Assembly: GCA_914767715.1 (NCBI GenBank)
Contig: OU612069.1
Location: 4,464,001 to 4,528,000 of the forward strand
DNA: 64,000 bases
Reading direction: 5' to 3'
Source: Membranipora membranacea
Taxonomy: Eukaryota; Bryozoa; Gymnolaemata; Cheilostomatida; Membraniporidae
Shown here piece by piece: positions 1 through 64,000 of the stretch (its first letter is position 1; every line of letters starts with the position of its first letter). The notes beneath the pieces were generated by a model. That model saw only the letters and a program-made list of their open reading frames with translations, searched no databases and was not told the origin of the DNA. The translations under genes and the position numbers were made by a program.

Positions 1-2527
1 GATTAATAAGTATTGCCCCTCGTGTTAATGGAAGAAGACAGCTCAATAGAGCGATCAAGATGGAAGGTCATTGATATAATATCTGATAGTCATATTTTGT
101 ATCAAGTTTGCCCTGTGTACTTAACAAAGTTAGAAAAGGTTACAGTCCAGTAGACCTAGGATAGGTAAGATGTATTCCATCCCATAGAAAGCTAAGTAAA
201 GTAGATATTTCATGTCGGCTTGGAAAAGCTCCATTGGGGTATGTACTGCAATGCCGATAAACTGAAAACCCAACATTGGGAGCATAGGGCACCATTGAAA
301 AGTGCTGCTTTGCACCCTCAAGGATTATTACTTTCCCTAGATTTTTAATAGATCAGTTTTTGAGAATTGGCACCGGTATTGTGATATTTCAGACAGTTTA
401 AATGACACATAATATTATATCAAACCTAATTTCAATTCGGTAAATTGCAATTCAAATCTGTATGCAGCATTAATTTGAAGAGTTTCAAGATATAACATTA
501 TTTGCTGGAGCTTGCTGAACATTTTCCCAGTTTTGCAGCTTCCAAAACACAACGTGGTATAGAAACATTGCGGCAGCAGAAATCATATCCCATTACACTC
601 ATGCTATTTGTTGAGAGGACAATCCAGTGGTCTAATATTATTGGAATGAAAAGTATCACCATTATGATGAGAGAAAGCACTGAATGTTGTGACAGTTTTA
701 TGAAAAAACATTACCACAATGCATCTCATTTTGAACATTATCGGTGGCTATGAGGTGGTTGTCACAGCATTATAAAACAAACTTCATGAGATGATCTTAA
801 ATAATGCTGTAGTGATGGAAGAACTGATGCTATAACATTGTTAAAATTGAATACTTTTTGATAGCATGATCATAACATCATGAAAGTGCTAATTATAAGC
901 TGTATTCGCATTTAACAGTGATGTATCATCATGTCAAAAATAATGTTTGACTAATACTAAGAACCAAAGATTCTGCTATATCTGAATCTGAACATTGTGA
1001 TTACCATTCTGTATCCTATTAGACAATAACCCAATCCTATCATTTACACACCATATAAATACTTGAAAAATTTGTATGCAATACGATGTTACAATGTTCA
1101 CCGTTTGCTGGGTTGTTGACCTTCATTTTTTAACAAGAAGTCAAACAGTTTTTAGGTTGTGGAATATAGGGATCACAAAAATTCTCAGGAATCAATATAT
1201 TATTAGCATTTATAAACTTTGATTGTCAGCATTGTGATTGGTAAACTATAAAAAAAATCCCTTTTCTTTTATATTTACTGGTAGGTACATATCACAATTG
1301 TCTTAAACAAACTGCTCACATGGATTTGTAAACAAAAGGCAATATCTCCTTGTCTAGCATACTCTGCAAGTCATCATCGAAAAGGTAATAAAACTGCCAA
1401 CACAGGTCTTCAAAATTTAAATTCACATTCCCGCTTTTGAATTTTACTAATCGCAGTGACGTAGATATGTTGGTGGTTGGTTGTTTGACTGATCTAAATA
1501 CAACAGCTTTATTTTCAGTTTCAACGCTTTGTATATTTGGTATTTATTACAGGTCATTGCCATCATCTTAAGGGCAAATCCTCCACCTGTACTATTTAAA
1601 TATTTACAAACATATTCAACTGTCAACAAATAGTCCATTGAAATAATGAAAGTGAAAGATTTGAAAGAGTTCCAAAAAAGTCGCCACCTCCATAAATTGG
1701 GTGCAATCATAGACTTGATTATAAACCTAGACATGACACTATATGGATATTGAGCCACTGAGGGACTTCATTGTGGGCAACAAATGTCATTGGAAGTTGT
1801 AGAAGCAATGATGCTATCATTGATTTTCTGTCCACAATCCACATTTTTTGATCATAACTCAATCAATTTTGAGTTTGAAAATTACAATAAGTTTAGCAGC
1901 TTATCTCATTTACGGCAAAACAGATTTGGAAGTCAGTGACCTGTTACCCCACAAACTTGATATACATATAGAAAGTCTTTTGTTCTGCTACACAAAATCC
2001 ACAAGAAATTTAGAAGAATAGAAACAAAAGACAGTGGAAGTGGATATTCTAGTTTGTATCAACTGTTGTGTCATTTGATTGAAAGCCCAGCAATTTTGAA
2101 TTCGGCACCCTATACTAGAATTAAATGTAAATGCTAATTTCATGTATTTAATTTGGCCCTCAAATCGATTCCACACCAAAATATGGAAACATAGTGATTT
2201 TGAAAAATAAATTCAATGGGCAAAAATTGTTGCTAAACTGAACTAATACTAAGCAAAAGTAATGGATAAAAATTCATGCAGCAGCAGGGGATTTTTGTCA
2301 ATTGTAACTATAATAACATCCGAAAATTAACAAGTGTTATTATTAATACACACAATTAAATTTTATTTTGATTCTGTAAGGTTTTGGTAGCTTTGGTCTT
2401 AGCCTTGTATGATAGGTATAAAGTTTCCTTACAAAAACTTTTCAAATTGATGATAATCCAGAGCAGCAGCATTTCACTCAGGATAGCAGCATTAGAGCTG
2501 CAACAATTTAGTATCCAACAGTTTCCT

Positions 2528-2713
2528 CTACTCTTTTTTCTCTATGATACTTTTGAATTTCTTGCCACAAGCTGGTATTGTTGGTATGTCGGGTAGATTC
2601 AGTAGGCTAGTGAATTCGCCATAAGGGCTAGGGGACTTGACCCTACCAATTTTCAGCGTGTCAATTTTGAAAAACCTCTTGTTTTTAATTACCAGGTGCC
2701 CAGAGGGCCTCAT
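2528..2713 (-). CDS. Short conserved open frame of unknown function in module A
   Basis: A 61-residue frame begins with an ATG and ends near a lysine/glutamate run (KSIIEKKE). It is basic, with a proline-rich stretch (SPSPYGEF, LPDIPTIPACGKK). The module copy at 48456-48710 has almost the same protein and stays open longer because a short stretch at the end is deleted. The copy near 18473-18625 carries a deletion and a stop. I do not recognise the family. Its composition looks more protein-like than the surrounding AT-rich DNA, and it lies on the same strand as the LRR exons, so it could be an exon or a relic of one. No convincing splice acceptor was found upstream. Confidence 0.25.
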   Translation of the reverse strand: MRPSGHLVIKNKRFFKIDTLKIGRVKSPSPYGEFTSLLNLPDIPTIPACGKKFKSIIEKKE

Positions 2714-3072
2714 TGTGAGATTATTTGGATGTATGAATGGATTACGCTAGTTTACTTGGTGCAATAGCCAATTACCATGATTTTCCCCATTGACTGCCCT
2801 TAAAAGACGATATCATCATGTATTCCTGTGATGTAGAAAATATGTCTTTTATATGTTCCTGCCTACAATCTGAGCGAATAACTATAGCCAACGTCGCTCG
2901 GCACTGATTTTCTTCATCCTTGATTTGGGTACACCAATCTACACGTATTTACAATTAAGACCAATAAAACAATGGTCTTTTATAAAATATTCAGGCAATC
3001 AAATTTGAGTCCATAATTGCAAGCAATTTGATATGGTCTTAGCTAAGCTGCAGGAGTGAACTCTCACTGCAG

Positions 3073-3195
3073 GAGCCATTGAATGTTCTCAGAGTTGACA
3101 ATAACAGGATAATCTCATTTATTGAACCCACCATACACAGACCATTTATAAGAGATTTTATAAAGGAACATTACACAGGACACTTTTATGTGTGA
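3073..3195 (+). other. Short frame behind an acceptor-like CTGCAG
   Basis: After CTCTCACTGCAG a 40-codon frame runs to TGA. It contains LRVDNNRI and then EPTIHRPFIRDFIKEHYTGH. The copy at 19007-19129 has the same frame, length and nearly the same residues. In the third copy (about 49080) it is broken by a TAA and an indel. It could be a relic of a mobile-element protein or an exon on the strand opposite the LRR exons. No family is recognised. Confidence 0.2.
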
Positions 3196-4040
3196 ATACC
3201 TAGAGATAATAATCGGCCTTCCCTCTATTCTTTCTTGGGGGGATGAGGCATCAGCTCCATTGTAATTGAAATGTAAATGAAATTATTCTAAGGAGACAGG
3301 AGACACCTATACTTGTTTATGTGAACAAACTCATAGTAGTTCTCACAAGATGATGTCTCAATAACAAACCCAGGTGAAATCACCAAGCAGGGTTTATGGA
3401 TATGGTTAATCTATCACATTGGGCCTATTTTAAAACTGGCAATACACGGTATACAAAACACGTAAAAAATTTGTATTTAAGTGTTAATAGCTGAGAAGAA
3501 ATGTGTTTCCCTGATCTGACAAAACACTAGAGTCTAGAAGTTTGAAATATTACAACATATGGAATTGCTGTGTGTGCCCCTGCAAGATGTTAGATGGTTG
3601 AGATACAATGCTTGGATGCTGCTTGAATTTACTACTCTGTGCCAGGGATTTGCGAGATCTAGTTTCTATTATCAGTGCTAATAGTGATGCTTGATGAGTA
3701 AATCTGCGGTAAGGTTATGATCTGGGCAATATACTGAAACCTGGTGGCCTTAAGTCAGAAGAGGGATTCTCATAAGACTTGACAAGTTATCTTATAGGTA
3801 TTAAAAAATTAAGAGCGTACTGTGATCACATTAACCCCCTTCATGTGTACTGAAATGACTTAGGTAAAATAATGAATACATCTGCCGGTCCCTGTTTTAG
3901 AATCCCAATATATCTCTGTCATGTGGAGGTTTCCAAGATTACTGGTTCTTCTATCATACTTAAGTACTTTTTGTATTCTGCTTTCACAATTAAATTTGGG
4001 TTCCATTTTCATATTAGGAACAATAATCTAAGTCGGCATT

Positions 4041-5639
4041 CAATAATCTGATATTATTTTAAGTGATATCATGTTAGAAGACAAGACTACAGGTTCACAT
4101 CAAATCATCATTGTGATATTAATATTGCATCATCGTATTGTGCTGAGTGTGAAGCTTCTATACGATGCAATCCCTTCCATTGTTTTAACCTTTTGTAAAC
4201 AAAAGAATCCTTTATATGCTGATCCTGATTTTTTTCAATAGAGGATAAATGCAGCATGTCAGCTTGCATCCAAAGTTTATATGAGAAAATGATTGGAAAA
4301 TACGATAGAGTGACCCTAAATGATTCATCCATAGGCAACGTCACAACTAGGTCACACAAAAAATTTGACACTTCTAGCATTTGTAGAAGCGCATTTTAAT
4401 TGAATCATCTGGTTAATAAAAGATAATTTTTTGCCAACATTTCATCATGTTTTATGAAATTCATGATTTTTTGCATTTTTTTGTGGATTTAATAGTAATT
4501 AAACCACCAAGCCTGGACAATAACTTTTAAACATTTTGTGATGGTCTATGCAACAAATTTTAAAAATGTAGGGGGAGATAAAGAGGAAACCATAAAAGTC
4601 ACTGAGAAGCAGAAATAACATCAAGTTGATAACAAGATGCTGCTATTTGTAAAGCAATTTTGAAACTCGAAATCCGATCGAAATTGATTGAGTTATGAAC
4701 ATAAAACCTGAATTGTTGACAGTAAATCAATGATAATATCAATGCTTACTACACCGGCCAACGGCGTTGCATTGCCCACAATTGAGGCCTCACTTCAGCT
4801 ATATGTAGTGTCCTGTCTAAGTGTATAATTAAGTCTATGGGTGCTATTGATAATGTTACAAAAATTAATACAAATTTGTCATCATATTTAAATTAAGGTG
4901 CAATAATCTAGTATTTACCCTGAAATATACAGCCTATATCTTGCTCATAAAATTGGTCGCAGCTTAAAAGTTTCACAATACACAAGTTAGTAATAGTTAC
5001 ATCTAAACTTTTCCGTGATAATTTATTATCATTTCGTTGAGGGACAAAAAATTATGCTGCTAGATACTTTGTTACCACTCGCACATACAAATCTTCTGCA
5101 ACAAAGTGTAGGTATCTTTACCAGTAGGGGATGATCTAATGACATCATTTGCCAAACAATCATGTAGGGTTATTGACATTTTAAGTTTCGGAATATTTTT
5201 CCATAAAGTAATTGTTATTATTATAATTACCTAACTATGGTTTTAATTACTTCTTTTTATGAGAATAATACGGAATCTTCAGGTGGGAGATGTGGGATGA
5301 AAGTCAACAAAAGTATTTTAATATAGAAAAAAATATTTTTGCGATATGGTTATTGGAGTATTTTGAGCGATAGTAGGGTTGTCGGTTAGAAGATGACTCT
5401 TTGCCGATTTAAGCCTGCATTACTAGACTAAAATCCATGTTTTACAGCACAATTGGAGCAATTGAACTTGTAAGAAGATAATTCCTAATTTAGCGATATG
5501 TTGGTGTAGACTTGTGAAACAGATAGTGGTGTGAACTTGATCAGTGCGGCAAAAAAAAAGAATTTATAATGGCATTCATCGTATATATGTAGCAAATTTA
5601 ATTATTCTCAGTAGCGAGCCTGTCTGCCAGCATGTCTGA
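4041..5639. repeat. Module B, copy 1
   Basis: This segment recurs at about 24931-26279, 35491-37095, 41038-41640, 49885-51256, 56131-57350 and, in part, 58030-58415. Landmarks are a run ending TCATCTGGTTAATAAAAGATAA, the inverted partner of the module A segment (about 4640-4870), and an AT-rich stretch with GTAATTGTTATTATTATAAT. It ends in a segment shared with module D in a more diverged form (TTGGTGTAGACTTGTGAAAC). No gene seen. Confidence 0.75.
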
Positions 5640-5860
5640 CAATCAACAAAACCATAAATTGGTATCAACTGTGAAAATTATTGCACAGGGTAGATTAGTC
5701 CAAAGATTAAATATTCCACTCAATTTCCTCATTGCTCCAATGAATATATTTAAAATAGTCCTAAGAGGGATACAAAATGCTTAAACATCCTTAATCTAAT
5801 TTGACTTAAAACTCTCATTTATACATTTATACCTTGAACAGTATTCAAATGTATATAAGT
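5640..5860 (+). pseudogene. Decayed reverse-transcriptase C-terminal fragment
   Basis: The plus strand reads like the downstream part of a non-LTR reverse transcriptase (QGRLVQRLNIPLNFLIAPMN), colinear with the longer relic at 23260-23890. Copies lie at 26280-26520 and 41640-41870. Stops and small deletions interrupt each. It is assigned to the relic family because the same residues follow a clear KYLGVILDKN motif elsewhere in the window. Confidence 0.5.
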
Positions 5861-8159
5861 GATGATGTAATAATTGTTTGAAATAAGGTTGTACCCCTAA
5901 CCATGTGGATTCATATTTCTATGGTGGCTCTGAGGCTGTTATTTGAGATTACTGTAATACTGTTAGTGTGCACACCTGATTCAACCTGTTGAAGGCGAGA
6001 ATTTGGCTATTATCCAAATTGTGTAGCTTGCTGTATGGTCATAACCTTTGTGTGATACTACCATGGCTATGTTTTGGTTTCTTATTTGTATACCAAATCT
6101 GTTTCTCAGTTTATACCTAACTTTGAGAAGCCTAGGTGATGACAGTGAGATACAGTTGTTTCTTCTAAAATCTTTCATTCAAGTAAGTTTTAGCAGAGAG
6201 CAAGTGTCGTTATTAATGGCTTCTTAATATTTGTGATGTTTTTATTACGTTCTCTCAAGCAAAATGTTACTTGTTTTACTCTTTCCCTTGAGCTTTTGAG
6301 CAGGAAATCTGAGAGTAGCCACATCTTTGCGTCTTGATCGTGAATATGTTTCACAGAACCAGAAGTTCCTAATTCATAATAAATAAGCTATACTCAATAA
6401 ATTGGCTTGCCCATAAACAGAAGTCAAATTTCTCCCTGTTGTCAGGGGAACACCACGGCCACTGGGATTTAATGAAAAAATGAAAAGCAATAACTATTAC
6501 AAAACAGGTGCTCAATTAGTCTGTGTCCCAATCCCTTACAGCTCAGATGTTTCTGTCCAGTGACAAGCATTATAAGTAACACCGAACAATACTTGATAAC
6601 TCTGTCAAGGTATGTAGGCCTATTATTATACAATACAATCCATTCTATATATGTGTGGTACCCAGTCAATACAAAGTGGAATCAAGAGAAAATGTTTTGT
6701 TTATCATTTGACATGTCAGCTCATTTTTGTTTGATCTCAAGCAATTTTTTTATGCAGTACATGCTTGTCACTGAGAATTTTACTCTCAATTATATCAAAA
6801 AATATGACTGCGTATACAGAAGCTTACTGTTTTAGCCGAAGGATTACTAAAAATTTGCGAAGGCTGTCAACAAACTGGCTCTAAAAAGTTATTGATCCTA
6901 CTAATCTATGACTTTCTCTTGTTCAAAGACAGCTAGATCTCGATAGTTGTATCATCCCAAGATGCAGCGGTGTTTCATAGATCAATAAATCATTGAAATA
7001 CAGGTAGCTGAACAGAGTTCTATATTGTGGATTTAAGGTGGATTGTATGATGAGATAGATCACACACAACTTCCTGAGGAATCAAACCCCGTGCCTTACA
7101 AAATCATGCTCATTTTCTACCTCAAGAGGTATTTTTCAATTAATCCTGATTAAAAGATGTTTCATTGGGCTTCACGAAAAATTAAGAGAATGAAAACAGA
7201 ATTAAAATGAAATCACTGCAGTTGCCTAGAAATTCACATGTAAATTTCATTCATGCAAAAGTGTACAAGATCACTTTGCATTGAAAGTAAGCCAGCGACT
7301 AACCGAGTACTAAATTTTGAGTTTGTTACATTCAACAGGGCCAACTACTACCAAGTTGCACTACATACTGCTATATCTACAAATTCAATGCAAAGTTAAT
7401 CAAGTTTCACCTAAAACACGCATCGAAGACCCAGTTAATTTATTAATTTGTAAGGTCTTACATCGTTCTCTAGGCTTTGGGGATGGGGCTCCGCCCTGAA
7501 CCCCGTTTGGGGGATGAGGGGGGCTTACAGCGCCTCTCTCGAACCGAAAACCTTTATCTCACAAACCCAAGAGTCCATTTGGGGTGACCCTGCGCTGCAC
7601 AGGATATTCAACTATGACAGGATCACATCTGAAAGTTAGAAGTCCCCCCGGATTGGGAGGCCCTAACCTGAGCAACCCTGATTATCACAATAAACAACAT
7701 TTTAAATGATTTAGGGAGATATGTTTATAATCTTAGCAATCTTAGAAGTTGTGCCCATTTCGTATTTTTTTCAAAATTAGTAATTGATAGATCATTGAAC
7801 TGAGGAAATTCTAAGTTGAGTTCTTTGCAGAAAAGGATGTCAAATAACTCTGTTTTAGGGTACAAGTTTTCGTATTTGATAGGAATGGACTACATTTTAA
7901 TTATTACTACGGGATAATACACCCTTAGGATCATACTTTTGAGCTTAAGATAACTATATGGTATTGGAAATCTCAGATTAACTTAATCTTCACCAAAAAG
8001 GAATGATGTAATTGGTTTGGCAGATCAAGCAAAATCAGGCTGGCCTACACTGCCATACAGAGCAGCACCAACTTTTCTTGCACCAATAAACAACGGCCAA
8101 AGGCTGTGAATATCATCCTGAAACTCTATTAATTTGATGACTGCTGGCCAAGTCATACC
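5861..8159. repeat. Module C, copy 1
   Basis: Landmarks are a segment near 5905-6000 (GGTGGCTCTGAGGCTGTTAT), a segment with CCCTGTTGTCAGGGG near 6435, a GC-rich hairpin segment near 7455-7670, and an AT-rich tail with TGATAGATCATTGAACTGAGG. Other copies lie at about 26520-28350, 41870-43960 and 58416-60800, with partial ones at 12300-13250, 19771-20560 and 38360-39300. In the CCCTGTTGTC segment a minus-strand frame (VTGQKHLSCKRLGHRLIEHL) stays open in six copies. It is noted but not called as a gene. Confidence 0.7.
7455..7670. repeat. GC-rich hairpin segment, copy 1
   Basis: A GC-rich island with GGGC-TCC-GCCC and G/C runs lies in AT-rich DNA. Other copies are near 12826, 15505, 20247, 27925, 38880, 45905 and 60058. 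The stem is best kept here and at 27960, 45920 and 60090. In some copies the island expands into poly-G runs, which are likely to be unstable. Confidence 0.65.
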
Positions 8160-10033
8160 TAGGGTATAATGCTATGCAGGCCTATTGAGATTTTCAATTG
8201 TTATTATTATAATTACCAAATTATGGATTTACTTAGTTGTTTTTATAAATACAGAATTTTCAAGTGGTAGATGTGGAGTGGAAGTCAACACAATTTCCTG
8301 AATTGATATCGAAAATAATATTATTGTGCTGTGGTAAATAGAGTACTGTACGGCTTTCGCTTATTTATTATGACTGGTATTATTGTTATAAATTGATACC
8401 CAATGTATAAAATACAGATGTTATGACCATTTCCAATTTCAATAGCATAAATTGTCCCAAGTCATTCAAGCAGTCAGACAAATTGAAACATTTAGGAGTA
8501 ATTTTAGATAAAAATATGAATTTTTAAACCCATATCAACGAGATTAAACGGAAACTATACCAAATCAAAGCAAATTTTTCAGAGACATTGTAAGGTTCTG
8601 AATAAAACCTTAGCTGCAGTCTGATAGACACAGTTAACAACACCAGACATTGAATATTTTGCTCGATACAGATACAGATAGTGGTGTGAACTTGATATGT
8701 GCTGCCCAAAATAATATTAATATTTATTGTTATTTTTATTTATCGTGATATTCATTGTTTATTTGAGCCTATTGTTACATATTAAATACAATTATTTTCA
8801 GATACATAGATTATGAGCCTGCTCAGGTGGTAACAACTGTGAAAATATTTAATTTCCTCTTTTTTCGGTATATACTTTAGAGAAATCAACTCCTTTAGAT
8901 CATACAATCGAGAAAGTGTAGTCTCGTATCTGACAGTGCATTTTACAATGATAAAATAGAGCTGTATTGAAACCTTCAGCAGGTACTGATTTTGTATTTG
9001 ATCACTCACTCACTGCAGCTGATGGAATTCCAAACTATCCACCTGTGTCCATGCGTTCTGTGCCCATCTGTTGGACACTGTTGGCGGGACGACCTGTAAT
9101 GGACGGGTGTGGGCTGACGGGCAATATGTTTTAATGGATGAACAGTTTTTTGCTGGATGGATAGACAAAACGGCATGGCCTATTTTTTCAGCTCCATCAA
9201 CCTCTTCCGACTGGCGCTAAATAAAATTACTTATTTTTGGACTGATCAATTTAGCAAGCCATCTGGGAAAGAGGTGTGTGTTGTGTAGCGCCCCTCTAAT
9301 ATGAGCTTGTTACATTTTTATAGACACAGAGAGGCAATAAAAAATTACAGAGTATACCACCTGTATTATTGGACCTTATCGGAAAAGACCTAAATAGACC
9401 TAGAGGAATATGCATGCGATGGCTTGTTCATGCCACAAACTTAAAATAACAAAACCGATCATTGCATCCTCATATTGACTATATGGCACTTAGATGTACT
9501 TCTTGTGTCACACTTATTTAGACAAATGGGGGAATGATTGACAATAGCAGCAGATACTCCCATTGATATGTCATAGGACTGATCAGTTTAAACATTCCTC
9601 CATCTCTAGTCAACATTTTGTGAAGCTCACTTCTTTTTGCAATCATTGATTTAAGTTTCATACATTGCCAATGCAACGTGAATCAAACCAAATCACAATA
9701 AATTGAAGCAGTCTTTTTGAAACAAGTCTTTGATTTGGTCAATCACTTATTTTCTCTTGACATACACATTCGAGAACAACATAATGCAGCCTGTCTAGCA
9801 ATCCTGTAGGGCAAGTTGTGATACTGTTGAGATTATTTGAATACTAGATGCATAAAAATGACAAAAAGAGAAGGCTATGTTAATTTTAAAATGTCCAGTT
9901 TTGTCTATACTCTTTACATGAGAGCTCCAATTCAGAGTCGATCAATGAAACCTAATAGATGACCAATTTTGAATTGTGTGCATGATAAATATTGCTAATA
10001 TTGTTAAATTGCTAATAGTGAATCGTAATATAA
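8160..10033. repeat. Module D, copy 1
   Basis: It starts with a diverged form of the end of module B (about 8195-8700). A segment with TCACTCACTCACTGCAGCTGATGG follows at about 9003, then GCATGCGATGGCTTGTTCATG, then the segment with CTCTTGACATAC (about 9757-9830), and then the reverse-transcriptase relic. Comparable copies begin near 20561, 28351 and 60801, with shorter forms inside 11158-14985 and 37096-40996. Confidence 0.65.
8395..8650 (+). pseudogene. Decayed reverse-transcriptase fragment
   Basis: A short stretch reads as the LGVILDKNMNF motif of a non-LTR reverse transcriptase, preceded by a remnant of the asparagine/lysine KTDVM region. It is interrupted by stops and joined directly to module B/D sequence on its right. 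It belongs to the same relic family as 10034-10690. Confidence 0.5.
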
Positions 10034-10690
10034 TTGCATACGTATGTGCTTACATTTGCCTTACGCCTAATTAAATCAATGATGCGACAACTAAATTATT
10101 TGCGCTTAAAACCGGAGTTCCCAATTTTAAGTTTTCCTCAAAGGAAAGTTATTGTAATGGGTCAGACCAATGTTTTCCTGACCTCTTTTTCGCGCCGCTG
10201 TAGGGATGCGCATCTCGCTTACTCAAAGTTACTACTGTTGCAAGCATCTGACTCACACGCATGTTTCAGATATTCATAGGTATTTGTAGTGATGCAAGTT
10301 ACGTTATCTATAATTGCTGACAAAAAATCTAGACTTAATATGTAAATATATATGCTTAATCAAACTTGTTTTCTAGTGATGCATGCTATGCGATTTGATT
10401 TATCAATCCGTAGTGACATTTCACTCCATCCATAAAAATTTTAGAAATTTCACTGGCCTTAGCTTCTGACTGGTATACTCAATGCATCAAAAACAGATGT
10501 TATGACAGTCTCATATTTTGATTTTGAATTGATTTTCTCTAACGAAATTTTTAGGGCATGTTGTCCTCAAACATTCTGAAAAACTTAATTATTTAGGAGT
10601 ATTTTTACTTAAAAATATGAGTTTCAAACCCCATGTCAATTAGATTAAACAAAACCTCACCCAGTCATAGCAAACATAAAGAGAAATCAC
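10034..10690 (+). pseudogene. Reverse-transcriptase relic upstream of LRR exon 1
   Basis: In this relic and its copies (21501-22212, 23260-23890, 32285-32922, 61940-62530) three motifs of a non-LTR reverse transcriptase can be pieced together. The first is a degenerate GSV..PLLFI-like region, the second a (YAD)DASYAIQF remnant, and the third LNASKTDVM followed by KYLGVILDKNMNFKPHVNE. Frameshifts and stops occur in every copy. It is on the strand opposite the LRR exons and would lie in their introns. Its family is different from the element at 30102-32284, since the aligned C-terminal residues do not match. A Jockey/CR1/L2-type origin is likely. Confidence 0.6.
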
Positions 10691-10757
10691 CATACTCAGA
10701 GGGAACAAACTAATTACAAAAAGTCTGATATACTACTGTTGCAAGCATCTGACTTAC

Positions 10758-10898
10758 CTCTCCGGAAGGCCAGTTAATCCACAGTAACTCGCATCTATAC
10801 TCTTCAATGATTGGATTTGCCCCAATGCTGCAGGTAATGTCTGTAGGCCTTCATTACAAGTAACATCTAACAACTCCAGTCCTGGCAGTGTGCAGATG
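10758..10898 (-). CDS. LRR exon 1: internal 141-bp exon with two leucine-rich repeats
   Basis: The exon encodes 46 complete codons plus split codons at each end. The first repeat is LPGLELLDVTCNEGLQTLPA followed by ALGQ. The second is IQSLKSIDASYCGLTGLPE. On the minus strand it is preceded by a pyrimidine-rich CCACCACAG acceptor and followed by a GTAAGT donor. It starts with one base completing a codon and ends with AG, so joining to another copy makes AGC (Ser) and gives a standard LP-S-I LRR boundary. Length and phase are identical in the other three exons. Motifs fit the SHOC2/Roco-like LP-type LRR class, a protein-interaction fold. The frame is intact, with no stop. The gene's other exons were not identified, so the full protein is unknown. 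Confidence 0.85.
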
Positions 10899-10969
10899 CT
10901 GTGGTGGATAAATGACGCAATGTTAAAATACCATGCAATACTGCTTGTCAGTTGATGGAGCAAACACAA

Positions 10970-11157
10970 TTGAGCAATGCATTCTATTAATATGATAGAG
11001 TTTTAGATTGATCAATTACCCATGTGAGTTGTAACTATCAGATAGAGATATCTGAATGAATTTTACCGCGCCTCTCCCAAAGCTGAGATTTATTGATATG
11101 ACACTGCGCTTCATAGGATAGTCAATTATGGCAGGTTCACATTCAAAAGCTAGAAGT
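10970..11157. repeat. Junction of LRR flank with a GC-rich segment fragment
   Basis: The conserved 5' intron flank of the LRR exon runs to about 11065. It then jumps into the right part of the GC-rich segment (compare 15595-15670). The right-hand part of the relic that flanks exons 3 and 4 is missing here, so a deletion or rearrangement has occurred. Confidence 0.5.
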
Positions 11158-11957
11158 TAGTTCATAACATTAAGAAAGTTTGGCAGTTCAATGATTCAAT
11201 GAAAAAGAAGCTGTGTTGATACCGTTTTTTAAGCACTCACCACCAGGTAAGTGGCTGACAGGATACCCGACCGTTAGCCTGTGTCCATGCGGACACAGTT
11301 GGGGGCAACCTGTACTGGACCGGTATAGACGGAAGGGCAACTTGTTTTATTGGACTGACCAATTTTGCTGAATAGGCATCGGCGGATAGTCAAAACGGAA
11401 TGCCCAACTGCTTCAGCTTGATCTGAAGCCTTTACCGACAGGCCCCTAGTGAAATTACATTATTGCTAGCAAGGTGCTTAGTTGACATTATGCTGAGAAC
11501 AGCTTATATTAAGAGATTGTATGTGCCAGTTAAAAGTCTTCATCCACAAGAAGAGATGTTAAAACACCACCTGTATTACTGACCCTTATTTGAGCAGACC
11601 AGAAAAGACCTAGATGAGCATGCATGCAATGACTGGTTCATGTTCTAGCTTGAATTTAAAAAACCTATCATAGCAAGCAAGCATTTTCACATTTACTACA
11701 CGGCACTTAGACATACTTCTTGTGTTACACTTGTTTAGACAAAGAGGGGAATAAGTGACAATAACAGCAGGCACTCCCATTATTATGTCATAAGACTGAT
11801 CAGTGTAAACAACCCTCAATTTCTAGCCCACATTTGGTGATGCTCGCTTCCTTTTGCCATCATTTATCTAAGCCATGTAGCTTGCGAATGCGACGCCCAT
11901 CGAATTAAGTCACAATATATTGAAACAGTCTTGTAGAAACCTGGTCTGCTCAAACAC

Positions 11958-12014
11958 CTGTTTTCTCTTGACATACTCATTCGAGAACAAACTACTGCAG
12001 CCTTTCTAGCATTC
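11958..12014 (-). other. Candidate 57-bp mini-exon
   Basis: On the minus strand, TTAAACAG is followed by 57 open bases (ARKAAVVCSRMSMSREN) and then GTGTTTG. The phase is the same as in the LRR exons (one base in, AG out). Copies at 14799-14855, 38018-38074 and 40810-40866 keep length, frame and both borders. Copies near 9757, 21235 and 29860 lose the donor. No family is recognised, and it may be only an old repeat. Confidence 0.2.
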
Positions 12015-14798
12015 CTGTTTAAGGAGAGCGAGGTGTGAAACTGCATAAAAATGACATAAAGAGGAAGCAATCGTACTTGGAAAATAGCCAGTCTTGTCTT
12101 TTCTCTTTACATGAGAGCTCCAATTCAGAATCGATCAATCAAACTTAATGTAGATGATCAATTGAAATGTGCGCATGATAAATATTTGTAGAGTTTCCAA
12201 AAAATTATATATACACAAAAGGAAGTTATTAAGTATTAAATCAAAATCAGAGTTCCCAATTTTAGGTTTTTTTCAAAAGACATATCATATTTATCCCTGT
12301 TGTCAGGGAACACCACGGCCACTGGGATTCAATAAAAAATTGAAAAGCAATAAATCTAATACAGCATATGTGCTCAATTAGTCTGTGTCCCAATCTCTTA
12401 CAACTCAGATATTTCTGTCCAGTGACCACCAATGCATTATAAGTAACACCAAACAATACTTAACAACTTTGTCAAGGTCTGTAGGACTATTATGATACAA
12501 TACAATTCATTTAATATATGTGGTATCCAGTCATTACGAAGTGCAGCGAAGTGAAAAAGTTATGTTTGTCATCTAACATGTCAGCTCTTTGTTGTTTGAT
12601 CTCAACCAAAGTTTGTATGCAGTACATGCTTGGCACTGAGAACTTTACTCTGAATAATATAAGAAAATATGGCTGCGTATATAGGAACTTACTGTATTAG
12701 CCAAATGATTACTGAAAATAAGCGAAGGCTCTCAAAAATGATTGATCCTACTAATATGTGCCTTTCCCTTGTACAGAGACAGCTAGAGATTGATAGTTGT
12801 ATCATCAAAGAATGCAGCAGTGTTTCCGTTGGAGGGGAGGGGAGCGGGGGGCCTCACAGCGCCTCTGTCAAACCAAAAAAGCTTTATCTCTTTAACCCAA
12901 GAGTTCATTTCGTGTTCCACTGTGCTGCACAGGATAGTCAATGAAGACAGGATCACATCTGAAAGCTAAAACTCCATCCTGATTAGGAAGCCCTAACCTG
13001 AGCAACCCTGATTATCAGAATAAACAACATTTTAAATGAGTTAGATTTAGATATTTTCATAATCAAAGCAATCTTAGAAGCTGTGCCCATTACATATTTT
13101 CTTAAGGATGTCAAATAACTCTATTTAAGTAAAAAAAATTTCGTACTTGTTAGTACATTTTAGTAATTACTACGAGATAATACACCCTAGGCATCGTAAT
13201 TTTGTACTTAATATAACTAATTGGTATTGGAAATCTCAGATTATCTTAATTTTTACCAGAAAGTGATGACGTAACAGAGTCATTTGCCCAATAATCAAGT
13301 TATTGATGTTCCTAAACTGGTTTGGCAGATCAAGCAACATTTATCAAGCTGGTCTACATTGCCATACAGAGCAGCGCCATCCTTTCTTGCACTAATTAAC
13401 AACATTCCAAGGCTGTGAATATCATTCTAGAACTCTGTTGGTTTGATGACTGCTGGCCTGATTCATACCTGGGGTGTATTGCTATGTAGGCAAATTGAGA
13501 TTTTCAATCCAAGAATAATTCTTGCCAAAGTAATTGTTATTATTATAATTACGAAATTATAGATTTACTTGGTTGTTTTATAAATACAGGATTTTCAAGT
13601 GGGAGATATGGAGTTAAAGTTATCACAAATATTTTCCTGAATTAATATCACAAAACATATTATTGTGATAAAATTATGGTTATTAATGTACTGTGCAACT
13701 ATCTGTTTGAAACTGTGTCGTTTGATTATTTAAGCCTGCATGACAAGAATAAGTACCACTTTTAACAGCATGATAAGAGCGTTTGAATTTGTAAGAACAG
13801 GATTCCGAATTTGGCAATACGTGGGCGTAGACTTGTGATACAGATAGTCGTTTGAACTTGATCTGTGCTGCCCAGTATTGCTTATTATTATTATGATTTA
13901 TTATGATATTGATTGTTTATTTTAGCCAATTCTTACATATTAAATGAAATTATTTTCAGTTGCATAGACTATGAGCCAGCCTGCCAGCGCGTCAGACAAT
14001 GAACAAAACTAATTAAGGAAGTATAGCCTCATATCTGATTGTGCATTGATACAATTGTAAATCGTTGATTTTAATTTTTAAACACCCACCCGAGGTGTGT
14101 GGCTGATGGGATTCGAAACGTTCCACGTTGACCATCTGTTGAACAAATTTAACGGGACAACCTGTACTAAAAAGGCATAAGCAGATGGAAAATTTGTTTT
14201 AATGGACATACAGTTTTAGCTGAATGGATAAACCAAATTGAATGGCGAATCTTTTTTCAGCTCAATGACCTCCTCCCACTTGCCCTACATGAAATTACAT
14301 TGGTGTCAGAGCATTTTTGGACTGATCAATCCAACAAGCCACCTGGGAAAGAGGTATGTGTTGGGTATACCATGAATTGGCTACATTGTTTTTATAGAAA
14401 CAGAGGGGTAACAAATATTACATAGTATACAACATGTATTATTGAACCTCATCGGGACAGACCTAAATAGACCAAGATGAACATGCATGCTATGGCTGGT
14501 TCATGCCACGAAGTTAAAATTAAAAAACCACTCAATTTATCCTTATATTAACTGATATGGCACTTGTATGCGCTTCTTGTGACACGCCTATTAAGACAAT
14601 AATAGGGGAATGAGTGGCAAAACAGCAGACTGATCAGTTTAATTTTTTCTCCCTCTCGAGCCCACATTTTGTGAAACTCACTTCATTTTGCAATCATTGA
14701 TATAAGTTTCATATATTTGCCAATGCAACGTCAATCAAACCAAGTCACAATTTATTGAAGCAGTCTTTTAGAAACCAGTCTTTTATTTGGTCAAACAC

Positions 14799-14855
14799 CT
14801 ATTTTCTCTTGACATACTCATTCGAGAACAATCTACTGCAGCCTGTCTAGCAATC
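14799..14855 (-). other. Candidate 57-bp mini-exon, second copy
   Basis: Same arrangement as 11958-12014, with a CTTATACAG acceptor and a GTGTTTG donor. The frame IARQAAVDCSRMSMSREN is open. Confidence 0.2.
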
Positions 14856-14985
14856 CTGTATAAGGAGAGCAAGTTGTGATACTGTTGAGATATTTGAATA
14901 CTAGATGTATAAAAATGACAAAAAGAGAAGCTACACACTCAAAAATCATAACCGTGAAATAATCCTTTGAAAGTATCAAGTTAAA

Positions 14986-15156
14986 GAAGATACAAATGTG
15001 TTTAAGTTTAATATTGATGCCATATTGCATACACAACAACCCGGCAGTGTCGAACAGATCCTGGCATATTTGAAATTTAGGGAAATTGGCGCAGTCATTG
15101 CACACTCGCCCTCAAGGCACACACTATTTCGCTGCCACGATGTGGTCAGTGACTAA
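14986..15156 (+). other. Coding-like unique fragment at a duplication edge
   Basis: Starting exactly where the segmental duplication ends, the plus strand is open for about 56 codons to TAA. It includes DAILHTQQPGSVEQILAY and later IGAVIAHSPSRHTLFRC. The composition is more protein-like than its neighbours and no other copy is in the window. It could be a fragment of a gene or of a mobile element captured at a breakpoint. Family unknown. Confidence 0.3.
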
Positions 15157-16149
15157 TCCTCGTGATTTAACCAACATTTTTTAAGCCAACTAATGACTTA
15201 GTACTAAATTGTGAGTTTGTTACTCGCAACAGGGCTAAATGATACCCAACATCACAACACCCTCTATCCCAACAAATTAAAAAAAATGTCCCCTTTATTT
15301 ATTTTTCAATGTAATGCAATGTAATGTAGAATAATATGTCATTCTTTCGTTTGTTATTTATCACTTCTGTTGTGACAGCCCATGACCACCCTATTAATTT
15401 GATCAAAATTGTAGCGCTGATTGTTTTTCATTCTTTTGCTAATCTGCTAACCAATTTCAACATAAGACCACCTCCAGTATGCAGTGAATTTATTACTTTG
15501 TGAGGCCTTATGCTGTTCTCTAGGCTTTGGGAGTCAAGGTTCAACCCTGAACCCCGTATCGGGGGGTTGTGGGGGAGGGGCTTACAGCGCTTTTCCCAAA
15601 GCTGAGAATAACTGATAAGACACTGCGCTGCACAGGATACTCAATGATGGCAGGTTCACATTCATCATTGAACTTGGGAAATTTTAAGTTCGATAGGCCA
15701 CATAATTGTGAAAACACCGTCATTTCGCTCTATTTTTCAGTAACAAAGTTTTCTTATTCAATGGTAATCGGCTACATTTAGTTATTTTTACAGGATAATA
15801 CACCCTTGGCATGGTAACTTTTAACATAATATTACTTGATAGAGTTAAAAGTCTCAGATTATCGCTATCAAAAAACTTGTCTTCTTGAGTTACTGTACAA
15901 ATTATTTTATTTTAAATTGAGGAGGACTAATAAATTTGCTAAATATAGTCTCATCATAATGCATTTTCGTTCTGGTCGATTTTCTTGCTAATTGCCAAAA
16001 ATAGATATGATTAATTAAATTAATAGTATGCCTTATTGATAACTTCCCTCTTACTAGGAAAGGTTGCTCCAACATAATAAAATGATAATAATAATAATGA
16101 AAATTTAAATAAAGATAATAATGATATATGTTTGTATTATGCACAAGTA
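15157..16149. repeat. Tail of module C with GC-rich segment and AAT-type microsatellite
   Basis: It includes a GC-rich segment (about 15505-15680) whose hairpin reads GGTTCAACC, then an AT-rich tract with ATAATAATAATAATG near 16083. The right part recurs at 43961-44271 and 45804-46544, immediately before module A copy 3. No gene seen. Confidence 0.6.
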
Positions 16150-19100
16150 TCTTATTGGATTAAAAAGTATTGCCCCTCATGTTAATGGAAGATGACAACT
16201 CAATAGAGCGATCAAGGTGTAAGGTCATTGATACAATATCTGATAGTTATTTTGTATCAAGTTTACCCTGTTTACTTAACAAAGTTTGAAAAGGTTACAG
16301 TCCAGTAGATCTAGGATAGGCAAGATGTATTCCATCCCATAGAAAGATAAGTAAAGTAGATATTTCATGTCATCTTGGAAAAGCTCCATTGGGGTATGTA
16401 TTGAAATGCCGATAAGCTGCAAACCCAACATGAGGAGCATAGAGCACCATTGACAAGTGCTGCTTTACACCCTCAAGGATTATTACTTTCCCTATGTTAA
16501 TTATAGATCAGTTTTTGAGAATTGGCACCGGTATCGTAATATTTCGGATAGTTTAAATGACACATAATATTATATCATACCTAATTTCAGTCCGGCAAAG
16601 TCGCAATTCAAATCGGTATGCAGCATTACTTTGAAGAGTATTAAGAAACCACATCACTTGCTGGTGTCTCGCTGAACATTGTTCCGGTATGTTGTTTATA
16701 CTTGTCTTCCAAAATAATATTTCCAAGGTGTTATAGAGACATTGCGACAGCAGAAATCATATCCCATTACACTCATGCTATTTGTTGAGAGGACAATCCA
16801 ATGTTCTCATATTATTGGAATGAGTAGTGTCACCATTATGAGGAGAGAAAGCACTGTACGTTGTGACAGTTTTACGAAAAAAACATTACCACAATGCATT
16901 TAATTTTGAAAATTATCGGTGGCTATGAGGTGGTTGTCACGGCATTATAAAACAAACTTCATGGGATGATCATAAAATAATTCTGTAGTGATAGAAGAAC
17001 TGTGATGCTATAACATCGTTAACATTGAAAAATTTTTGATAGCATGATCATAACATCATTAAAGTGCTAATTATAAGCTGTTTTCTCGCATTTAACAGTG
17101 ATGTACCGTCATGTCAAAATAATGTTTGACTAATACTTAGAACCAAAGATTCTGCTATATCTGAATCTGAACATTGTGATTACCATTCTGTATCCTATTA
17201 GGCAATAACCAAATCCCATCATTTACACACCATGTAATACTTGATAAAATTTTATGCAAAACAATGTTACAATGTTCACCGTTTGCTGGGTTTTTGACCT
17301 GCATTTGTAACAAGAAGTCAAAAAGTTATGAGTTTCTGGAATATAGGGATCACAAAAATTCCCAGGGATCAATTAGCATTTATAAACTTGGATTTTTAGC
17401 TTTGTGATAGGTAAACTATAAAGATTAATCCCTTTTCTTTTATATCTACTGGTAGGAACACATAACAATTGTCTTAAACAAACTGCTCACATGGATTTGT
17501 AAATAAAAGGCAGTATCACCATGTCTAGCATACTCTGCAAGTCTCGTCGAAAAGGTAATAAAACTGCCAACACAGGTCTCCAAAATTTAAATTCACACTT
17601 CTGCTTTTAAATATTACTAATCGCAGTCACGTAGATATGTTGGTAGTTGGTTGTTTGACTGAACTAAATACAACATCTTTTTTTTCAGTTTTAACGCTTT
17701 GTATATTTGGTATTTTTTCAGGTCCTTGCCATCATTTTAAGGACAAATCCTCCACCTGTACCATTTAAACATTTGTAAATATATTCAACTGTCAACAAAT
17801 TGATTATAAACCTAGACATGACACTATATGGATATTGAGGCACTGAGGGACTTAATTGTGGGCAACGCTACGTCATTGGAAGGTGTAGAAGCAATGATGC
17901 TATCATTGATTTTCTGTCTACAATCCAGATTTTTTGTTCATAACTCGATCAATTTTGATCGGATTTTGAGATTAAAAATTACAATCGATTTAGCAGCTCA
18001 TCTCATTTACGCCATAAAAGATTTGGAACTCAGTGACCTGTTACCCCACAAATTTGATATACATATAGAAAGTCTTTTGTTCTGCTATGAAAAATCCACA
18101 TGAAATTTAGAAGAATAGAAACAAAAGACAGTGGATATTCTAGTTTGTATCAACTGTTGTGTCTTTTGATTGAAAGCCCAGCAGTTTTGAATTTGACACC
18201 CTATACTAGAATTAAATATAGATTTAATTTCACGCAGTTAAATTTTAATTTGATTCTGCAAGGTTTTGGTCTTTATATTTTTAAATATGCCTATCGTATA
18301 CCATGCTCACTGAGTTAGAACTTTATCGACAGAGGACTGAGGACTAGGGGGTATAAAGAATCCTTAGCAAAACTTTTCAAATTGATGATAATCCAGAGCG
18401 GCAGAATTTCACTCAGGATGGCAGCATTAGAGCTGCAACAATTTAATATCCAACAGTTTCCTCTACTCTTTTGTCTCTATGATACTTTTGAATTTCTTGC
18501 CACAAGCTGGTATTGCTGGTATGTCAGGTAGATTCAGTAGTGAAGTCGCCTAGGGGACTTTACCCTACCAATTTTCACCGTGTCAATTTTGAAAAACATC
18601 TTGTTTTTAATTACAAGGTGCCCAGAGGGCCTCATTGTGAGATTGGTTGGAATTATGAATGGATTACGCTGGTTTACTTGGTGCTATAGCCAATTACAAT
18701 GATTTTCCCGATTGACTGCCCTTAAAAGACTATTGCATCATGATATTCCTGTGACGTAGAATAGATGACTTACCGACGTTTGTGCCTAAAATCTGAGCAA
18801 ATAACTATAGCCAACGTCACTAGGCACTAATTTTCTTCATCCTTGATTTGGGTACACCAATCTACACATATTTAAAATTAAGACTAATAAAACGATGGTC
18901 TGTTATAAATGACTCAGGCAATCAAATTTTAGCCCATAATTGCAAACAATTTGATATTTTCTTCTACTATATATAGCTAATCTGCAGGAGTGAACTCTCA
19001 CTGCAGGAGCCATTGAATACTCTCAGAGTTGACAATAACAGGATAATCTCATTTATTGAACCCACCATACATAGACCATTTATAAGAGATTTTATAAAGG

Positions 19101-19770
19101 AGCATTACACAGGACACTTTTATGTGTAAATACCTAGAGATAATAATCAGCCTTCACTCTATTGTTTCTTGGGGGGTTAGGCACCACATCCATTGTAAAT
19201 TTAGTGCAAATGAAAATATTCTAAGAAGACAGGAGACACCTATACTTGTTTAGGTGAACAAACTCAGAGTAGTTCTCACAAGATGATAACAATAACGAAC
19301 GCATGTGAAATCACCAAGCAGGGTTTAAAGTTATGGTTAATCTATCACATCGGGCCTATTTTAAAACTGGCAATACACAGTATACAAAACAAGTAAAATA
19401 ATTGTATTTAAGTATTAACAGCTGAGAAGAAATGTGTTTCCCTGATCTGACAAAATTCTAGAGTCTAGAAGTTTTGAAATATTGCAACATAACACTTTGA
19501 TTGCTGTGTGTGCCCCTGTGCGATGTTAGATGGTTGAGATACAATGCTTGGATGCTGCTTGAAATTACTACTCTGTGACGGGGATTTGCAAGGTCTAGTT
19601 TCTATTATCAGTGCTAATAGTGTTGCTTGATGTGTAAATTTGCTGTAAATTTATGGTCTGGGGAAGATACTGCAACTTGGTAGCCTGAAGTTAGAAGAGG
19701 GATTCTCATAAGACTTGACAAGTTATCTTAAAGGTATTAAAATATTACGAAATTTTCTACCTCAACAGGT
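16150..19770. repeat. Module A, copy 2
   Basis: This is the most diverged and most deleted A copy. It keeps the longest plus-strand frame over the inverted-paralogue segment (17828-18103, with IVGNATSLEGVEAMMLSLIF). In copies 1 and 3 that frame is shorter or broken. It ends abruptly near 19745, where it joins the right half of module C rather than module B. Confidence 0.75.
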
Positions 19771-20560
19771 ATTTTCCAATTAACCCTTATTAATAAATGT
19801 TTTATTGGGCTTCGTGAAATATTAAGAGAATGAAAACAGATTAATCATGGAATCACTGGTTGCCAACAAATTCACATGTGAAGTTTGTTCATGCGAAAGT
19901 TTACAAGATCACTTTGCAGTGAAAGTAAGCCAACGACTAACTGAGTGCTAAATTGTGAGTTTAATACTTGCAACAGGGCCAACTGATAGCAAGTGTCATT
20001 ACAGCTGCTATCCCTACAAATTCAATACAAATTTAACTCGACTTGATTTTTTCACGCACAAACTCATCTTGGCCGACAACTGTAATGTAAAATGATAAGT
20101 TATTCTTTTTTTCAGTTATCGCTTTTGTTGTGACAGCTCATGCCCGCCCAATTAATTGTTGGTTGTTTTATTCGTTTGTTAATTGTCTAATCAAGTTTTT
20201 TCTAAAACACGCCTCCAAGACCCAGTAAATTTATTAATTTGCGAGGTCCCGTTGGAGGGAGGGGTGGGGGGGGGGGGCCTAAACCGCCTCTGTCAAACCA
20301 AAAATGCTTTATCTCTTTAACCCAAGAGTTCATTTGGTGTTGAAACTGCGCTGCACAGGATAGTCAATGATGACAGGATCACATCTGAAAGCTAAAAATC
20401 GCTCCTGGTTAGGAAGCCCTAACCTGAGCAACTCTGATTATCACAATAGACATTAATTTAAATGACTTAGATTTAGATATGTTCATAATCTTAGTAATTT
20501 TAGAAGTTGTGCCCATTTAATATATTCTTAAAAGTTAGTAATTTATAGATCATTGAACTG
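19771..20560. repeat. Partial module C
   Basis: Contains the segment with TTCATGCGAAAGTTTACAAG, the G-rich run near 20260, and the TAGATCATTGAACTGAGG tail. It joins directly into a partial module D at about 20565. No gene seen. Confidence 0.6.
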
Positions 20561-21500
20561 AGGCAGTTCTTGACATTTGACGGGACAACCTGTATTGAAA
20601 AGGCATAAGCAGATGGAAAATTTGTTTTAATGGACAGACAGTTTTAGCTGGACGGATAGACCAAATTTAATGGCCAATTTTTTTGTCAGCTCAATGACCT
20701 CCTCCCACTTGCTCTAAATTAAATGACATTGGCGGCAAAGCAATTTTGGACTGATCAATTTAACAATCCACCCAGGAGGGATGTGTTGGGTATACTATGA
20801 ATTGGCTACATTTTTATAGAAACAGAGGGGCAACAAAAATAATAACATAGTATACCACCTGTATTATTGAACCTTATCGGAACAGACCTAAATAGACATA
20901 GATGAACAAACATGCAATGGCTGGTTCATGCTACAAAGTTAAAATTAAACGCCCAAAAATCTCAATTCATCCTTATATTAACTAATATGGCACTTATCTA
21001 TACTTCTTGTGACAAGCCTAATAAGACAATAATAGGGGAATGAGTGACAAAACAGCAGACTGATCAGTTTAAACATTCCTCCATCTCTAACCCACATTTT
21101 GTGAAACTCACTTCGTTTTGCAATCATTGATTTGAGTTTCATATTTTGCCAATGCAACGTCAATCGGACCAAGTCACAATTTATTGAAGCAGTCTTTTAG
21201 AAACCAGTCTTTGATTTAGTCAATCACTTATTTTCTCTTGACATACTCATTTGAGGTCAAAATACTGCAGCCTGTCTAGCAATTCTGGATAAGGAGGGCA
21301 AGTTGTTATACTGTGGAGAACATTTGAATACTAGATGTATAAAAATAACAAAAAGAGAAGGCAATGTTAATTATAAATGTCCAGTTATGTCTATTCACTT
21401 TACATGAGAGCTCCAATTCAGAGTCGATCAATGAAACTTAAAAGATGATCAATTTTGAATTTTGTGCATGATAAATATTGCTAATATCGTTAAATTGTTA
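20561..21500. repeat. Partial module D
   Basis: Runs from GACGGGACAACCTG (about 20578) through the GGCTGGTTCATG and CTCTTGACATAC segments to the CATGAGAGCTCCAATTCAG segment. The potential mini-exon near 21235 has a stop and no donor, so it is decayed here. Confidence 0.6.
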
Positions 21501-22212
21501 ATAGTTGATCGTAATATAATTGCATATGTATGTGCTTTCATTTTCCTTACGCCTAATTAAATCGATTATGCGACAACTAAATTATTTGCACTTAAAACCG
21601 GAGTTGCCAATTTTAAGTTTTCCTCAAAGGAATGTTATTGTAATGGGGTCAGTCGAATGTTTTCCTGACCTTTTTTTTATCGTCGCTATAGGGAAGTGCA
21701 TCCTGCTTACTCAATGGTACTACTGTTGCCAGCATCTGTCGCACATGTTTGTTTCAGATATTAATAGGTATTTCTAGTGATGCAAGTTACGTGACTCGAA
21801 TGTGAAACTCAATCTATTATTGCTGACTCGAAATATAAGCTTATTTTACAAATATAAATGCTGAAAAAACTAACATTGCTCTTGATGCTAGTTATGCAAT
21901 TCAATTTAACAACTTTCAAAGTGACATTTCACTCCATCCGTAAAATATGGAACATTCAGTAGACTTGTATAATTGTTATAAATTGATACTCAATGCATCA
22001 AAGACAGATGTTATGATAGTGTCTTATTTTGATTTTGATTTGATTTTCTCAAACTAATTTTTCAGAGCATGTCCTTCATGAAGTTCAAACAAATGTAAAT
22101 ATTTAGGAGAAATTTTAGGTAAAAATATAAATTTAAAATCCCATGTCATTGAGATAAAACCCACTCATAGCAAACTTTAAGACAAATCATGTTATTCAAA
22201 GGTAACACACTA
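21501..22212 (+). pseudogene. Reverse-transcriptase relic upstream of LRR exon 2
   Basis: The best-preserved N-proximal part of the relic: a frame containing VMGSVECFPDLFFIVAIGK resembles the GSVLGPLLFI region of non-LTR reverse transcriptases. After several stops it reaches the LGEILGKN-like stretch near 22107. It ends where the unique insert at 22213 begins. Confidence 0.55.
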
Positions 22213-22867
22213 ATTGCTTACTAACTTATGACTCACACCACTGACTACTCTCATTGACATACTGGACTGTCCTTCTTCATTGTATATTAGCCATCCTACT
22301 CCGTTTGTAATTTGTTGCTCCCGTCTTACTCAACTCCAACAATATTTACCGCAACATGAAACAAGTACTCAGTGCTCATTTGATTGTGCATTTGTTACCG
22401 TGTTTTCGAGAGTACCCAGCCCCCTTCACCGTGCTCGGCTACCGGCGCCTTGTTGTGGTTGATTCTAGTGTATGGGCAAGGACTTGCTAACCTGATCTGG
22501 TCTCGGTTGCCGTGTGGCCTGTTGTCTGATAATCCACTGGATACCCCTACAGAGTTGTCCCAGATTACTAAGAAATGTTGTCATTCAATTTTTCCTTATC
22601 ATCCCCCTTATATGTTAATAACCCACTGCTGAAAACCCTACGATTGTGAGTGTGACGCCAAAACCCCCCTTGACTTGATCCCTTGCGAGTAGTGGCTGTG
22701 AAGCTATACAAAAAACCTAACTGTAACATCTCCGATGACTGATATACTGTTATTTGCATCCAGATAATCAAGTCTCCCTCTGTTATCCCTATACAGCGTA
22801 TCGCCCTTAAAAGGAGACAATTACTCCGACCGTGATCAAGCTATCGGAAGAATCGGAAGAATTTTAC
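22213..22867. mobile_element. Unidentified 0.65-kb insert beside LRR exon 2
   Basis: Exons 1, 3 and 4 have a continuous flank here (ACTAATT, then a short spacer, then GTCTGATAT). In this copy about 655 bases of GC-richer unique DNA separate the two halves. No terminal inverted repeats, poly(A) or recognisable protein was found. It ends about 40 bases from the splice donor on the intron side and would be spliced out. A truncated retroelement or captured fragment is possible. Confidence 0.5.
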
Positions 22868-22907
22868 ATACAGTCTGATATAGTACTGTTGCGAGCATCT
22901 GACTCAC

Positions 22908-23048
22908 CTGTTTGGAAGGCTGGTCAAGCCACAGCCCTTAGCCTTTATAGTCTTCAATGATTGAATTTGCCCCAATTCAGCAGGTAATGTGTGTAGGCCA
23001 TAATTATGACTGACATCTAACAACTCCAGTCCTTGCAGTTTGGAGATG
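22908..23048 (-). CDS. LRR exon 2: internal 141-bp exon with two leucine-rich repeats
   Basis: Same length and phase as the other three. The first repeat reads LQGLELLDVSHNYGLHTLPA, the second IQSLKTIKAKGCGLTSLPN. On the minus strand CTCCTCAACAG precedes the exon and GTGAGT follows it. The scaffold leucines, Asn15, the LP motif at 21-22 and Cys39 (numbered from the first full codon) are kept. The predicted exposed positions differ from the other copies (SH, Y16, K35, K37, G38). No stop or frameshift. The expected partner exons are those at 33722 and 10758. Confidence 0.85.
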
Positions 23049-23259
23049 CTGTTGAGGAGAAATAATGTAATGTTAAAATACCATGCAATACAGCTTGTCA
23101 GTTCATGGAGCAAAAACAATTGAGCAACAAACTTGATTAATGAGAGAAAGTTTTAGATTGATCAATTACCTAGGAAGAATTGTACCTATCAGATTTTGAT
23201 TTTGGTGGCTGAATAGATTTGGGTTCCCTTTTAATGCAAGTATCGGAGGAGTCAATAGT

Positions 23260-23890
23260 AACCATAAATAAATTGAGTTGCAATCTGACGTTTCAGATAT
23301 GAAAAAGTATTTATAGTGATGCAAGTTATGCGATTCAAATTATCGAGTGACGTTTCACCCCATCCATAAAAACATGGAACATTTACTAGCATTTGCTTCG
23401 GACTGGTATAATTGTAATACATTGTTACTCAATGCATCAAAGACAGATGTTATGACCTCGTCCTATTTCGATATTGATTTGATTTTCTCAAACTTATTTT
23501 TCAAGGCATGTCCTTCAAGCAGGCTGACAAACTAAATCATAAAGCAATTTGAGAAAAAATGAGATGAGATAAATGTATGAACTTTAAATGCAATGTAAAT
23601 GAGATTGAACGAAACTGAACTCAATCAGAGCAAACTTTGAGATAAATCGTAAGTTTTGAAATGGAACGTTAGCTGCAGTCGTGTAGGCAGGGTAAATAAA
23701 ACCAAAGATTGAATATGCCACTCCATTTCCTTATTGCTCTAATGAATATATTTAAAGTAGTCCTAAGACTCAATAACAGATGCTTAAACATCATAAATCT
23801 AAATTGACATAAACCTGAGACAAGACAAAGGCATATCAATTCCACCATCAAGTGGTACCATTATCTATACCTCTCAACAGTTTTAATATG
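23260..23890 (+). pseudogene. Reverse-transcriptase relic, longest C-terminal reading
   Basis: It reads LASDWYN followed by LLLNASKTDVM, a degraded LGV region, then NQRLNMPLHFLIALMNIFK and onward to the KWYHYLYL stretch. This fixes the order of the pieces found separately at 5640, 26280 and 41640. Interrupted by several stops. Confidence 0.6.
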
Positions 23891-24930
23891 TATATAAGTG
23901 ATGATGAAATAATAGTTGAATTAAGGTTGTATCCCTAAACATGTTGATTCATAATTCTTAGGTGGACCTGTGGCTGTTATTTGAGATTACTGTAATGTTG
24001 TAAGTCCGGAAACCTAATTCAGCCACTTGAAGGCAAGAATTTGGCTTTTATTCAAATTGTGTAGCTTGCTGTATGGTCATAACATTTGTGTGCGATGCTA
24101 CAATGGTTATGATAATTGTGTATTCATTTTTCGTTTCTTATTAGGATATATTTTCTTATTTATGTGTTCTGCAGCTAGCTGTGTACCAAATCTGTTTCTC
24201 GGTTTGTTCATAATATAGAGAAGCCTAGGTGATGACTGTGAAATGTAAAGTTGATTCTTCTAAAATCTTTCATTCAAGTAATTTTTAGTAGAGAGCAAGT
24301 AATTATAACTGACATTAATTTTTGTGATGTTTTTATTACGTTCTCCCAAGCGAAGTTTTGCTTGTTTTACTCTTTCACTTGAGATTTTGAACAGGAAATC
24401 TGAGACTAGCCCCATCTTTGCGTGTTGATCAGTAAGTCCCAAATGCCGATAATACTGATAAACCTATGGCATAAAATAATTAAATTAAAAATGGCAATCA
24501 GTTGCCACAACGCTGGAAATTGGTATTACATATCTTTTTCAGCATATCAACAGCACTCTGAATCATCAAAATCAAAAATAAAGTATGCTATGGCTGGCCG
24601 GTGGCTATATTTTGGTGTGCTTAATGCTGTTTGCTGACAAATCACTAGGGTCTAGAAGTTTTGAAATATTACCACACAACGCAGTGGAATTGCTGTGTGT
24701 GCCCCTGAGCGATTTAAGATGGTTGAGATACAATGCTTGGATGCTGTTTGAATTCGCTACTCTGTGACAGGGATTTGCGAGATCTAGTTTCTATTATCAG
24801 TGCTAATAGTGTTGCTTGATGTGTAAATTTGCTGTAAGGTTATGATCTGGGCAAGATACTGAAACTTGGTGGCCTGAAGTTAGAAGAGGCAAGCTCATAA
24901 AACTTGACAAGTTATCTTATAGGTATAAAA
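23891..24930. repeat. Start of module C joined to a detached module A segment
   Basis: The segment with GGTGGACCTGTGGCTGTTAT (about 23950) continues to about 24420. It then joins a segment that ends module A in other copies (about 24440-24900). The latter carries a short plus-strand frame (LRWLRYNAWML) also open at 34720-35091 and 54203-54472. No gene is called. Confidence 0.55.
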
Positions 24931-26279
24931 ATATTAAGATAAATGTAGCGTGTCAGCTTGCATCCAAAGTTTATATGAGAAAACTGAGAATAAATTTTAA
25001 GAAATGCTGCTTTAAATGAAGGAAAATACGATAGAGTGACCCTAAATGATCCATCTATTGGAAGCGTCACCACAAGGTCACACGAACTATTTGAGGCTTC
25101 TAGCATTTGCATCAGTGCATTTTAATTGAGTCATCTGGTTAATAAAAGATAATTGTTTACCAACTTTTCATTATGTTTTATGAAACTCATGATTTTTTGC
25201 ATTCCTTCGTGGATTAAATAGTAACTAAACCATTAAGCCTGGACAATAACTTTCAATCATTTTGTGATTATTTCTGCATCAACTTATAAAAATGTACTGG
25301 AAGATAAAGAGGAAACTATATAAGTTATGAACATAAAACCTGAATTGTTGACAGTAAATAAATGATAATATCACTGCTTTTTACGCCTTCCAATGACGTT
25401 GCGCTGCCTACAATTGAGTGCCTCACTTCAGCTAAATGTAGTGTCCTGTCTAGGTTTATCATTAAGTCTATGGGTGCAATTGACGATGTTACAAAAATTA
25501 TAAAAAAAATTTGTTATCATATTTAGTTAATTAAGGTGCAATAATCTAGTATTAACCCTAAAATAGACAGCCTATATCTTGCTCATTAAATTGGTCACAG
25601 CTTTAGAGTGTCACAATACACAAATTAGTAATATTTACTTCTAAACTTATATCCATGATAACTTATAATCATTAAGTTGAGGGACAAAGAATCATACGGC
25701 TAGATATTTTGTTATCACTCGCACATACAAATCTTCTGCTAAAAAGTGTAGGTATCTTTACCAGTATGGGATGATCTAATGACATCATTTGCCGAACAAT
25801 CAAGTAGGGATATTAAAATTTTAAATTTCGGAATATTTTTTCATAAAGTAATTGTTATTATTATAATTACCTAACTATGGATTTAATTACTTCTTGTCAT
25901 GAGAATAATACGGAATCTTCAGGTGGAAGAAAGTCAACAAAAGTATTTTAATATGGAAAAAAATATTATTGCGATATGGTTATTGGAGTATTTTGAGCAA
26001 TAGTAGGGGTGTCGGTTAGAGGATGTGTCTTTGTCCATTTAATCCTGCATTACAAGACTAAAATCAATTTTTACAGCACAATTGGAGCAATTGAATTTGT
26101 AAGAAGATAATTCCTAATTTAGCGATATGTTGGTGTAGACTTGTGAAACAGATAGTGGTCTGAACTTGATCAGTGCTGCCAAAAAAATGAATTCATAATG
26201 GCATTCATTGTATATATGTAGCAAATTTAATTATTCTCAGTAGCGAGCCTGTCTGCCAGCATGTCTGACAATCAACAAA
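24931..26279. repeat. Module B, copy 2
   Basis: Recognised by TGGTTAATAAAAGATAATTG, the inverted-paralogue segment (about 25330-25500) and the GTAATTGTTATTATTATAAT stretch near 25850. No gene seen. Confidence 0.7.
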
Positions 26280-28350
26280 ACCAATAAATTGGTAACAACT
26301 GTGAAAATTATTACACAGGGTAAATTAGTCCAAAGGTTGAATATTCCACTCAATTTCCTCATTGCTCCAATTAATATATTCAAAATAGCCCTAAGAGTGG
26401 ATAACAAATGCTTAAACATCCTAAATCTAATTTGACTTAAAACTGTCACAAGGCAAAGGCATATCAATTCTATCATCAAGCGGTACCGTTATTTATACCT
26501 TGAACAATATTCAGATGTATATAAGTGATGATTTAATAATTGTTTGAAATAAGGTTGTATCCCTAACCATGTGGATTCATATTTCTTGGGTGGCTCTGAG
26601 GCTGTTATTAGAGATTACTGTAATGTTGTTAGTGTGCACACCTAATTCAACCTATTGAAGGCGAGAATTTGGCTATTATTCAAATTGTGTAGCTTGCTGT
26701 ATGGTCATCACCTTTGTGTGTGATACCACCATGGCTATGATGATTGTGTATACATTTTGGTTTCTTATTTGTACATATTTTCTTATTTATGTGTTCTGCA
26801 GCTAGCTGCCTACCAAATGTGTTTCTCAGTTTGTACCTAACTTTGAGAAGCCTCGGTGATGACAGTGATATATCGAGTTGTTTCTTCTAAATCTTTCATT
26901 CAAGTAAGTTTTAGCAGAGAGCAAGTGTCGTTATTAATGACTTCTTAATTTTTGTGATGTTTTTTATTACGTTCTTCTCTCAAGCAAAGTTTTCCTTGTT
27001 TTACTCTTTCACTTCAGCTTTTGAGCAGAAAATCTGAGAGTAGCAACATCTCTGCGTCTTGATCTCAAATATCTTTCACAGCACAAGAAGTTACTAATTC
27101 ATAATAAATAAGCTATAATCAATACATTGGTTTGCGCCATAAACAGAAGTCAAATTTATGTCTGTTGTCAGGGGAACCCCACAGCCACTGTGATTATTAA
27201 TAAAAATTTGAAAAGCAATAAAGCTATTACAGAATAGGTACTCAATTAATCTGTGTCCCAATCTCTTACTACTCAGATGTTTCTGTCCAATGACCAGCAT
27301 TGCATTGTAAGTAACACTAGACAATACTTAATAACTCTGTCAAGGTATGTAGGCCTATTACGATACATTACAATTCATTCTATATAATAATATCAGAAAA
27401 TATATATTGAATAATATCACAAAATATGACTGCCTATACAGAAGCTTACTGTATTAGCCGAAGGATTACTGAAAATATGCGAAGGCTGTCAGCAAATCGG
27501 CTAATTCTCAATTAATCCGAATTAAAAGATGTTTCATTGGGCTTAGCGAAATATTAAGAGAAAGAAAACAGAATTAAAATGGAATCACTGGTTGCCAAAA
27601 AATTCACATGTGAAGTTCATTCATGCAAAAGCTTAAATGTGAAAGTAAGCCAACGACTAGCTGAGTACTAAATTGTGAGTTTGTTACTCGCAACAGGGCC
27701 AAGTTGCACTACAGCTGCAATCTCTGCAAATTTAATAAAAAATTAACTCTTCTTGATTCTGTAATGTAACATGTTGAGTTATTTTGTTTTTTCAGTTACC
27801 GCTTTTGTTGTGTCAGCTCATGCCCGCCTATTTAATTGTTTATTGTTTCATTCCTTTGATAATTTGCTCAACTAGTTTCACCTAAAACACGCCTCCAAGA
27901 CCCAGTTAATTTATTAATTTTTAAGGTCTTACATTGTTCCTTAGGCTTTTGAGACGGGGCTTCGCCCTGAATCCAGTTGGGGGAGGAGGGGGGGCATACA
28001 GCACCTCTCTCAAACCAAAAAACTTTATCTCTCAAACCCAAGAGTCTATTTGGTGTGACCCTGCGCTGCACAGGATAGGCACCTATGACAGCTGAAAGCT
28101 AGAAGTCCCTAGAAGATCATTGAACTGGTGAAATTCTAAGTTGAGTTCCTTGCAGGAAACGATGTCAAGTAAATCTATTTTCGGGGACAAGTTTTCGTAT
28201 CTGATAGGAATCGGCTACATTTTAATTATTACTACAGGATAATACACCCTTAGCATCGTACTTCTGAACCTAATATAACTAGATGGTATTGGAAATCTCA
28301 GATTATCTAAATCTTCACCAGAAAGGGATGACGCATTTGGTTTGGCAGAT
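26280..28350. repeat. Reverse-transcriptase fragment and module C, copy 2
   Basis: It starts with the relic fragment (KLVQRLNIPLNFLIAPIN on the plus strand to about 26520). The full C order follows: the GGTGGCTCTGAGGCTG segment, the CTGTTGTCAGGGG segment (about 27165), and a GC-rich segment (about 27925-28110) with an intact GGGC-TTC-GCCC stem. No gene seen. Confidence 0.65.
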
Positions 28351-30101
28351 CAAGCAAAATCAAGCTGTGAATATCATCCTGAAACTTGATTTGAACCCTG
28401 CTGGCCAAGTCATACCTAGGGGATATCGCTATGTAGGCCTATAGAGATTTTCAATGGAAAATTATTTCTTGCCAAAGAAGTTTGTTATTATTTTAATTAC
28501 CAAATTATGGATTTACTTAGTTGTTTTTATATATACAGAATTTTCAAGTGGGAGATGTGGAGTGGAGGTCAACACAAATATTTTCCTGAATTGATATTGA
28601 AAACAATATTATTGTGCTATGGTTATTAGAGTAATGTACGGCTTTCGGTTAGGAAATGTGTCGTTCCCTTAATGAAGCCTGGATGACAAGAATAATAATA
28701 CCATTTTTAACAGCATGATTAGATCATTGGAATTAGTATGAACACAATTCCTAATTCAGAATTGTGTGGGTGTAGACTTGTGATACAGATAGTGGTGTGA
28801 TATGTGCTGCCAAAATTATATTCACATTTATTATAATTTTTATTTATCGTGTAATTCATTGTTTATTTAAGCCAATTGTTACATATTAAATGCAATAATT
28901 TTCAGTTACATATATTATGAGCCTGCCTGTCAGCATGTCCGACAATCAACAAACCTAATCAGGTGGTAACAACTGTGACAATGTTTAATTTCCTATTTTT
29001 TTACGGTATATACTTTTGAGAAATAATCTTTTTTAGCTCATATAATCGAGAAAGTGTAGCCTCGTATCTGACAGTGTATTTTGCAATGAAAAATAGAGCT
29101 GTATTGATACCTTCAGCAGGTACTGATTTTTGTATTTGATCACTCACTCACTGCAGCCGATGGAATTCCAAATTATCCACCTGTGTTCATGCGCCCTGTG
29201 CCCATCTGTTAGACATTGTTGGTGGGACAACCTGTACTGGACGGGTGTGGGCTGACGGGCAATATGTTTTAATGGATGGACAGGTTTTTGCTGGATGGAT
29301 AGACAAATAAGTATGGCCAATTTTTTCAGCAAAGTGTTTTTGGACTGATCAATTTAGCAAGCCATCTGGGGTAGAGGTGTGTGTTGTGTAGTGCCCCTAT
29401 ACTATGAGCTGGTTACATTGTTATAGACACAAAGGAGCGACAAAAAATTACATAGTATACCACCTGTATTATTGGACCTTATCAAAAAAGACCTAAATAG
29501 ACGGAGATGAAAATGATTGCAATGGCTGGTTCATGCCACAATCTTAAAATTAAAAATGATCATTGCATCCTCATATTAACTATATGGTACTTAGATGTTC
29601 TTCTTGTGTCACACTTAATTAGAGAATAATAGATGAATGATTGACAATAACAGCAGATACTCCCATTGATATGTCATAGGGCTGATCGGTTTAAACATTC
29701 CTTCATCTCTTGTCAACATTTTGGGAAGCTCACATCTTTTTGCAATCATTGATTTAAGTTTTAAATATTGCCAATGCAATTTTTATCGAACCAAATCACA
29801 ATATATTGAAGCAGTCTTTTAGAAAAAAGTCTTTGATTTGGTCAATCACTTTTCTCTTGACATACTCATTCGAGAACAAACTACTGCAGCCTGTCTAGCA
29901 ATCCTGTATAAGGAGAGCAAGTTGTGATACTGTTGAGACATTTGAATACTAGATGCATAAAAATGACAAAAAGAGAAGGTAATATTAATCTTAAAATGTC
30001 CAGTTATGTCTTTTCTCTTTTACATGAAAGCTCCAATTCAGTGTCAATCAATGGAAGTTAATAGATGGCCAACTTTGAATTGTGTGCATGATAAATATTG
30101 T
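28351..30101. repeat. Module D, copy 3
   Basis: Its part 29212-29851 is about 99% identical, without net length change, to the last 640 bases of the window. It ends at GCATGATAAATATTG, the point where a retrotransposon has inserted. Confidence 0.7.
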
Positions 30102-32284
30102 TATAAAATAAATAGACTAGGTAGTTCAGATCATAATCCTATCCTGCTGATTCCTAAATATAAACCTATTAGTAAACAGATATCTGAGAAAGTCAAGGTT
30201 CCAGTCAGAGTATGGAATGGGGAGAACACCGAAAAGCTGCTTTGTGCAATCGAAACGACTGACTGGAAAGTGTTGACGAGCCAAGTCAGTAATGTGTCTG
30301 AACATGCTGCAATCGTCACAGACTACCTAGCCTTCTGCCGCCCTAGACGATTGTATACCAACTGTCAACAGGGTCATTTCTAATGACAAATCTTGGGTGA
30401 CTGGTAAAATCAGGTCTCTCTTCAATGCTCGGTCTGCTGCACTCAAAGATCGAGATTTATACAAACTCCAATCCCTAAAAGCTGAGATCCAGAGAGAAAT
30501 AAGAGCTGCAAAAATATCTCATGCTAAGTACGTAGCCGAAGAATTTAAACCTAACAATACACGATCATGGCAGCAGCTGAAAAAGCTTCAAACAATAAAC
30601 AACTTCAAACTTCAAACAACTTCAACTTCAAACAGACAAACCAATAAACAACTAGCGAAAGAGTGTAACGTTGATCCAGACATTCTCAATGAGTTTTATC
30701 TGCGCTTTGAGTAGGTACTGCCACCTCCAGTATAACCACCAGCGGAAAGTGACGGGTGTCCTGAGATACGCGTAGATGAGGTCATCAAATGTCTACGTCA
30801 AACAGACCCAAAGAAAAGTCCGGGGCCAGATGGTATTCCTGGCAGGGTGCTCAAGATGGCGGCATATTCTCTGAGTCAACCTCTCTGTGATCTATTCAAC
30901 AGCTGCATCAAGCTGGGTGAGTTTCCACTAATATTAAAAAAACCGCTATAATAAAACCTATTCCTAAATCAAACACTGCCAACGAAGCCAAGGATTATCG
31001 ACCAGTGGCCCTTATGTCTATCGTGGCTAAAATATTTGAGAGGGTCACCAAATCTATGATATCTGGCTGTATGACGGACGAGTCCCAGTTAGCCTACAGG
31101 GAGCGCAGGTCTACAGAGAGCGCAGGTCTACAGAGGATGCACTAGCGATGTTACTTGATATATTTATTAACCATCTTGACTCCAACTCCAAAAACTATGT
31201 ACGCTGCTTGTTTGTTGATTTTACAAGTGCTTTTAACACCATTACCCCCAATACGCTGATGGACCAACTTGTAAATTCCCCCGACACGACGACATCAACC
31301 TTATATACAACTTCCTGACAGATAGGAGACAAAAGGTGAAAGTTAAAGGTCAATCCTCTGCTGTCAAAACAACATCCACTGGCAGTCAACAGGGATGCGT
31401 CTGGAGCCACTGCTATTCTTCATATATGTCAAGAATATGCCTGTACCACCATATGGTAACTACCACCTGATCAAGTTATGCAGATGACACTATCCTATTA
31501 GAGCTCTGCACACCTAAGACACCATCAACACTGGACTCAGCTGCGGAATTCCTCACTGACTGGTTTGTGCCAATGACCTCATACTAAATGGCACAAAAAC
31601 AAAGGAAATGATTATTAGTAACAAACGTGATAATCAAAGCTGTGATAGCATCATCATTAAGGGTACCGAGGTTCAACGAATCAATCAATTTGTATACCTT
31701 GGCACTTCTATTGACTCAAAGCTCACTTTTAAAGATCATGCCCAGTCTGTCGCTAGGAAAGCTAGAAAACGGCTTATTATTATGAAACATCTATCATTCC
31801 TCAAAGTGCCTAAACCAATCAGATTGAGATGCTATGTCACGTTCATTGAGTGCGTATTTATTTGCCGTCTGTGCACTGTTTATGGTCATATTATGTCCAA
31901 TTCATATGAAAAATCTATTGACAATGTGACCTCCACAGCAGGTTATCTAGCAGGATGCAGATTCTCCGACGTATCTGATATCTATGAACGTTGTTTTCAC
32001 AATAAGTGCCTTAGAATGTATGCCACTGAGAATGAGCCTCTTTTTGAGCTAGATAAGCTACCTTCAGGGCGCTACCGTGCCTTGAAGTGTAGAGTTGATA
32101 TTCGTAAAAACTGTTATAGAGCACAATGCATCAAATTTTTAATTAAAACATATTTCTAAGTATAATTTTATAATGGTACAACACTGCAACATTTTCATAT
32201 TATACAGTATTTTAATATTTTTATTATTAGCTCAACAGACGCTTTTATTTCGCAACAACTTGGCAGAGACAGAATAAATTATCC
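30102..32284 (+). mobile_element. 5'-truncated non-LTR retrotransposon (CR1/L2/Jockey-like), inactivated
   Basis: The insert begins inside the end of the apurinic-type endonuclease domain (GSSDHNPILL). It continues through a linker and the reverse-transcriptase motifs KKSPGPDGIPGRVLK (about 30800-30860), DYRPVALMSIVAKIFERV (about 30990-31040), motif A FVDFTSAFNTI (about 31208), the YADDTILL catalytic motif (about 31477), and a C-terminal YLGTSIDSKLTF region. A clean 183-codon frame covers 31608-32159. Several frameshifts and a short tandem repeat near 31097-31135 break the rest, so it cannot make a full protein. It sits between bases that are adjacent in the module copies near 10003 and 21480, which proves insertion. 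An imperfect ATAAAT repeat at both ends may be the target duplication. There is no poly(A) tail. Confidence 0.85.
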
Positions 32285-32922
32285 TAATATTGTTAAATTG
32301 TTAATATCGAATCGTAATATAATTGCATATGTATGTGCTTTCATTTCCCTTTTGCCTAATTAAATCGATGATGCACCAACTAAATTATTTGCACTTAAAA
32401 CCAGAGTTCCCAATTTTAAGTTTTCCTCAAAGGAAAGTTAGTGTAATGGGGTCAGACCAATGTTGTCCTGACCTCTTTTAGCGCCACTGTAGGGCAGCGC
32501 ATCTCCTTTACTCAAAGGTACTACTGATGCAAGCACCTGACTCACAACTTTGTTTCAGATATTCATAGGTGTTTCTAGTGATGCAAGTTACGTGATTCAG
32601 ATGTGAAACTCAATCTATAATTGCAGACTTAATATGTAAATATAAATGCTTAATTAAACTTGTTTTCTAGCGATTTATGTTATGCGATTAAATTTATCAA
32701 TCCACAGTGACATTTCACTCAATCCATAAAACATGTGGAATATTCACTAGCCTTAGCTTCTGACTGGTATAATTGTGATGCATTGATACTTGACGCATCA
32801 AAGACAGATGTTATGACAGTCTCCTAATTTGATTTTGAGTTGATTTTCTCTAACTAATTGTTCAGGGCATGTTGTCCTCAAACATTCTGGCAAATTTAGA
32901 TATTTAGGAGTAATTTTAGATA
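32285..32922 (+). pseudogene. Reverse-transcriptase relic upstream of LRR exon 3
   Basis: Continues the module interrupted by the retrotransposon. It carries the LASDWYN and SKTDVM region and stops at an insert starting near 32923, within the LGVILD motif. Confidence 0.55.
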
Positions 32923-33573
32923 AATTACCATTTTGTAAAAAAGGGACTTTTTAGATTAAAATTGTCTGTGTATTTATGAGCTGGCTTCTAATGGTTAATG
33001 AGGCTTTCCTCACAGCTTGGTTGTTGAAGCAACTCTGAATTCTGATAGGCTGAACATCAGGATATTTAATGTTGGGCTAAGGTCATTAGCTTCCCTTTCA
33101 TTTCTTTGCCTCAGACAAGGTAGCACTGTACTCTTGAGTTTTTGAAACCCTCCACCCCCCTCCTATTACCTTGTATTTGTTACTCACATGATGTTCTTTC
33201 TAGTTTTAGAATGTGTTAGAAGAGTGTCACATGATTACCTGTTACAGTAGAGCACTCAATTTTTCGAATCAGAGACCAACGCTTGCACAGATTTAGACCG
33301 ATCATTCTCACGATCTGAATATTTCTGTTTGCGTTTGGAGACTAATCGTTGACTGGTGACTAACCATCACCCAAAGTTCAAACTGTCAGAGCTGGGATGA
33401 ATCGGCATTCACCAACCCGTCGGCGTCCTATTCTTCGGCAAAACTTTTATTGCCAGGAATGAAATTTGTTCTTTATACCTGAAGTCTATTTCACGCATTG
33501 CGTAAATAAAAGTATAAAGCAATTTTTAAAGTTGCAGCCATTTGATTGTGTAGCAATTATTGAAATGAGAAAA
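32923..33573. mobile_element. Unidentified 0.65-kb insert inside the relic
   Basis: In the copies near 8510 and 10605 TTTTAGATAAA (or its equivalent) continues directly into AATATGA. Here about 650 unique bases separate them. The insert has less AT than the modules, with some CpG (CCCGTCGGCGTCC near 33417), and ends next to an A-run. No protein, terminal repeats or RNA gene was recognised. It may be the 3' end of a retroelement. Confidence 0.45.
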
Positions 33574-33690
33574 AAAATATGACTTTCAAATCCCATGTCA
33601 ATGATAATAAACAAAACCTAACCCAGTCATAGCAAACTTTAAGAGAAATCACCATACTCAGAGGGAACAAACTAATTGTACAACAAGTCT
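33574..33690 (+). pseudogene. Reverse-transcriptase fragment abutting LRR exon 3
   Basis: Reads KNMTFKSHVN and then a degraded continuation. A second copy of the same short region lies on the other side of the exon (33990-34090), so the LRR block is bracketed by direct repeats of the relic. Confidence 0.5.
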
Positions 33691-33721
33691 GATATACTAC
33701 TGTTGCAAGCATCTGACTCAC

Positions 33722-33862
33722 CTGTCTGGAAGGCTGGTCAAGCCACATCTCCAAGCCTCTATACTCTTCAATGATTGAATTTCCCCCAATCTCGCAGGTA
33801 ATGTCTGTAGACCCTCATTCCAAGGAACCTCTAACGACTCCAGTCTTGGCAGTTTGCAGATG
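33722..33862 (-). CDS. LRR exon 3: internal 141-bp exon with two leucine-rich repeats
   Basis: The first repeat is LPRLESLEVPWNEGLQTLPA, the second IQSLKSIEAWRCGLTSLPD. The CCACCACAG acceptor and GTGAGT donor are intact. Compared with exon 4 it has 28 differences in 141 bases, 24 of them in codons that change the amino acid. The 101 bases after the donor differ at only four positions. Changes cluster at codons 11, 13, 14, 16, 35, 37 and 38, around the LxxLxVxxN and LxxIxAxxC beta-strand motifs. The predicted role is part of a recognition surface in a multi-LRR protein. The cellular location is not shown by the sequence. Confidence 0.88.
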
Positions 33863-33989
33863 CTGTGGTGGATAAATAACAGAATGTTAAAATACCATGT
33901 AATACTGCTTGTTATTTGGTGGAGCAAACACAATTGAACAACGCATTCTATTAATAGGAGAAAGTTTCAGATTGATCAATTACCCATAT

Positions 33990-34480
33990 AAGTTGTAACT
34001 ATCAGTTATAGATAAATGTACGAATTTTAAATCCCATGTCAAAGAGATTAAATGGAACCCAGTCAAAGCAAACTTTGAGAGAAAAGGTAAGTTTTTGAAT
34101 GAACCCTTAGCTGCCGTCGTGTACACAGGGTAAATAAATCCAAAGATTGAATATAACCTTATTGCTCTAATTAATATATCTAAAAGAGTCCTAAAAGTCG
34201 ATAGCAGATGTTTAAACATCATAAATCCAAATTAACTTAAAACTAGACAAGGCAAAAGCATATCAATTTGATCATCAAGCGGTACCATTATTTATACATT
34301 TTAACAGTTTTCAAACTGAATTGAATTGGTCTCACTAGTGAAATTTGGTGCCAAGTTATTTAATGACTTGCCTCTGACCATAAAGCTGTGCCCTGATCTC
34401 AAATTATTCTAGTTAGACGTCATAAGCCACCTTTTTGGTGGAGAATTATTAAACTTTTCTACTTCATAATACTTGTATTT
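33990..34480 (+). pseudogene. C-terminal end of the reverse-transcriptase relic
   Basis: After KNVRILNPMS-like and TLREK remnants the plus strand reads AKLFNDLPLTIKLCPDLKLF near 34353, the usual end of CR1/Jockey-type proteins. Stops are present. A matching copy is at 53385-53830. Confidence 0.55.
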
Positions 34481-35490
34481 TTATTTTTCTTCTTCTAAAA
34501 AATTTAGCTGTAATCTCTGTATTTTTATGTTTTGGTGTTCCTAGTAGTTCAAACACACTTTCATTATTTATTCTTTTAAAATAAATCCTTGCTACCCCAG
34601 TTATCGACCATATTCCTTTGACTTATTAATACTACCAGAATGAATATGGAGTATATACATATAAGTGATTATGAGAGCATTGTTTTAATTAAGGTTTTAT
34701 CCCTGTTTGTTCATATTACTTGTCACAGGTTGCCAGATTATACATTACAAAGTTAGAAGGTTGGTTGTCCCAAATGCCAATAATATTGATAAACCTATGG
34801 CATAAAATAATTAAATTAAAATTGGCAATCAGTTGCCACAACTCTGGAAATTGGTATTGCATATCTTTTTCAACATACACTCTGAATCATAAAAATGAAA
34901 AATATAGTCTGCTGTGGCTGGCCGATGGCTTCATTTTTGTGTGCCTAATGATGTTCGCTGACAAAACACTAGAGTCTATAAGTTTTGAAATATTACAATT
35001 TAACGCAGTGGAATTGCTGTGTGTGCCCCTGTGCGATTTAAGATGGTTGAGATACAATGCTTGGATGGAGCTTGAATTTGCTACTCTGTGACAGGGATTT
35101 GCGAGATCTGGTTTCTATTATCAGCGCTAATAGTGATGATGTGTAAATTTGCTGTAAGGTATGATATGGGCAAGATACTGAAACCTGGTGGCCTGAAGTT
35201 AGGAGAGGCAAGCTCATAAGACTTATAGGTATTAAAATAATTAAGAGTGTACTGTGATCACATTTACCCCCTTCATGTGTACTGAAATGACTTAGGTAAA
35301 ATAATGAATAAATCTGCCAGTCCTTGTTTTAGAATCCCAATATTTCTTTATCATGTGGAGGGTTCTAAAATTACTGGTTCCTCTATCATACCTAGGTACT
35401 TTATATATTCTGCTTTCACAATTGAATATGGGTTCCATTTTCATATTAGGAACAATAATCTAAGTCGGCATTCAATACTCATAATCTGAT
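34481..35490. repeat. Detached end of module A
   Basis: Includes the segment with a plus-strand 123-codon frame (34720-35091, with LRWLRYNAWMELEFATL) and the GTGTACTGTGATCACATT segment. Related frames of different length occur at 24585 and 54203. The frame has no recognised domain and its start is not conserved, so it is not called as a gene. Confidence 0.55.
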
Positions 35491-37095
35491 ATTATAAGTG
35501 ATGTCATGATAGAAGACAAGACTACAGGTTCACATCAAATCTTCATTGTGATATGAATATTGTATCATTGTATTGTGCTGACTGTGAGGCCTCTATAGAA
35601 TTCAATGCTTTTCATTGTTTCAACTTTTGGTAAACAAAAGAATCCTTTATATGCTGTGCCTGATACTTTTCAATAGAGAATAAATATAGCATGTCAGCTT
35701 GCATCCAAGTTTATATGAGAAAACTGAGAATAAATTTCTAGAAATGCTGCATTAAATGAATGGAAAATACGATAGAGTGACCCTAAATGATTCTTCTATT
35801 TGCAACGTCACAACGAGGTCATACAAAAAAGTGGACGCTTTTAGCATTTGTAGAAGTGCATTTTAATTGAGTCATCTGGTTAATAAAAGATAACATTTTG
35901 CCAACATTTCATCACGTTGTATGAAATTCATGATATTTTGCATTCATTTTGTCGATTAAATAGTAATTACACCGCTAAGCCTGGATAGTAACTTTCAATC
36001 ATTTTGTGATGGTTTCTGCATCAAATTTAAAAAAATGTAGGGGGAGATAAAGAGGAAATCATATAAGTCACTTAGAAGCAGAAATAACATCAAGTTGATA
36101 ACAAGATGCTGCTGTTTGTAAAGCAATTTTGAAACTCCAAATCCGATCAAAAATGATTGAGTTATGTTGACTGTAAACCGATGATAATATCATTGCTTAC
36201 AACACCTTCCAATGACGTTGTGTTGCCCACAATTGAGTGCCTCATTTCAGCTATATGTAGTGTCCTGTCTAGGTTGATAATCAAGGCTATGGGTGCAATT
36301 GATTATGTTACAAAAATTAATAAAAGTTTGTTATCATATTTAAATTAAGGTGAGATAATCTAGTATTTACCCTAAAATAGACAGCCTATATCTTGCTCAT
36401 GAAATTGGTCACAGCTTTAGAGTGTCACAATACACAAATTAGTAATATTTACTTCTAAACTTATAACTACTGATAACTTATAATGTTTTAGTTGAGGGAC
36501 GAAAAATCATGCTGCTAGATATTTTGTCATCACTCGCACATACAAATCTTCTGCAAATAAGTATAGCTATACTCTTAATATTTACAAGTAGGGGAAGATC
36601 TAATGAAGTCATTTGCCGAACAATCAAGTAGGCCTATTGATATTTCCAATCTTGGAATATTTTTCCATAAAGTAATTGTTATTATTATAATTACCTAACT
36701 ATGGATTTAATTACTTATTTTTATAAGAATAATACGGAATCTTCAAGTGGGAGATGTGGGATGGAAGTCAACAAAAGTATTTCGATATAGAAAAACACAT
36801 TATTGTGATATTGATAGTAGGGCTTACGGTTAGAAGATGTGTCTTTGCCCATTTAAGCCTGCATTACCAGACTAAAGTCCATTTTTTACAGCACAATTGG
36901 TGTGAACTTGATTAGTGCTGCCAAAAAAAATGAATTTACTATGATAATCAAGAGCCTGTCTGCAAAAATGTCTGACAAACAACAAAACCGATAAGGTGGT
37001 AACAATTATTTTAATTATTTTGTCTTTTTGTCCTGTGATGGTAATTATTTTCCCCTTTTTGTTTTTATGAATACTTTTGAGAGAGAAACTGCTTT
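35491..37095. repeat. Module B, copy 3
   Basis: Contains the inverted-paralogue segment (about 36120-36330) and the GTAATTGTTATTATTATAAT stretch (about 36670). A deletion removes the GGAGCAATTGAATTTG part near 36895. No gene seen. Confidence 0.7.
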
Positions 37096-38017
37096 AGTTC
37101 ATAACATTAAGAAAGTTTAGCGGCACATCTGGCAGTTCAATGATGCAATGAAAAAGAAGCTGTGTTGATACCTTTAGTCGGCGTTGATTTTTATTTTTAA
37201 GCACTCACCACCAGGTAAATGGCTGACAGGATACCCGACCGTTAGCCTGTGTCCATGCGGACACAGTTGGGGGGACAGCCTGTACTGGACCGGTATAGAC
37301 GGAAAGGCAACTTGTTTTATTGGACAGACCAATTTTGCTGAATAGGCATGGGCGGATAGTCAAAACGGAATGCCCAACTGCTTCAGCTTGATCTGAAGCC
37401 TTTACCGACTTGCCCCTAGTGAAATTACATTATTGCGAGCAAGGTGCTTAGTTGACATTATGCTGAGAACAGCTTAAATTAAGAGATTGTATGTGCCAGT
37501 TAAAAGTCGTCATCCACAAGAGATGTTAGGGCCTGTGTAAAATTTACACAAATTTGGAGCAGTCCAGTGCTCTAAATAGCAAGATTGCTGTTGTATGATG
37601 ACTGTAATGACTGAATACTTTAAAACACCACCTGTATTACTGACCATTATTTGAGCAGACCAGAATAGACATCGATGAGCATGCATGCAATGACTGGTTT
37701 ATGTTCTAGCTTGAATTTAAAAAACCTATCATAGCAAGCAAGCATTTTCACATTTACTACACGGCACTTAGACGTACTTCTTGTGTTACACTTGTTTAGA
37801 CAAAGATGGGAATAAGTGACAATAACAGCAGGTACTCCCATTATTATGTCATAAGACTGATCAGTGTAAACATCCCTCAATCTCTAGCCCACATTTGGTG
37901 ATGCTTGCTTCCTTTTGCCATCATTTATCTAGGCCATGGATGTTGCCAATGCGACGCCCATCGAATTAAGTCACAATATATTGAAACAGTCTTGTAGAAA
38001 CCAGTCTGCTTAAACAC

Positions 38018-38074
38018 CTGTTTTCTCTTGACATACTCATTCGAGAACAAACTACTGCAGCCTTTCTAGCATTC
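38018..38074 (-). other. Candidate 57-bp mini-exon, third copy
   Basis: Same borders, length and phase as 11958-12014, with the frame open. Confidence 0.2.
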
Positions 38075-40809
38075 CTGTTTAAGGAGAGCGAGGTGTGAAA
38101 CTGCATAAAAATGACATAAAGAGGAAGCAATCGTACTTGGAAAATAGCCAGTCTTGTCTTTTCTCTTTACATGAGAGCTCCAATTCAGAATCGATCAATC
38201 AAACTTAATGTAGATGATCAATTGAAATGTGTGCATGATAAATATTTGTAGAGTTTCCAAAAAATTATATATACGCAAAAGGAAGTTATTAAATATTAAA
38301 TCAAAATCAGAGTACAATTTTAGGTTTTTTTCAAAAGACAGTTAATCATATTTATCCCTGTTGTCTGGGTACACCACAGCCAGTGGGATTTAATAAAAAA
38401 TTGAAAAGCAAGAAATCTAATACAGCATAGGTGCTCAATTAGTCTGTGTCCCAATCTCTTACGACTCAGATATTTCTGTCCAGTGACCACCAATGCATTA
38501 TAACTAACACCAAACAATACTTAACAACTCTGTCAAGGTCTGAGGGCCTATTATGAGACAATACAATTCATTTAATATATGTGATATCCAGTAATTACGA
38601 AGTGCAGTTAAGTGAAAAAGTTATGTTTGTCATCTAACATGTCAGCTCTTTGTTGTTTGATCTCAACTAAAGTTTGTATGCAGTACATGCTTGGCACTGA
38701 GAACTCATAATATAAGAAAATATGGCTGTGTATACAGGAACTTACTGTATTAGCCGAATGATTACTGAAAATAAGCGAAGGCTCTCAAAAATTATTGATC
38801 CTACTAATCTGTGCCTTTCCCTTGTACAGAGACAGCTAGAGATTGATAGTTGTATCATCAAAGAATACAGCGGTGTTTCCGTTGGAGGGGAGGGGAGGGG
38901 AGGGGGGGGGCCTCACAGCGCCTCTGTCAAACCAAAAACGCTTTATCTCTTTAACCAAAGAGTTCATTTAGTGTTCCACTGCGCTGCACAGGATAGTCAA
39001 TGATGACAGGATCACATCTGAAAGCTAAAACTCCATCCTGATTAGGAAGCCCTAACCTGAGCAACCCTGATTATCACAATAAACAACATTTTAAATGAGT
39101 TAGATTTAGATATGTTTATAATCTTAGCAATCTTAGAAGCTGTGCCCATTTCATATTTTCTTAAGGATGTCAAATAACTCTATTTAAGTAAAAAATCTTT
39201 TCGTACTTGATAGTACATTTTAATAATTACTACGGGATAATACACCCTAGGCATCGTAATTTTGAACTTAATATAACCAATTGGTAATGGAAATCTCAGA
39301 TTATCTTAATTTTTACCAGAAAGTGATGACGTAACGGAGTCATTTGCCCAATAATCAAGTTATTGATGTTCCTAAACTGGTTTGGCAGATCAAGCAAAGT
39401 TTATCAAGCTGGTCTACATTGCCATACAGAGCAGCGCCAACCTTTCTTGCGCTACTTAACAACAGTCCAAGGCTGTGAATATCATCCTAAAACTCTGTTG
39501 ATTTGATGACTGCTGGCCTGATTCATACCTGGGGTGTATTGCTATGTAGGCGAATTGAGATTTTCAATCCAAGAATAATTCTTGCCAAAGTAATTGTTAT
39601 TATTATAATTACGAAATTATAGATTCACTTGGTTGTTTTATAGATACAGGATTTTCAAGTGAGAGATATGTAGTTAAAGTTATCACAAATATTTTCCTGA
39701 ATTAATATCACAAAACATATTATTGTGATAAAATTATGGTTACTAATGTACTGTACAACTCTCGGTTAGAAACTGTGTCGTTTGCTTATTTAAGCCTGCA
39801 TGACAAGAATAAGTACCACTTTTAACAGCATGATAAGGGCGTTTGAATTTGTAAGAACAGGACTCCTAATTTGGCAATATGTGGGCGTAGACTTGTGATA
39901 CAGATAGTAGTTTGAACTTGATCTGTGCTGCCCAAAATTGCTTATTATTATTATGATTTATTATGATATTGATTGTTTATTTGAGCCAATTGTTACATAT
40001 TAAATGAAATTATTTTCAGTTGCATAGACTATGAGCCAGCCTGCCAGCGTGTCAGACAATGAACAAAACTAATTAAGGAAGTATAGCCTCATATCTGACT
40101 GTGCATTGATACAATGGTAAATCGTTGATTTTTATTTTTAAACACCCACCCGAGGTGTGTGGCTGATGGGATTCGAAACGTTCCACATGTGTCCATGTGC
40201 CCCTTGACCATCTGTTGGACAAATTTAACGGGACAACCTGTACTAAAAAGGCATAAGCAGATGGAAAATTAGTGTTAATGGACATACAGTTTTACCTGAA
40301 TGGATAAACCAAATTGAATGGCGAATCTTTTTTAAGCTCAATCCAACAAGCCACCTGGGAAAGAGGTTTGTGTTGGGTATACCATGAATTGGCTACATTT
40401 TTTTATAGAAACAGAGGGGCAACAAAAAATTACATAGTATACAACATGTATTATTGAACCTCATCGGGACAGACCTTAATAGACCAAGATGAACATGCAT
40501 GCTATGGCTGGTTCATGCCACGAAGTTAAAATTAAAAAAACGCTCAATTCATCCTTATATTAACTGATATGGCGCCTGTATGCACTTCTTGTGACACGCC
40601 TATTAGGACAATAATAGGGGAATGAGTGGCAAAACAGCAGACTGATCAGTTTAATTGTTCCTCCATCTCGAGCCCACATTTTGTGAAACTCACTTCATTT
40701 TGCAATCATTGATTTAAGTTTCATATATTGCCAATGCAACGCCAATCGAACCAAGTCACAATTTATTGAAGCAGTCTTTAAGTAACCAGTCTTTGATTTG
40801 GTCAAACAC

Positions 40810-40866
40810 CTATTTTCTCTTGACATACTCATTCGGGAACAATCTTCTGCAGCCTGTCTAGCAATC
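40810..40866 (-). other. Candidate 57-bp mini-exon, fourth copy
   Basis: CTTAAACAG acceptor and AG|GTGTTTG donor. The frame IARQAAEDCSRMSMSREN is open. It differs from the other copies at a few residues only. Confidence 0.2.
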
Positions 40867-40996
40867 CTGTTTAAGGAGAGCAAGTTGTGATACTGTTGAG
40901 ATATTTGAATACTAGATGTATAAAAATGACAAAAAGAGAAGGTACACACTCAAAAATCATAACCTTGAAATAATCCTTTGAAAGTATCAAGTTAAA

Positions 40997-43960
40997 CTTC
41001 CTCGCATTCGATCCAATTAAAATATTGTTTTGAGCCAATGCACATTTTAATCATTTGGTTGAGGGACAAAAATCATGCTGCTAGATATTTTGTTATCACT
41101 CGCACATACATATCTTCTGCATATAAGAGTAGGTAGACTCTTAATCTTTACCAGTAGGGGATGATCTAATGAAGTCATTTGCCGAACAATCAAGTAGGCC
41201 TATTGAGAACTTCAATCTCGGAATATTTTTCTATAAAGTAATTGTTATTATTATAATTACCTAACTATGAATTGAATTACTTCTTTTTATAAGAATAATA
41301 TGGAATAGTCAAGTGGGAGATGTGGGATGGAAGTCAAGAAAAGTAGTTGGATATAGAATAACATTTTATTGTGATATGGTTATTAGAGTATTTTGAGCAA
41401 TAGTAGGGCTTTTGGTTAGAAGATGTGTCTTTGCCCATGTAAGCCTGCATTACAAGATTAAAATCCATTTTTTACAGCACAATTGGAGCAATTGAATTTG
41501 TAAGAAGATAATTCCTAATTTAGCGATGTGTTGGTGTAGACTTGTGAAACAGATAGTGGTGTGAACTTGATAAGTGCTGCCAAATAAATGTATTTACTAT
41601 GGTATTCATAAGCCAGTCTGCCAAAATGTCTGACAACAACAAAACCGATAAGGTGGTATCAACTGTGAAAATTATTACACAGGGTAAATTAGTCCAAAGA
41701 TTGAATATTCCGCTCCATTTCCTTATTGCTCCATTGAATATATTTAAAATAGTCCTAAGAGCGGATAACATCCTAAATCTCATTTGACTTAAAACTGTCA
41801 CAAGGCATATCAATTCTATCATCAAGCGGTACCGTTATTTATACCTTGAACAGTATTCAAATGTATGTACGTGATGATGTAATAATTGTTTGAAATAAGG
41901 TTGTATCCCTAACCATGCGGATTCATATTTCTTGGGTAGATCTTAGGCTGTTGTGATTACTGTAATGTTGTAAGTGTGCACACCTAATTCAATCTGTTGA
42001 AGTCGAGAATTTGGCTTTTATTCAAATTGTGTAGCTTGCTGTAGGGTCATAACCTTGGTTATGATGATTGTGTATACATTTTGGTGTCTTATTTGTATAT
42101 ATTTTTTTATTCACGTGTTCTGCAGCTAGCTGCCTACCAAATCTGTTTCTAAGTTTGTACTCAACTTGTTGAAGCCTAGGTGATGACTGTGAGATATAGA
42201 GTTGTTTCTTCTAAATTCTTTCATTCAAGTAAGATTTAGCAGAGAACAAGTGTCGTTTTAAATGACTTCTTAATTTTTGTGATGCTTTTATTACGTTCTC
42301 TCAAGCAAAGTTTCACTTGTTTTAATCCTTCACTTGAGCTTTTAAGCAGGCAATCTGAGAGTAGCCACATCTTTGCGTCTTGATCTTGAATATTTTTCAC
42401 AGCACAAGGTGTTCCTAATTCATAATAAATAAGCTATAAGCAATAAATTGGCCTGCGCCATAAACAGAAGTCAAATTTATCCCTGTTGTCAAGGAAACAC
42501 CACGGCCACTGGGATTTAATAAAAAATTGAAAAGCAATCAAGCTATTGCAGAATAGGTGCTCAATTAGTCTGTGTCCCAATCTCTTACAACTCAGATGTT
42601 TTTGTCCAGTGACCAGTAATCCATTATGAGTGACACCAAACAATACTTAATAACTCTGTCAAGGTATGTAGGCCTATTACGATACAATATAATTCATTCA
42701 ATATAATATGTGATGTACCCAGTCATTACGAAGTGCAGTGAAGTGAAAAAGTTATGTTTGTCATCTAACATGTCAGCTCTTTGTTATTTGACTCCAACCA
42801 AATTTTGTATGCAGTACATGCTTAGCACTGAGAATTTTACTCTGAATAATATAAGAAGATATCACTGTGTATACAGAAGCTTACTGTAATAGCCGAATGA
42901 TTACTGAAAAAAAGCGAAGTCTCTTAAAAATTATTGATCCTACTAATCTGTTACATTCCCTTGTACAGAGACAGCTAGAGCTTGATAGTTGTATCATCAC
43001 CAAAATGCAGCGGTGTTTCTTAGATCAATTTTTCATTGATATACAGGCAGCTGAATAGAGTGCTATATTGTGGAATTAAGGTTGACTGTATGATGGGATA
43101 GCTCTTGACGAAACACTTCCTGAGAACTTTATCCCCCTTGTTTTACAAAACTGTGCCCATTTTCTACCTCAACATGTATTTTCTTCAATCAATCCTTATT
43201 AATAAATGTTTTATTGGGCTTTGTGAAACATTAAGAGAATGAAAACAGAATTAACATGGAATCACTGGTTGCCAAGAAATTCACATGTGAAGTTTGTTCA
43301 TGCGAAAGTTTACAATATCACTTTGCAGTGCAAGTGAGCCAATGACTAACTGAGTACTAAATTGTGAGTTCATTACTTGCAACAGGGCCAACTGATACCA
43401 AGTGTCACTACAGCTGCTGTCCCTACAAATTCAATACAAATTTAACTCGACTTGATTTTATTAGGTATGACCTCATCTTGACCGATAACTGTAATGTAAA
43501 ATGAAACGTTATTCTTTTTTTTCAGTTATCGCTTTTGTTGTGATAGCTCATACCCGCCCAATTAATTGTTGATTGTTTTATTCGTTTGATAATTTTCTAA
43601 TCAAGTTTTACCTAAAACACGCCTCCAAGACCCAGTAAATTGATTAATTTGTGTTCCACTGTGCTGCACAGGATAGTAAATGATGATAGGATCACATCTG
43701 AAAGCTAAAAATCCCTCCTGATTAGATATCTTTATAATCATAGCAATCTTAGAGGTTGTGCCCATTTCATATTTTCTTAAAAATTAGTAATAGATAGATC
43801 ATTGAGCTGAAGAAATTCTAAATTGAGTTCCTTGTAGAAAGGGTTGTCAAATCTTTCTATTTGAGTAAAAAAGTTTTCTTATTCGATAGTTATTGGCTAC
43901 ATCGTAGTTATTGCTCAGGATTAATACACCCTTGGCATCATACTTTTTAAATTAATATAA
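40997..43960. repeat. Partial module B, relic fragment and module C, copy 3
   Basis: About 40 unique bases (40997-41037) follow the duplication edge. Then come the end of module B (to about 41640), the relic fragment (KIITQGKLVQRLNIPLHFLI) and module C. In this C copy most of the GC-rich hairpin is deleted near 43655. No gene seen. Confidence 0.6.
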
Positions 43961-44271
43961 CTATATCTATCAACACACTGACTTACTGACTCAATGTACA
44001 AACTATTGTGATGCTAAATTGGCTGACCATGGGCACTGATTTAATTATTTATTACACATGGTGATGCGGACTAATTTAGTTGCTAAACTTAGTCTCATCA
44101 TACTGCATTTTGTTCCGGACGATTTTTTGCTAATTGCTAAAATTTGATTAATTAATTATTTGAATTAATATTTTGCCTTATTGATAACTTCCCTCATACA
44201 AGGAAAGGTTGCTCAAAACAGTGCAACAAAATGTAATATAATAATAATAACAATAATAAAATGGAAAATTA
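43961..44271. repeat. AT-rich tail before a retrotransposon
   Basis: Matches 15900-16110 and 46260-46490 up to an ATAATAATAATAAC microsatellite, where the next element starts. Nothing coding. Confidence 0.55.
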
Positions 44272-45803
44272 GATTAGCCGGTGGCTGGATTGACTACCAG
44301 AGGGCGTACGATTTAGTACCACACTCATGGATCATTCAGACACTGAGAATGGTAGGGATGAATGAGAAAGCTTGGAGATTCCTTGAGACGAGCATGAGGA
44401 AGTGGAATACCAACTTGGAGTGCGGAGGCCGCACTCTGGCATATGTGAACAACAAGAGGGGATCTTCCAAGGCGACTCATTATTGCCCCTGCTTTTCATC
44501 ATGGCCTCATACTTCTGAGTGTGATACTACGAGAAGCGAAGCAAGGGTTCACACTTTCCAGACCTCCGTCAGGTAAGATAAACCACTTGCTCTACATGGA
44601 TGACCTGAAACGGCTAAAACAAGAAAGAACTGGAGTCATTGGTACAAACAGTCGGAATTTACACCCAGGATATAAGGATGAAATTCGGAATACAGAAGTG
44701 TGCTACATTAGTGATGAAGAGAGGGAAACGTGAACAGTATGAGGTGATATTGTTACCAGATGGAGAGCTGATGAAAGATTTAGGAGAACAGGACCACAAG
44801 TACTTAGGGGTGCTGGAAGCTGACGACATAAACATGAAAGTGATGAAGGAGAAAGTAAGGAAACAGTATTACAGAATATTGGAGACTGCTACTGGAATCA
44901 AAGCTTAATGGAGGAAACGTCATCAAAGCAGCAAACATATGGGCAGTTGCTGTCCTCAGATGCTCTGGAGGAATATTTGACTTGACAAAGGAGGAGCTTG
45001 AGGTGATGGACAGAAAACAGAAAAACTGATGACTATAAACAGAGTGCTACACCCGAGGGCAAATGTGGCAAGGCTATATTTGGCAAGAAATGAAGGAGGA
45101 AGAGGATTGAGAGCAGTGGAAGAAACCATCAGGATAGAAGAGCACGGACTATCGGATTATGTAAAACATGACAACAAAGGACTCAACATATACCCCACGA
45201 GTTTTGAGAGGAAAGAAACCAAACAAGAGTATAAAGACCGCAAGATGGAGGAGAAACAACAGGAATGGAAGAACAAAGCATTACATGGACAGTACACAAA
45301 GATAGCAGATCGAATAGACACCAAGAAAACGTACAAGTGGATAAAGAATGGCTACATGAAGAAAGAAACAGAAGGACTACTTATGGCTTTACCAACACGA
45401 TGGAAGAAAGTACATTTCGAGAAACAAGGAGGTACAGCACTGTATAGAACATGTAATGAGAGAGAAGAGGCCGTGTTTCATATACCCAGTGAAAGTTCAA
45501 AAAGAGCGCAGACAGAGTTTAAGAAACGGCAAAACAAGGTGTACAACTGATTCATTGGAATTTGTACAAAAGATACCAACTAGAACACAGGAGAAACTGG
45601 TACGAACAACAGGCAGAGAGCGTGACAGAAAATGAGAAAGCCAAGATCCTGTGGGACTTTACAATTCAAACAGACCACATCATACAAGCCCGCAGGCCAG
45701 ACATCGTCGTGCAAGACAAAGACATCAACCACACTTGGATCATTGATATAGCCGTCCCAGGAGATGCAAGAGTCACAGACAAGGAGAGGGAGAAGGTGGA
45801 AAA
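44272..45803 (+). mobile_element. Truncated R2/NeSL-type non-LTR retrotransposon with restriction-like endonuclease, inactivated
   Basis: It starts inside the reverse transcriptase: motif A WIDYQRAYDLVPHSW (about 44288), a frameshift near the GD(S)LLPLLF region, YMDD at about 44597, a second frameshift, then QKCATLVMKRGKRE and the thumb to about 44905. A frame at 45029-45550 carries LHPRANVARLYLARNEGGRG. The last frame (45562 onward) has the endonuclease signature RRPDIVVQDKD followed by IIDIAVPGDARV. The zinc knuckle between them has lost cysteines (Y..C......H...S), and stops separate the frames. It lies where two copies of the module C tail meet (43961 side and 45804 side), so insertion and local duplication are linked. 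Confidence 0.85.
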
Positions 45804-46544
45804 TTTGATCAAAGTAGTAGCGTTGATTGTCTTTCATTCTTTTGCTAATCTGCTAATCAATTTTTACCTAAGACCACTTCCAATATGCAGTAAATTTATT
45901 AATTTGTTTTCTAGGCTTTGGGAGTCAGGGTTCCACCCTGAATCCCGTATCGGGGGGGGGGGGGATGTGGACGGGGGGGATTAATTGATATGACACTGAG
46001 CGGCACAGGATAGTCAATGATGGCAGGTTCACATTCAAAAGCTAGAAACCCCCTGTTTAGGGAGCCCTAATCTGAGCAACCCTGATTGTCACAAAGAACA
46101 ACATGGAAAATAAATTATGGTGATCTACTAATAATATTAGTAAAATTAGTAATTGAAAGATCATTGAACTGAGGAAATTTTAAGTTTGCTAGGCCACATA
46201 ATCATGAAAACAGCATCATTTCGCTCTATTTTTCAGTAACAAAGTTTTCTTACTGTACAAATGGTTTTTATCTTTAATTGGTACAGAGTTGATTTATATT
46301 TACATGAGGTGATGAGGACTAATAAATTTGCTAAATATAGTCTCATCATACTGCATTTTTGTTCCAGTCGATTTTCTTGCTAATTGCGAAAAATAGATAT
46401 ATTTAATGAAACTAATATTATGCCTTATTGATAACTTCCCTCATACTATGAAAGGTTGCTCCAACATAAAAAATGATAATAATAATAATGAAAATTTAAA
46501 TAATAATAATAATGATATATGCTAGTATTATGCACACGTACTAT
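45804..46544. repeat. Second copy of the module C tail
   Basis: Resumes at TTGATCAAAGTAG (compare 15399). It includes a GC-rich segment with a GGGT-TCC-ACCC stem (about 45925) and a poly-G run, then an AT-rich tract with AATAATAATAATG directly before module A. No gene seen. Confidence 0.6.
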
Positions 46545-49500
46545 TGGATTAATGAGTATTGCCCCTCATGTGAATGGAAGAAGACAACTCCATAGAGCGA
46601 TCAAGATGTAAGGTCATTGATATAATATCTGATAGTTATTTTGTACCAAGTTTGCCCTGTATACTTAACAAAGTTTGAAAAGGTTACAGTCCCGTAGATC
46701 TAGAATAGGTCAGATGTATTCCATCATAGAAAGCTAAGTAAAGTAGATATTTCATGTCAGCTTGGAAAAGCTCCATTGGGCTATGTACTGAAATGCCGAT
46801 AAACTGCAAACCCAACATTAGGAGCATAGAGCACCATTGAAAAGTGCTGCTTTGCACCCTCAGGGATTATTACTTTCCCTATATTTTTTATAGATCAGTT
46901 TTTGAGAATTGGCACCGGTATTGTGATATTTCAGATAGTTTAAGTGTCACACAATATTATATCAAACGTAATTTTAATTCGGTAAATTGCAATTCAAATC
47001 TGTATGCAGCATTACTTTGAAGAGTATTAAGAAATCACATCATTTGCTGGTGTCTTGCTGAACATTGATCCAGTTATGCATCTTCCAAAACACTATTTCC
47101 AAGGTGGTATAGAAACATTGCGGCAGCAGAAATCATATCCCATTACACTCATGCTATTTTTTGACAGGACAATCCAATGCTCTAATAGCATTGGAATGAA
47201 AAGTACCACCATTATGGTGAGAGGAAGCACCGAACGTTGTGACAGTTTTATGAAAAAACATTACCACAATGCATCTCATTTTGAACATTATCAGTGGCTA
47301 TGAGGTGGTTGTCACATTATTATAAAACAAACTTCATGAGATGGTCATAAAAAAATGCTGTAGTGATGGAAGAACTGCTATAACATTGTTAATTTTTGAT
47401 AGCATGATCATAACATCATTAAAGTGCTAATAATTTATAAGCTGTTTTCTCACATTTAACAGTGATGTATCATCATGTCAAAAATAATGTTTGACTAATA
47501 CTTAGAACCAAAGAATCTGCTATAACTGAATCTGAACATTGTGATTACCATTCTGTATCCAATTAGACAATAACCCAATCCTATCATTTTCACAGCATGT
47601 ATTAATTAATAAATTTGTATGCAAAACATTGTTACAATGTTCACCGTTTGCTGGGTTTCTGACCTTCATTTGTAACAAGCAGTCAAACAGTTTTTAGGTT
47701 ATGGAATATAGGGATCACAAAAATTCCCAGGGATCAATATATTACTAGCATTTATAAACTTGGATTGTCCGCTTTTTGATAGGTAAACCATAAAGAATTA
47801 TTCATATATTTGATTATAAACCTATACATGACATTCTATGGATATTGAGGCACTGAGGGACTTCATTGTGGGCAACAAACATCATTGGAAGGTGTAGAAG
47901 CAATGATGCTATCATTGATTTTCTGTCCACAATCCACATTTTTTGATCATAACTCGATCAATTTTGATCGGATTTTGAGTTTGAAAATTTCAATAGGTTT
48001 AGCAGCTTATCTCATTTACGGCAAAACAGATTTGGAAGTCAGTGACTTGTTACCCCACAAACTTGATATACATATAGAAAGTCTTTCGTTCTGCTAAACA
48101 AAATCCACAAGAAATTCAGAAGAATAGAAACAAAAGACAGTGGATATTCTAGTTTGTATCAACTGATGTGTCTTTTGATTGAAAGCCCAGCAGTTTTGAA
48201 TTCGACACCCTATACTAAAATTAAATGTAAATGCTAATTTCATGTATCAAATTTGGCCCTCAAATCGATTCCACACCGAGATATGGAAAGGTAGTGACTT
48301 TGAAATAGAATTTCAATGTGCAAAAAATTTTGCTAAACTGAACTAATACTAAGCAAAAGTAATGGATAAAAATTCATGCAGCAGCAGTGAATTTTTGTCA
48401 ATTCTAACTTCAATAACATCCGAAAATTAATAAGTTTTATTATTAATACACACAATTAAATTTTATTTTGATTCTGTAAGGTTTTGGTAGCTTTGGTCTT
48501 AGCCTTGTATAATATGTATAAAGTTTCCTCTTTTTTCTCTATGATACTTTTGAATTTCTTGCCACAAGCTGGTATTGTTGGTATGTCGGGTAGATTCAGT
48601 AGGCTAGTGAATTCGCCATAAGGGCTAGGGGACTTGACCCTACCAATTTTCAGCGTGTCAATTTTGAAAAACCTCTTGTTTTTAATTACCGGGTGCCCAG
48701 AGGGCCTCATTGTGAGATTATTTGGAATTATGAATGAATTACGCTAGTTTACTTGGTGCAATAGCCAATTACCATGATTTTCCCCATTGACTGCCCTTAA
48801 AAGACGATATCATCATGATATTCTTGTGACGTAGAAAAGATGTCTTTTATATGTTCGTGCCTACAATCTGAGCGAATAACTATAGCCAACGTCGCTAGGC
48901 ACTGATTTTCTTCATCCTTGATTTGGGTACACCAATCTACACATATTTACAATTAAGACCAATAAAACGATGGTCTTTTATAAAAGACTCAGGAAATCAA
49001 ATTTGAGTCCACAGTTGCAAACAATTTGATATGGTCTTCTACTATATAGCTAATCTGCAGGAGTGAACTCTCACTGCAGGAGCCATTGAATATTCTCAGA
49101 GTTGACAATAACAGGATAATCTCATTTATTTAACCCACCATACACAGACCATTTATAAGAAATTTTTATAAAGGAACATTACACGGGACACTTTTTTGAG
49201 TAAATACCTAGATATAATAATCAGCCATCACTCTATTGTTTCTTGGGGGATTAGACATCACATCCATTGTAAATCTAATGTAATTGAAATTATTCTAAGG
49301 AGACAGGAGACACCTATACTATTGTTTAGGTGAACAAGCTGAGAGTTGTTCTCACAAGATGATGTCTCAATAACAATAACAAACCCAGGTGAAATCACCT
49401 AGCAGGGTTTATGGTTATGGTTAATTTATCACATTGGGCCTATTTTAATAATGGCAATACACAGTATACGAAACATGTATACAGTTTGTATTTAAATGTT

Positions 49501-49884
49501 AACAGCTGAGAAGAAATGTGTTTCCCTGATCTGACAAATACTAGAGTCTAGAAGTTTTGAAATTTTCCAACATAACGCAGTGGAATTGCTGTGTGTGCCC
49601 CTGCGCGATGTGAGATGGTTGAGATACGATGTGCTTATAGTGTTGCCTGATGTGTAAATTTGCTGTAAGGTTATCATCTGGGCAAGATACTGAAACTTGG
49701 TGGCCTGAAGCTAGAAGGGGCAAGCTCATAAGACTTGACAAGTTATCTTACAGGTATTAACGTAATCAAGAGTGTACTGTGATCACATTAACCCCCTTCA
49801 TGTGTACTGACATGCCTTAGCTAAAAAAATGAATAAATCTGCCGGTCCCTGTTTTAGAATCCCAATAATTCTCTGTCATGTGGA
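46545..49884. repeat. Module A, copy 3
   Basis: Closely follows copy 1. It lacks the stretch equivalent to about 1260-1690 and the one equivalent to 2425-2530. It keeps the glutamine-rich frame (47055-47303) and the inverted-paralogue segment (47815-48060). Ends by joining module B at a deletion near 49885. Confidence 0.75.
48456..48710 (-). CDS. Short conserved open frame of unknown function in module A, copy 3
   Basis: This is an 84-residue version of the frame at 2528-2713, with one substitution in the shared part (HLV to HPV). It is extended because the bases that supply a stop in copy 1 are deleted. The added tail is lysine/threonine rich and probably not original. Function unknown. Confidence 0.25.
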   Translation of the reverse strand: MRPSGHPVIKNKRFFKIDTLKIGRVKSPSPYGEFTSLLNLPDIPTIPACGKKFKSIIEKKEETLYILYKAKTKATKTLQNQNKI

Positions 49885-51256
49885 GGTAATTGTATCATTG
49901 TATTATGCTGAGTGTGAGGCCTCTGTACAAGTCAATTCTTTTCATTGTTTCAACTTTTGGTAAACAAAAGAATCCTTTAAACGCTGTGCCTGATTCTTTT
50001 CAATAGAGAATAAATGTAGCATGTCAGCTTGCATCCAAAGTTTATATGAGTAAACTGAGAATAAATGTTAAGAAATGCTGCATTAAATGAAGGGAAAAAA
50101 CGATAGAGTGACCCTAAAATATTTATCTATTCGCAACGTCACAACGAGGTCAGACAAAAAATTTGACGCTTCTAGCATTTTTAGAAGTGCAATTTAATTG
50201 AGTCATCTGGTTAATAAAAGATAATGTTTTGCCAACATTTCATCATGTTTTATGAAATTCATGATTTTTTGCATTCATTTCGTGGATTAAATAGTAATTA
50301 AACCACCAAGCCTGGACAATAACTTTCAATCATTTTGTGATGGTTTCTGCATCAAATTTAAAAATAATGTAGGGGGAGATAAAAAGGAAACCATATAAGT
50401 CACTGAGAAGCAGATATAACATCAAGTTGATAACAAGATGCTGCTGTTTGTTAAGTAATTTCGAAACTCAAAATCCGATTAAAATTGATTGGGTTATGAA
50501 CACAAAACCTGAATTGTTAACAGTAAACCAATGATAATATCATTGCTTACTACACCTTCCAATGACGTTGAGTCGCCCACAATTGAGTGCCTTACTCTAG
50601 CTATATGTAGTGTCCTGTCTAGGTTTATAATTAAGACTATCGGTGCAATTGATTATGTTACAAAAATTAATAGAAATTAGTTATCATATTTAAATTAAGG
50701 CGCAATAGTCTAGTATTTACCCTGAAATATACAGCCTATATCTTGCTCATAAAATTGGTCACAGCTCTAGAGTGTCACAATACATAAATTAGCAATATTT
50801 ACATCTAAACCTATCTAATTTATAATCATGTAGTTGAGGGACAAAAAATAATTCTGCTAGATATTTTGTTATCACTCGCACATACAAATCTCCTGCAAAT
50901 AAGTGTAGGTATACTTTTAATCTTTACCAGTAAGGGGATGACCTAATGAAGTCATTTGCCGAACAATCAAGTAGGCCTATTGAGATTTTCATTCTCGGAA
51001 TATTTTTCCATAAAGTAATTGTTATTATGATAATTACCCAACTATGGATTTAATTGTTTCTTTTTATAAGAATAATACGGAATCTTCAAGTGAGAGATGT
51101 GGGATGGAAGTCAAAAAAAGTATTTTTATATAGAAAAACATGTTATTGTGATATGGTTATTAGAGTATTTTGAGCAATAGTAGGGCTTTCGGTTAGAAGA
51201 TGTGTGTTTGCCCATTTAAGCCTGCATTACAAAACTAAAATCCATTTTTTACAGCA
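49885..51256. repeat. Module B, copy 5
   Basis: Contains the inverted-paralogue segment (about 50410-50680) and the GTAATTGTTATTATGATAAT stretch. It stops at TTTTTACAGCACAG, where an insert begins. No gene seen. Confidence 0.7.
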
Positions 51257-52540
51257 CAGTTTGAGGAATATCTTTCGCTCCTGCACATTGTTAATGTGAA
51301 TAAGGGGTCGGATACAAGGCGTTTTTAAAAAAAATGCCTAAGTTTACATAGACATTACTTTGTAACCAGTTGTGCTATCCACAACCTGTAAAAATAATTG
51401 AAATTTCTAGCACTTTTTCTGTTATGATTTAAAATTTGGTATGCCTTGGACAATGCATGTATACAAGCTGCCCATTGACCTAGGAGAGGAATAAAGCATT
51501 TGTGATTTCTGAAGTTTTATTTTCAAACTCACTTTAGGACATTTAGATACAGTTCAGATCGACCAATAGGGTGTCTGAGTTGGATTTATATGCACAGATG
51601 TGTTGTTTATTGATTTGCGATTCTTTATCATATGATATTTATTGCTGTTAAGCCGAACTTACATAAAAACAGCAAAAAATGATTGTTATGGATTTGGAAA
51701 AAAATATTTTCTGATGATCAAAATATTATTTTAGTTTTCGATAGTAAAAACAAAAATGATTACCATATGTCACAAGTATAAGTCACCATCAGAGTTGTCA
51801 ATCTCACCAACATGACTGACTACTACCTGCTCCTGAGGTGCTGCTCTGCCTCAACCAGCTCCCCTATGTCGCCCCGCCCTCCCTGTCCAGCCCCAACTTT
51901 AGCAACTTGTCGTGGTGGGGAGCCTGAAACATCAAAACAGGAAAGCGTGTTATGTTGTTGTGTATAACATGTGAAATACAATAATTGTTACACAAAGGTG
52001 TGTGGCTTATACTTTATACTGTATTGGGGGGGGGGAGACTTACCATCAAAATCTGAATCATTGACAAATTGAAGGTCAGGTGAACGACATTTTTCTCATA
52101 TATCATGTTATGATTTAGGAATTTTATTTCAGATTCAGATTCAGATTCACCATAATTTGTAACCCTACTCACCTCATTTTCAGCATCAAGCTCTGAGCCA
52201 ACTCCTCCTGATCATTCATCAAGCACACCAGACTCATGAATCCTAGTCCTAGAGCTTGCCATTGAAATATCTGTGTGACTGAAATCTTTTGAAGTCCTAA
52301 CTTGAGTTATATTTTTGAAGTGAAAGCAAAGTGAGTCCCCAAATAACTTTTCTAAAACTCTACCCAATCACATAAGAGTATGAGGAAGATGATCCAATAA
52401 AAATTGTGAAGAAAAAACTGCACTATCATTGGACATTTGTTTGTCATAGTGACTGAACCTATATTATATCTGTCATTAGGATTGTACCACACACTGCATG
52501 AATGCGTATATATGCGTCATTAGGAGGCAATGAGTGTTGA
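51257..52540 (-). mobile_element. Unique 1.28-kb insert with an exon-like minus-strand frame
   Basis: Module B copies run from TACAGCACAATTGG to AGATAATTCC within about 40 bases. Here 1.28 kb intervenes and about 25 module bases are lost. The minus strand has an ATG at 52262 and the frame MASSRTRIHESGVLDE, then one TGA, then SGGVGSELDAENE and an acidic SESESE tract. A second piece ends VNDSDFDG at a GTAAGT donor (52044), in phase with a TTTCAG acceptor at 51923. That acceptor opens a glycine-rich stretch (51827-51923). Acidic starts like this are common in transposases, but I do not recognise a family. A G-run lies near 52026. Confidence 0.5.
51827..51923 (-). pseudogene. Candidate exon of the insert
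   Basis: Preceded by GATGTTTCAG on the minus strand. It reads SPPRQVAKVGAGQGGRGD followed by IGELVEAEQHLRS, then a GTAGTA donor or TAG stop. It is GC-rich, unlike its surroundings. The phase matches the donor at 52043-52042. There is no intact downstream exon, so it is probably a relic. Confidence 0.3.
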
Positions 52541-53090
52541 AAGATAATTCCTAATTTAGCGATATGTTGGTGTTGACTTGTGAAACAGATAATGGTGTGA
52601 ACTTGATCAGTGCTGCCAAAAAAAATGAATTCACAATGGTATTCATTGTATATATGCAGCAAATTGGTACATATTGCATTTAATTATTTTCAATAACTTG
52701 GACTATGAGCCTGTCTGCCAACATGTCTGACAAACAACAAAACCGATTAGGTGGTAACAACAGTAAATATATTGTCTTTTTGTCCTGTGACAGTAACTAA
52801 TGTCTCTTTTTGTTTTTGCAAATACTTTTGAGAGAGCAACTGCTTAGGTTCATAAAATTAAGAAAGTGTAGCGGCACATCTGGCAGTTCAATCATTCAAT
52901 GAAAAATCAAGCTGTGTTAATACCTTTAGTTGGTGTTGATTTTTATTTTTAAGCACTCACCACCAGGTAAGTGACTGACAAGATACCTAACCCAGTCATA
53001 GCAAACTTCAAGAGAAATCACCAGACTCAGAGAGAACAAACTAATTGTACAAAAAGTCTGATATACTACTGTTGCAAGCATCTGACTCAC
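52541..53090. repeat. End of module B, part of module D and relic fragment before LRR exon 4
   Basis: Runs from AGATAATTCCTAATTTAGCG to CACTCACCACCAGGTAAG (about 52958). It then jumps into the relic fragment whose last 101 bases (52990-53090) differ at only four positions from 33621-33721 beside exon 3. Confidence 0.6.
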
Positions 53091-53231
53091 CTGTCTGGAA
53101 GGCTGGTCAAGCCACAGTCACTCGCTTGTATACTCCTCAATGATTGAATTTCCCCCAATCTTGCAGGTAGTTTCGTTAGGCCTCTATTGTCATGAACACA
53201 TAACGACTCCAGTCCTTGCAGTGTGCAGATG
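53091..53231 (-). CDS. LRR exon 4: internal 141-bp exon with two leucine-rich repeats
   Basis: The first repeat is LQGLESLCVHDNRGLTKLPA, the second IQSLRSIQASDCGLTSLPD. The CCACTACAG acceptor and GTGAGT donor are present. All scaffold positions match the other three exons. The exposed residues C11, H13, D14, R16, T19, Q35, S37 and D38 make this copy the most different in the first repeat. As the most upstream copy on the minus strand it would come first of the four in a transcript. The exon before it was not found in the remaining 10.8 kb of the window. Confidence 0.88.
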
Positions 53232-53384
53232 CTGTAGTGGATAATTAACAGAATGTTAATATACCATACAATACTGCTTGTCAGTTGATGGAGCAAACAC
53301 AATTGAGCAACGCATTCTATTAATAGGAGAAAGTTTCAGATTGATCGATTAACCATGTAAGTAGTAACTATCAGATATAGATGT

Positions 53385-53990
53385 TAGATGATTGAATGTA
53401 TGGATTTTTAATCCGATGACAAAGAGATTAAATGAAACCTACCTCAATCATAGCAAACATTGAGAGAAAACGTAAGTTTTTGAATGAAACCTTAGCTGCA
53501 GTCGTGTACACAGGGTAAATAATTGCTCTACTTAATTTATCTAGACGAGTCCTAAGAGTCGATAGCAGATGTTTAAACATCATAAATCTAAATTATCTTA
53601 AACTTAGACAAGGAAAAAGCATATCAATTTCATAATCAAGCGGTAGCATTATTTATACCTTTTAACTGTTTTCAAACTGACCTGAATTGGTCTCACTAGT
53701 GAACTTTGGTGCCAATTTATTTAATGACTTGCCTCTGACCATTAAGCTGTGCCCTGAGCTCAAATTATTCAAGTGAGACGTCAAAATCAACTTTTTTTGT
53801 GCAGAATTATTAAACTTTTCTACCTCATAATACTTGTATTTTAATTCTTCTTATTCTAAAAATTTCAACTGTAATCTCTATAGTTTTTTTTCGTTTTGGT
53901 TTTCCTAGTAGTTCAAACACACTTTCATTATTGATTCTTTTTAAAGAAATCCTTGATACCCGGGTTATGGACCAAATTCCGTTGACTTAA
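53385..53990 (+). pseudogene. C-terminal end of the reverse-transcriptase relic, second copy
   Basis: Matches 33990-34480. It includes the FNDLPLTIKLCPELKLFK-like end (about 53720-53772), with two stops and a short deletion near 53520. Confidence 0.55.
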
Positions 53991-54472
53991 CTATACTACC
54001 AGAATGAATATGGAATATATATAAGTCATTATGTGAGCATTGTTTTAATTAAGGTTGTATCCCTGTTGATTCATATTACTTGTCACAGGTTTCAAGATTA
54101 TGTATTACAAAGTTAGAAAATATCCATAGGTTGGTTCTCCCGAATGCAAATAATACTGATATACCTATGGCATAAAATAATTAAATCAAAAATGGCAATC
54201 AGTTGCCACAACTGTGGAAATTGGTATTGCATATCTTTTTCAGCATAATTATCAACAACACTCTGAATCATCAAAATCAAAAATATGGTCTGCTGCGGCT
54301 GGCCGGTGGCTTTATTTTTGTGTGCCTAATGCTGTTTGCTGACAAAACACTAGGGTCTAGAAGTTTTGAAATATTACAACACAACGCAGTGGAATTGCTG
54401 CGTGTGCCCCTGAGCGAAGTAATGTGGTTGAGATACAATGCTTGGATGCTGCTTGAATTTGCTACTCTGTGA
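53991..54472. repeat. Detached end of module A, interrupted by a retrotransposon
   Basis: Same segment as 24440-24770 and 34700-35090. It ends at GCTACTCTGTGA, where the next element starts. The rest of the segment resumes at 56131. Confidence 0.65.
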
Positions 54473-55359
54473 AAGGAAAGGAAAGCCCAAAGGTTAGACG
54501 GGAGATGGTAGTTGATGAGGTGCGCAAGATGGAAGAGGAGCGCCGCCAGACACAAGCTGTAGGCCAAGCCCAACAAGGCAGGTGGACTTGTTGGGAGTCT
54601 GTTGAGCAGCGTCAGCTCAAATGGACAGAATTGTGGTCGATGGAGCCACAAAGGATCAGCTTTCTGGTTGGTGCAGCTTATGATCAACTACCGACCCCGG
54701 CAAACCTGGAACGCTGGAATTTGACCGAGAACTCGAAATGCGCCGAGTGCTCGGCTAAGGGCACACTTCGACATATACTGTCGAATTGCCAACAGAGCCT
54801 GGGAAGATACACGTATAGGCATAATCAAGTCCTGAAAGTGTTGTGTAAATATGTCACGGAGAAGTGTGAATATGCTAATGCTGGTGGTGAAGCGCGTGAA
54901 AAGATTTTGCGCAAAAAGGGATTGATGAACAGCGGAGAATGGCAGGTGAGATGCGACCTCACAGAGCAGCTCAGCATGCCACAGCATATTGTGATCACGA
55001 ACCAAAGACCAGACTTAATTGTTTGGTCTGACAAAGAAAAAGCACTAATACTGATGGAATTGACGGTGCCTTGGGAAGAAAATCTCTCATATGCGCATGA
55101 GAGAAAACTGACAAGATACGAAGATCTGGTCACACAATGCCAAGACAAAGGTTGGAATTGCGAATTATTCGCAGTGGAAGTTGGCTGCCGTGGATTCATG
55201 GCTAGATCAGCTACCAAATTTCTGACCAGAGTTGGGCTTTCAGGAAGAGCACTCAAACAAGCCACAAAAAGCATAGTACATGAGGCAGAAAGCGCATCTG
55301 CATGGATATGGCAACAGCACTGTGTGAAGACAAAAGCTAAGTACTCCTATTACTTGTAA
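54473..55359 (+). CDS. C-terminal part of a retrotransposon protein: zinc knuckle and restriction-like endonuclease
   Basis: About 295 codons are open to TAA. The frame enters from the truncation point, with no ATG in context; the first ATG is near 54508. Domains in order are a charged helix (residues about 5-50), a conserved stretch FLVGAAYDQLPTPANLERW (about 64-82), a CCHC-type knuckle C..C.......H....C (about 90-106), and the endonuclease core with RPDLIVWSDKEKALILMELT and PWEEN (about 178-205). The basic tail has FAVEVGCRGF. This architecture follows the reverse transcriptase in R2/NeSL-type elements, which nick target DNA with this endonuclease. With no reverse transcriptase the copy is incomplete. 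The frame has no stop or frameshift. Confidence 0.8.
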
Positions 55360-56100
55360 GCTGGGGTTTAACACACTCACTTTGTTTTGTGGAGTTGGCC
55401 AGCATTTAATTCCTTTTGTTATAATCCTTGTAAGGATTAGAATGAGGGGATTAAGTGATGATAAGCAAATTGCTTGGGGTAGAAGGCTAAGCAAGATTAT
55501 GCCTTTAATACTCAAATTAAAGTAGTTTAATCTCTGCAGAGTGAAAATCAAAGTGAGTCTGAGTTAGATCTAAGGTTTTACAAACATAGGATTAAAAGCT
55601 TGGCCCTCGCATAAAAGGCAGGCAGAGCGAGACAGGAAATCACAGTCAGCCCACTGGCTGTAGCGCAAACAAGTCATCTCTCTGACTTGCGTATGAGTTG
55701 TACTATGCTCAATGTGGTGAATTCGAGTAGTGAACGAGTGGCACGAGGGGCGGGTGCCTTGACGATAGCGACTTTGCGCCGATGAGTTGATGGAAAGCAA
55801 ACCTCCCTGCACTGGTTTGGCTTAGAGTATAACCATGAGAGTGATGGGGCGAACATTGTTGCACTGAAACAATGAAGAGTTGGCAGCCTCCCTGGTTGCG
55901 CAACAGCGTAAACACACCAATTATGTCAAACCACCGAAACTGACAAAATGCACTGAGGGATCGATGAGATTGATTGAGATGCTCAGCAACACACAGGGGT
56001 GGCTTCATGCTGCTGGGGCCGGCCATGAGGAGGCTGTACTAGAGAAGGTCTCGAAACAGCGTTTGACTCATGGTTTCTAGCTGAAGACCTGTGTGTTGTG

Positions 56101-56120
56101 CAGTGGTACGCGCACCACTG
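56101..56120 (+). other. Stem-loop near the retrotransposon 3' end
   Basis: CAGTGGT and ACCACTG form a perfect 7-bp stem around ACGCGC, ten bases before the insertion junction. A 3'-terminal hairpin in the RNA is a plausible recognition point for the element's reverse transcriptase, but that is inference. Confidence 0.5.
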
Positions 56121-56130
56121 TATGTTGTAT

Positions 56131-57500
56131 CTGACAGGGATATGCGAGATCTAGTTTCTATTATCAGTGCTATTAGTGTTGCTTGATCATCATTTTGTTA
56201 TGGTTTCTGTATCAAATTTAATAATTGTAGAGGGAGATAAAGAGGATACCATATAAGTCACTGAGAAGCAGAAATAAGATCATGTTGATAACAAGATGCT
56301 GCTGTTTGTAAAGAAACTTTGAAACTCGAAATCCGATCGATTTGATTCAGTTATTTATGGACGTGAAACCTAAATTGTTGACAGTAAGTAAATGATAATG
56401 TAATTGCTTACTACACCTTTCAATGACGTTGCGTTGCCCACAATTGAGTGCCTCACTTCAGCTATATGTAGTGTCCTGTCTAGGTTTATAATTAAGTCTA
56501 TGGGTCAAATTGATTATGTTACAAAAATTAATAAAAATGTGTTATAATATTTCAATTAAGATGCAATAACCATGTAATTACCCTAAAATATACAGCCTAT
56601 ATCTCGCTCATAAAATTGGTCACAGCTTTAAAGTGTCACAATACACAAATTAGTTATATTTACTTCTAAACTTATGCGTGATAATTTGTAATCATTTATT
56701 TTAGGGACAAAAAATGATGCAGCTAGATGTTTCCTTATCAATTGCACATACAAATCTTCTGCAAATAAGTGTAGGTATACTCTTAATCTTTACCAGTAAG
56801 GGATGATCTAACGAAGTCAATTGCCGAACAATCAAGTAGGCCTATTGAGATTTCCAATCTCGGAATATTTTTCCATAAAGTAATTGTTATTATTATAATT
56901 ACCCAACTATGGATTTAATTACTTCTTTTTATGAGGATAATACGGAATCTTCAAGTGGGAGATGTGGGATGGAAATCAACAAAAGTATTTTGATATAGAA
57001 AAAGATAATATTGTGATATGGTATGGAGTATTTTGAGCAATAGTAGGGCTTTCGGTTAGAAGATGTGTCTTTGCCCATTTAAGCCTGCATTACAAGACTA
57101 AAATCCAATTTTTACGGCACAATTGGAGCAATTGAATTAGTTAGAAGATACTTCCTAATTTAGCGATATGTTGGTGTAGACTTGTGAAACAGATAGTGGT
57201 GTGAACTTGATCAGTGCTGCCAAAAAAATGAGTTTACTATGGTATTCATCGTATATATGTAGCAAATTGATACATATTGAATTTAATTATTTTCAATAAC
57301 TTGGACTATAAGCATGTCTGCTAGCATGTCTGACAAGCAACAAAACCGATAAGGTGGTAACAACAGTAATTGTTTTCTCTTTTTGTTTTTGTAAATACTC
57401 TTGAGAGAGAAACTGCTTTAGTTCATGAAATTAAAAAAGTGTAGCAGCACATCTGGCAGTTCAATGATTCAATGAAAAATCAAAATGTGTTGATACCTTT
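56131..57500. repeat. Module B, copy 6
   Basis: Starts with the rest of the interrupted module A segment. It contains the inverted-paralogue segment (about 56340-56530) and continues to the TGTAGACTTGTGAAACAGATAG segment (about 57175). No gene seen. Confidence 0.7.
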
Positions 57501-58029
57501 AGTCGGTGTTGATTTTTATTTTTAAGCACTCTCCAACAGGTAAGTGGCTGACAGGAAACCCGATTGTCAGCCTGTGTCCATGCAGACACAGTTGGGGGGA
57601 CAACCTGTACTGGACCAGTATAGACGGAAGGGCAACTTGTTTTATTGGACAGACCAATTTTGCTGAACAGGCATTTGTGGATAGTCAAAACGGAATGCCA
57701 AACTTCTTCAGCTTGATCCGAAGCCTTTACCGACTGGCCCCTAGTGAAATAACACTGTTGCTAGCATGGTGCCTAGTTGACATTATGCTACCAACAGCTT
57801 AAATTAAGAGATTGCCAGCTAAAAATCTTCATCCACAAGAAGAGATGTTAGAGCCCGTGTAAAATTTATACAATTTTGGAGCAGTCCAGTGCTCTAAATA
57901 GTGAGATTGATCTTGTAAGATGACTGTAATGACTAAATACTTTAAAACACCACCTGTATTACCGATCATTATTTTAGTAGACCTAAATAGTCCTAGATGA
58001 GCATGCATGCAATGGCTGGTTCATGTTCT
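57501..58029. repeat. Part of module D with an open plus-strand frame
   Basis: Contains the segment with CTGTGTCCATGCAGACACAG, also at 11280, 37250 and (diverged) 9045, 14090, 29180, 40190, 61540 and 63330. In this copy alone the plus strand is open for 98 codons (57506-57802, with DNLYWTSIDGRATCF). The copies near 11380 and 37340 have a stop in that frame. The frame is therefore probably not a gene. Confidence 0.5.
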
Positions 58030-58415
58030 ACATGTTACAAAAATTAATAAAAAGTTGTTATCATATTTAAATTGAGGTGCAATAATCTAGTATTTACCCT
58101 AAAATATACAGCCTATATCTTGCTCATTAAATTGGTCACAGCTTTAGAGTGTCACAACACACAAATTAGTAATATTTACTTCTAAACTTATCCGTGATAA
58201 TTTATAATCATTAAATTGAGGGACAAAATATCATGCTGCTAGATACTTTGTTATCACTCGCACATACAAATCTTCTGCTAAAAGGTGTAGGTATCTTTAC
58301 CAGTATGGGATGATCTAATGACATCATTTGCCGAACAATCAAGTAGGGATATTGAAATATTAAATTTCGGAATATTTTTCCATAATGTCATTGTTATTAT
58401 TATAATTACTGAGAT
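58030..58415. repeat. Partial module B, copy 7
   Basis: A second, shorter B piece starts at CATGTTACAAAAATT. It joins module C at GTTATTATTATAATTACTGAG by a deletion. No gene seen. Confidence 0.6.
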
Positions 58416-60800
58416 TATTATTTGAGATTACTGTAATGTTGTTAGTGTGCACACCTAATTCAACCTATTGAAGGCGAGAATTTGGATATTATTCAACTTG
58501 TGTAGCTTTCTGTCTGGTCATTACCTTTGTGTGTGATACTACCATGGTTATGATGATTGTGTATACATTTTGGTTTCTTATTTGTACATATTTTTTTATT
58601 TACGTGTTCTGCAGCTAGCTGCCTACCAAATCTGTTTCTCGGTTCGTACCCAATTTTGAGAAGCCTAGGTGATGTCTGTGAGATATAGAGTTGTTTCTTC
58701 CAAAATCTTCCATTCAAGTAAGTTTAAGCAGCGAGCAAGTGTCGTTATTAATGACTTCTTAAATTTTGTGACGTTTTTATTACTTGCTTTACTCATTCAC
58801 TTGAGCTTTTGAGCAGGAAATCTGAGAGTAGCCACATCTTTCCGTCTTGATCTTGAATAGCCTTCACAGCACAAGAAGTTCGTAATTCATAATAAATAAG
58901 CTATAATCAATAAATTGGCTTGGCCATAAACAGAAGTCAAATTTATCCCTGTTGTCAGGGGAACACCACGGCCACTGGGATTTAATAAATAAATTGAAAA
59001 GCAATCAAGCTATTACAGAATAGGTGCTCAATTAGTCTGTGTCCCAATCTCTTACAACTCAGATGTTTTTGTCCAGTGACCAGTAATGTATTATAAGTGA
59101 CACCAAACAATACTTAATAACTCTGTCAAGGTATGTAGGCCTATTACGATACAATACAATTCATTCTGTATATGTGTGGTACCCCGTCATTACAAAGTGC
59201 AATGAAGTTGAAATGTTATGTTTATCAGCTGACATGTCAACTCTTTGTTGTTTGATCTCGACCAAATTTGTATGCAGAACATGCTTGTCACTGAGGATAT
59301 TACTCTGAATAATATCAGAAAATATGACTGTGTATACAGAAGCTTACTGTATTAGCCGAAGGATTACTGAAAATAAGCGAAGGCTGTCAACAAACCGGCT
59401 CTCAAAAATTATTGATCCTACTAATCTGTGACTTTCTCTTGTTCAAAGACTAGAGCTCGATAGTTGTATCATCACGAGATGCCGCGGTGTTTCATAGATC
59501 AATAAATCATTGAAATACAGGCAGCTGAACAGAATGCTATATTGTTGATTTAAGGTGGATTGTATGATGAGAAGTTTATCCCCGCGTCTTACGAAATTAT
59601 GCTCATTTTCTACCTCAACTGGTATTTTTCCATTAATCCTAATTAAAAGTTGTTTCATTTGGCTTTGCGACATATTAAGAGAATGAAAACAGATTTAAAA
59701 TGGAATCACTGTGTGCCAAGAAATTCACATGTGAAGTTCATTCATGCACAAGTTTACACAATCACTTTGCAGTGAACGTACGCCAAAGACTAACTGAGTA
59801 CTAAAATGTGAGTTTGCTACTTGCAAAAGGGTCAACTGGTACCAAGTTGCACTACAGCTGTTATCTCTACAAACTCAATTAAAATTTAACTCAACTTGAT
59901 TTTGTTTCAGGCATGACCTCATATTGGCCGACAACTGTATTGTAAAATGATAAGTTATTCTTTATTTTCAGTTATCAGCTCATGCCCGCCAATTTAATTG
60001 TTGATTGTTTTATTCCTTTGATAATTTGACAATCAAGTTAATTTAATAATTTGTAAGGTCTTACATTGTTCTCTAGGCTTTGGGGAAGGGGCTCTGCCCT
60101 GAACTACGTTGGGGAAGGAGGGGTGGGGTGGGGGCTTACAGAGCCTCTCTCAAACCAAGGAGCTTTATCTCTCAAACCCAAGAGTTTATTTGGTGTGACG
60201 CTGCGCTGCACAGGATAGTAAACTGTGACAGGATCACATCTGAAAGTTGGAAATCCCCCCTAATTGGGAAGCCCTAACCTGAGCAACCCTAATTATCACA
60301 ATAAACAACATTTAAATGAATTAGGGAGATATGTTTATAATCTTAGCAATCTTAGAAGTTGTGCCCATTTCGTATTTTCTTAACAATTAGTAATTGATAG
60401 ATCATTGAACTGAGGAAATTCTAAGTTGGGTTTCTTGTAGAAAAGGATGTCAAATAACTCTATTTTGGTGTACAAGCTCTCGTATTTGATAGTAATATGC
60501 TACATTTTAATTATTACTAAAGGATAATACGCCCTTTGCATCGTACTTTTCAACTTAATATAACTAGATGGTATTGGAAATCTCAGATTATCTTAATCTT
60601 CACCTGAAAGGGATGACGTAATTGGTTTGGCACATCAAGCAAAATCAAGCTGGCTTACATTGTCATACAGAACAGCACCAACTTTTCTTGCACCAACAAA
60701 CAATGGCAAAAGGCTGAGAATATCATCTTGAAACTCTATTGGTTTGATGACTGCTGGCCAAGTCATACCTAGGGGGTATATCGCTATGTAGGCCTATCGA
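58416..60800. repeat. Module C, copy 4
   Basis: Full C order, including the GTTGTCAGGGGAACACC segment (about 58950) and a GC-rich segment (about 60058-60260) with a GGGC-TCT-GCCC stem. No gene seen. Confidence 0.65.
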
Positions 60801-61939
60801 GATTTTCAATGAAAAAATATTTCTTGCCAAAGAAATTTGTTATTATTTTATTTACCAAATTATGGATTTACTTAGTTGCTTTTATAAATACAGAATTTTC
60901 CAGTGGGCGATGTGGAGAGGAGGTCAACACATATATTCTCCTTAATTGACATTGAAAACAATATTATTGTGCTATGGTTATTGGAGTAATGTACAGCTTT
61001 CGGTTAGAAAATGTGCCGTTCCCTTATTTAAGTCTGCATGACAAGAATTATAATACCATTTTTAACAGCATGATTAGATCATTGGAATTTTAAAGAACAC
61101 AATTCCTATTTCAGCAACATGTGTGTGTAGACTTGTGATACAGATAGTGGTGTAAACTTGATATGTGCTGCCCAAAACTATATCCATATTTATTATTATT
61201 TTTAATTATCGTCATTTTCATCGTTTATTTGAGCCAACGGTTACATATTAAATGCAATTATTTTCGGCTACATAAGTAATGAATCTGCCTGCCAGCATGT
61301 CTGACAATCAACAAACCTAATCATGTGGTATCAACCGGGACAATAATTAATTTTTGTTTTTTTACGGTATATACTTTTGAGAAATAAACTCCTTTGGCTC
61401 ATATGATGGAGAAAGAGTAGCCTCGTATCTGACAGTGCATTTTACAATGAAAAATTGAGCTGTATTAAAACCTTCAGCAGGTACTGATTTTTGTATTTTA
61501 TCACTCACTCACTGCAGCTCATGGAATTCCAAACTATCCACCTGTGTCCATGCACCCTGTGCACAAATGTTGGACACTGTTGGCGGGACAACCTGTACTG
61601 GACGGGTGTGGGCTGACGGGCAATTTGTTTTAATGGATGGACATTTTTTGCTGGACGGATAGACAAAACGGTATGGCCAATTTTTTAAGCTCTAGCGACC
61701 TCTTTCGACTGGCGCTAAATAAAATGACTTGGCGGCAAACTGTTTTTGGACTGATCAAAAAACGATCATTGTATCCTATTATTAACTATATGGCACTTAG
61801 ATGTACTTTTTGTGTCACACTTATTGAACCAAACCACAATATATTGAAGCAGTCTTTTATAAACAAGTCTTTGATTTGGTCAATCACTTATTTTCTCTTG
61901 CCATACTCATTAGAGAACAGAACAGAACATTTAAAACGG
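60801..61939. repeat. Module D, copy 4 (shortened)
   Basis: Bases 60978-61525 recur almost unchanged 1788 bases to the right. After about 61760 the copy jumps across the GGCTGGTTCATG segment, and then enters the relic at about 61935. Confidence 0.65.
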
Positions 61940-62560
61940 AGTTCCAAATTTTAAGTTTTCCTCAAAGGAAAGTTGGTGTAATGGGGTCAGACCAATGTTG
62001 TCCTGACCTCTTTTAGTGTCGCTATAGGGAAGCGCATCTCCCTTACTCAAAGGTACTTCTGTTGGAGGCATCTGACTCACATGTTTGTTTCAGATATCAA
62101 TAGGTATTTCTAGTGATGCAAGTTACGTGACTCGTATGTGAAACTCAATCTATAATTGCTGCCTAAAAATATAAGCTTATTTTACAAATATAAATGCTGA
62201 AAAAACTCACATTGCTAGTAACCATAAATCAATTGAATTGCAATCTGACATTTCAGATATGAATTAGTATTTATAGTGATGCTAGTTATGCGATTCAATT
62301 TAGCAATTCCCAGTGAAATTTCACTCCGTCCATGAAAAAATATGAAACATTCACTAGCCTTGGCTTCTGACTGGTATAATTGTTATAAATTGATACTCAA
62401 TGCATCAAAGACAGATGTTATGACAGTGTCTTATTATGATTTTGATTTGATTTCCTCAAACTTATTTTTCAGGGCATGTCCTTCGAGCAGTCTGGCAAAC
62501 TAAAACATAAAGCAATTTGAGAAAAATGAGATAAATGTATGAACTTGAAATCCATTGTCA
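61940..62560 (+). pseudogene. Reverse-transcriptase relic without an LRR exon in view
   Basis: Carries the GGTCAGACCAATG, DASYAIQF-like and LNASKTDVM-like pieces. It ends near 62560 with a jump to the C-proximal part, so no LRR block follows. A deletion probably removed the exon position, or this copy never had it. Confidence 0.5.
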
Positions 62561-62765
62561 ATGACAAGACAAAGGCATATCAATTCCACCATCAAGTGGT
62601 ACCATGATTTATACCTCTCAACAGTGTTAAAATGTATATAAGTGATGATGAAATAATAGCTGAATTAAGGTTGTATCCCTAACCATGTGGTTTCAAAATT
62701 CTTAGGTGGACCCGTTTTTTGAGATTAATGTAATGTTGCAAGTCCGGAAACCTAATTCAGCCAGT
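62561..62765. repeat. Short junction piece
   Basis: Contains the CCATCAAGTGGTACCAT segment and the start of module C (GGTGGACCCG near 62705), then joins a second copy of module D at 62766. Nothing coding. Confidence 0.5.
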
Positions 62766-64000
62766 TTATTGGAGTAATGTACAGCTTTCGGTTAGAAAAT
62801 GTGCCGTTCCCTTATTTAAGTCTGCATGACAAGAATTATAATACCATTTTTAACAGCATGATTAGATCATTGGAATTTTAAAGAACACAATTCCTATTTC
62901 AGCAACATGTGGGTGTAGACTTGTGATACAGATAGTGGTGTAAACTTGATATGTGCTGCCCAAAACTATATCCATATTTATTATTATTTTTAATTATCGT
63001 CATTTTCATCGTTTATTCGAGCCAACGGTTACATATTAAATGCAATTATTTTCGGCTACATAAGTAATGAATCTGCCTGCCAGCATGTCTGACAATCAAC
63101 AAACCTAATCATGTGGTATCAACCGGGACAATAATTAATTTTTGTTTTTTTACGGTATATACTTTTGAGAAATAAACTCCTTTGGCTCATATGATGGAGA
63201 AAGAGTAGCCTCGTATCTGACAGTGCATTTTACAATGAAAAATTGAGCTGTATTGAAACCTTCAGCAGGTACTGATTTTTGTATTTTATCACTCACTCAC
63301 TGCAGCTGATGGAATTCCAAACTATCCACCTGTGTCCATGCACCCTGTGCCCGTCTGTTGGACATTGTTGGCAGGACAACCTGTACTGGACGGGTGTGGG
63401 CTGACGGGCAATATGTTTTAATGGATGGACAGGTTTTTGCTGGATGGATAGACAAATAAGTATGGCCAATTTTTTCAGCAAAGTGTTTTTGGACTGATCA
63501 ATTTAGCAAGCCATCTGGGGTGAAGGTGTGTGTTGTGTAGTGCCCCTATACTATGAGCTGGTTACATTGTTATAGACACAAAGGAGCGACAAAAAATTAC
63601 ATAGTATACCACCTGTATTATTGGACCTTATCAAAAAAGACCTAAATAGACAGAGATGAAAATGATTGCAATGGCTGGTTCATGCCACAATCTTAAAATT
63701 AAAAATGATCATTGCATCCTCATATTAACTATATGGTTCTTAGATGTTCTTCTTGTGTCACACTTAATTAGAGAATAATAGATGAATGATTGACAATAAC
63801 AGCAGATACTCCCATTGATATGTCATAGGGCTGATCGGTTTAAACATTCCTTCATCTCTTGTCAACATTTTGGGAAGCTCACATCTTTTAGCAATCATTG
63901 ATTTAAGTTTTAAATATTGCCAATGCAACTTTTATCGAACCAAATCACAATATATTGAAGCAGTCTTTTAGAAAAAAGTCTTTGATTTGGTCAATCACTT
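62766..64000. repeat. Chimeric module D copy from two sources
   Basis: Bases 62766-63313 match 60978-61525 with about four substitutions and no indel. Bases 63361-64000 match 29212-29851 with about eight substitutions and no indel. The switch lies near 63313-63361. The window ends inside this copy. Confidence 0.8.

What the first reader, a model, noticed from the sequence alone, without database searches (positions are those of the whole stretch)
10758..53231. Array of four LRR exons with fixed scaffold and variable recognition surface
Seen: four minus-strand 141-bp exons share 26 of 46 full codons unchanged, including all LRR scaffold leucines, N15, the LP at 21-22, I28, L31, I34, A36, C39 and the LP at 44-45. 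Positions 13, 14, 35 and 38 have a different residue in each of the four copies; 11, 16, 19, 24 and 37 have three. In the LxxLxVxxN fold these are mainly solvent-exposed beta-strand residues. Known: this contrast is typical of LRR recognition proteins under diversification, such as lamprey VLRs and plant resistance proteins. Inferred: an invertebrate recognition or immune receptor whose repeats multiply by genomic duplication.
Basis: partly seen in the sequence, partly recalled or inferred. Interest (0 to 1): 0.92.

Follow-up and report, generated by a model that had tools for sequence, protein, structure and literature searches.

The report
Array of variable cell-death receptor genes
In an unnamed animal genome, a cluster of very large genes carries repeated binding modules whose contact surfaces have changed fast under selection, in front of nearly identical switch-and-protease ends, which suggests intracellular sensors that trigger a cell-death enzyme.

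Summary
Four 141-bp minus-strand exons, each encoding two LRRs, share 26 of 46 residues and differ at the surface positions named. The window is part of a 3.5-Mb cluster on C5 of a 339-Mb animal genome with at least 95 such exons. I read 86; 81 are intact. The six most variable of 47 positions are 12/14/15 and 36/38/39, on the concave face of both repeats. dN/dS is 3.1-7.4 at eight concave positions chosen from the LRR motif and 0.39-0.56 elsewhere. A different ROCO gene on C3 repeats the pattern. The exons share one splice phase with a 3' ROC-COR exon; in the gene traced, a caspase with SHGD and QACAG motifs follows. Thirteen such ROC-COR exons are 96-100% identical; six of a 45-46%-identical class share the same exon pool. 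Best reading: LRR-ROC-COR-caspase receptors, ligand-gated cell-death switches with modular LRRs. Brown-algal ROCO genes use the same exon logic and bacteria have the ROC-COR-caspase chain; my searches showed no animal combination in print. Transcripts, ligands and the N-terminus remain unshown.

The parts
10758..10898 (-). LRR exon (2 LRRs, 47 aa, phase 2-2); residues D-T-C / D-S-Y at hypervariable sites 12,14,15 / 36,38,39
22908..23048 (-). LRR exon; hypervariable residues D-S-H / K-K-G; identical, with 80 bp of flank, to an exon at C5:5886322 assigned to a class-II gene
33722..33862 (-). LRR exon; hypervariable residues E-P-W / E-W-R; closest copies elsewhere on C5 90-94% identical in protein
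53091..53231 (-). LRR exon; hypervariable residues C-H-D / Q-S-D
1..64000 (-). Intragenic stretch (assigned by strand and order to the nearest downstream Roc-COR) of one LRR-ROC-COR-caspase gene. 5' of the window: cap LRR exon G000:C5:4567773-4567916 and LRR exons 4548823, 4537375, 4531911. 3' of it: LRR exon 4454152, Roc-COR exon about 4437793-4435872, caspase exon 4434806-4434570

Best explanation
The four exons are part of the LRR array of one of at least 19 clustered LRR-ROC-COR-caspase (ROCO) genes in a 3.5-Mb stretch of an animal chromosome. Shown by sequence: each 141-bp exon encodes two LRRs and is phase 2-2, so an exon can be added, lost or moved in frame; a distinct cap LRR exon lies 5' of the array in 17 of 19 genes; a last LRR unit is fused to ROC-COR in one exon; a caspase follows within about 2.5 kb in the class-I gene traced. 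Concave-face residues are under diversifying selection, the rest of the exon under purifying selection, and the switch/effector end is nearly identical among 13 genes. Exons are mixed between genes, including genes with a different ROC-COR class. Inferred: the LRR solenoid binds a varying non-self or self-marker ligand, binding changes the GTP state or dimerisation of ROC-COR, and the linked caspase domains activate each other by proximity, giving cell death or inflammatory cleavage. It would be a single-polypeptide counterpart of an inflammasome. New specificities would arise in the germline by duplication and recombination of exon-bearing segments plus point substitution under selection.
For: Roc PF08477 3.4e-6 (above cut-off) and COR-A 3e-5 (below cut-off) in the gene-1 exon; a 99%-identical metagenome ORF, P0001, carries PF16095 as precomputed. 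PDB sequence relatives are LRR and Roco chains at E 1e-6 to 6e-4. The 52%-identical relative P0003 folds (pLDDT 76) closest to CtRoco LRR-Roc-COR (Foldseek 6.6e-19, TM 0.46 by query) and LRRK1/2. Caspase PF00656 3.9e-29 on the hand-joined exons of gene 1; nearest PDB sequence CED-3. Caspase exon 1.1 kb 3' of 13 of 13 class-I Roc matches. 81 of 86 exons read intact. Six top-entropy sites on the concave face. dN/dS of eight concave sites 7.4, 3.7 and 3.1 in three trees, rest 0.39, 0.46 and 0.56. Exon pairs with mean flank divergence 1.7%: hypervariable codons 25% different, rest of exon 2.4%. Nearest exon in the same Roc class 51 of 81, shuffled 46.7, p 0.23; two class I-II pairs identical over exon and 80 bp of flank. 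Gene 1 against gene 2 from Roc-COR to caspase, introns included, 99.1% over 4860 bp.
Against: No transcript seen. The N-terminal exon 5' of the cap was not found in 18.2 kb upstream in gene 1. COR-A is below Pfam's cut-off. Exon-to-gene assignment rests on strand and order. Two of 19 genes showed no cap exon in a search that scored 150 of 1315 candidates. Over all 47 sites together dN/dS is about 1 (0.99, 1.09, 1.31). The exons recombine, so the tree-based p-values are optimistic. Only one class-II gene was read at its 3' end, and the first of its two caspase pieces is below Pfam's cut-off. Ligand, GTPase cycle and protease activity are untested.
Confidence: 0.75

Rival explanations
1. Exon pool for combinatorial alternative splicing: each gene makes many receptors by including different subsets of its symmetric LRR exons, in the manner of Dscam or as reported for brown-algal ROCO genes.
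For: The 81 intact exons have the same length, phase and very similar splice sites, so every subset is in frame; LRR exons of the window's gene are about 5-21 kb apart; alternative splicing of LRR exons is reported for Ectocarpus ROCO genes (PMC11378527, passages).
Against: No transcripts; each array has its own cap and 3' end like an ordinary gene. I did not search for signals of mutually exclusive splicing.
Confidence: 0.2
2. Allorecognition rather than anti-microbial sensing: the variable LRRs read polymorphic self markers and the caspase kills at incompatible contacts, as fungal NLR-type incompatibility genes do (recalled).
For: Diversifying selection on a recognition face joined to a cell-death enzyme fits both.
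Against: No evidence either way: no polymorphism data, and cell-surface location was not tested (the N-terminus is missing).
Confidence: 0.15
3. Targeted hypermutation of the six codons, alone or on top of selection.
For: One pair with 1.0% flank divergence over 3003 bp differs at 7 of 18 hypervariable nucleotides and 1 of 123 others. Third bases of these codons also differ much (45% of comparisons, against 15% in the other codons), varying at sites 12, 15, 36 and 38. Synonymous rate at the six codons is 1.4 and 2.1 times the rest in the two 78-exon trees.
Against: In the 26-locus flank tree the synonymous rate is 0.7 times the rest, while the nonsynonymous rate is about 10 times the rest in all three trees. 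Third bases are nearly fixed at sites 39 (C in 70 of 78) and 14 (T in 68 of 78) while bases 1 and 2 vary.
Confidence: 0.06
4. Mostly decayed pseudo-exons carried along by segmental duplication and transposons.
For: 1 of 86 exons has a stop and 4 lack a GT donor at the expected place; a retroelement piece lies between exons (1 of 7 window ORFs tested has a reverse-transcriptase-linked match).
Against: 81 of 86 intact; dN/dS 0.39-0.56 outside the variable sites; 13 class-I Roc-COR frames of 662-694 aa without stops.
Confidence: 0.04

Closest known systems
Brown-algal LRR-ROCO genes with shuffled LRR exons (Ectocarpus, Saccharina; Teng 2024 PMC11378527: abstract and passages seen; Zambounis 2012: not held, known through citing papers)
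   Same: LRRs in separate short phase-2 exons in front of ROC-COR; gene clusters; positive selection on concave LRR sites; candidate immune receptors
   Different: 72-bp exon with one LRR there, 141 bp with two here; only LRR-ROC-COR reported there, a caspase here; animal genome; exons up to about 20 kb apart and a homogenised effector end
Prokaryotic AP-GTPase (Roc)-COR conflict proteins with LRRs and C-terminal effectors, caspase among at least 24 (Kaur 2021 PMC8195603: section 15 read)
   Same: LRR, Roc, COR, then caspase in one chain; fast-evolving LRRs; predicted cell-suicide immunity
   Different: Here animal multi-exon genes with modular LRR exons in a megabase cluster
Amphioxus LRRs-caspase and TNFR-caspase hybrid genes (Zhang 2008 PMC2575513: passages seen)
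   Same: Animal recognition repeats fused to a caspase with the QACXG motif
   Different: No ROC-COR and no hypervariable exon array in the passages seen
Trichoplax ROCO family (at least 17 genes; Civiero 2014 PMC4104024: passages and section 5 part 1 read)
   Same: Animal ROCO expansion with LRR and death-fold domains
   Different: CARD, death and TPR partners listed; no caspase domain or exon array described there

Membership tests
ROCO family (ROC-COR proteins) | ROC GTPase domain with P-loop | tested here: met
   PF08477 3.4e-6, above curated cut-off; GKTKAGKTS in the frame
ROCO family (ROC-COR proteins) | COR domain directly after ROC | tested here: met
   COR-A 3e-5 but below Pfam cut-off 35.3 bits; PF16095 precomputed for the 99%-identical P0001; fold of relative P0003 closest to CtRoco and LRRK1/2
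ROCO family (ROC-COR proteins) | LRRs N-terminal to ROC | tested here: met
   The Roc exon begins with an LRR unit in the same phase as the LRR exons
Brown-algal-type modular LRR-ROCO | LRR exons of fixed length, phase 2, shared between genes | tested here: met
   141 bp, phase 2-2, 81 of 86 read; mixing between genes and classes
Brown-algal-type modular LRR-ROCO | One 72-bp exon per LRR | tested here: not met
   Exon is 141 bp with two LRRs
Brown-algal-type modular LRR-ROCO | Positive selection on the concave face | tested here: met
   dN/dS 3.1-7.4 at eight concave sites; variability also in a C3 gene
Brown-algal-type modular LRR-ROCO | Alternative splicing of LRR exons | not testable with these tools
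   No transcripts
Caspase (C14) | p20/p10 domain with His-Cys dyad | tested here: met
   PF00656 3.9e-29 over profile 1-227 of 233; SHGD and QACAG in the frame; activity untested
Lamprey VLR | LRR cassettes followed by an LRRCT cap on a secreted or GPI-anchored protein, assembled somatically (recalled) | tested here: not met
   The LRR array runs into ROC-COR; somatic assembly not testable
NLR | NACHT or NB-ARC ATPase | tested here: inconclusive
   Only Roc and COR-A passed E 0.001 in the Roc exon, but the N-terminal exons were not found

The most novel reading that the evidence does not exclude
An animal has a repertoire-generating intracellular receptor system: symmetric two-LRR exons spread over genes of roughly 100 kb are combined by alternative splicing, or rearranged somatically, in front of a constant GTPase-caspase end. 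Each cell or individual would then express many receptor surfaces that trigger death directly.
Probability: 0.2. Interest if true: 0.95.

Novelty: new variant of a known kind. Interest (0 to 1): 0.82.

Why it matters
It joins three things that I found only apart: brown-algal-style modular LRR exons, the bacterial-style LRR-ROC-COR-caspase chain, and an animal gene cluster whose effector end is homogenised while its recognition face diverges. It suggests that ROCO proteins, best known from LRRK2 and Parkinson disease, act in some animals as a large family of recognition receptors with a built-in executioner. It also gives a clean, testable constant/variable gene design.

Tried and rejected
Hypermutation as the sole cause is disfavoured, not excluded (see rivals). 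Pseudogene decay was rejected. One giant gene with a single exon pool was rejected: 19 Roc-COR exons (13 class I, 6 class II) and 20 cap exons, each 5' of its array, mark separate genes (positions compared by hand). A sponge was my first guess for the host; it was dropped when innexin-family matches were found (that sponges lack innexins is recalled). The host is not Dysidea avara (575 Mb, 15 chromosomes; passages of PMC12909245).

An N-terminal exon 5' of the cap was sought in 18.2 kb of gene 1 by two splice rules (one 18-aa candidate, not pursued; none) and with a C3 exon as query (no convincing match). Rfam gave no match at gathering threshold in the window. Six of seven window ORFs tested have no Pfam match.

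Literature: nine searches, of which I saw the listings, showed no paper on animal LRR-ROC-COR-caspase genes with modular LRR exons. The library lacks most subscription papers; Zambounis 2012 is not held.
Full report
Observation. The four exons exist as described: 10758-10898, 22908-23048, 33722-33862 and 53091-53231, minus strand, 141 bp, AG acceptor, GTAAGT or GTGAGT donor, phase 2 at both ends, so that the split codon AG|C restores a serine. 26 of 46 residues agree in all four, 16 of 46 codons. No fifth copy was found in the window (tblastn; profile search). Other DNA of the window is also repeated, at 73-97% identity per listed block of at least 300 bases, and some blocks include these exons.

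Scale. The window is C5:4464001-4528000 of a 339-Mb, 18-contig genome. A 48-aa query gave 150 scored matches (of 1475 candidates, so a lower bound); 95 of them are of this exon type on C5 between 4.17 and 7.62 Mb (counted by hand). The genome is an animal's: Wnt (47 matches) and innexin family (55 matches), each in 0 of 14 control genomes. From recalled knowledge Wnt is animal-only, sponges lack innexins, and the Pfam innexin family also covers vertebrate pannexins; genome size and the number of places suggest an invertebrate, but that is inference.

Gene anatomy. Downstream on the same strand the array runs into a long exon that begins with one more LRR unit in the same phase and continues into ROC and COR. 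In gene 1, small exons below it read as a caspase: PF00656 at 3.9e-29 on the hand-joined exons, nearest solved sequence CED-3, with SHGD and QACAG. Thirteen such Roc-COR matches on C5 are 96-100% identical in protein, and 13 of 13 have the caspase exon 1.1 kb 3' of them, 95-100% identical. Gene 1 and the window's gene agree at 99.1% over 4860 bp from Roc-COR to caspase, introns included, so this end is recently copied or homogenised. Six further Roc-COR matches on C5 are 45-46% identical to the query (class II); the one whose 3' flank was read also continues into caspase-like exons (3.4e-4, just below cut-off, and 2.4e-6). Genome-wide there are 79 Roc-COR matches (two are parts of one place) and 150 scored caspase-exon matches, both lower bounds. 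A relative of the Roc-COR exon from public metagenomes (P0003, 52% identical) was folded with 15 others (mean pLDDT 76); the best solved match is CtRoco LRR-Roc-COR (E 6.6e-19, TM 0.46 by query), followed by LRRK1.

A distinct LRR exon (SVCSLKEL...) matches 20 places in the cluster at 60% identity or more. By hand comparison, each lies 5' of the variable exons of its gene, and together they cover 17 of the 19 genes, three of them twice. This marks the 5' cap of the arrays, so the cluster is many genes, not one pool. The window's gene then spans at least 4567.9 to 4434.6 kb: cap, eight variable exons, Roc-COR, caspase. Assignment of exons to genes rests on strand and order; 17 genes run on the minus and two on the plus strand.

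Variability. I read 86 of the 95 exons (nine were not fetched). 81 have AG, GT and no stop; one has a stop, four have no GT donor at the expected place. In 78 distinct intact exons the six positions of highest entropy are 15, 39, 14, 36, 38, 12 (2.6-3.4 bits): the same three positions in each of the two repeats, offset by 24, in LxxLxLxxN at and just after the strand (strands at exon positions 10-12 and 34-36 by hand comparison with the P0003 model). Eight concave positions chosen from the motif have mean entropy 2.51 against 0.47 for the other 39; 0 of 100,000 random sets of eight reach it. Site 17, outside that set, is seventh (2.26). In a different 141-bp-exon ROCO gene on C3, seven positions stand out: these six plus 17 (nine distinct exons, eight passing the splice rule and one by profile only; left out were a duplicate, one exon with an extra residue, two fragments and the LRR unit of the Roc exon).

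Selection. Parsimony counts on a tree from intron flanks only (26 loci) give for the eight concave sites 114.8 nonsynonymous to 3.2 synonymous changes (dN/dS 7.4) and for the rest (38 sites, also without site 17) 56 to 48 (0.39). With 78 exons the values are 3.7 and 0.46 (tree from 80 bp of flank) and 3.1 and 0.56 (tree with the exon). Over all sites the ratio is near 1 (0.99, 1.09, 1.31). Among 15 exon pairs with flank divergence under 3% (mean 1.7%), the six variable codons differ at 25% of nucleotides and the rest of the exon at 2.4% (218 pairs with at least 800 aligned flank bases). In the 27-locus alignment, bases 1 and 2 of these codons differ in 52% of comparisons, introns beyond the splice sites in 26-28% (bootstrap ratio 1.6-2.3), but the far flanks there align poorly; close to the exon the introns differ by about 6-18% per 30-column block.

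Results that cut the other way: third bases of the six codons differ in 45% of comparisons against 15% for the other codons, and the synonymous rate at these codons, relative to the rest, is 0.7, 1.4 and 2.1 in the three trees. Many third-base changes are amino-acid changes (GAT/GAG at site 12), the nonsynonymous rate is raised about tenfold in all three trees, and third bases are nearly fixed at sites 39 and 14. Selection therefore explains most of it; some locally raised mutation or copying of short tracts is not excluded. The exons recombine, so tree-based p-values are too small.

Exchange. The nearest neighbour of an exon lies in the same gene in 14 of 81 cases (4.9 by shuffling, p 0.003) but in the same Roc class no more often than by chance (51 of 81 against 46.7, p 0.23). 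Two class I-class II pairs are identical over the exon and 80 bp of flank; one of them is the window exon at 22908-23048 with C5:5886322. The exons thus move between genes whose ROC-COR parts are only 45-46% identical. Nine first-repeat motifs occur with more than one second-repeat motif, which recombination or point change could give.

How it works (inferred). The LRR face binds ligand; ROC-COR, a GTP-dependent dimerisation unit in known ROCO proteins, changes state; linked caspase domains are brought together and activate. Shown: domain order, motifs, intact frames, selection. Not shown: transcription as one unit, GTPase and protease activity, ligand, and what precedes the cap (none found in 18.2 kb; on C3 an open frame ending at a phase-2 donor, without Pfam match, precedes the LRRs).

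Known relatives. Brown-algal ROCO genes have single-LRR 72-bp phase-2 exons, shuffling, alternative splicing and four positively selected sites on the concave face (PMC11378527: abstract and passages). Prokaryotic LRR-AP-GTPase-COR proteins carry caspase among at least 24 C-terminal domains (PMC8195603, section 15). Amphioxus has LRRs-caspase genes (PMC2575513, passages), Trichoplax at least 17 ROCO genes with CARD and death domains (PMC4104024, section 5 part 1), Aplysia TIR proteins with ROC and COR (PMC9334734, passages). None of what I saw combines an animal LRR-ROC-COR-caspase chain with modular hypervariable LRR exons; hence a new variant of a known kind.

Noticed in passing
window 29967-32159, 44169-45984, 54457-55359 (+): Pieces of open frame that look like non-LTR retroelement remnants (my reading); of seven ORFs tested only the last has a Pfam match (zf-RVT, 2.5e-5, below its cut-off). 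They lie in introns of the receptor gene.
   Followed up: partly
G000 C3 18.9-19.4, 22.0-23.7, 25.6-26.1 Mb; C1 33.7-34.4 Mb; C11, C10: Further clusters of Roc-COR matches at 44-61% identity to the C5 class, several with caspase matches close behind; LRR exons of one C3 gene start about 280-480 bp apart.
   Followed up: partly
G000 C9 0.2-2.5 Mb, C8 18-24 Mb, C11 0.6-1.5 Mb: Long runs of caspase-exon matches away from the Roc matches listed: perhaps a separate caspase expansion whose partner domains were not looked at.
   Followed up: no
G000 C5 4191120-4206894 and 5994948-6010724: Four LRR exons recur about 1.8 Mb away with almost the same spacing (8.28, 3.71, 3.65 kb), perhaps a recent segmental copy; one of the first set carries a stop codon.
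   Followed up: no
window 11559-14266 and 37620-40342: 2.7-kb repeat at 94.7% identity, 26 kb apart, without an LRR exon.
   Followed up: no
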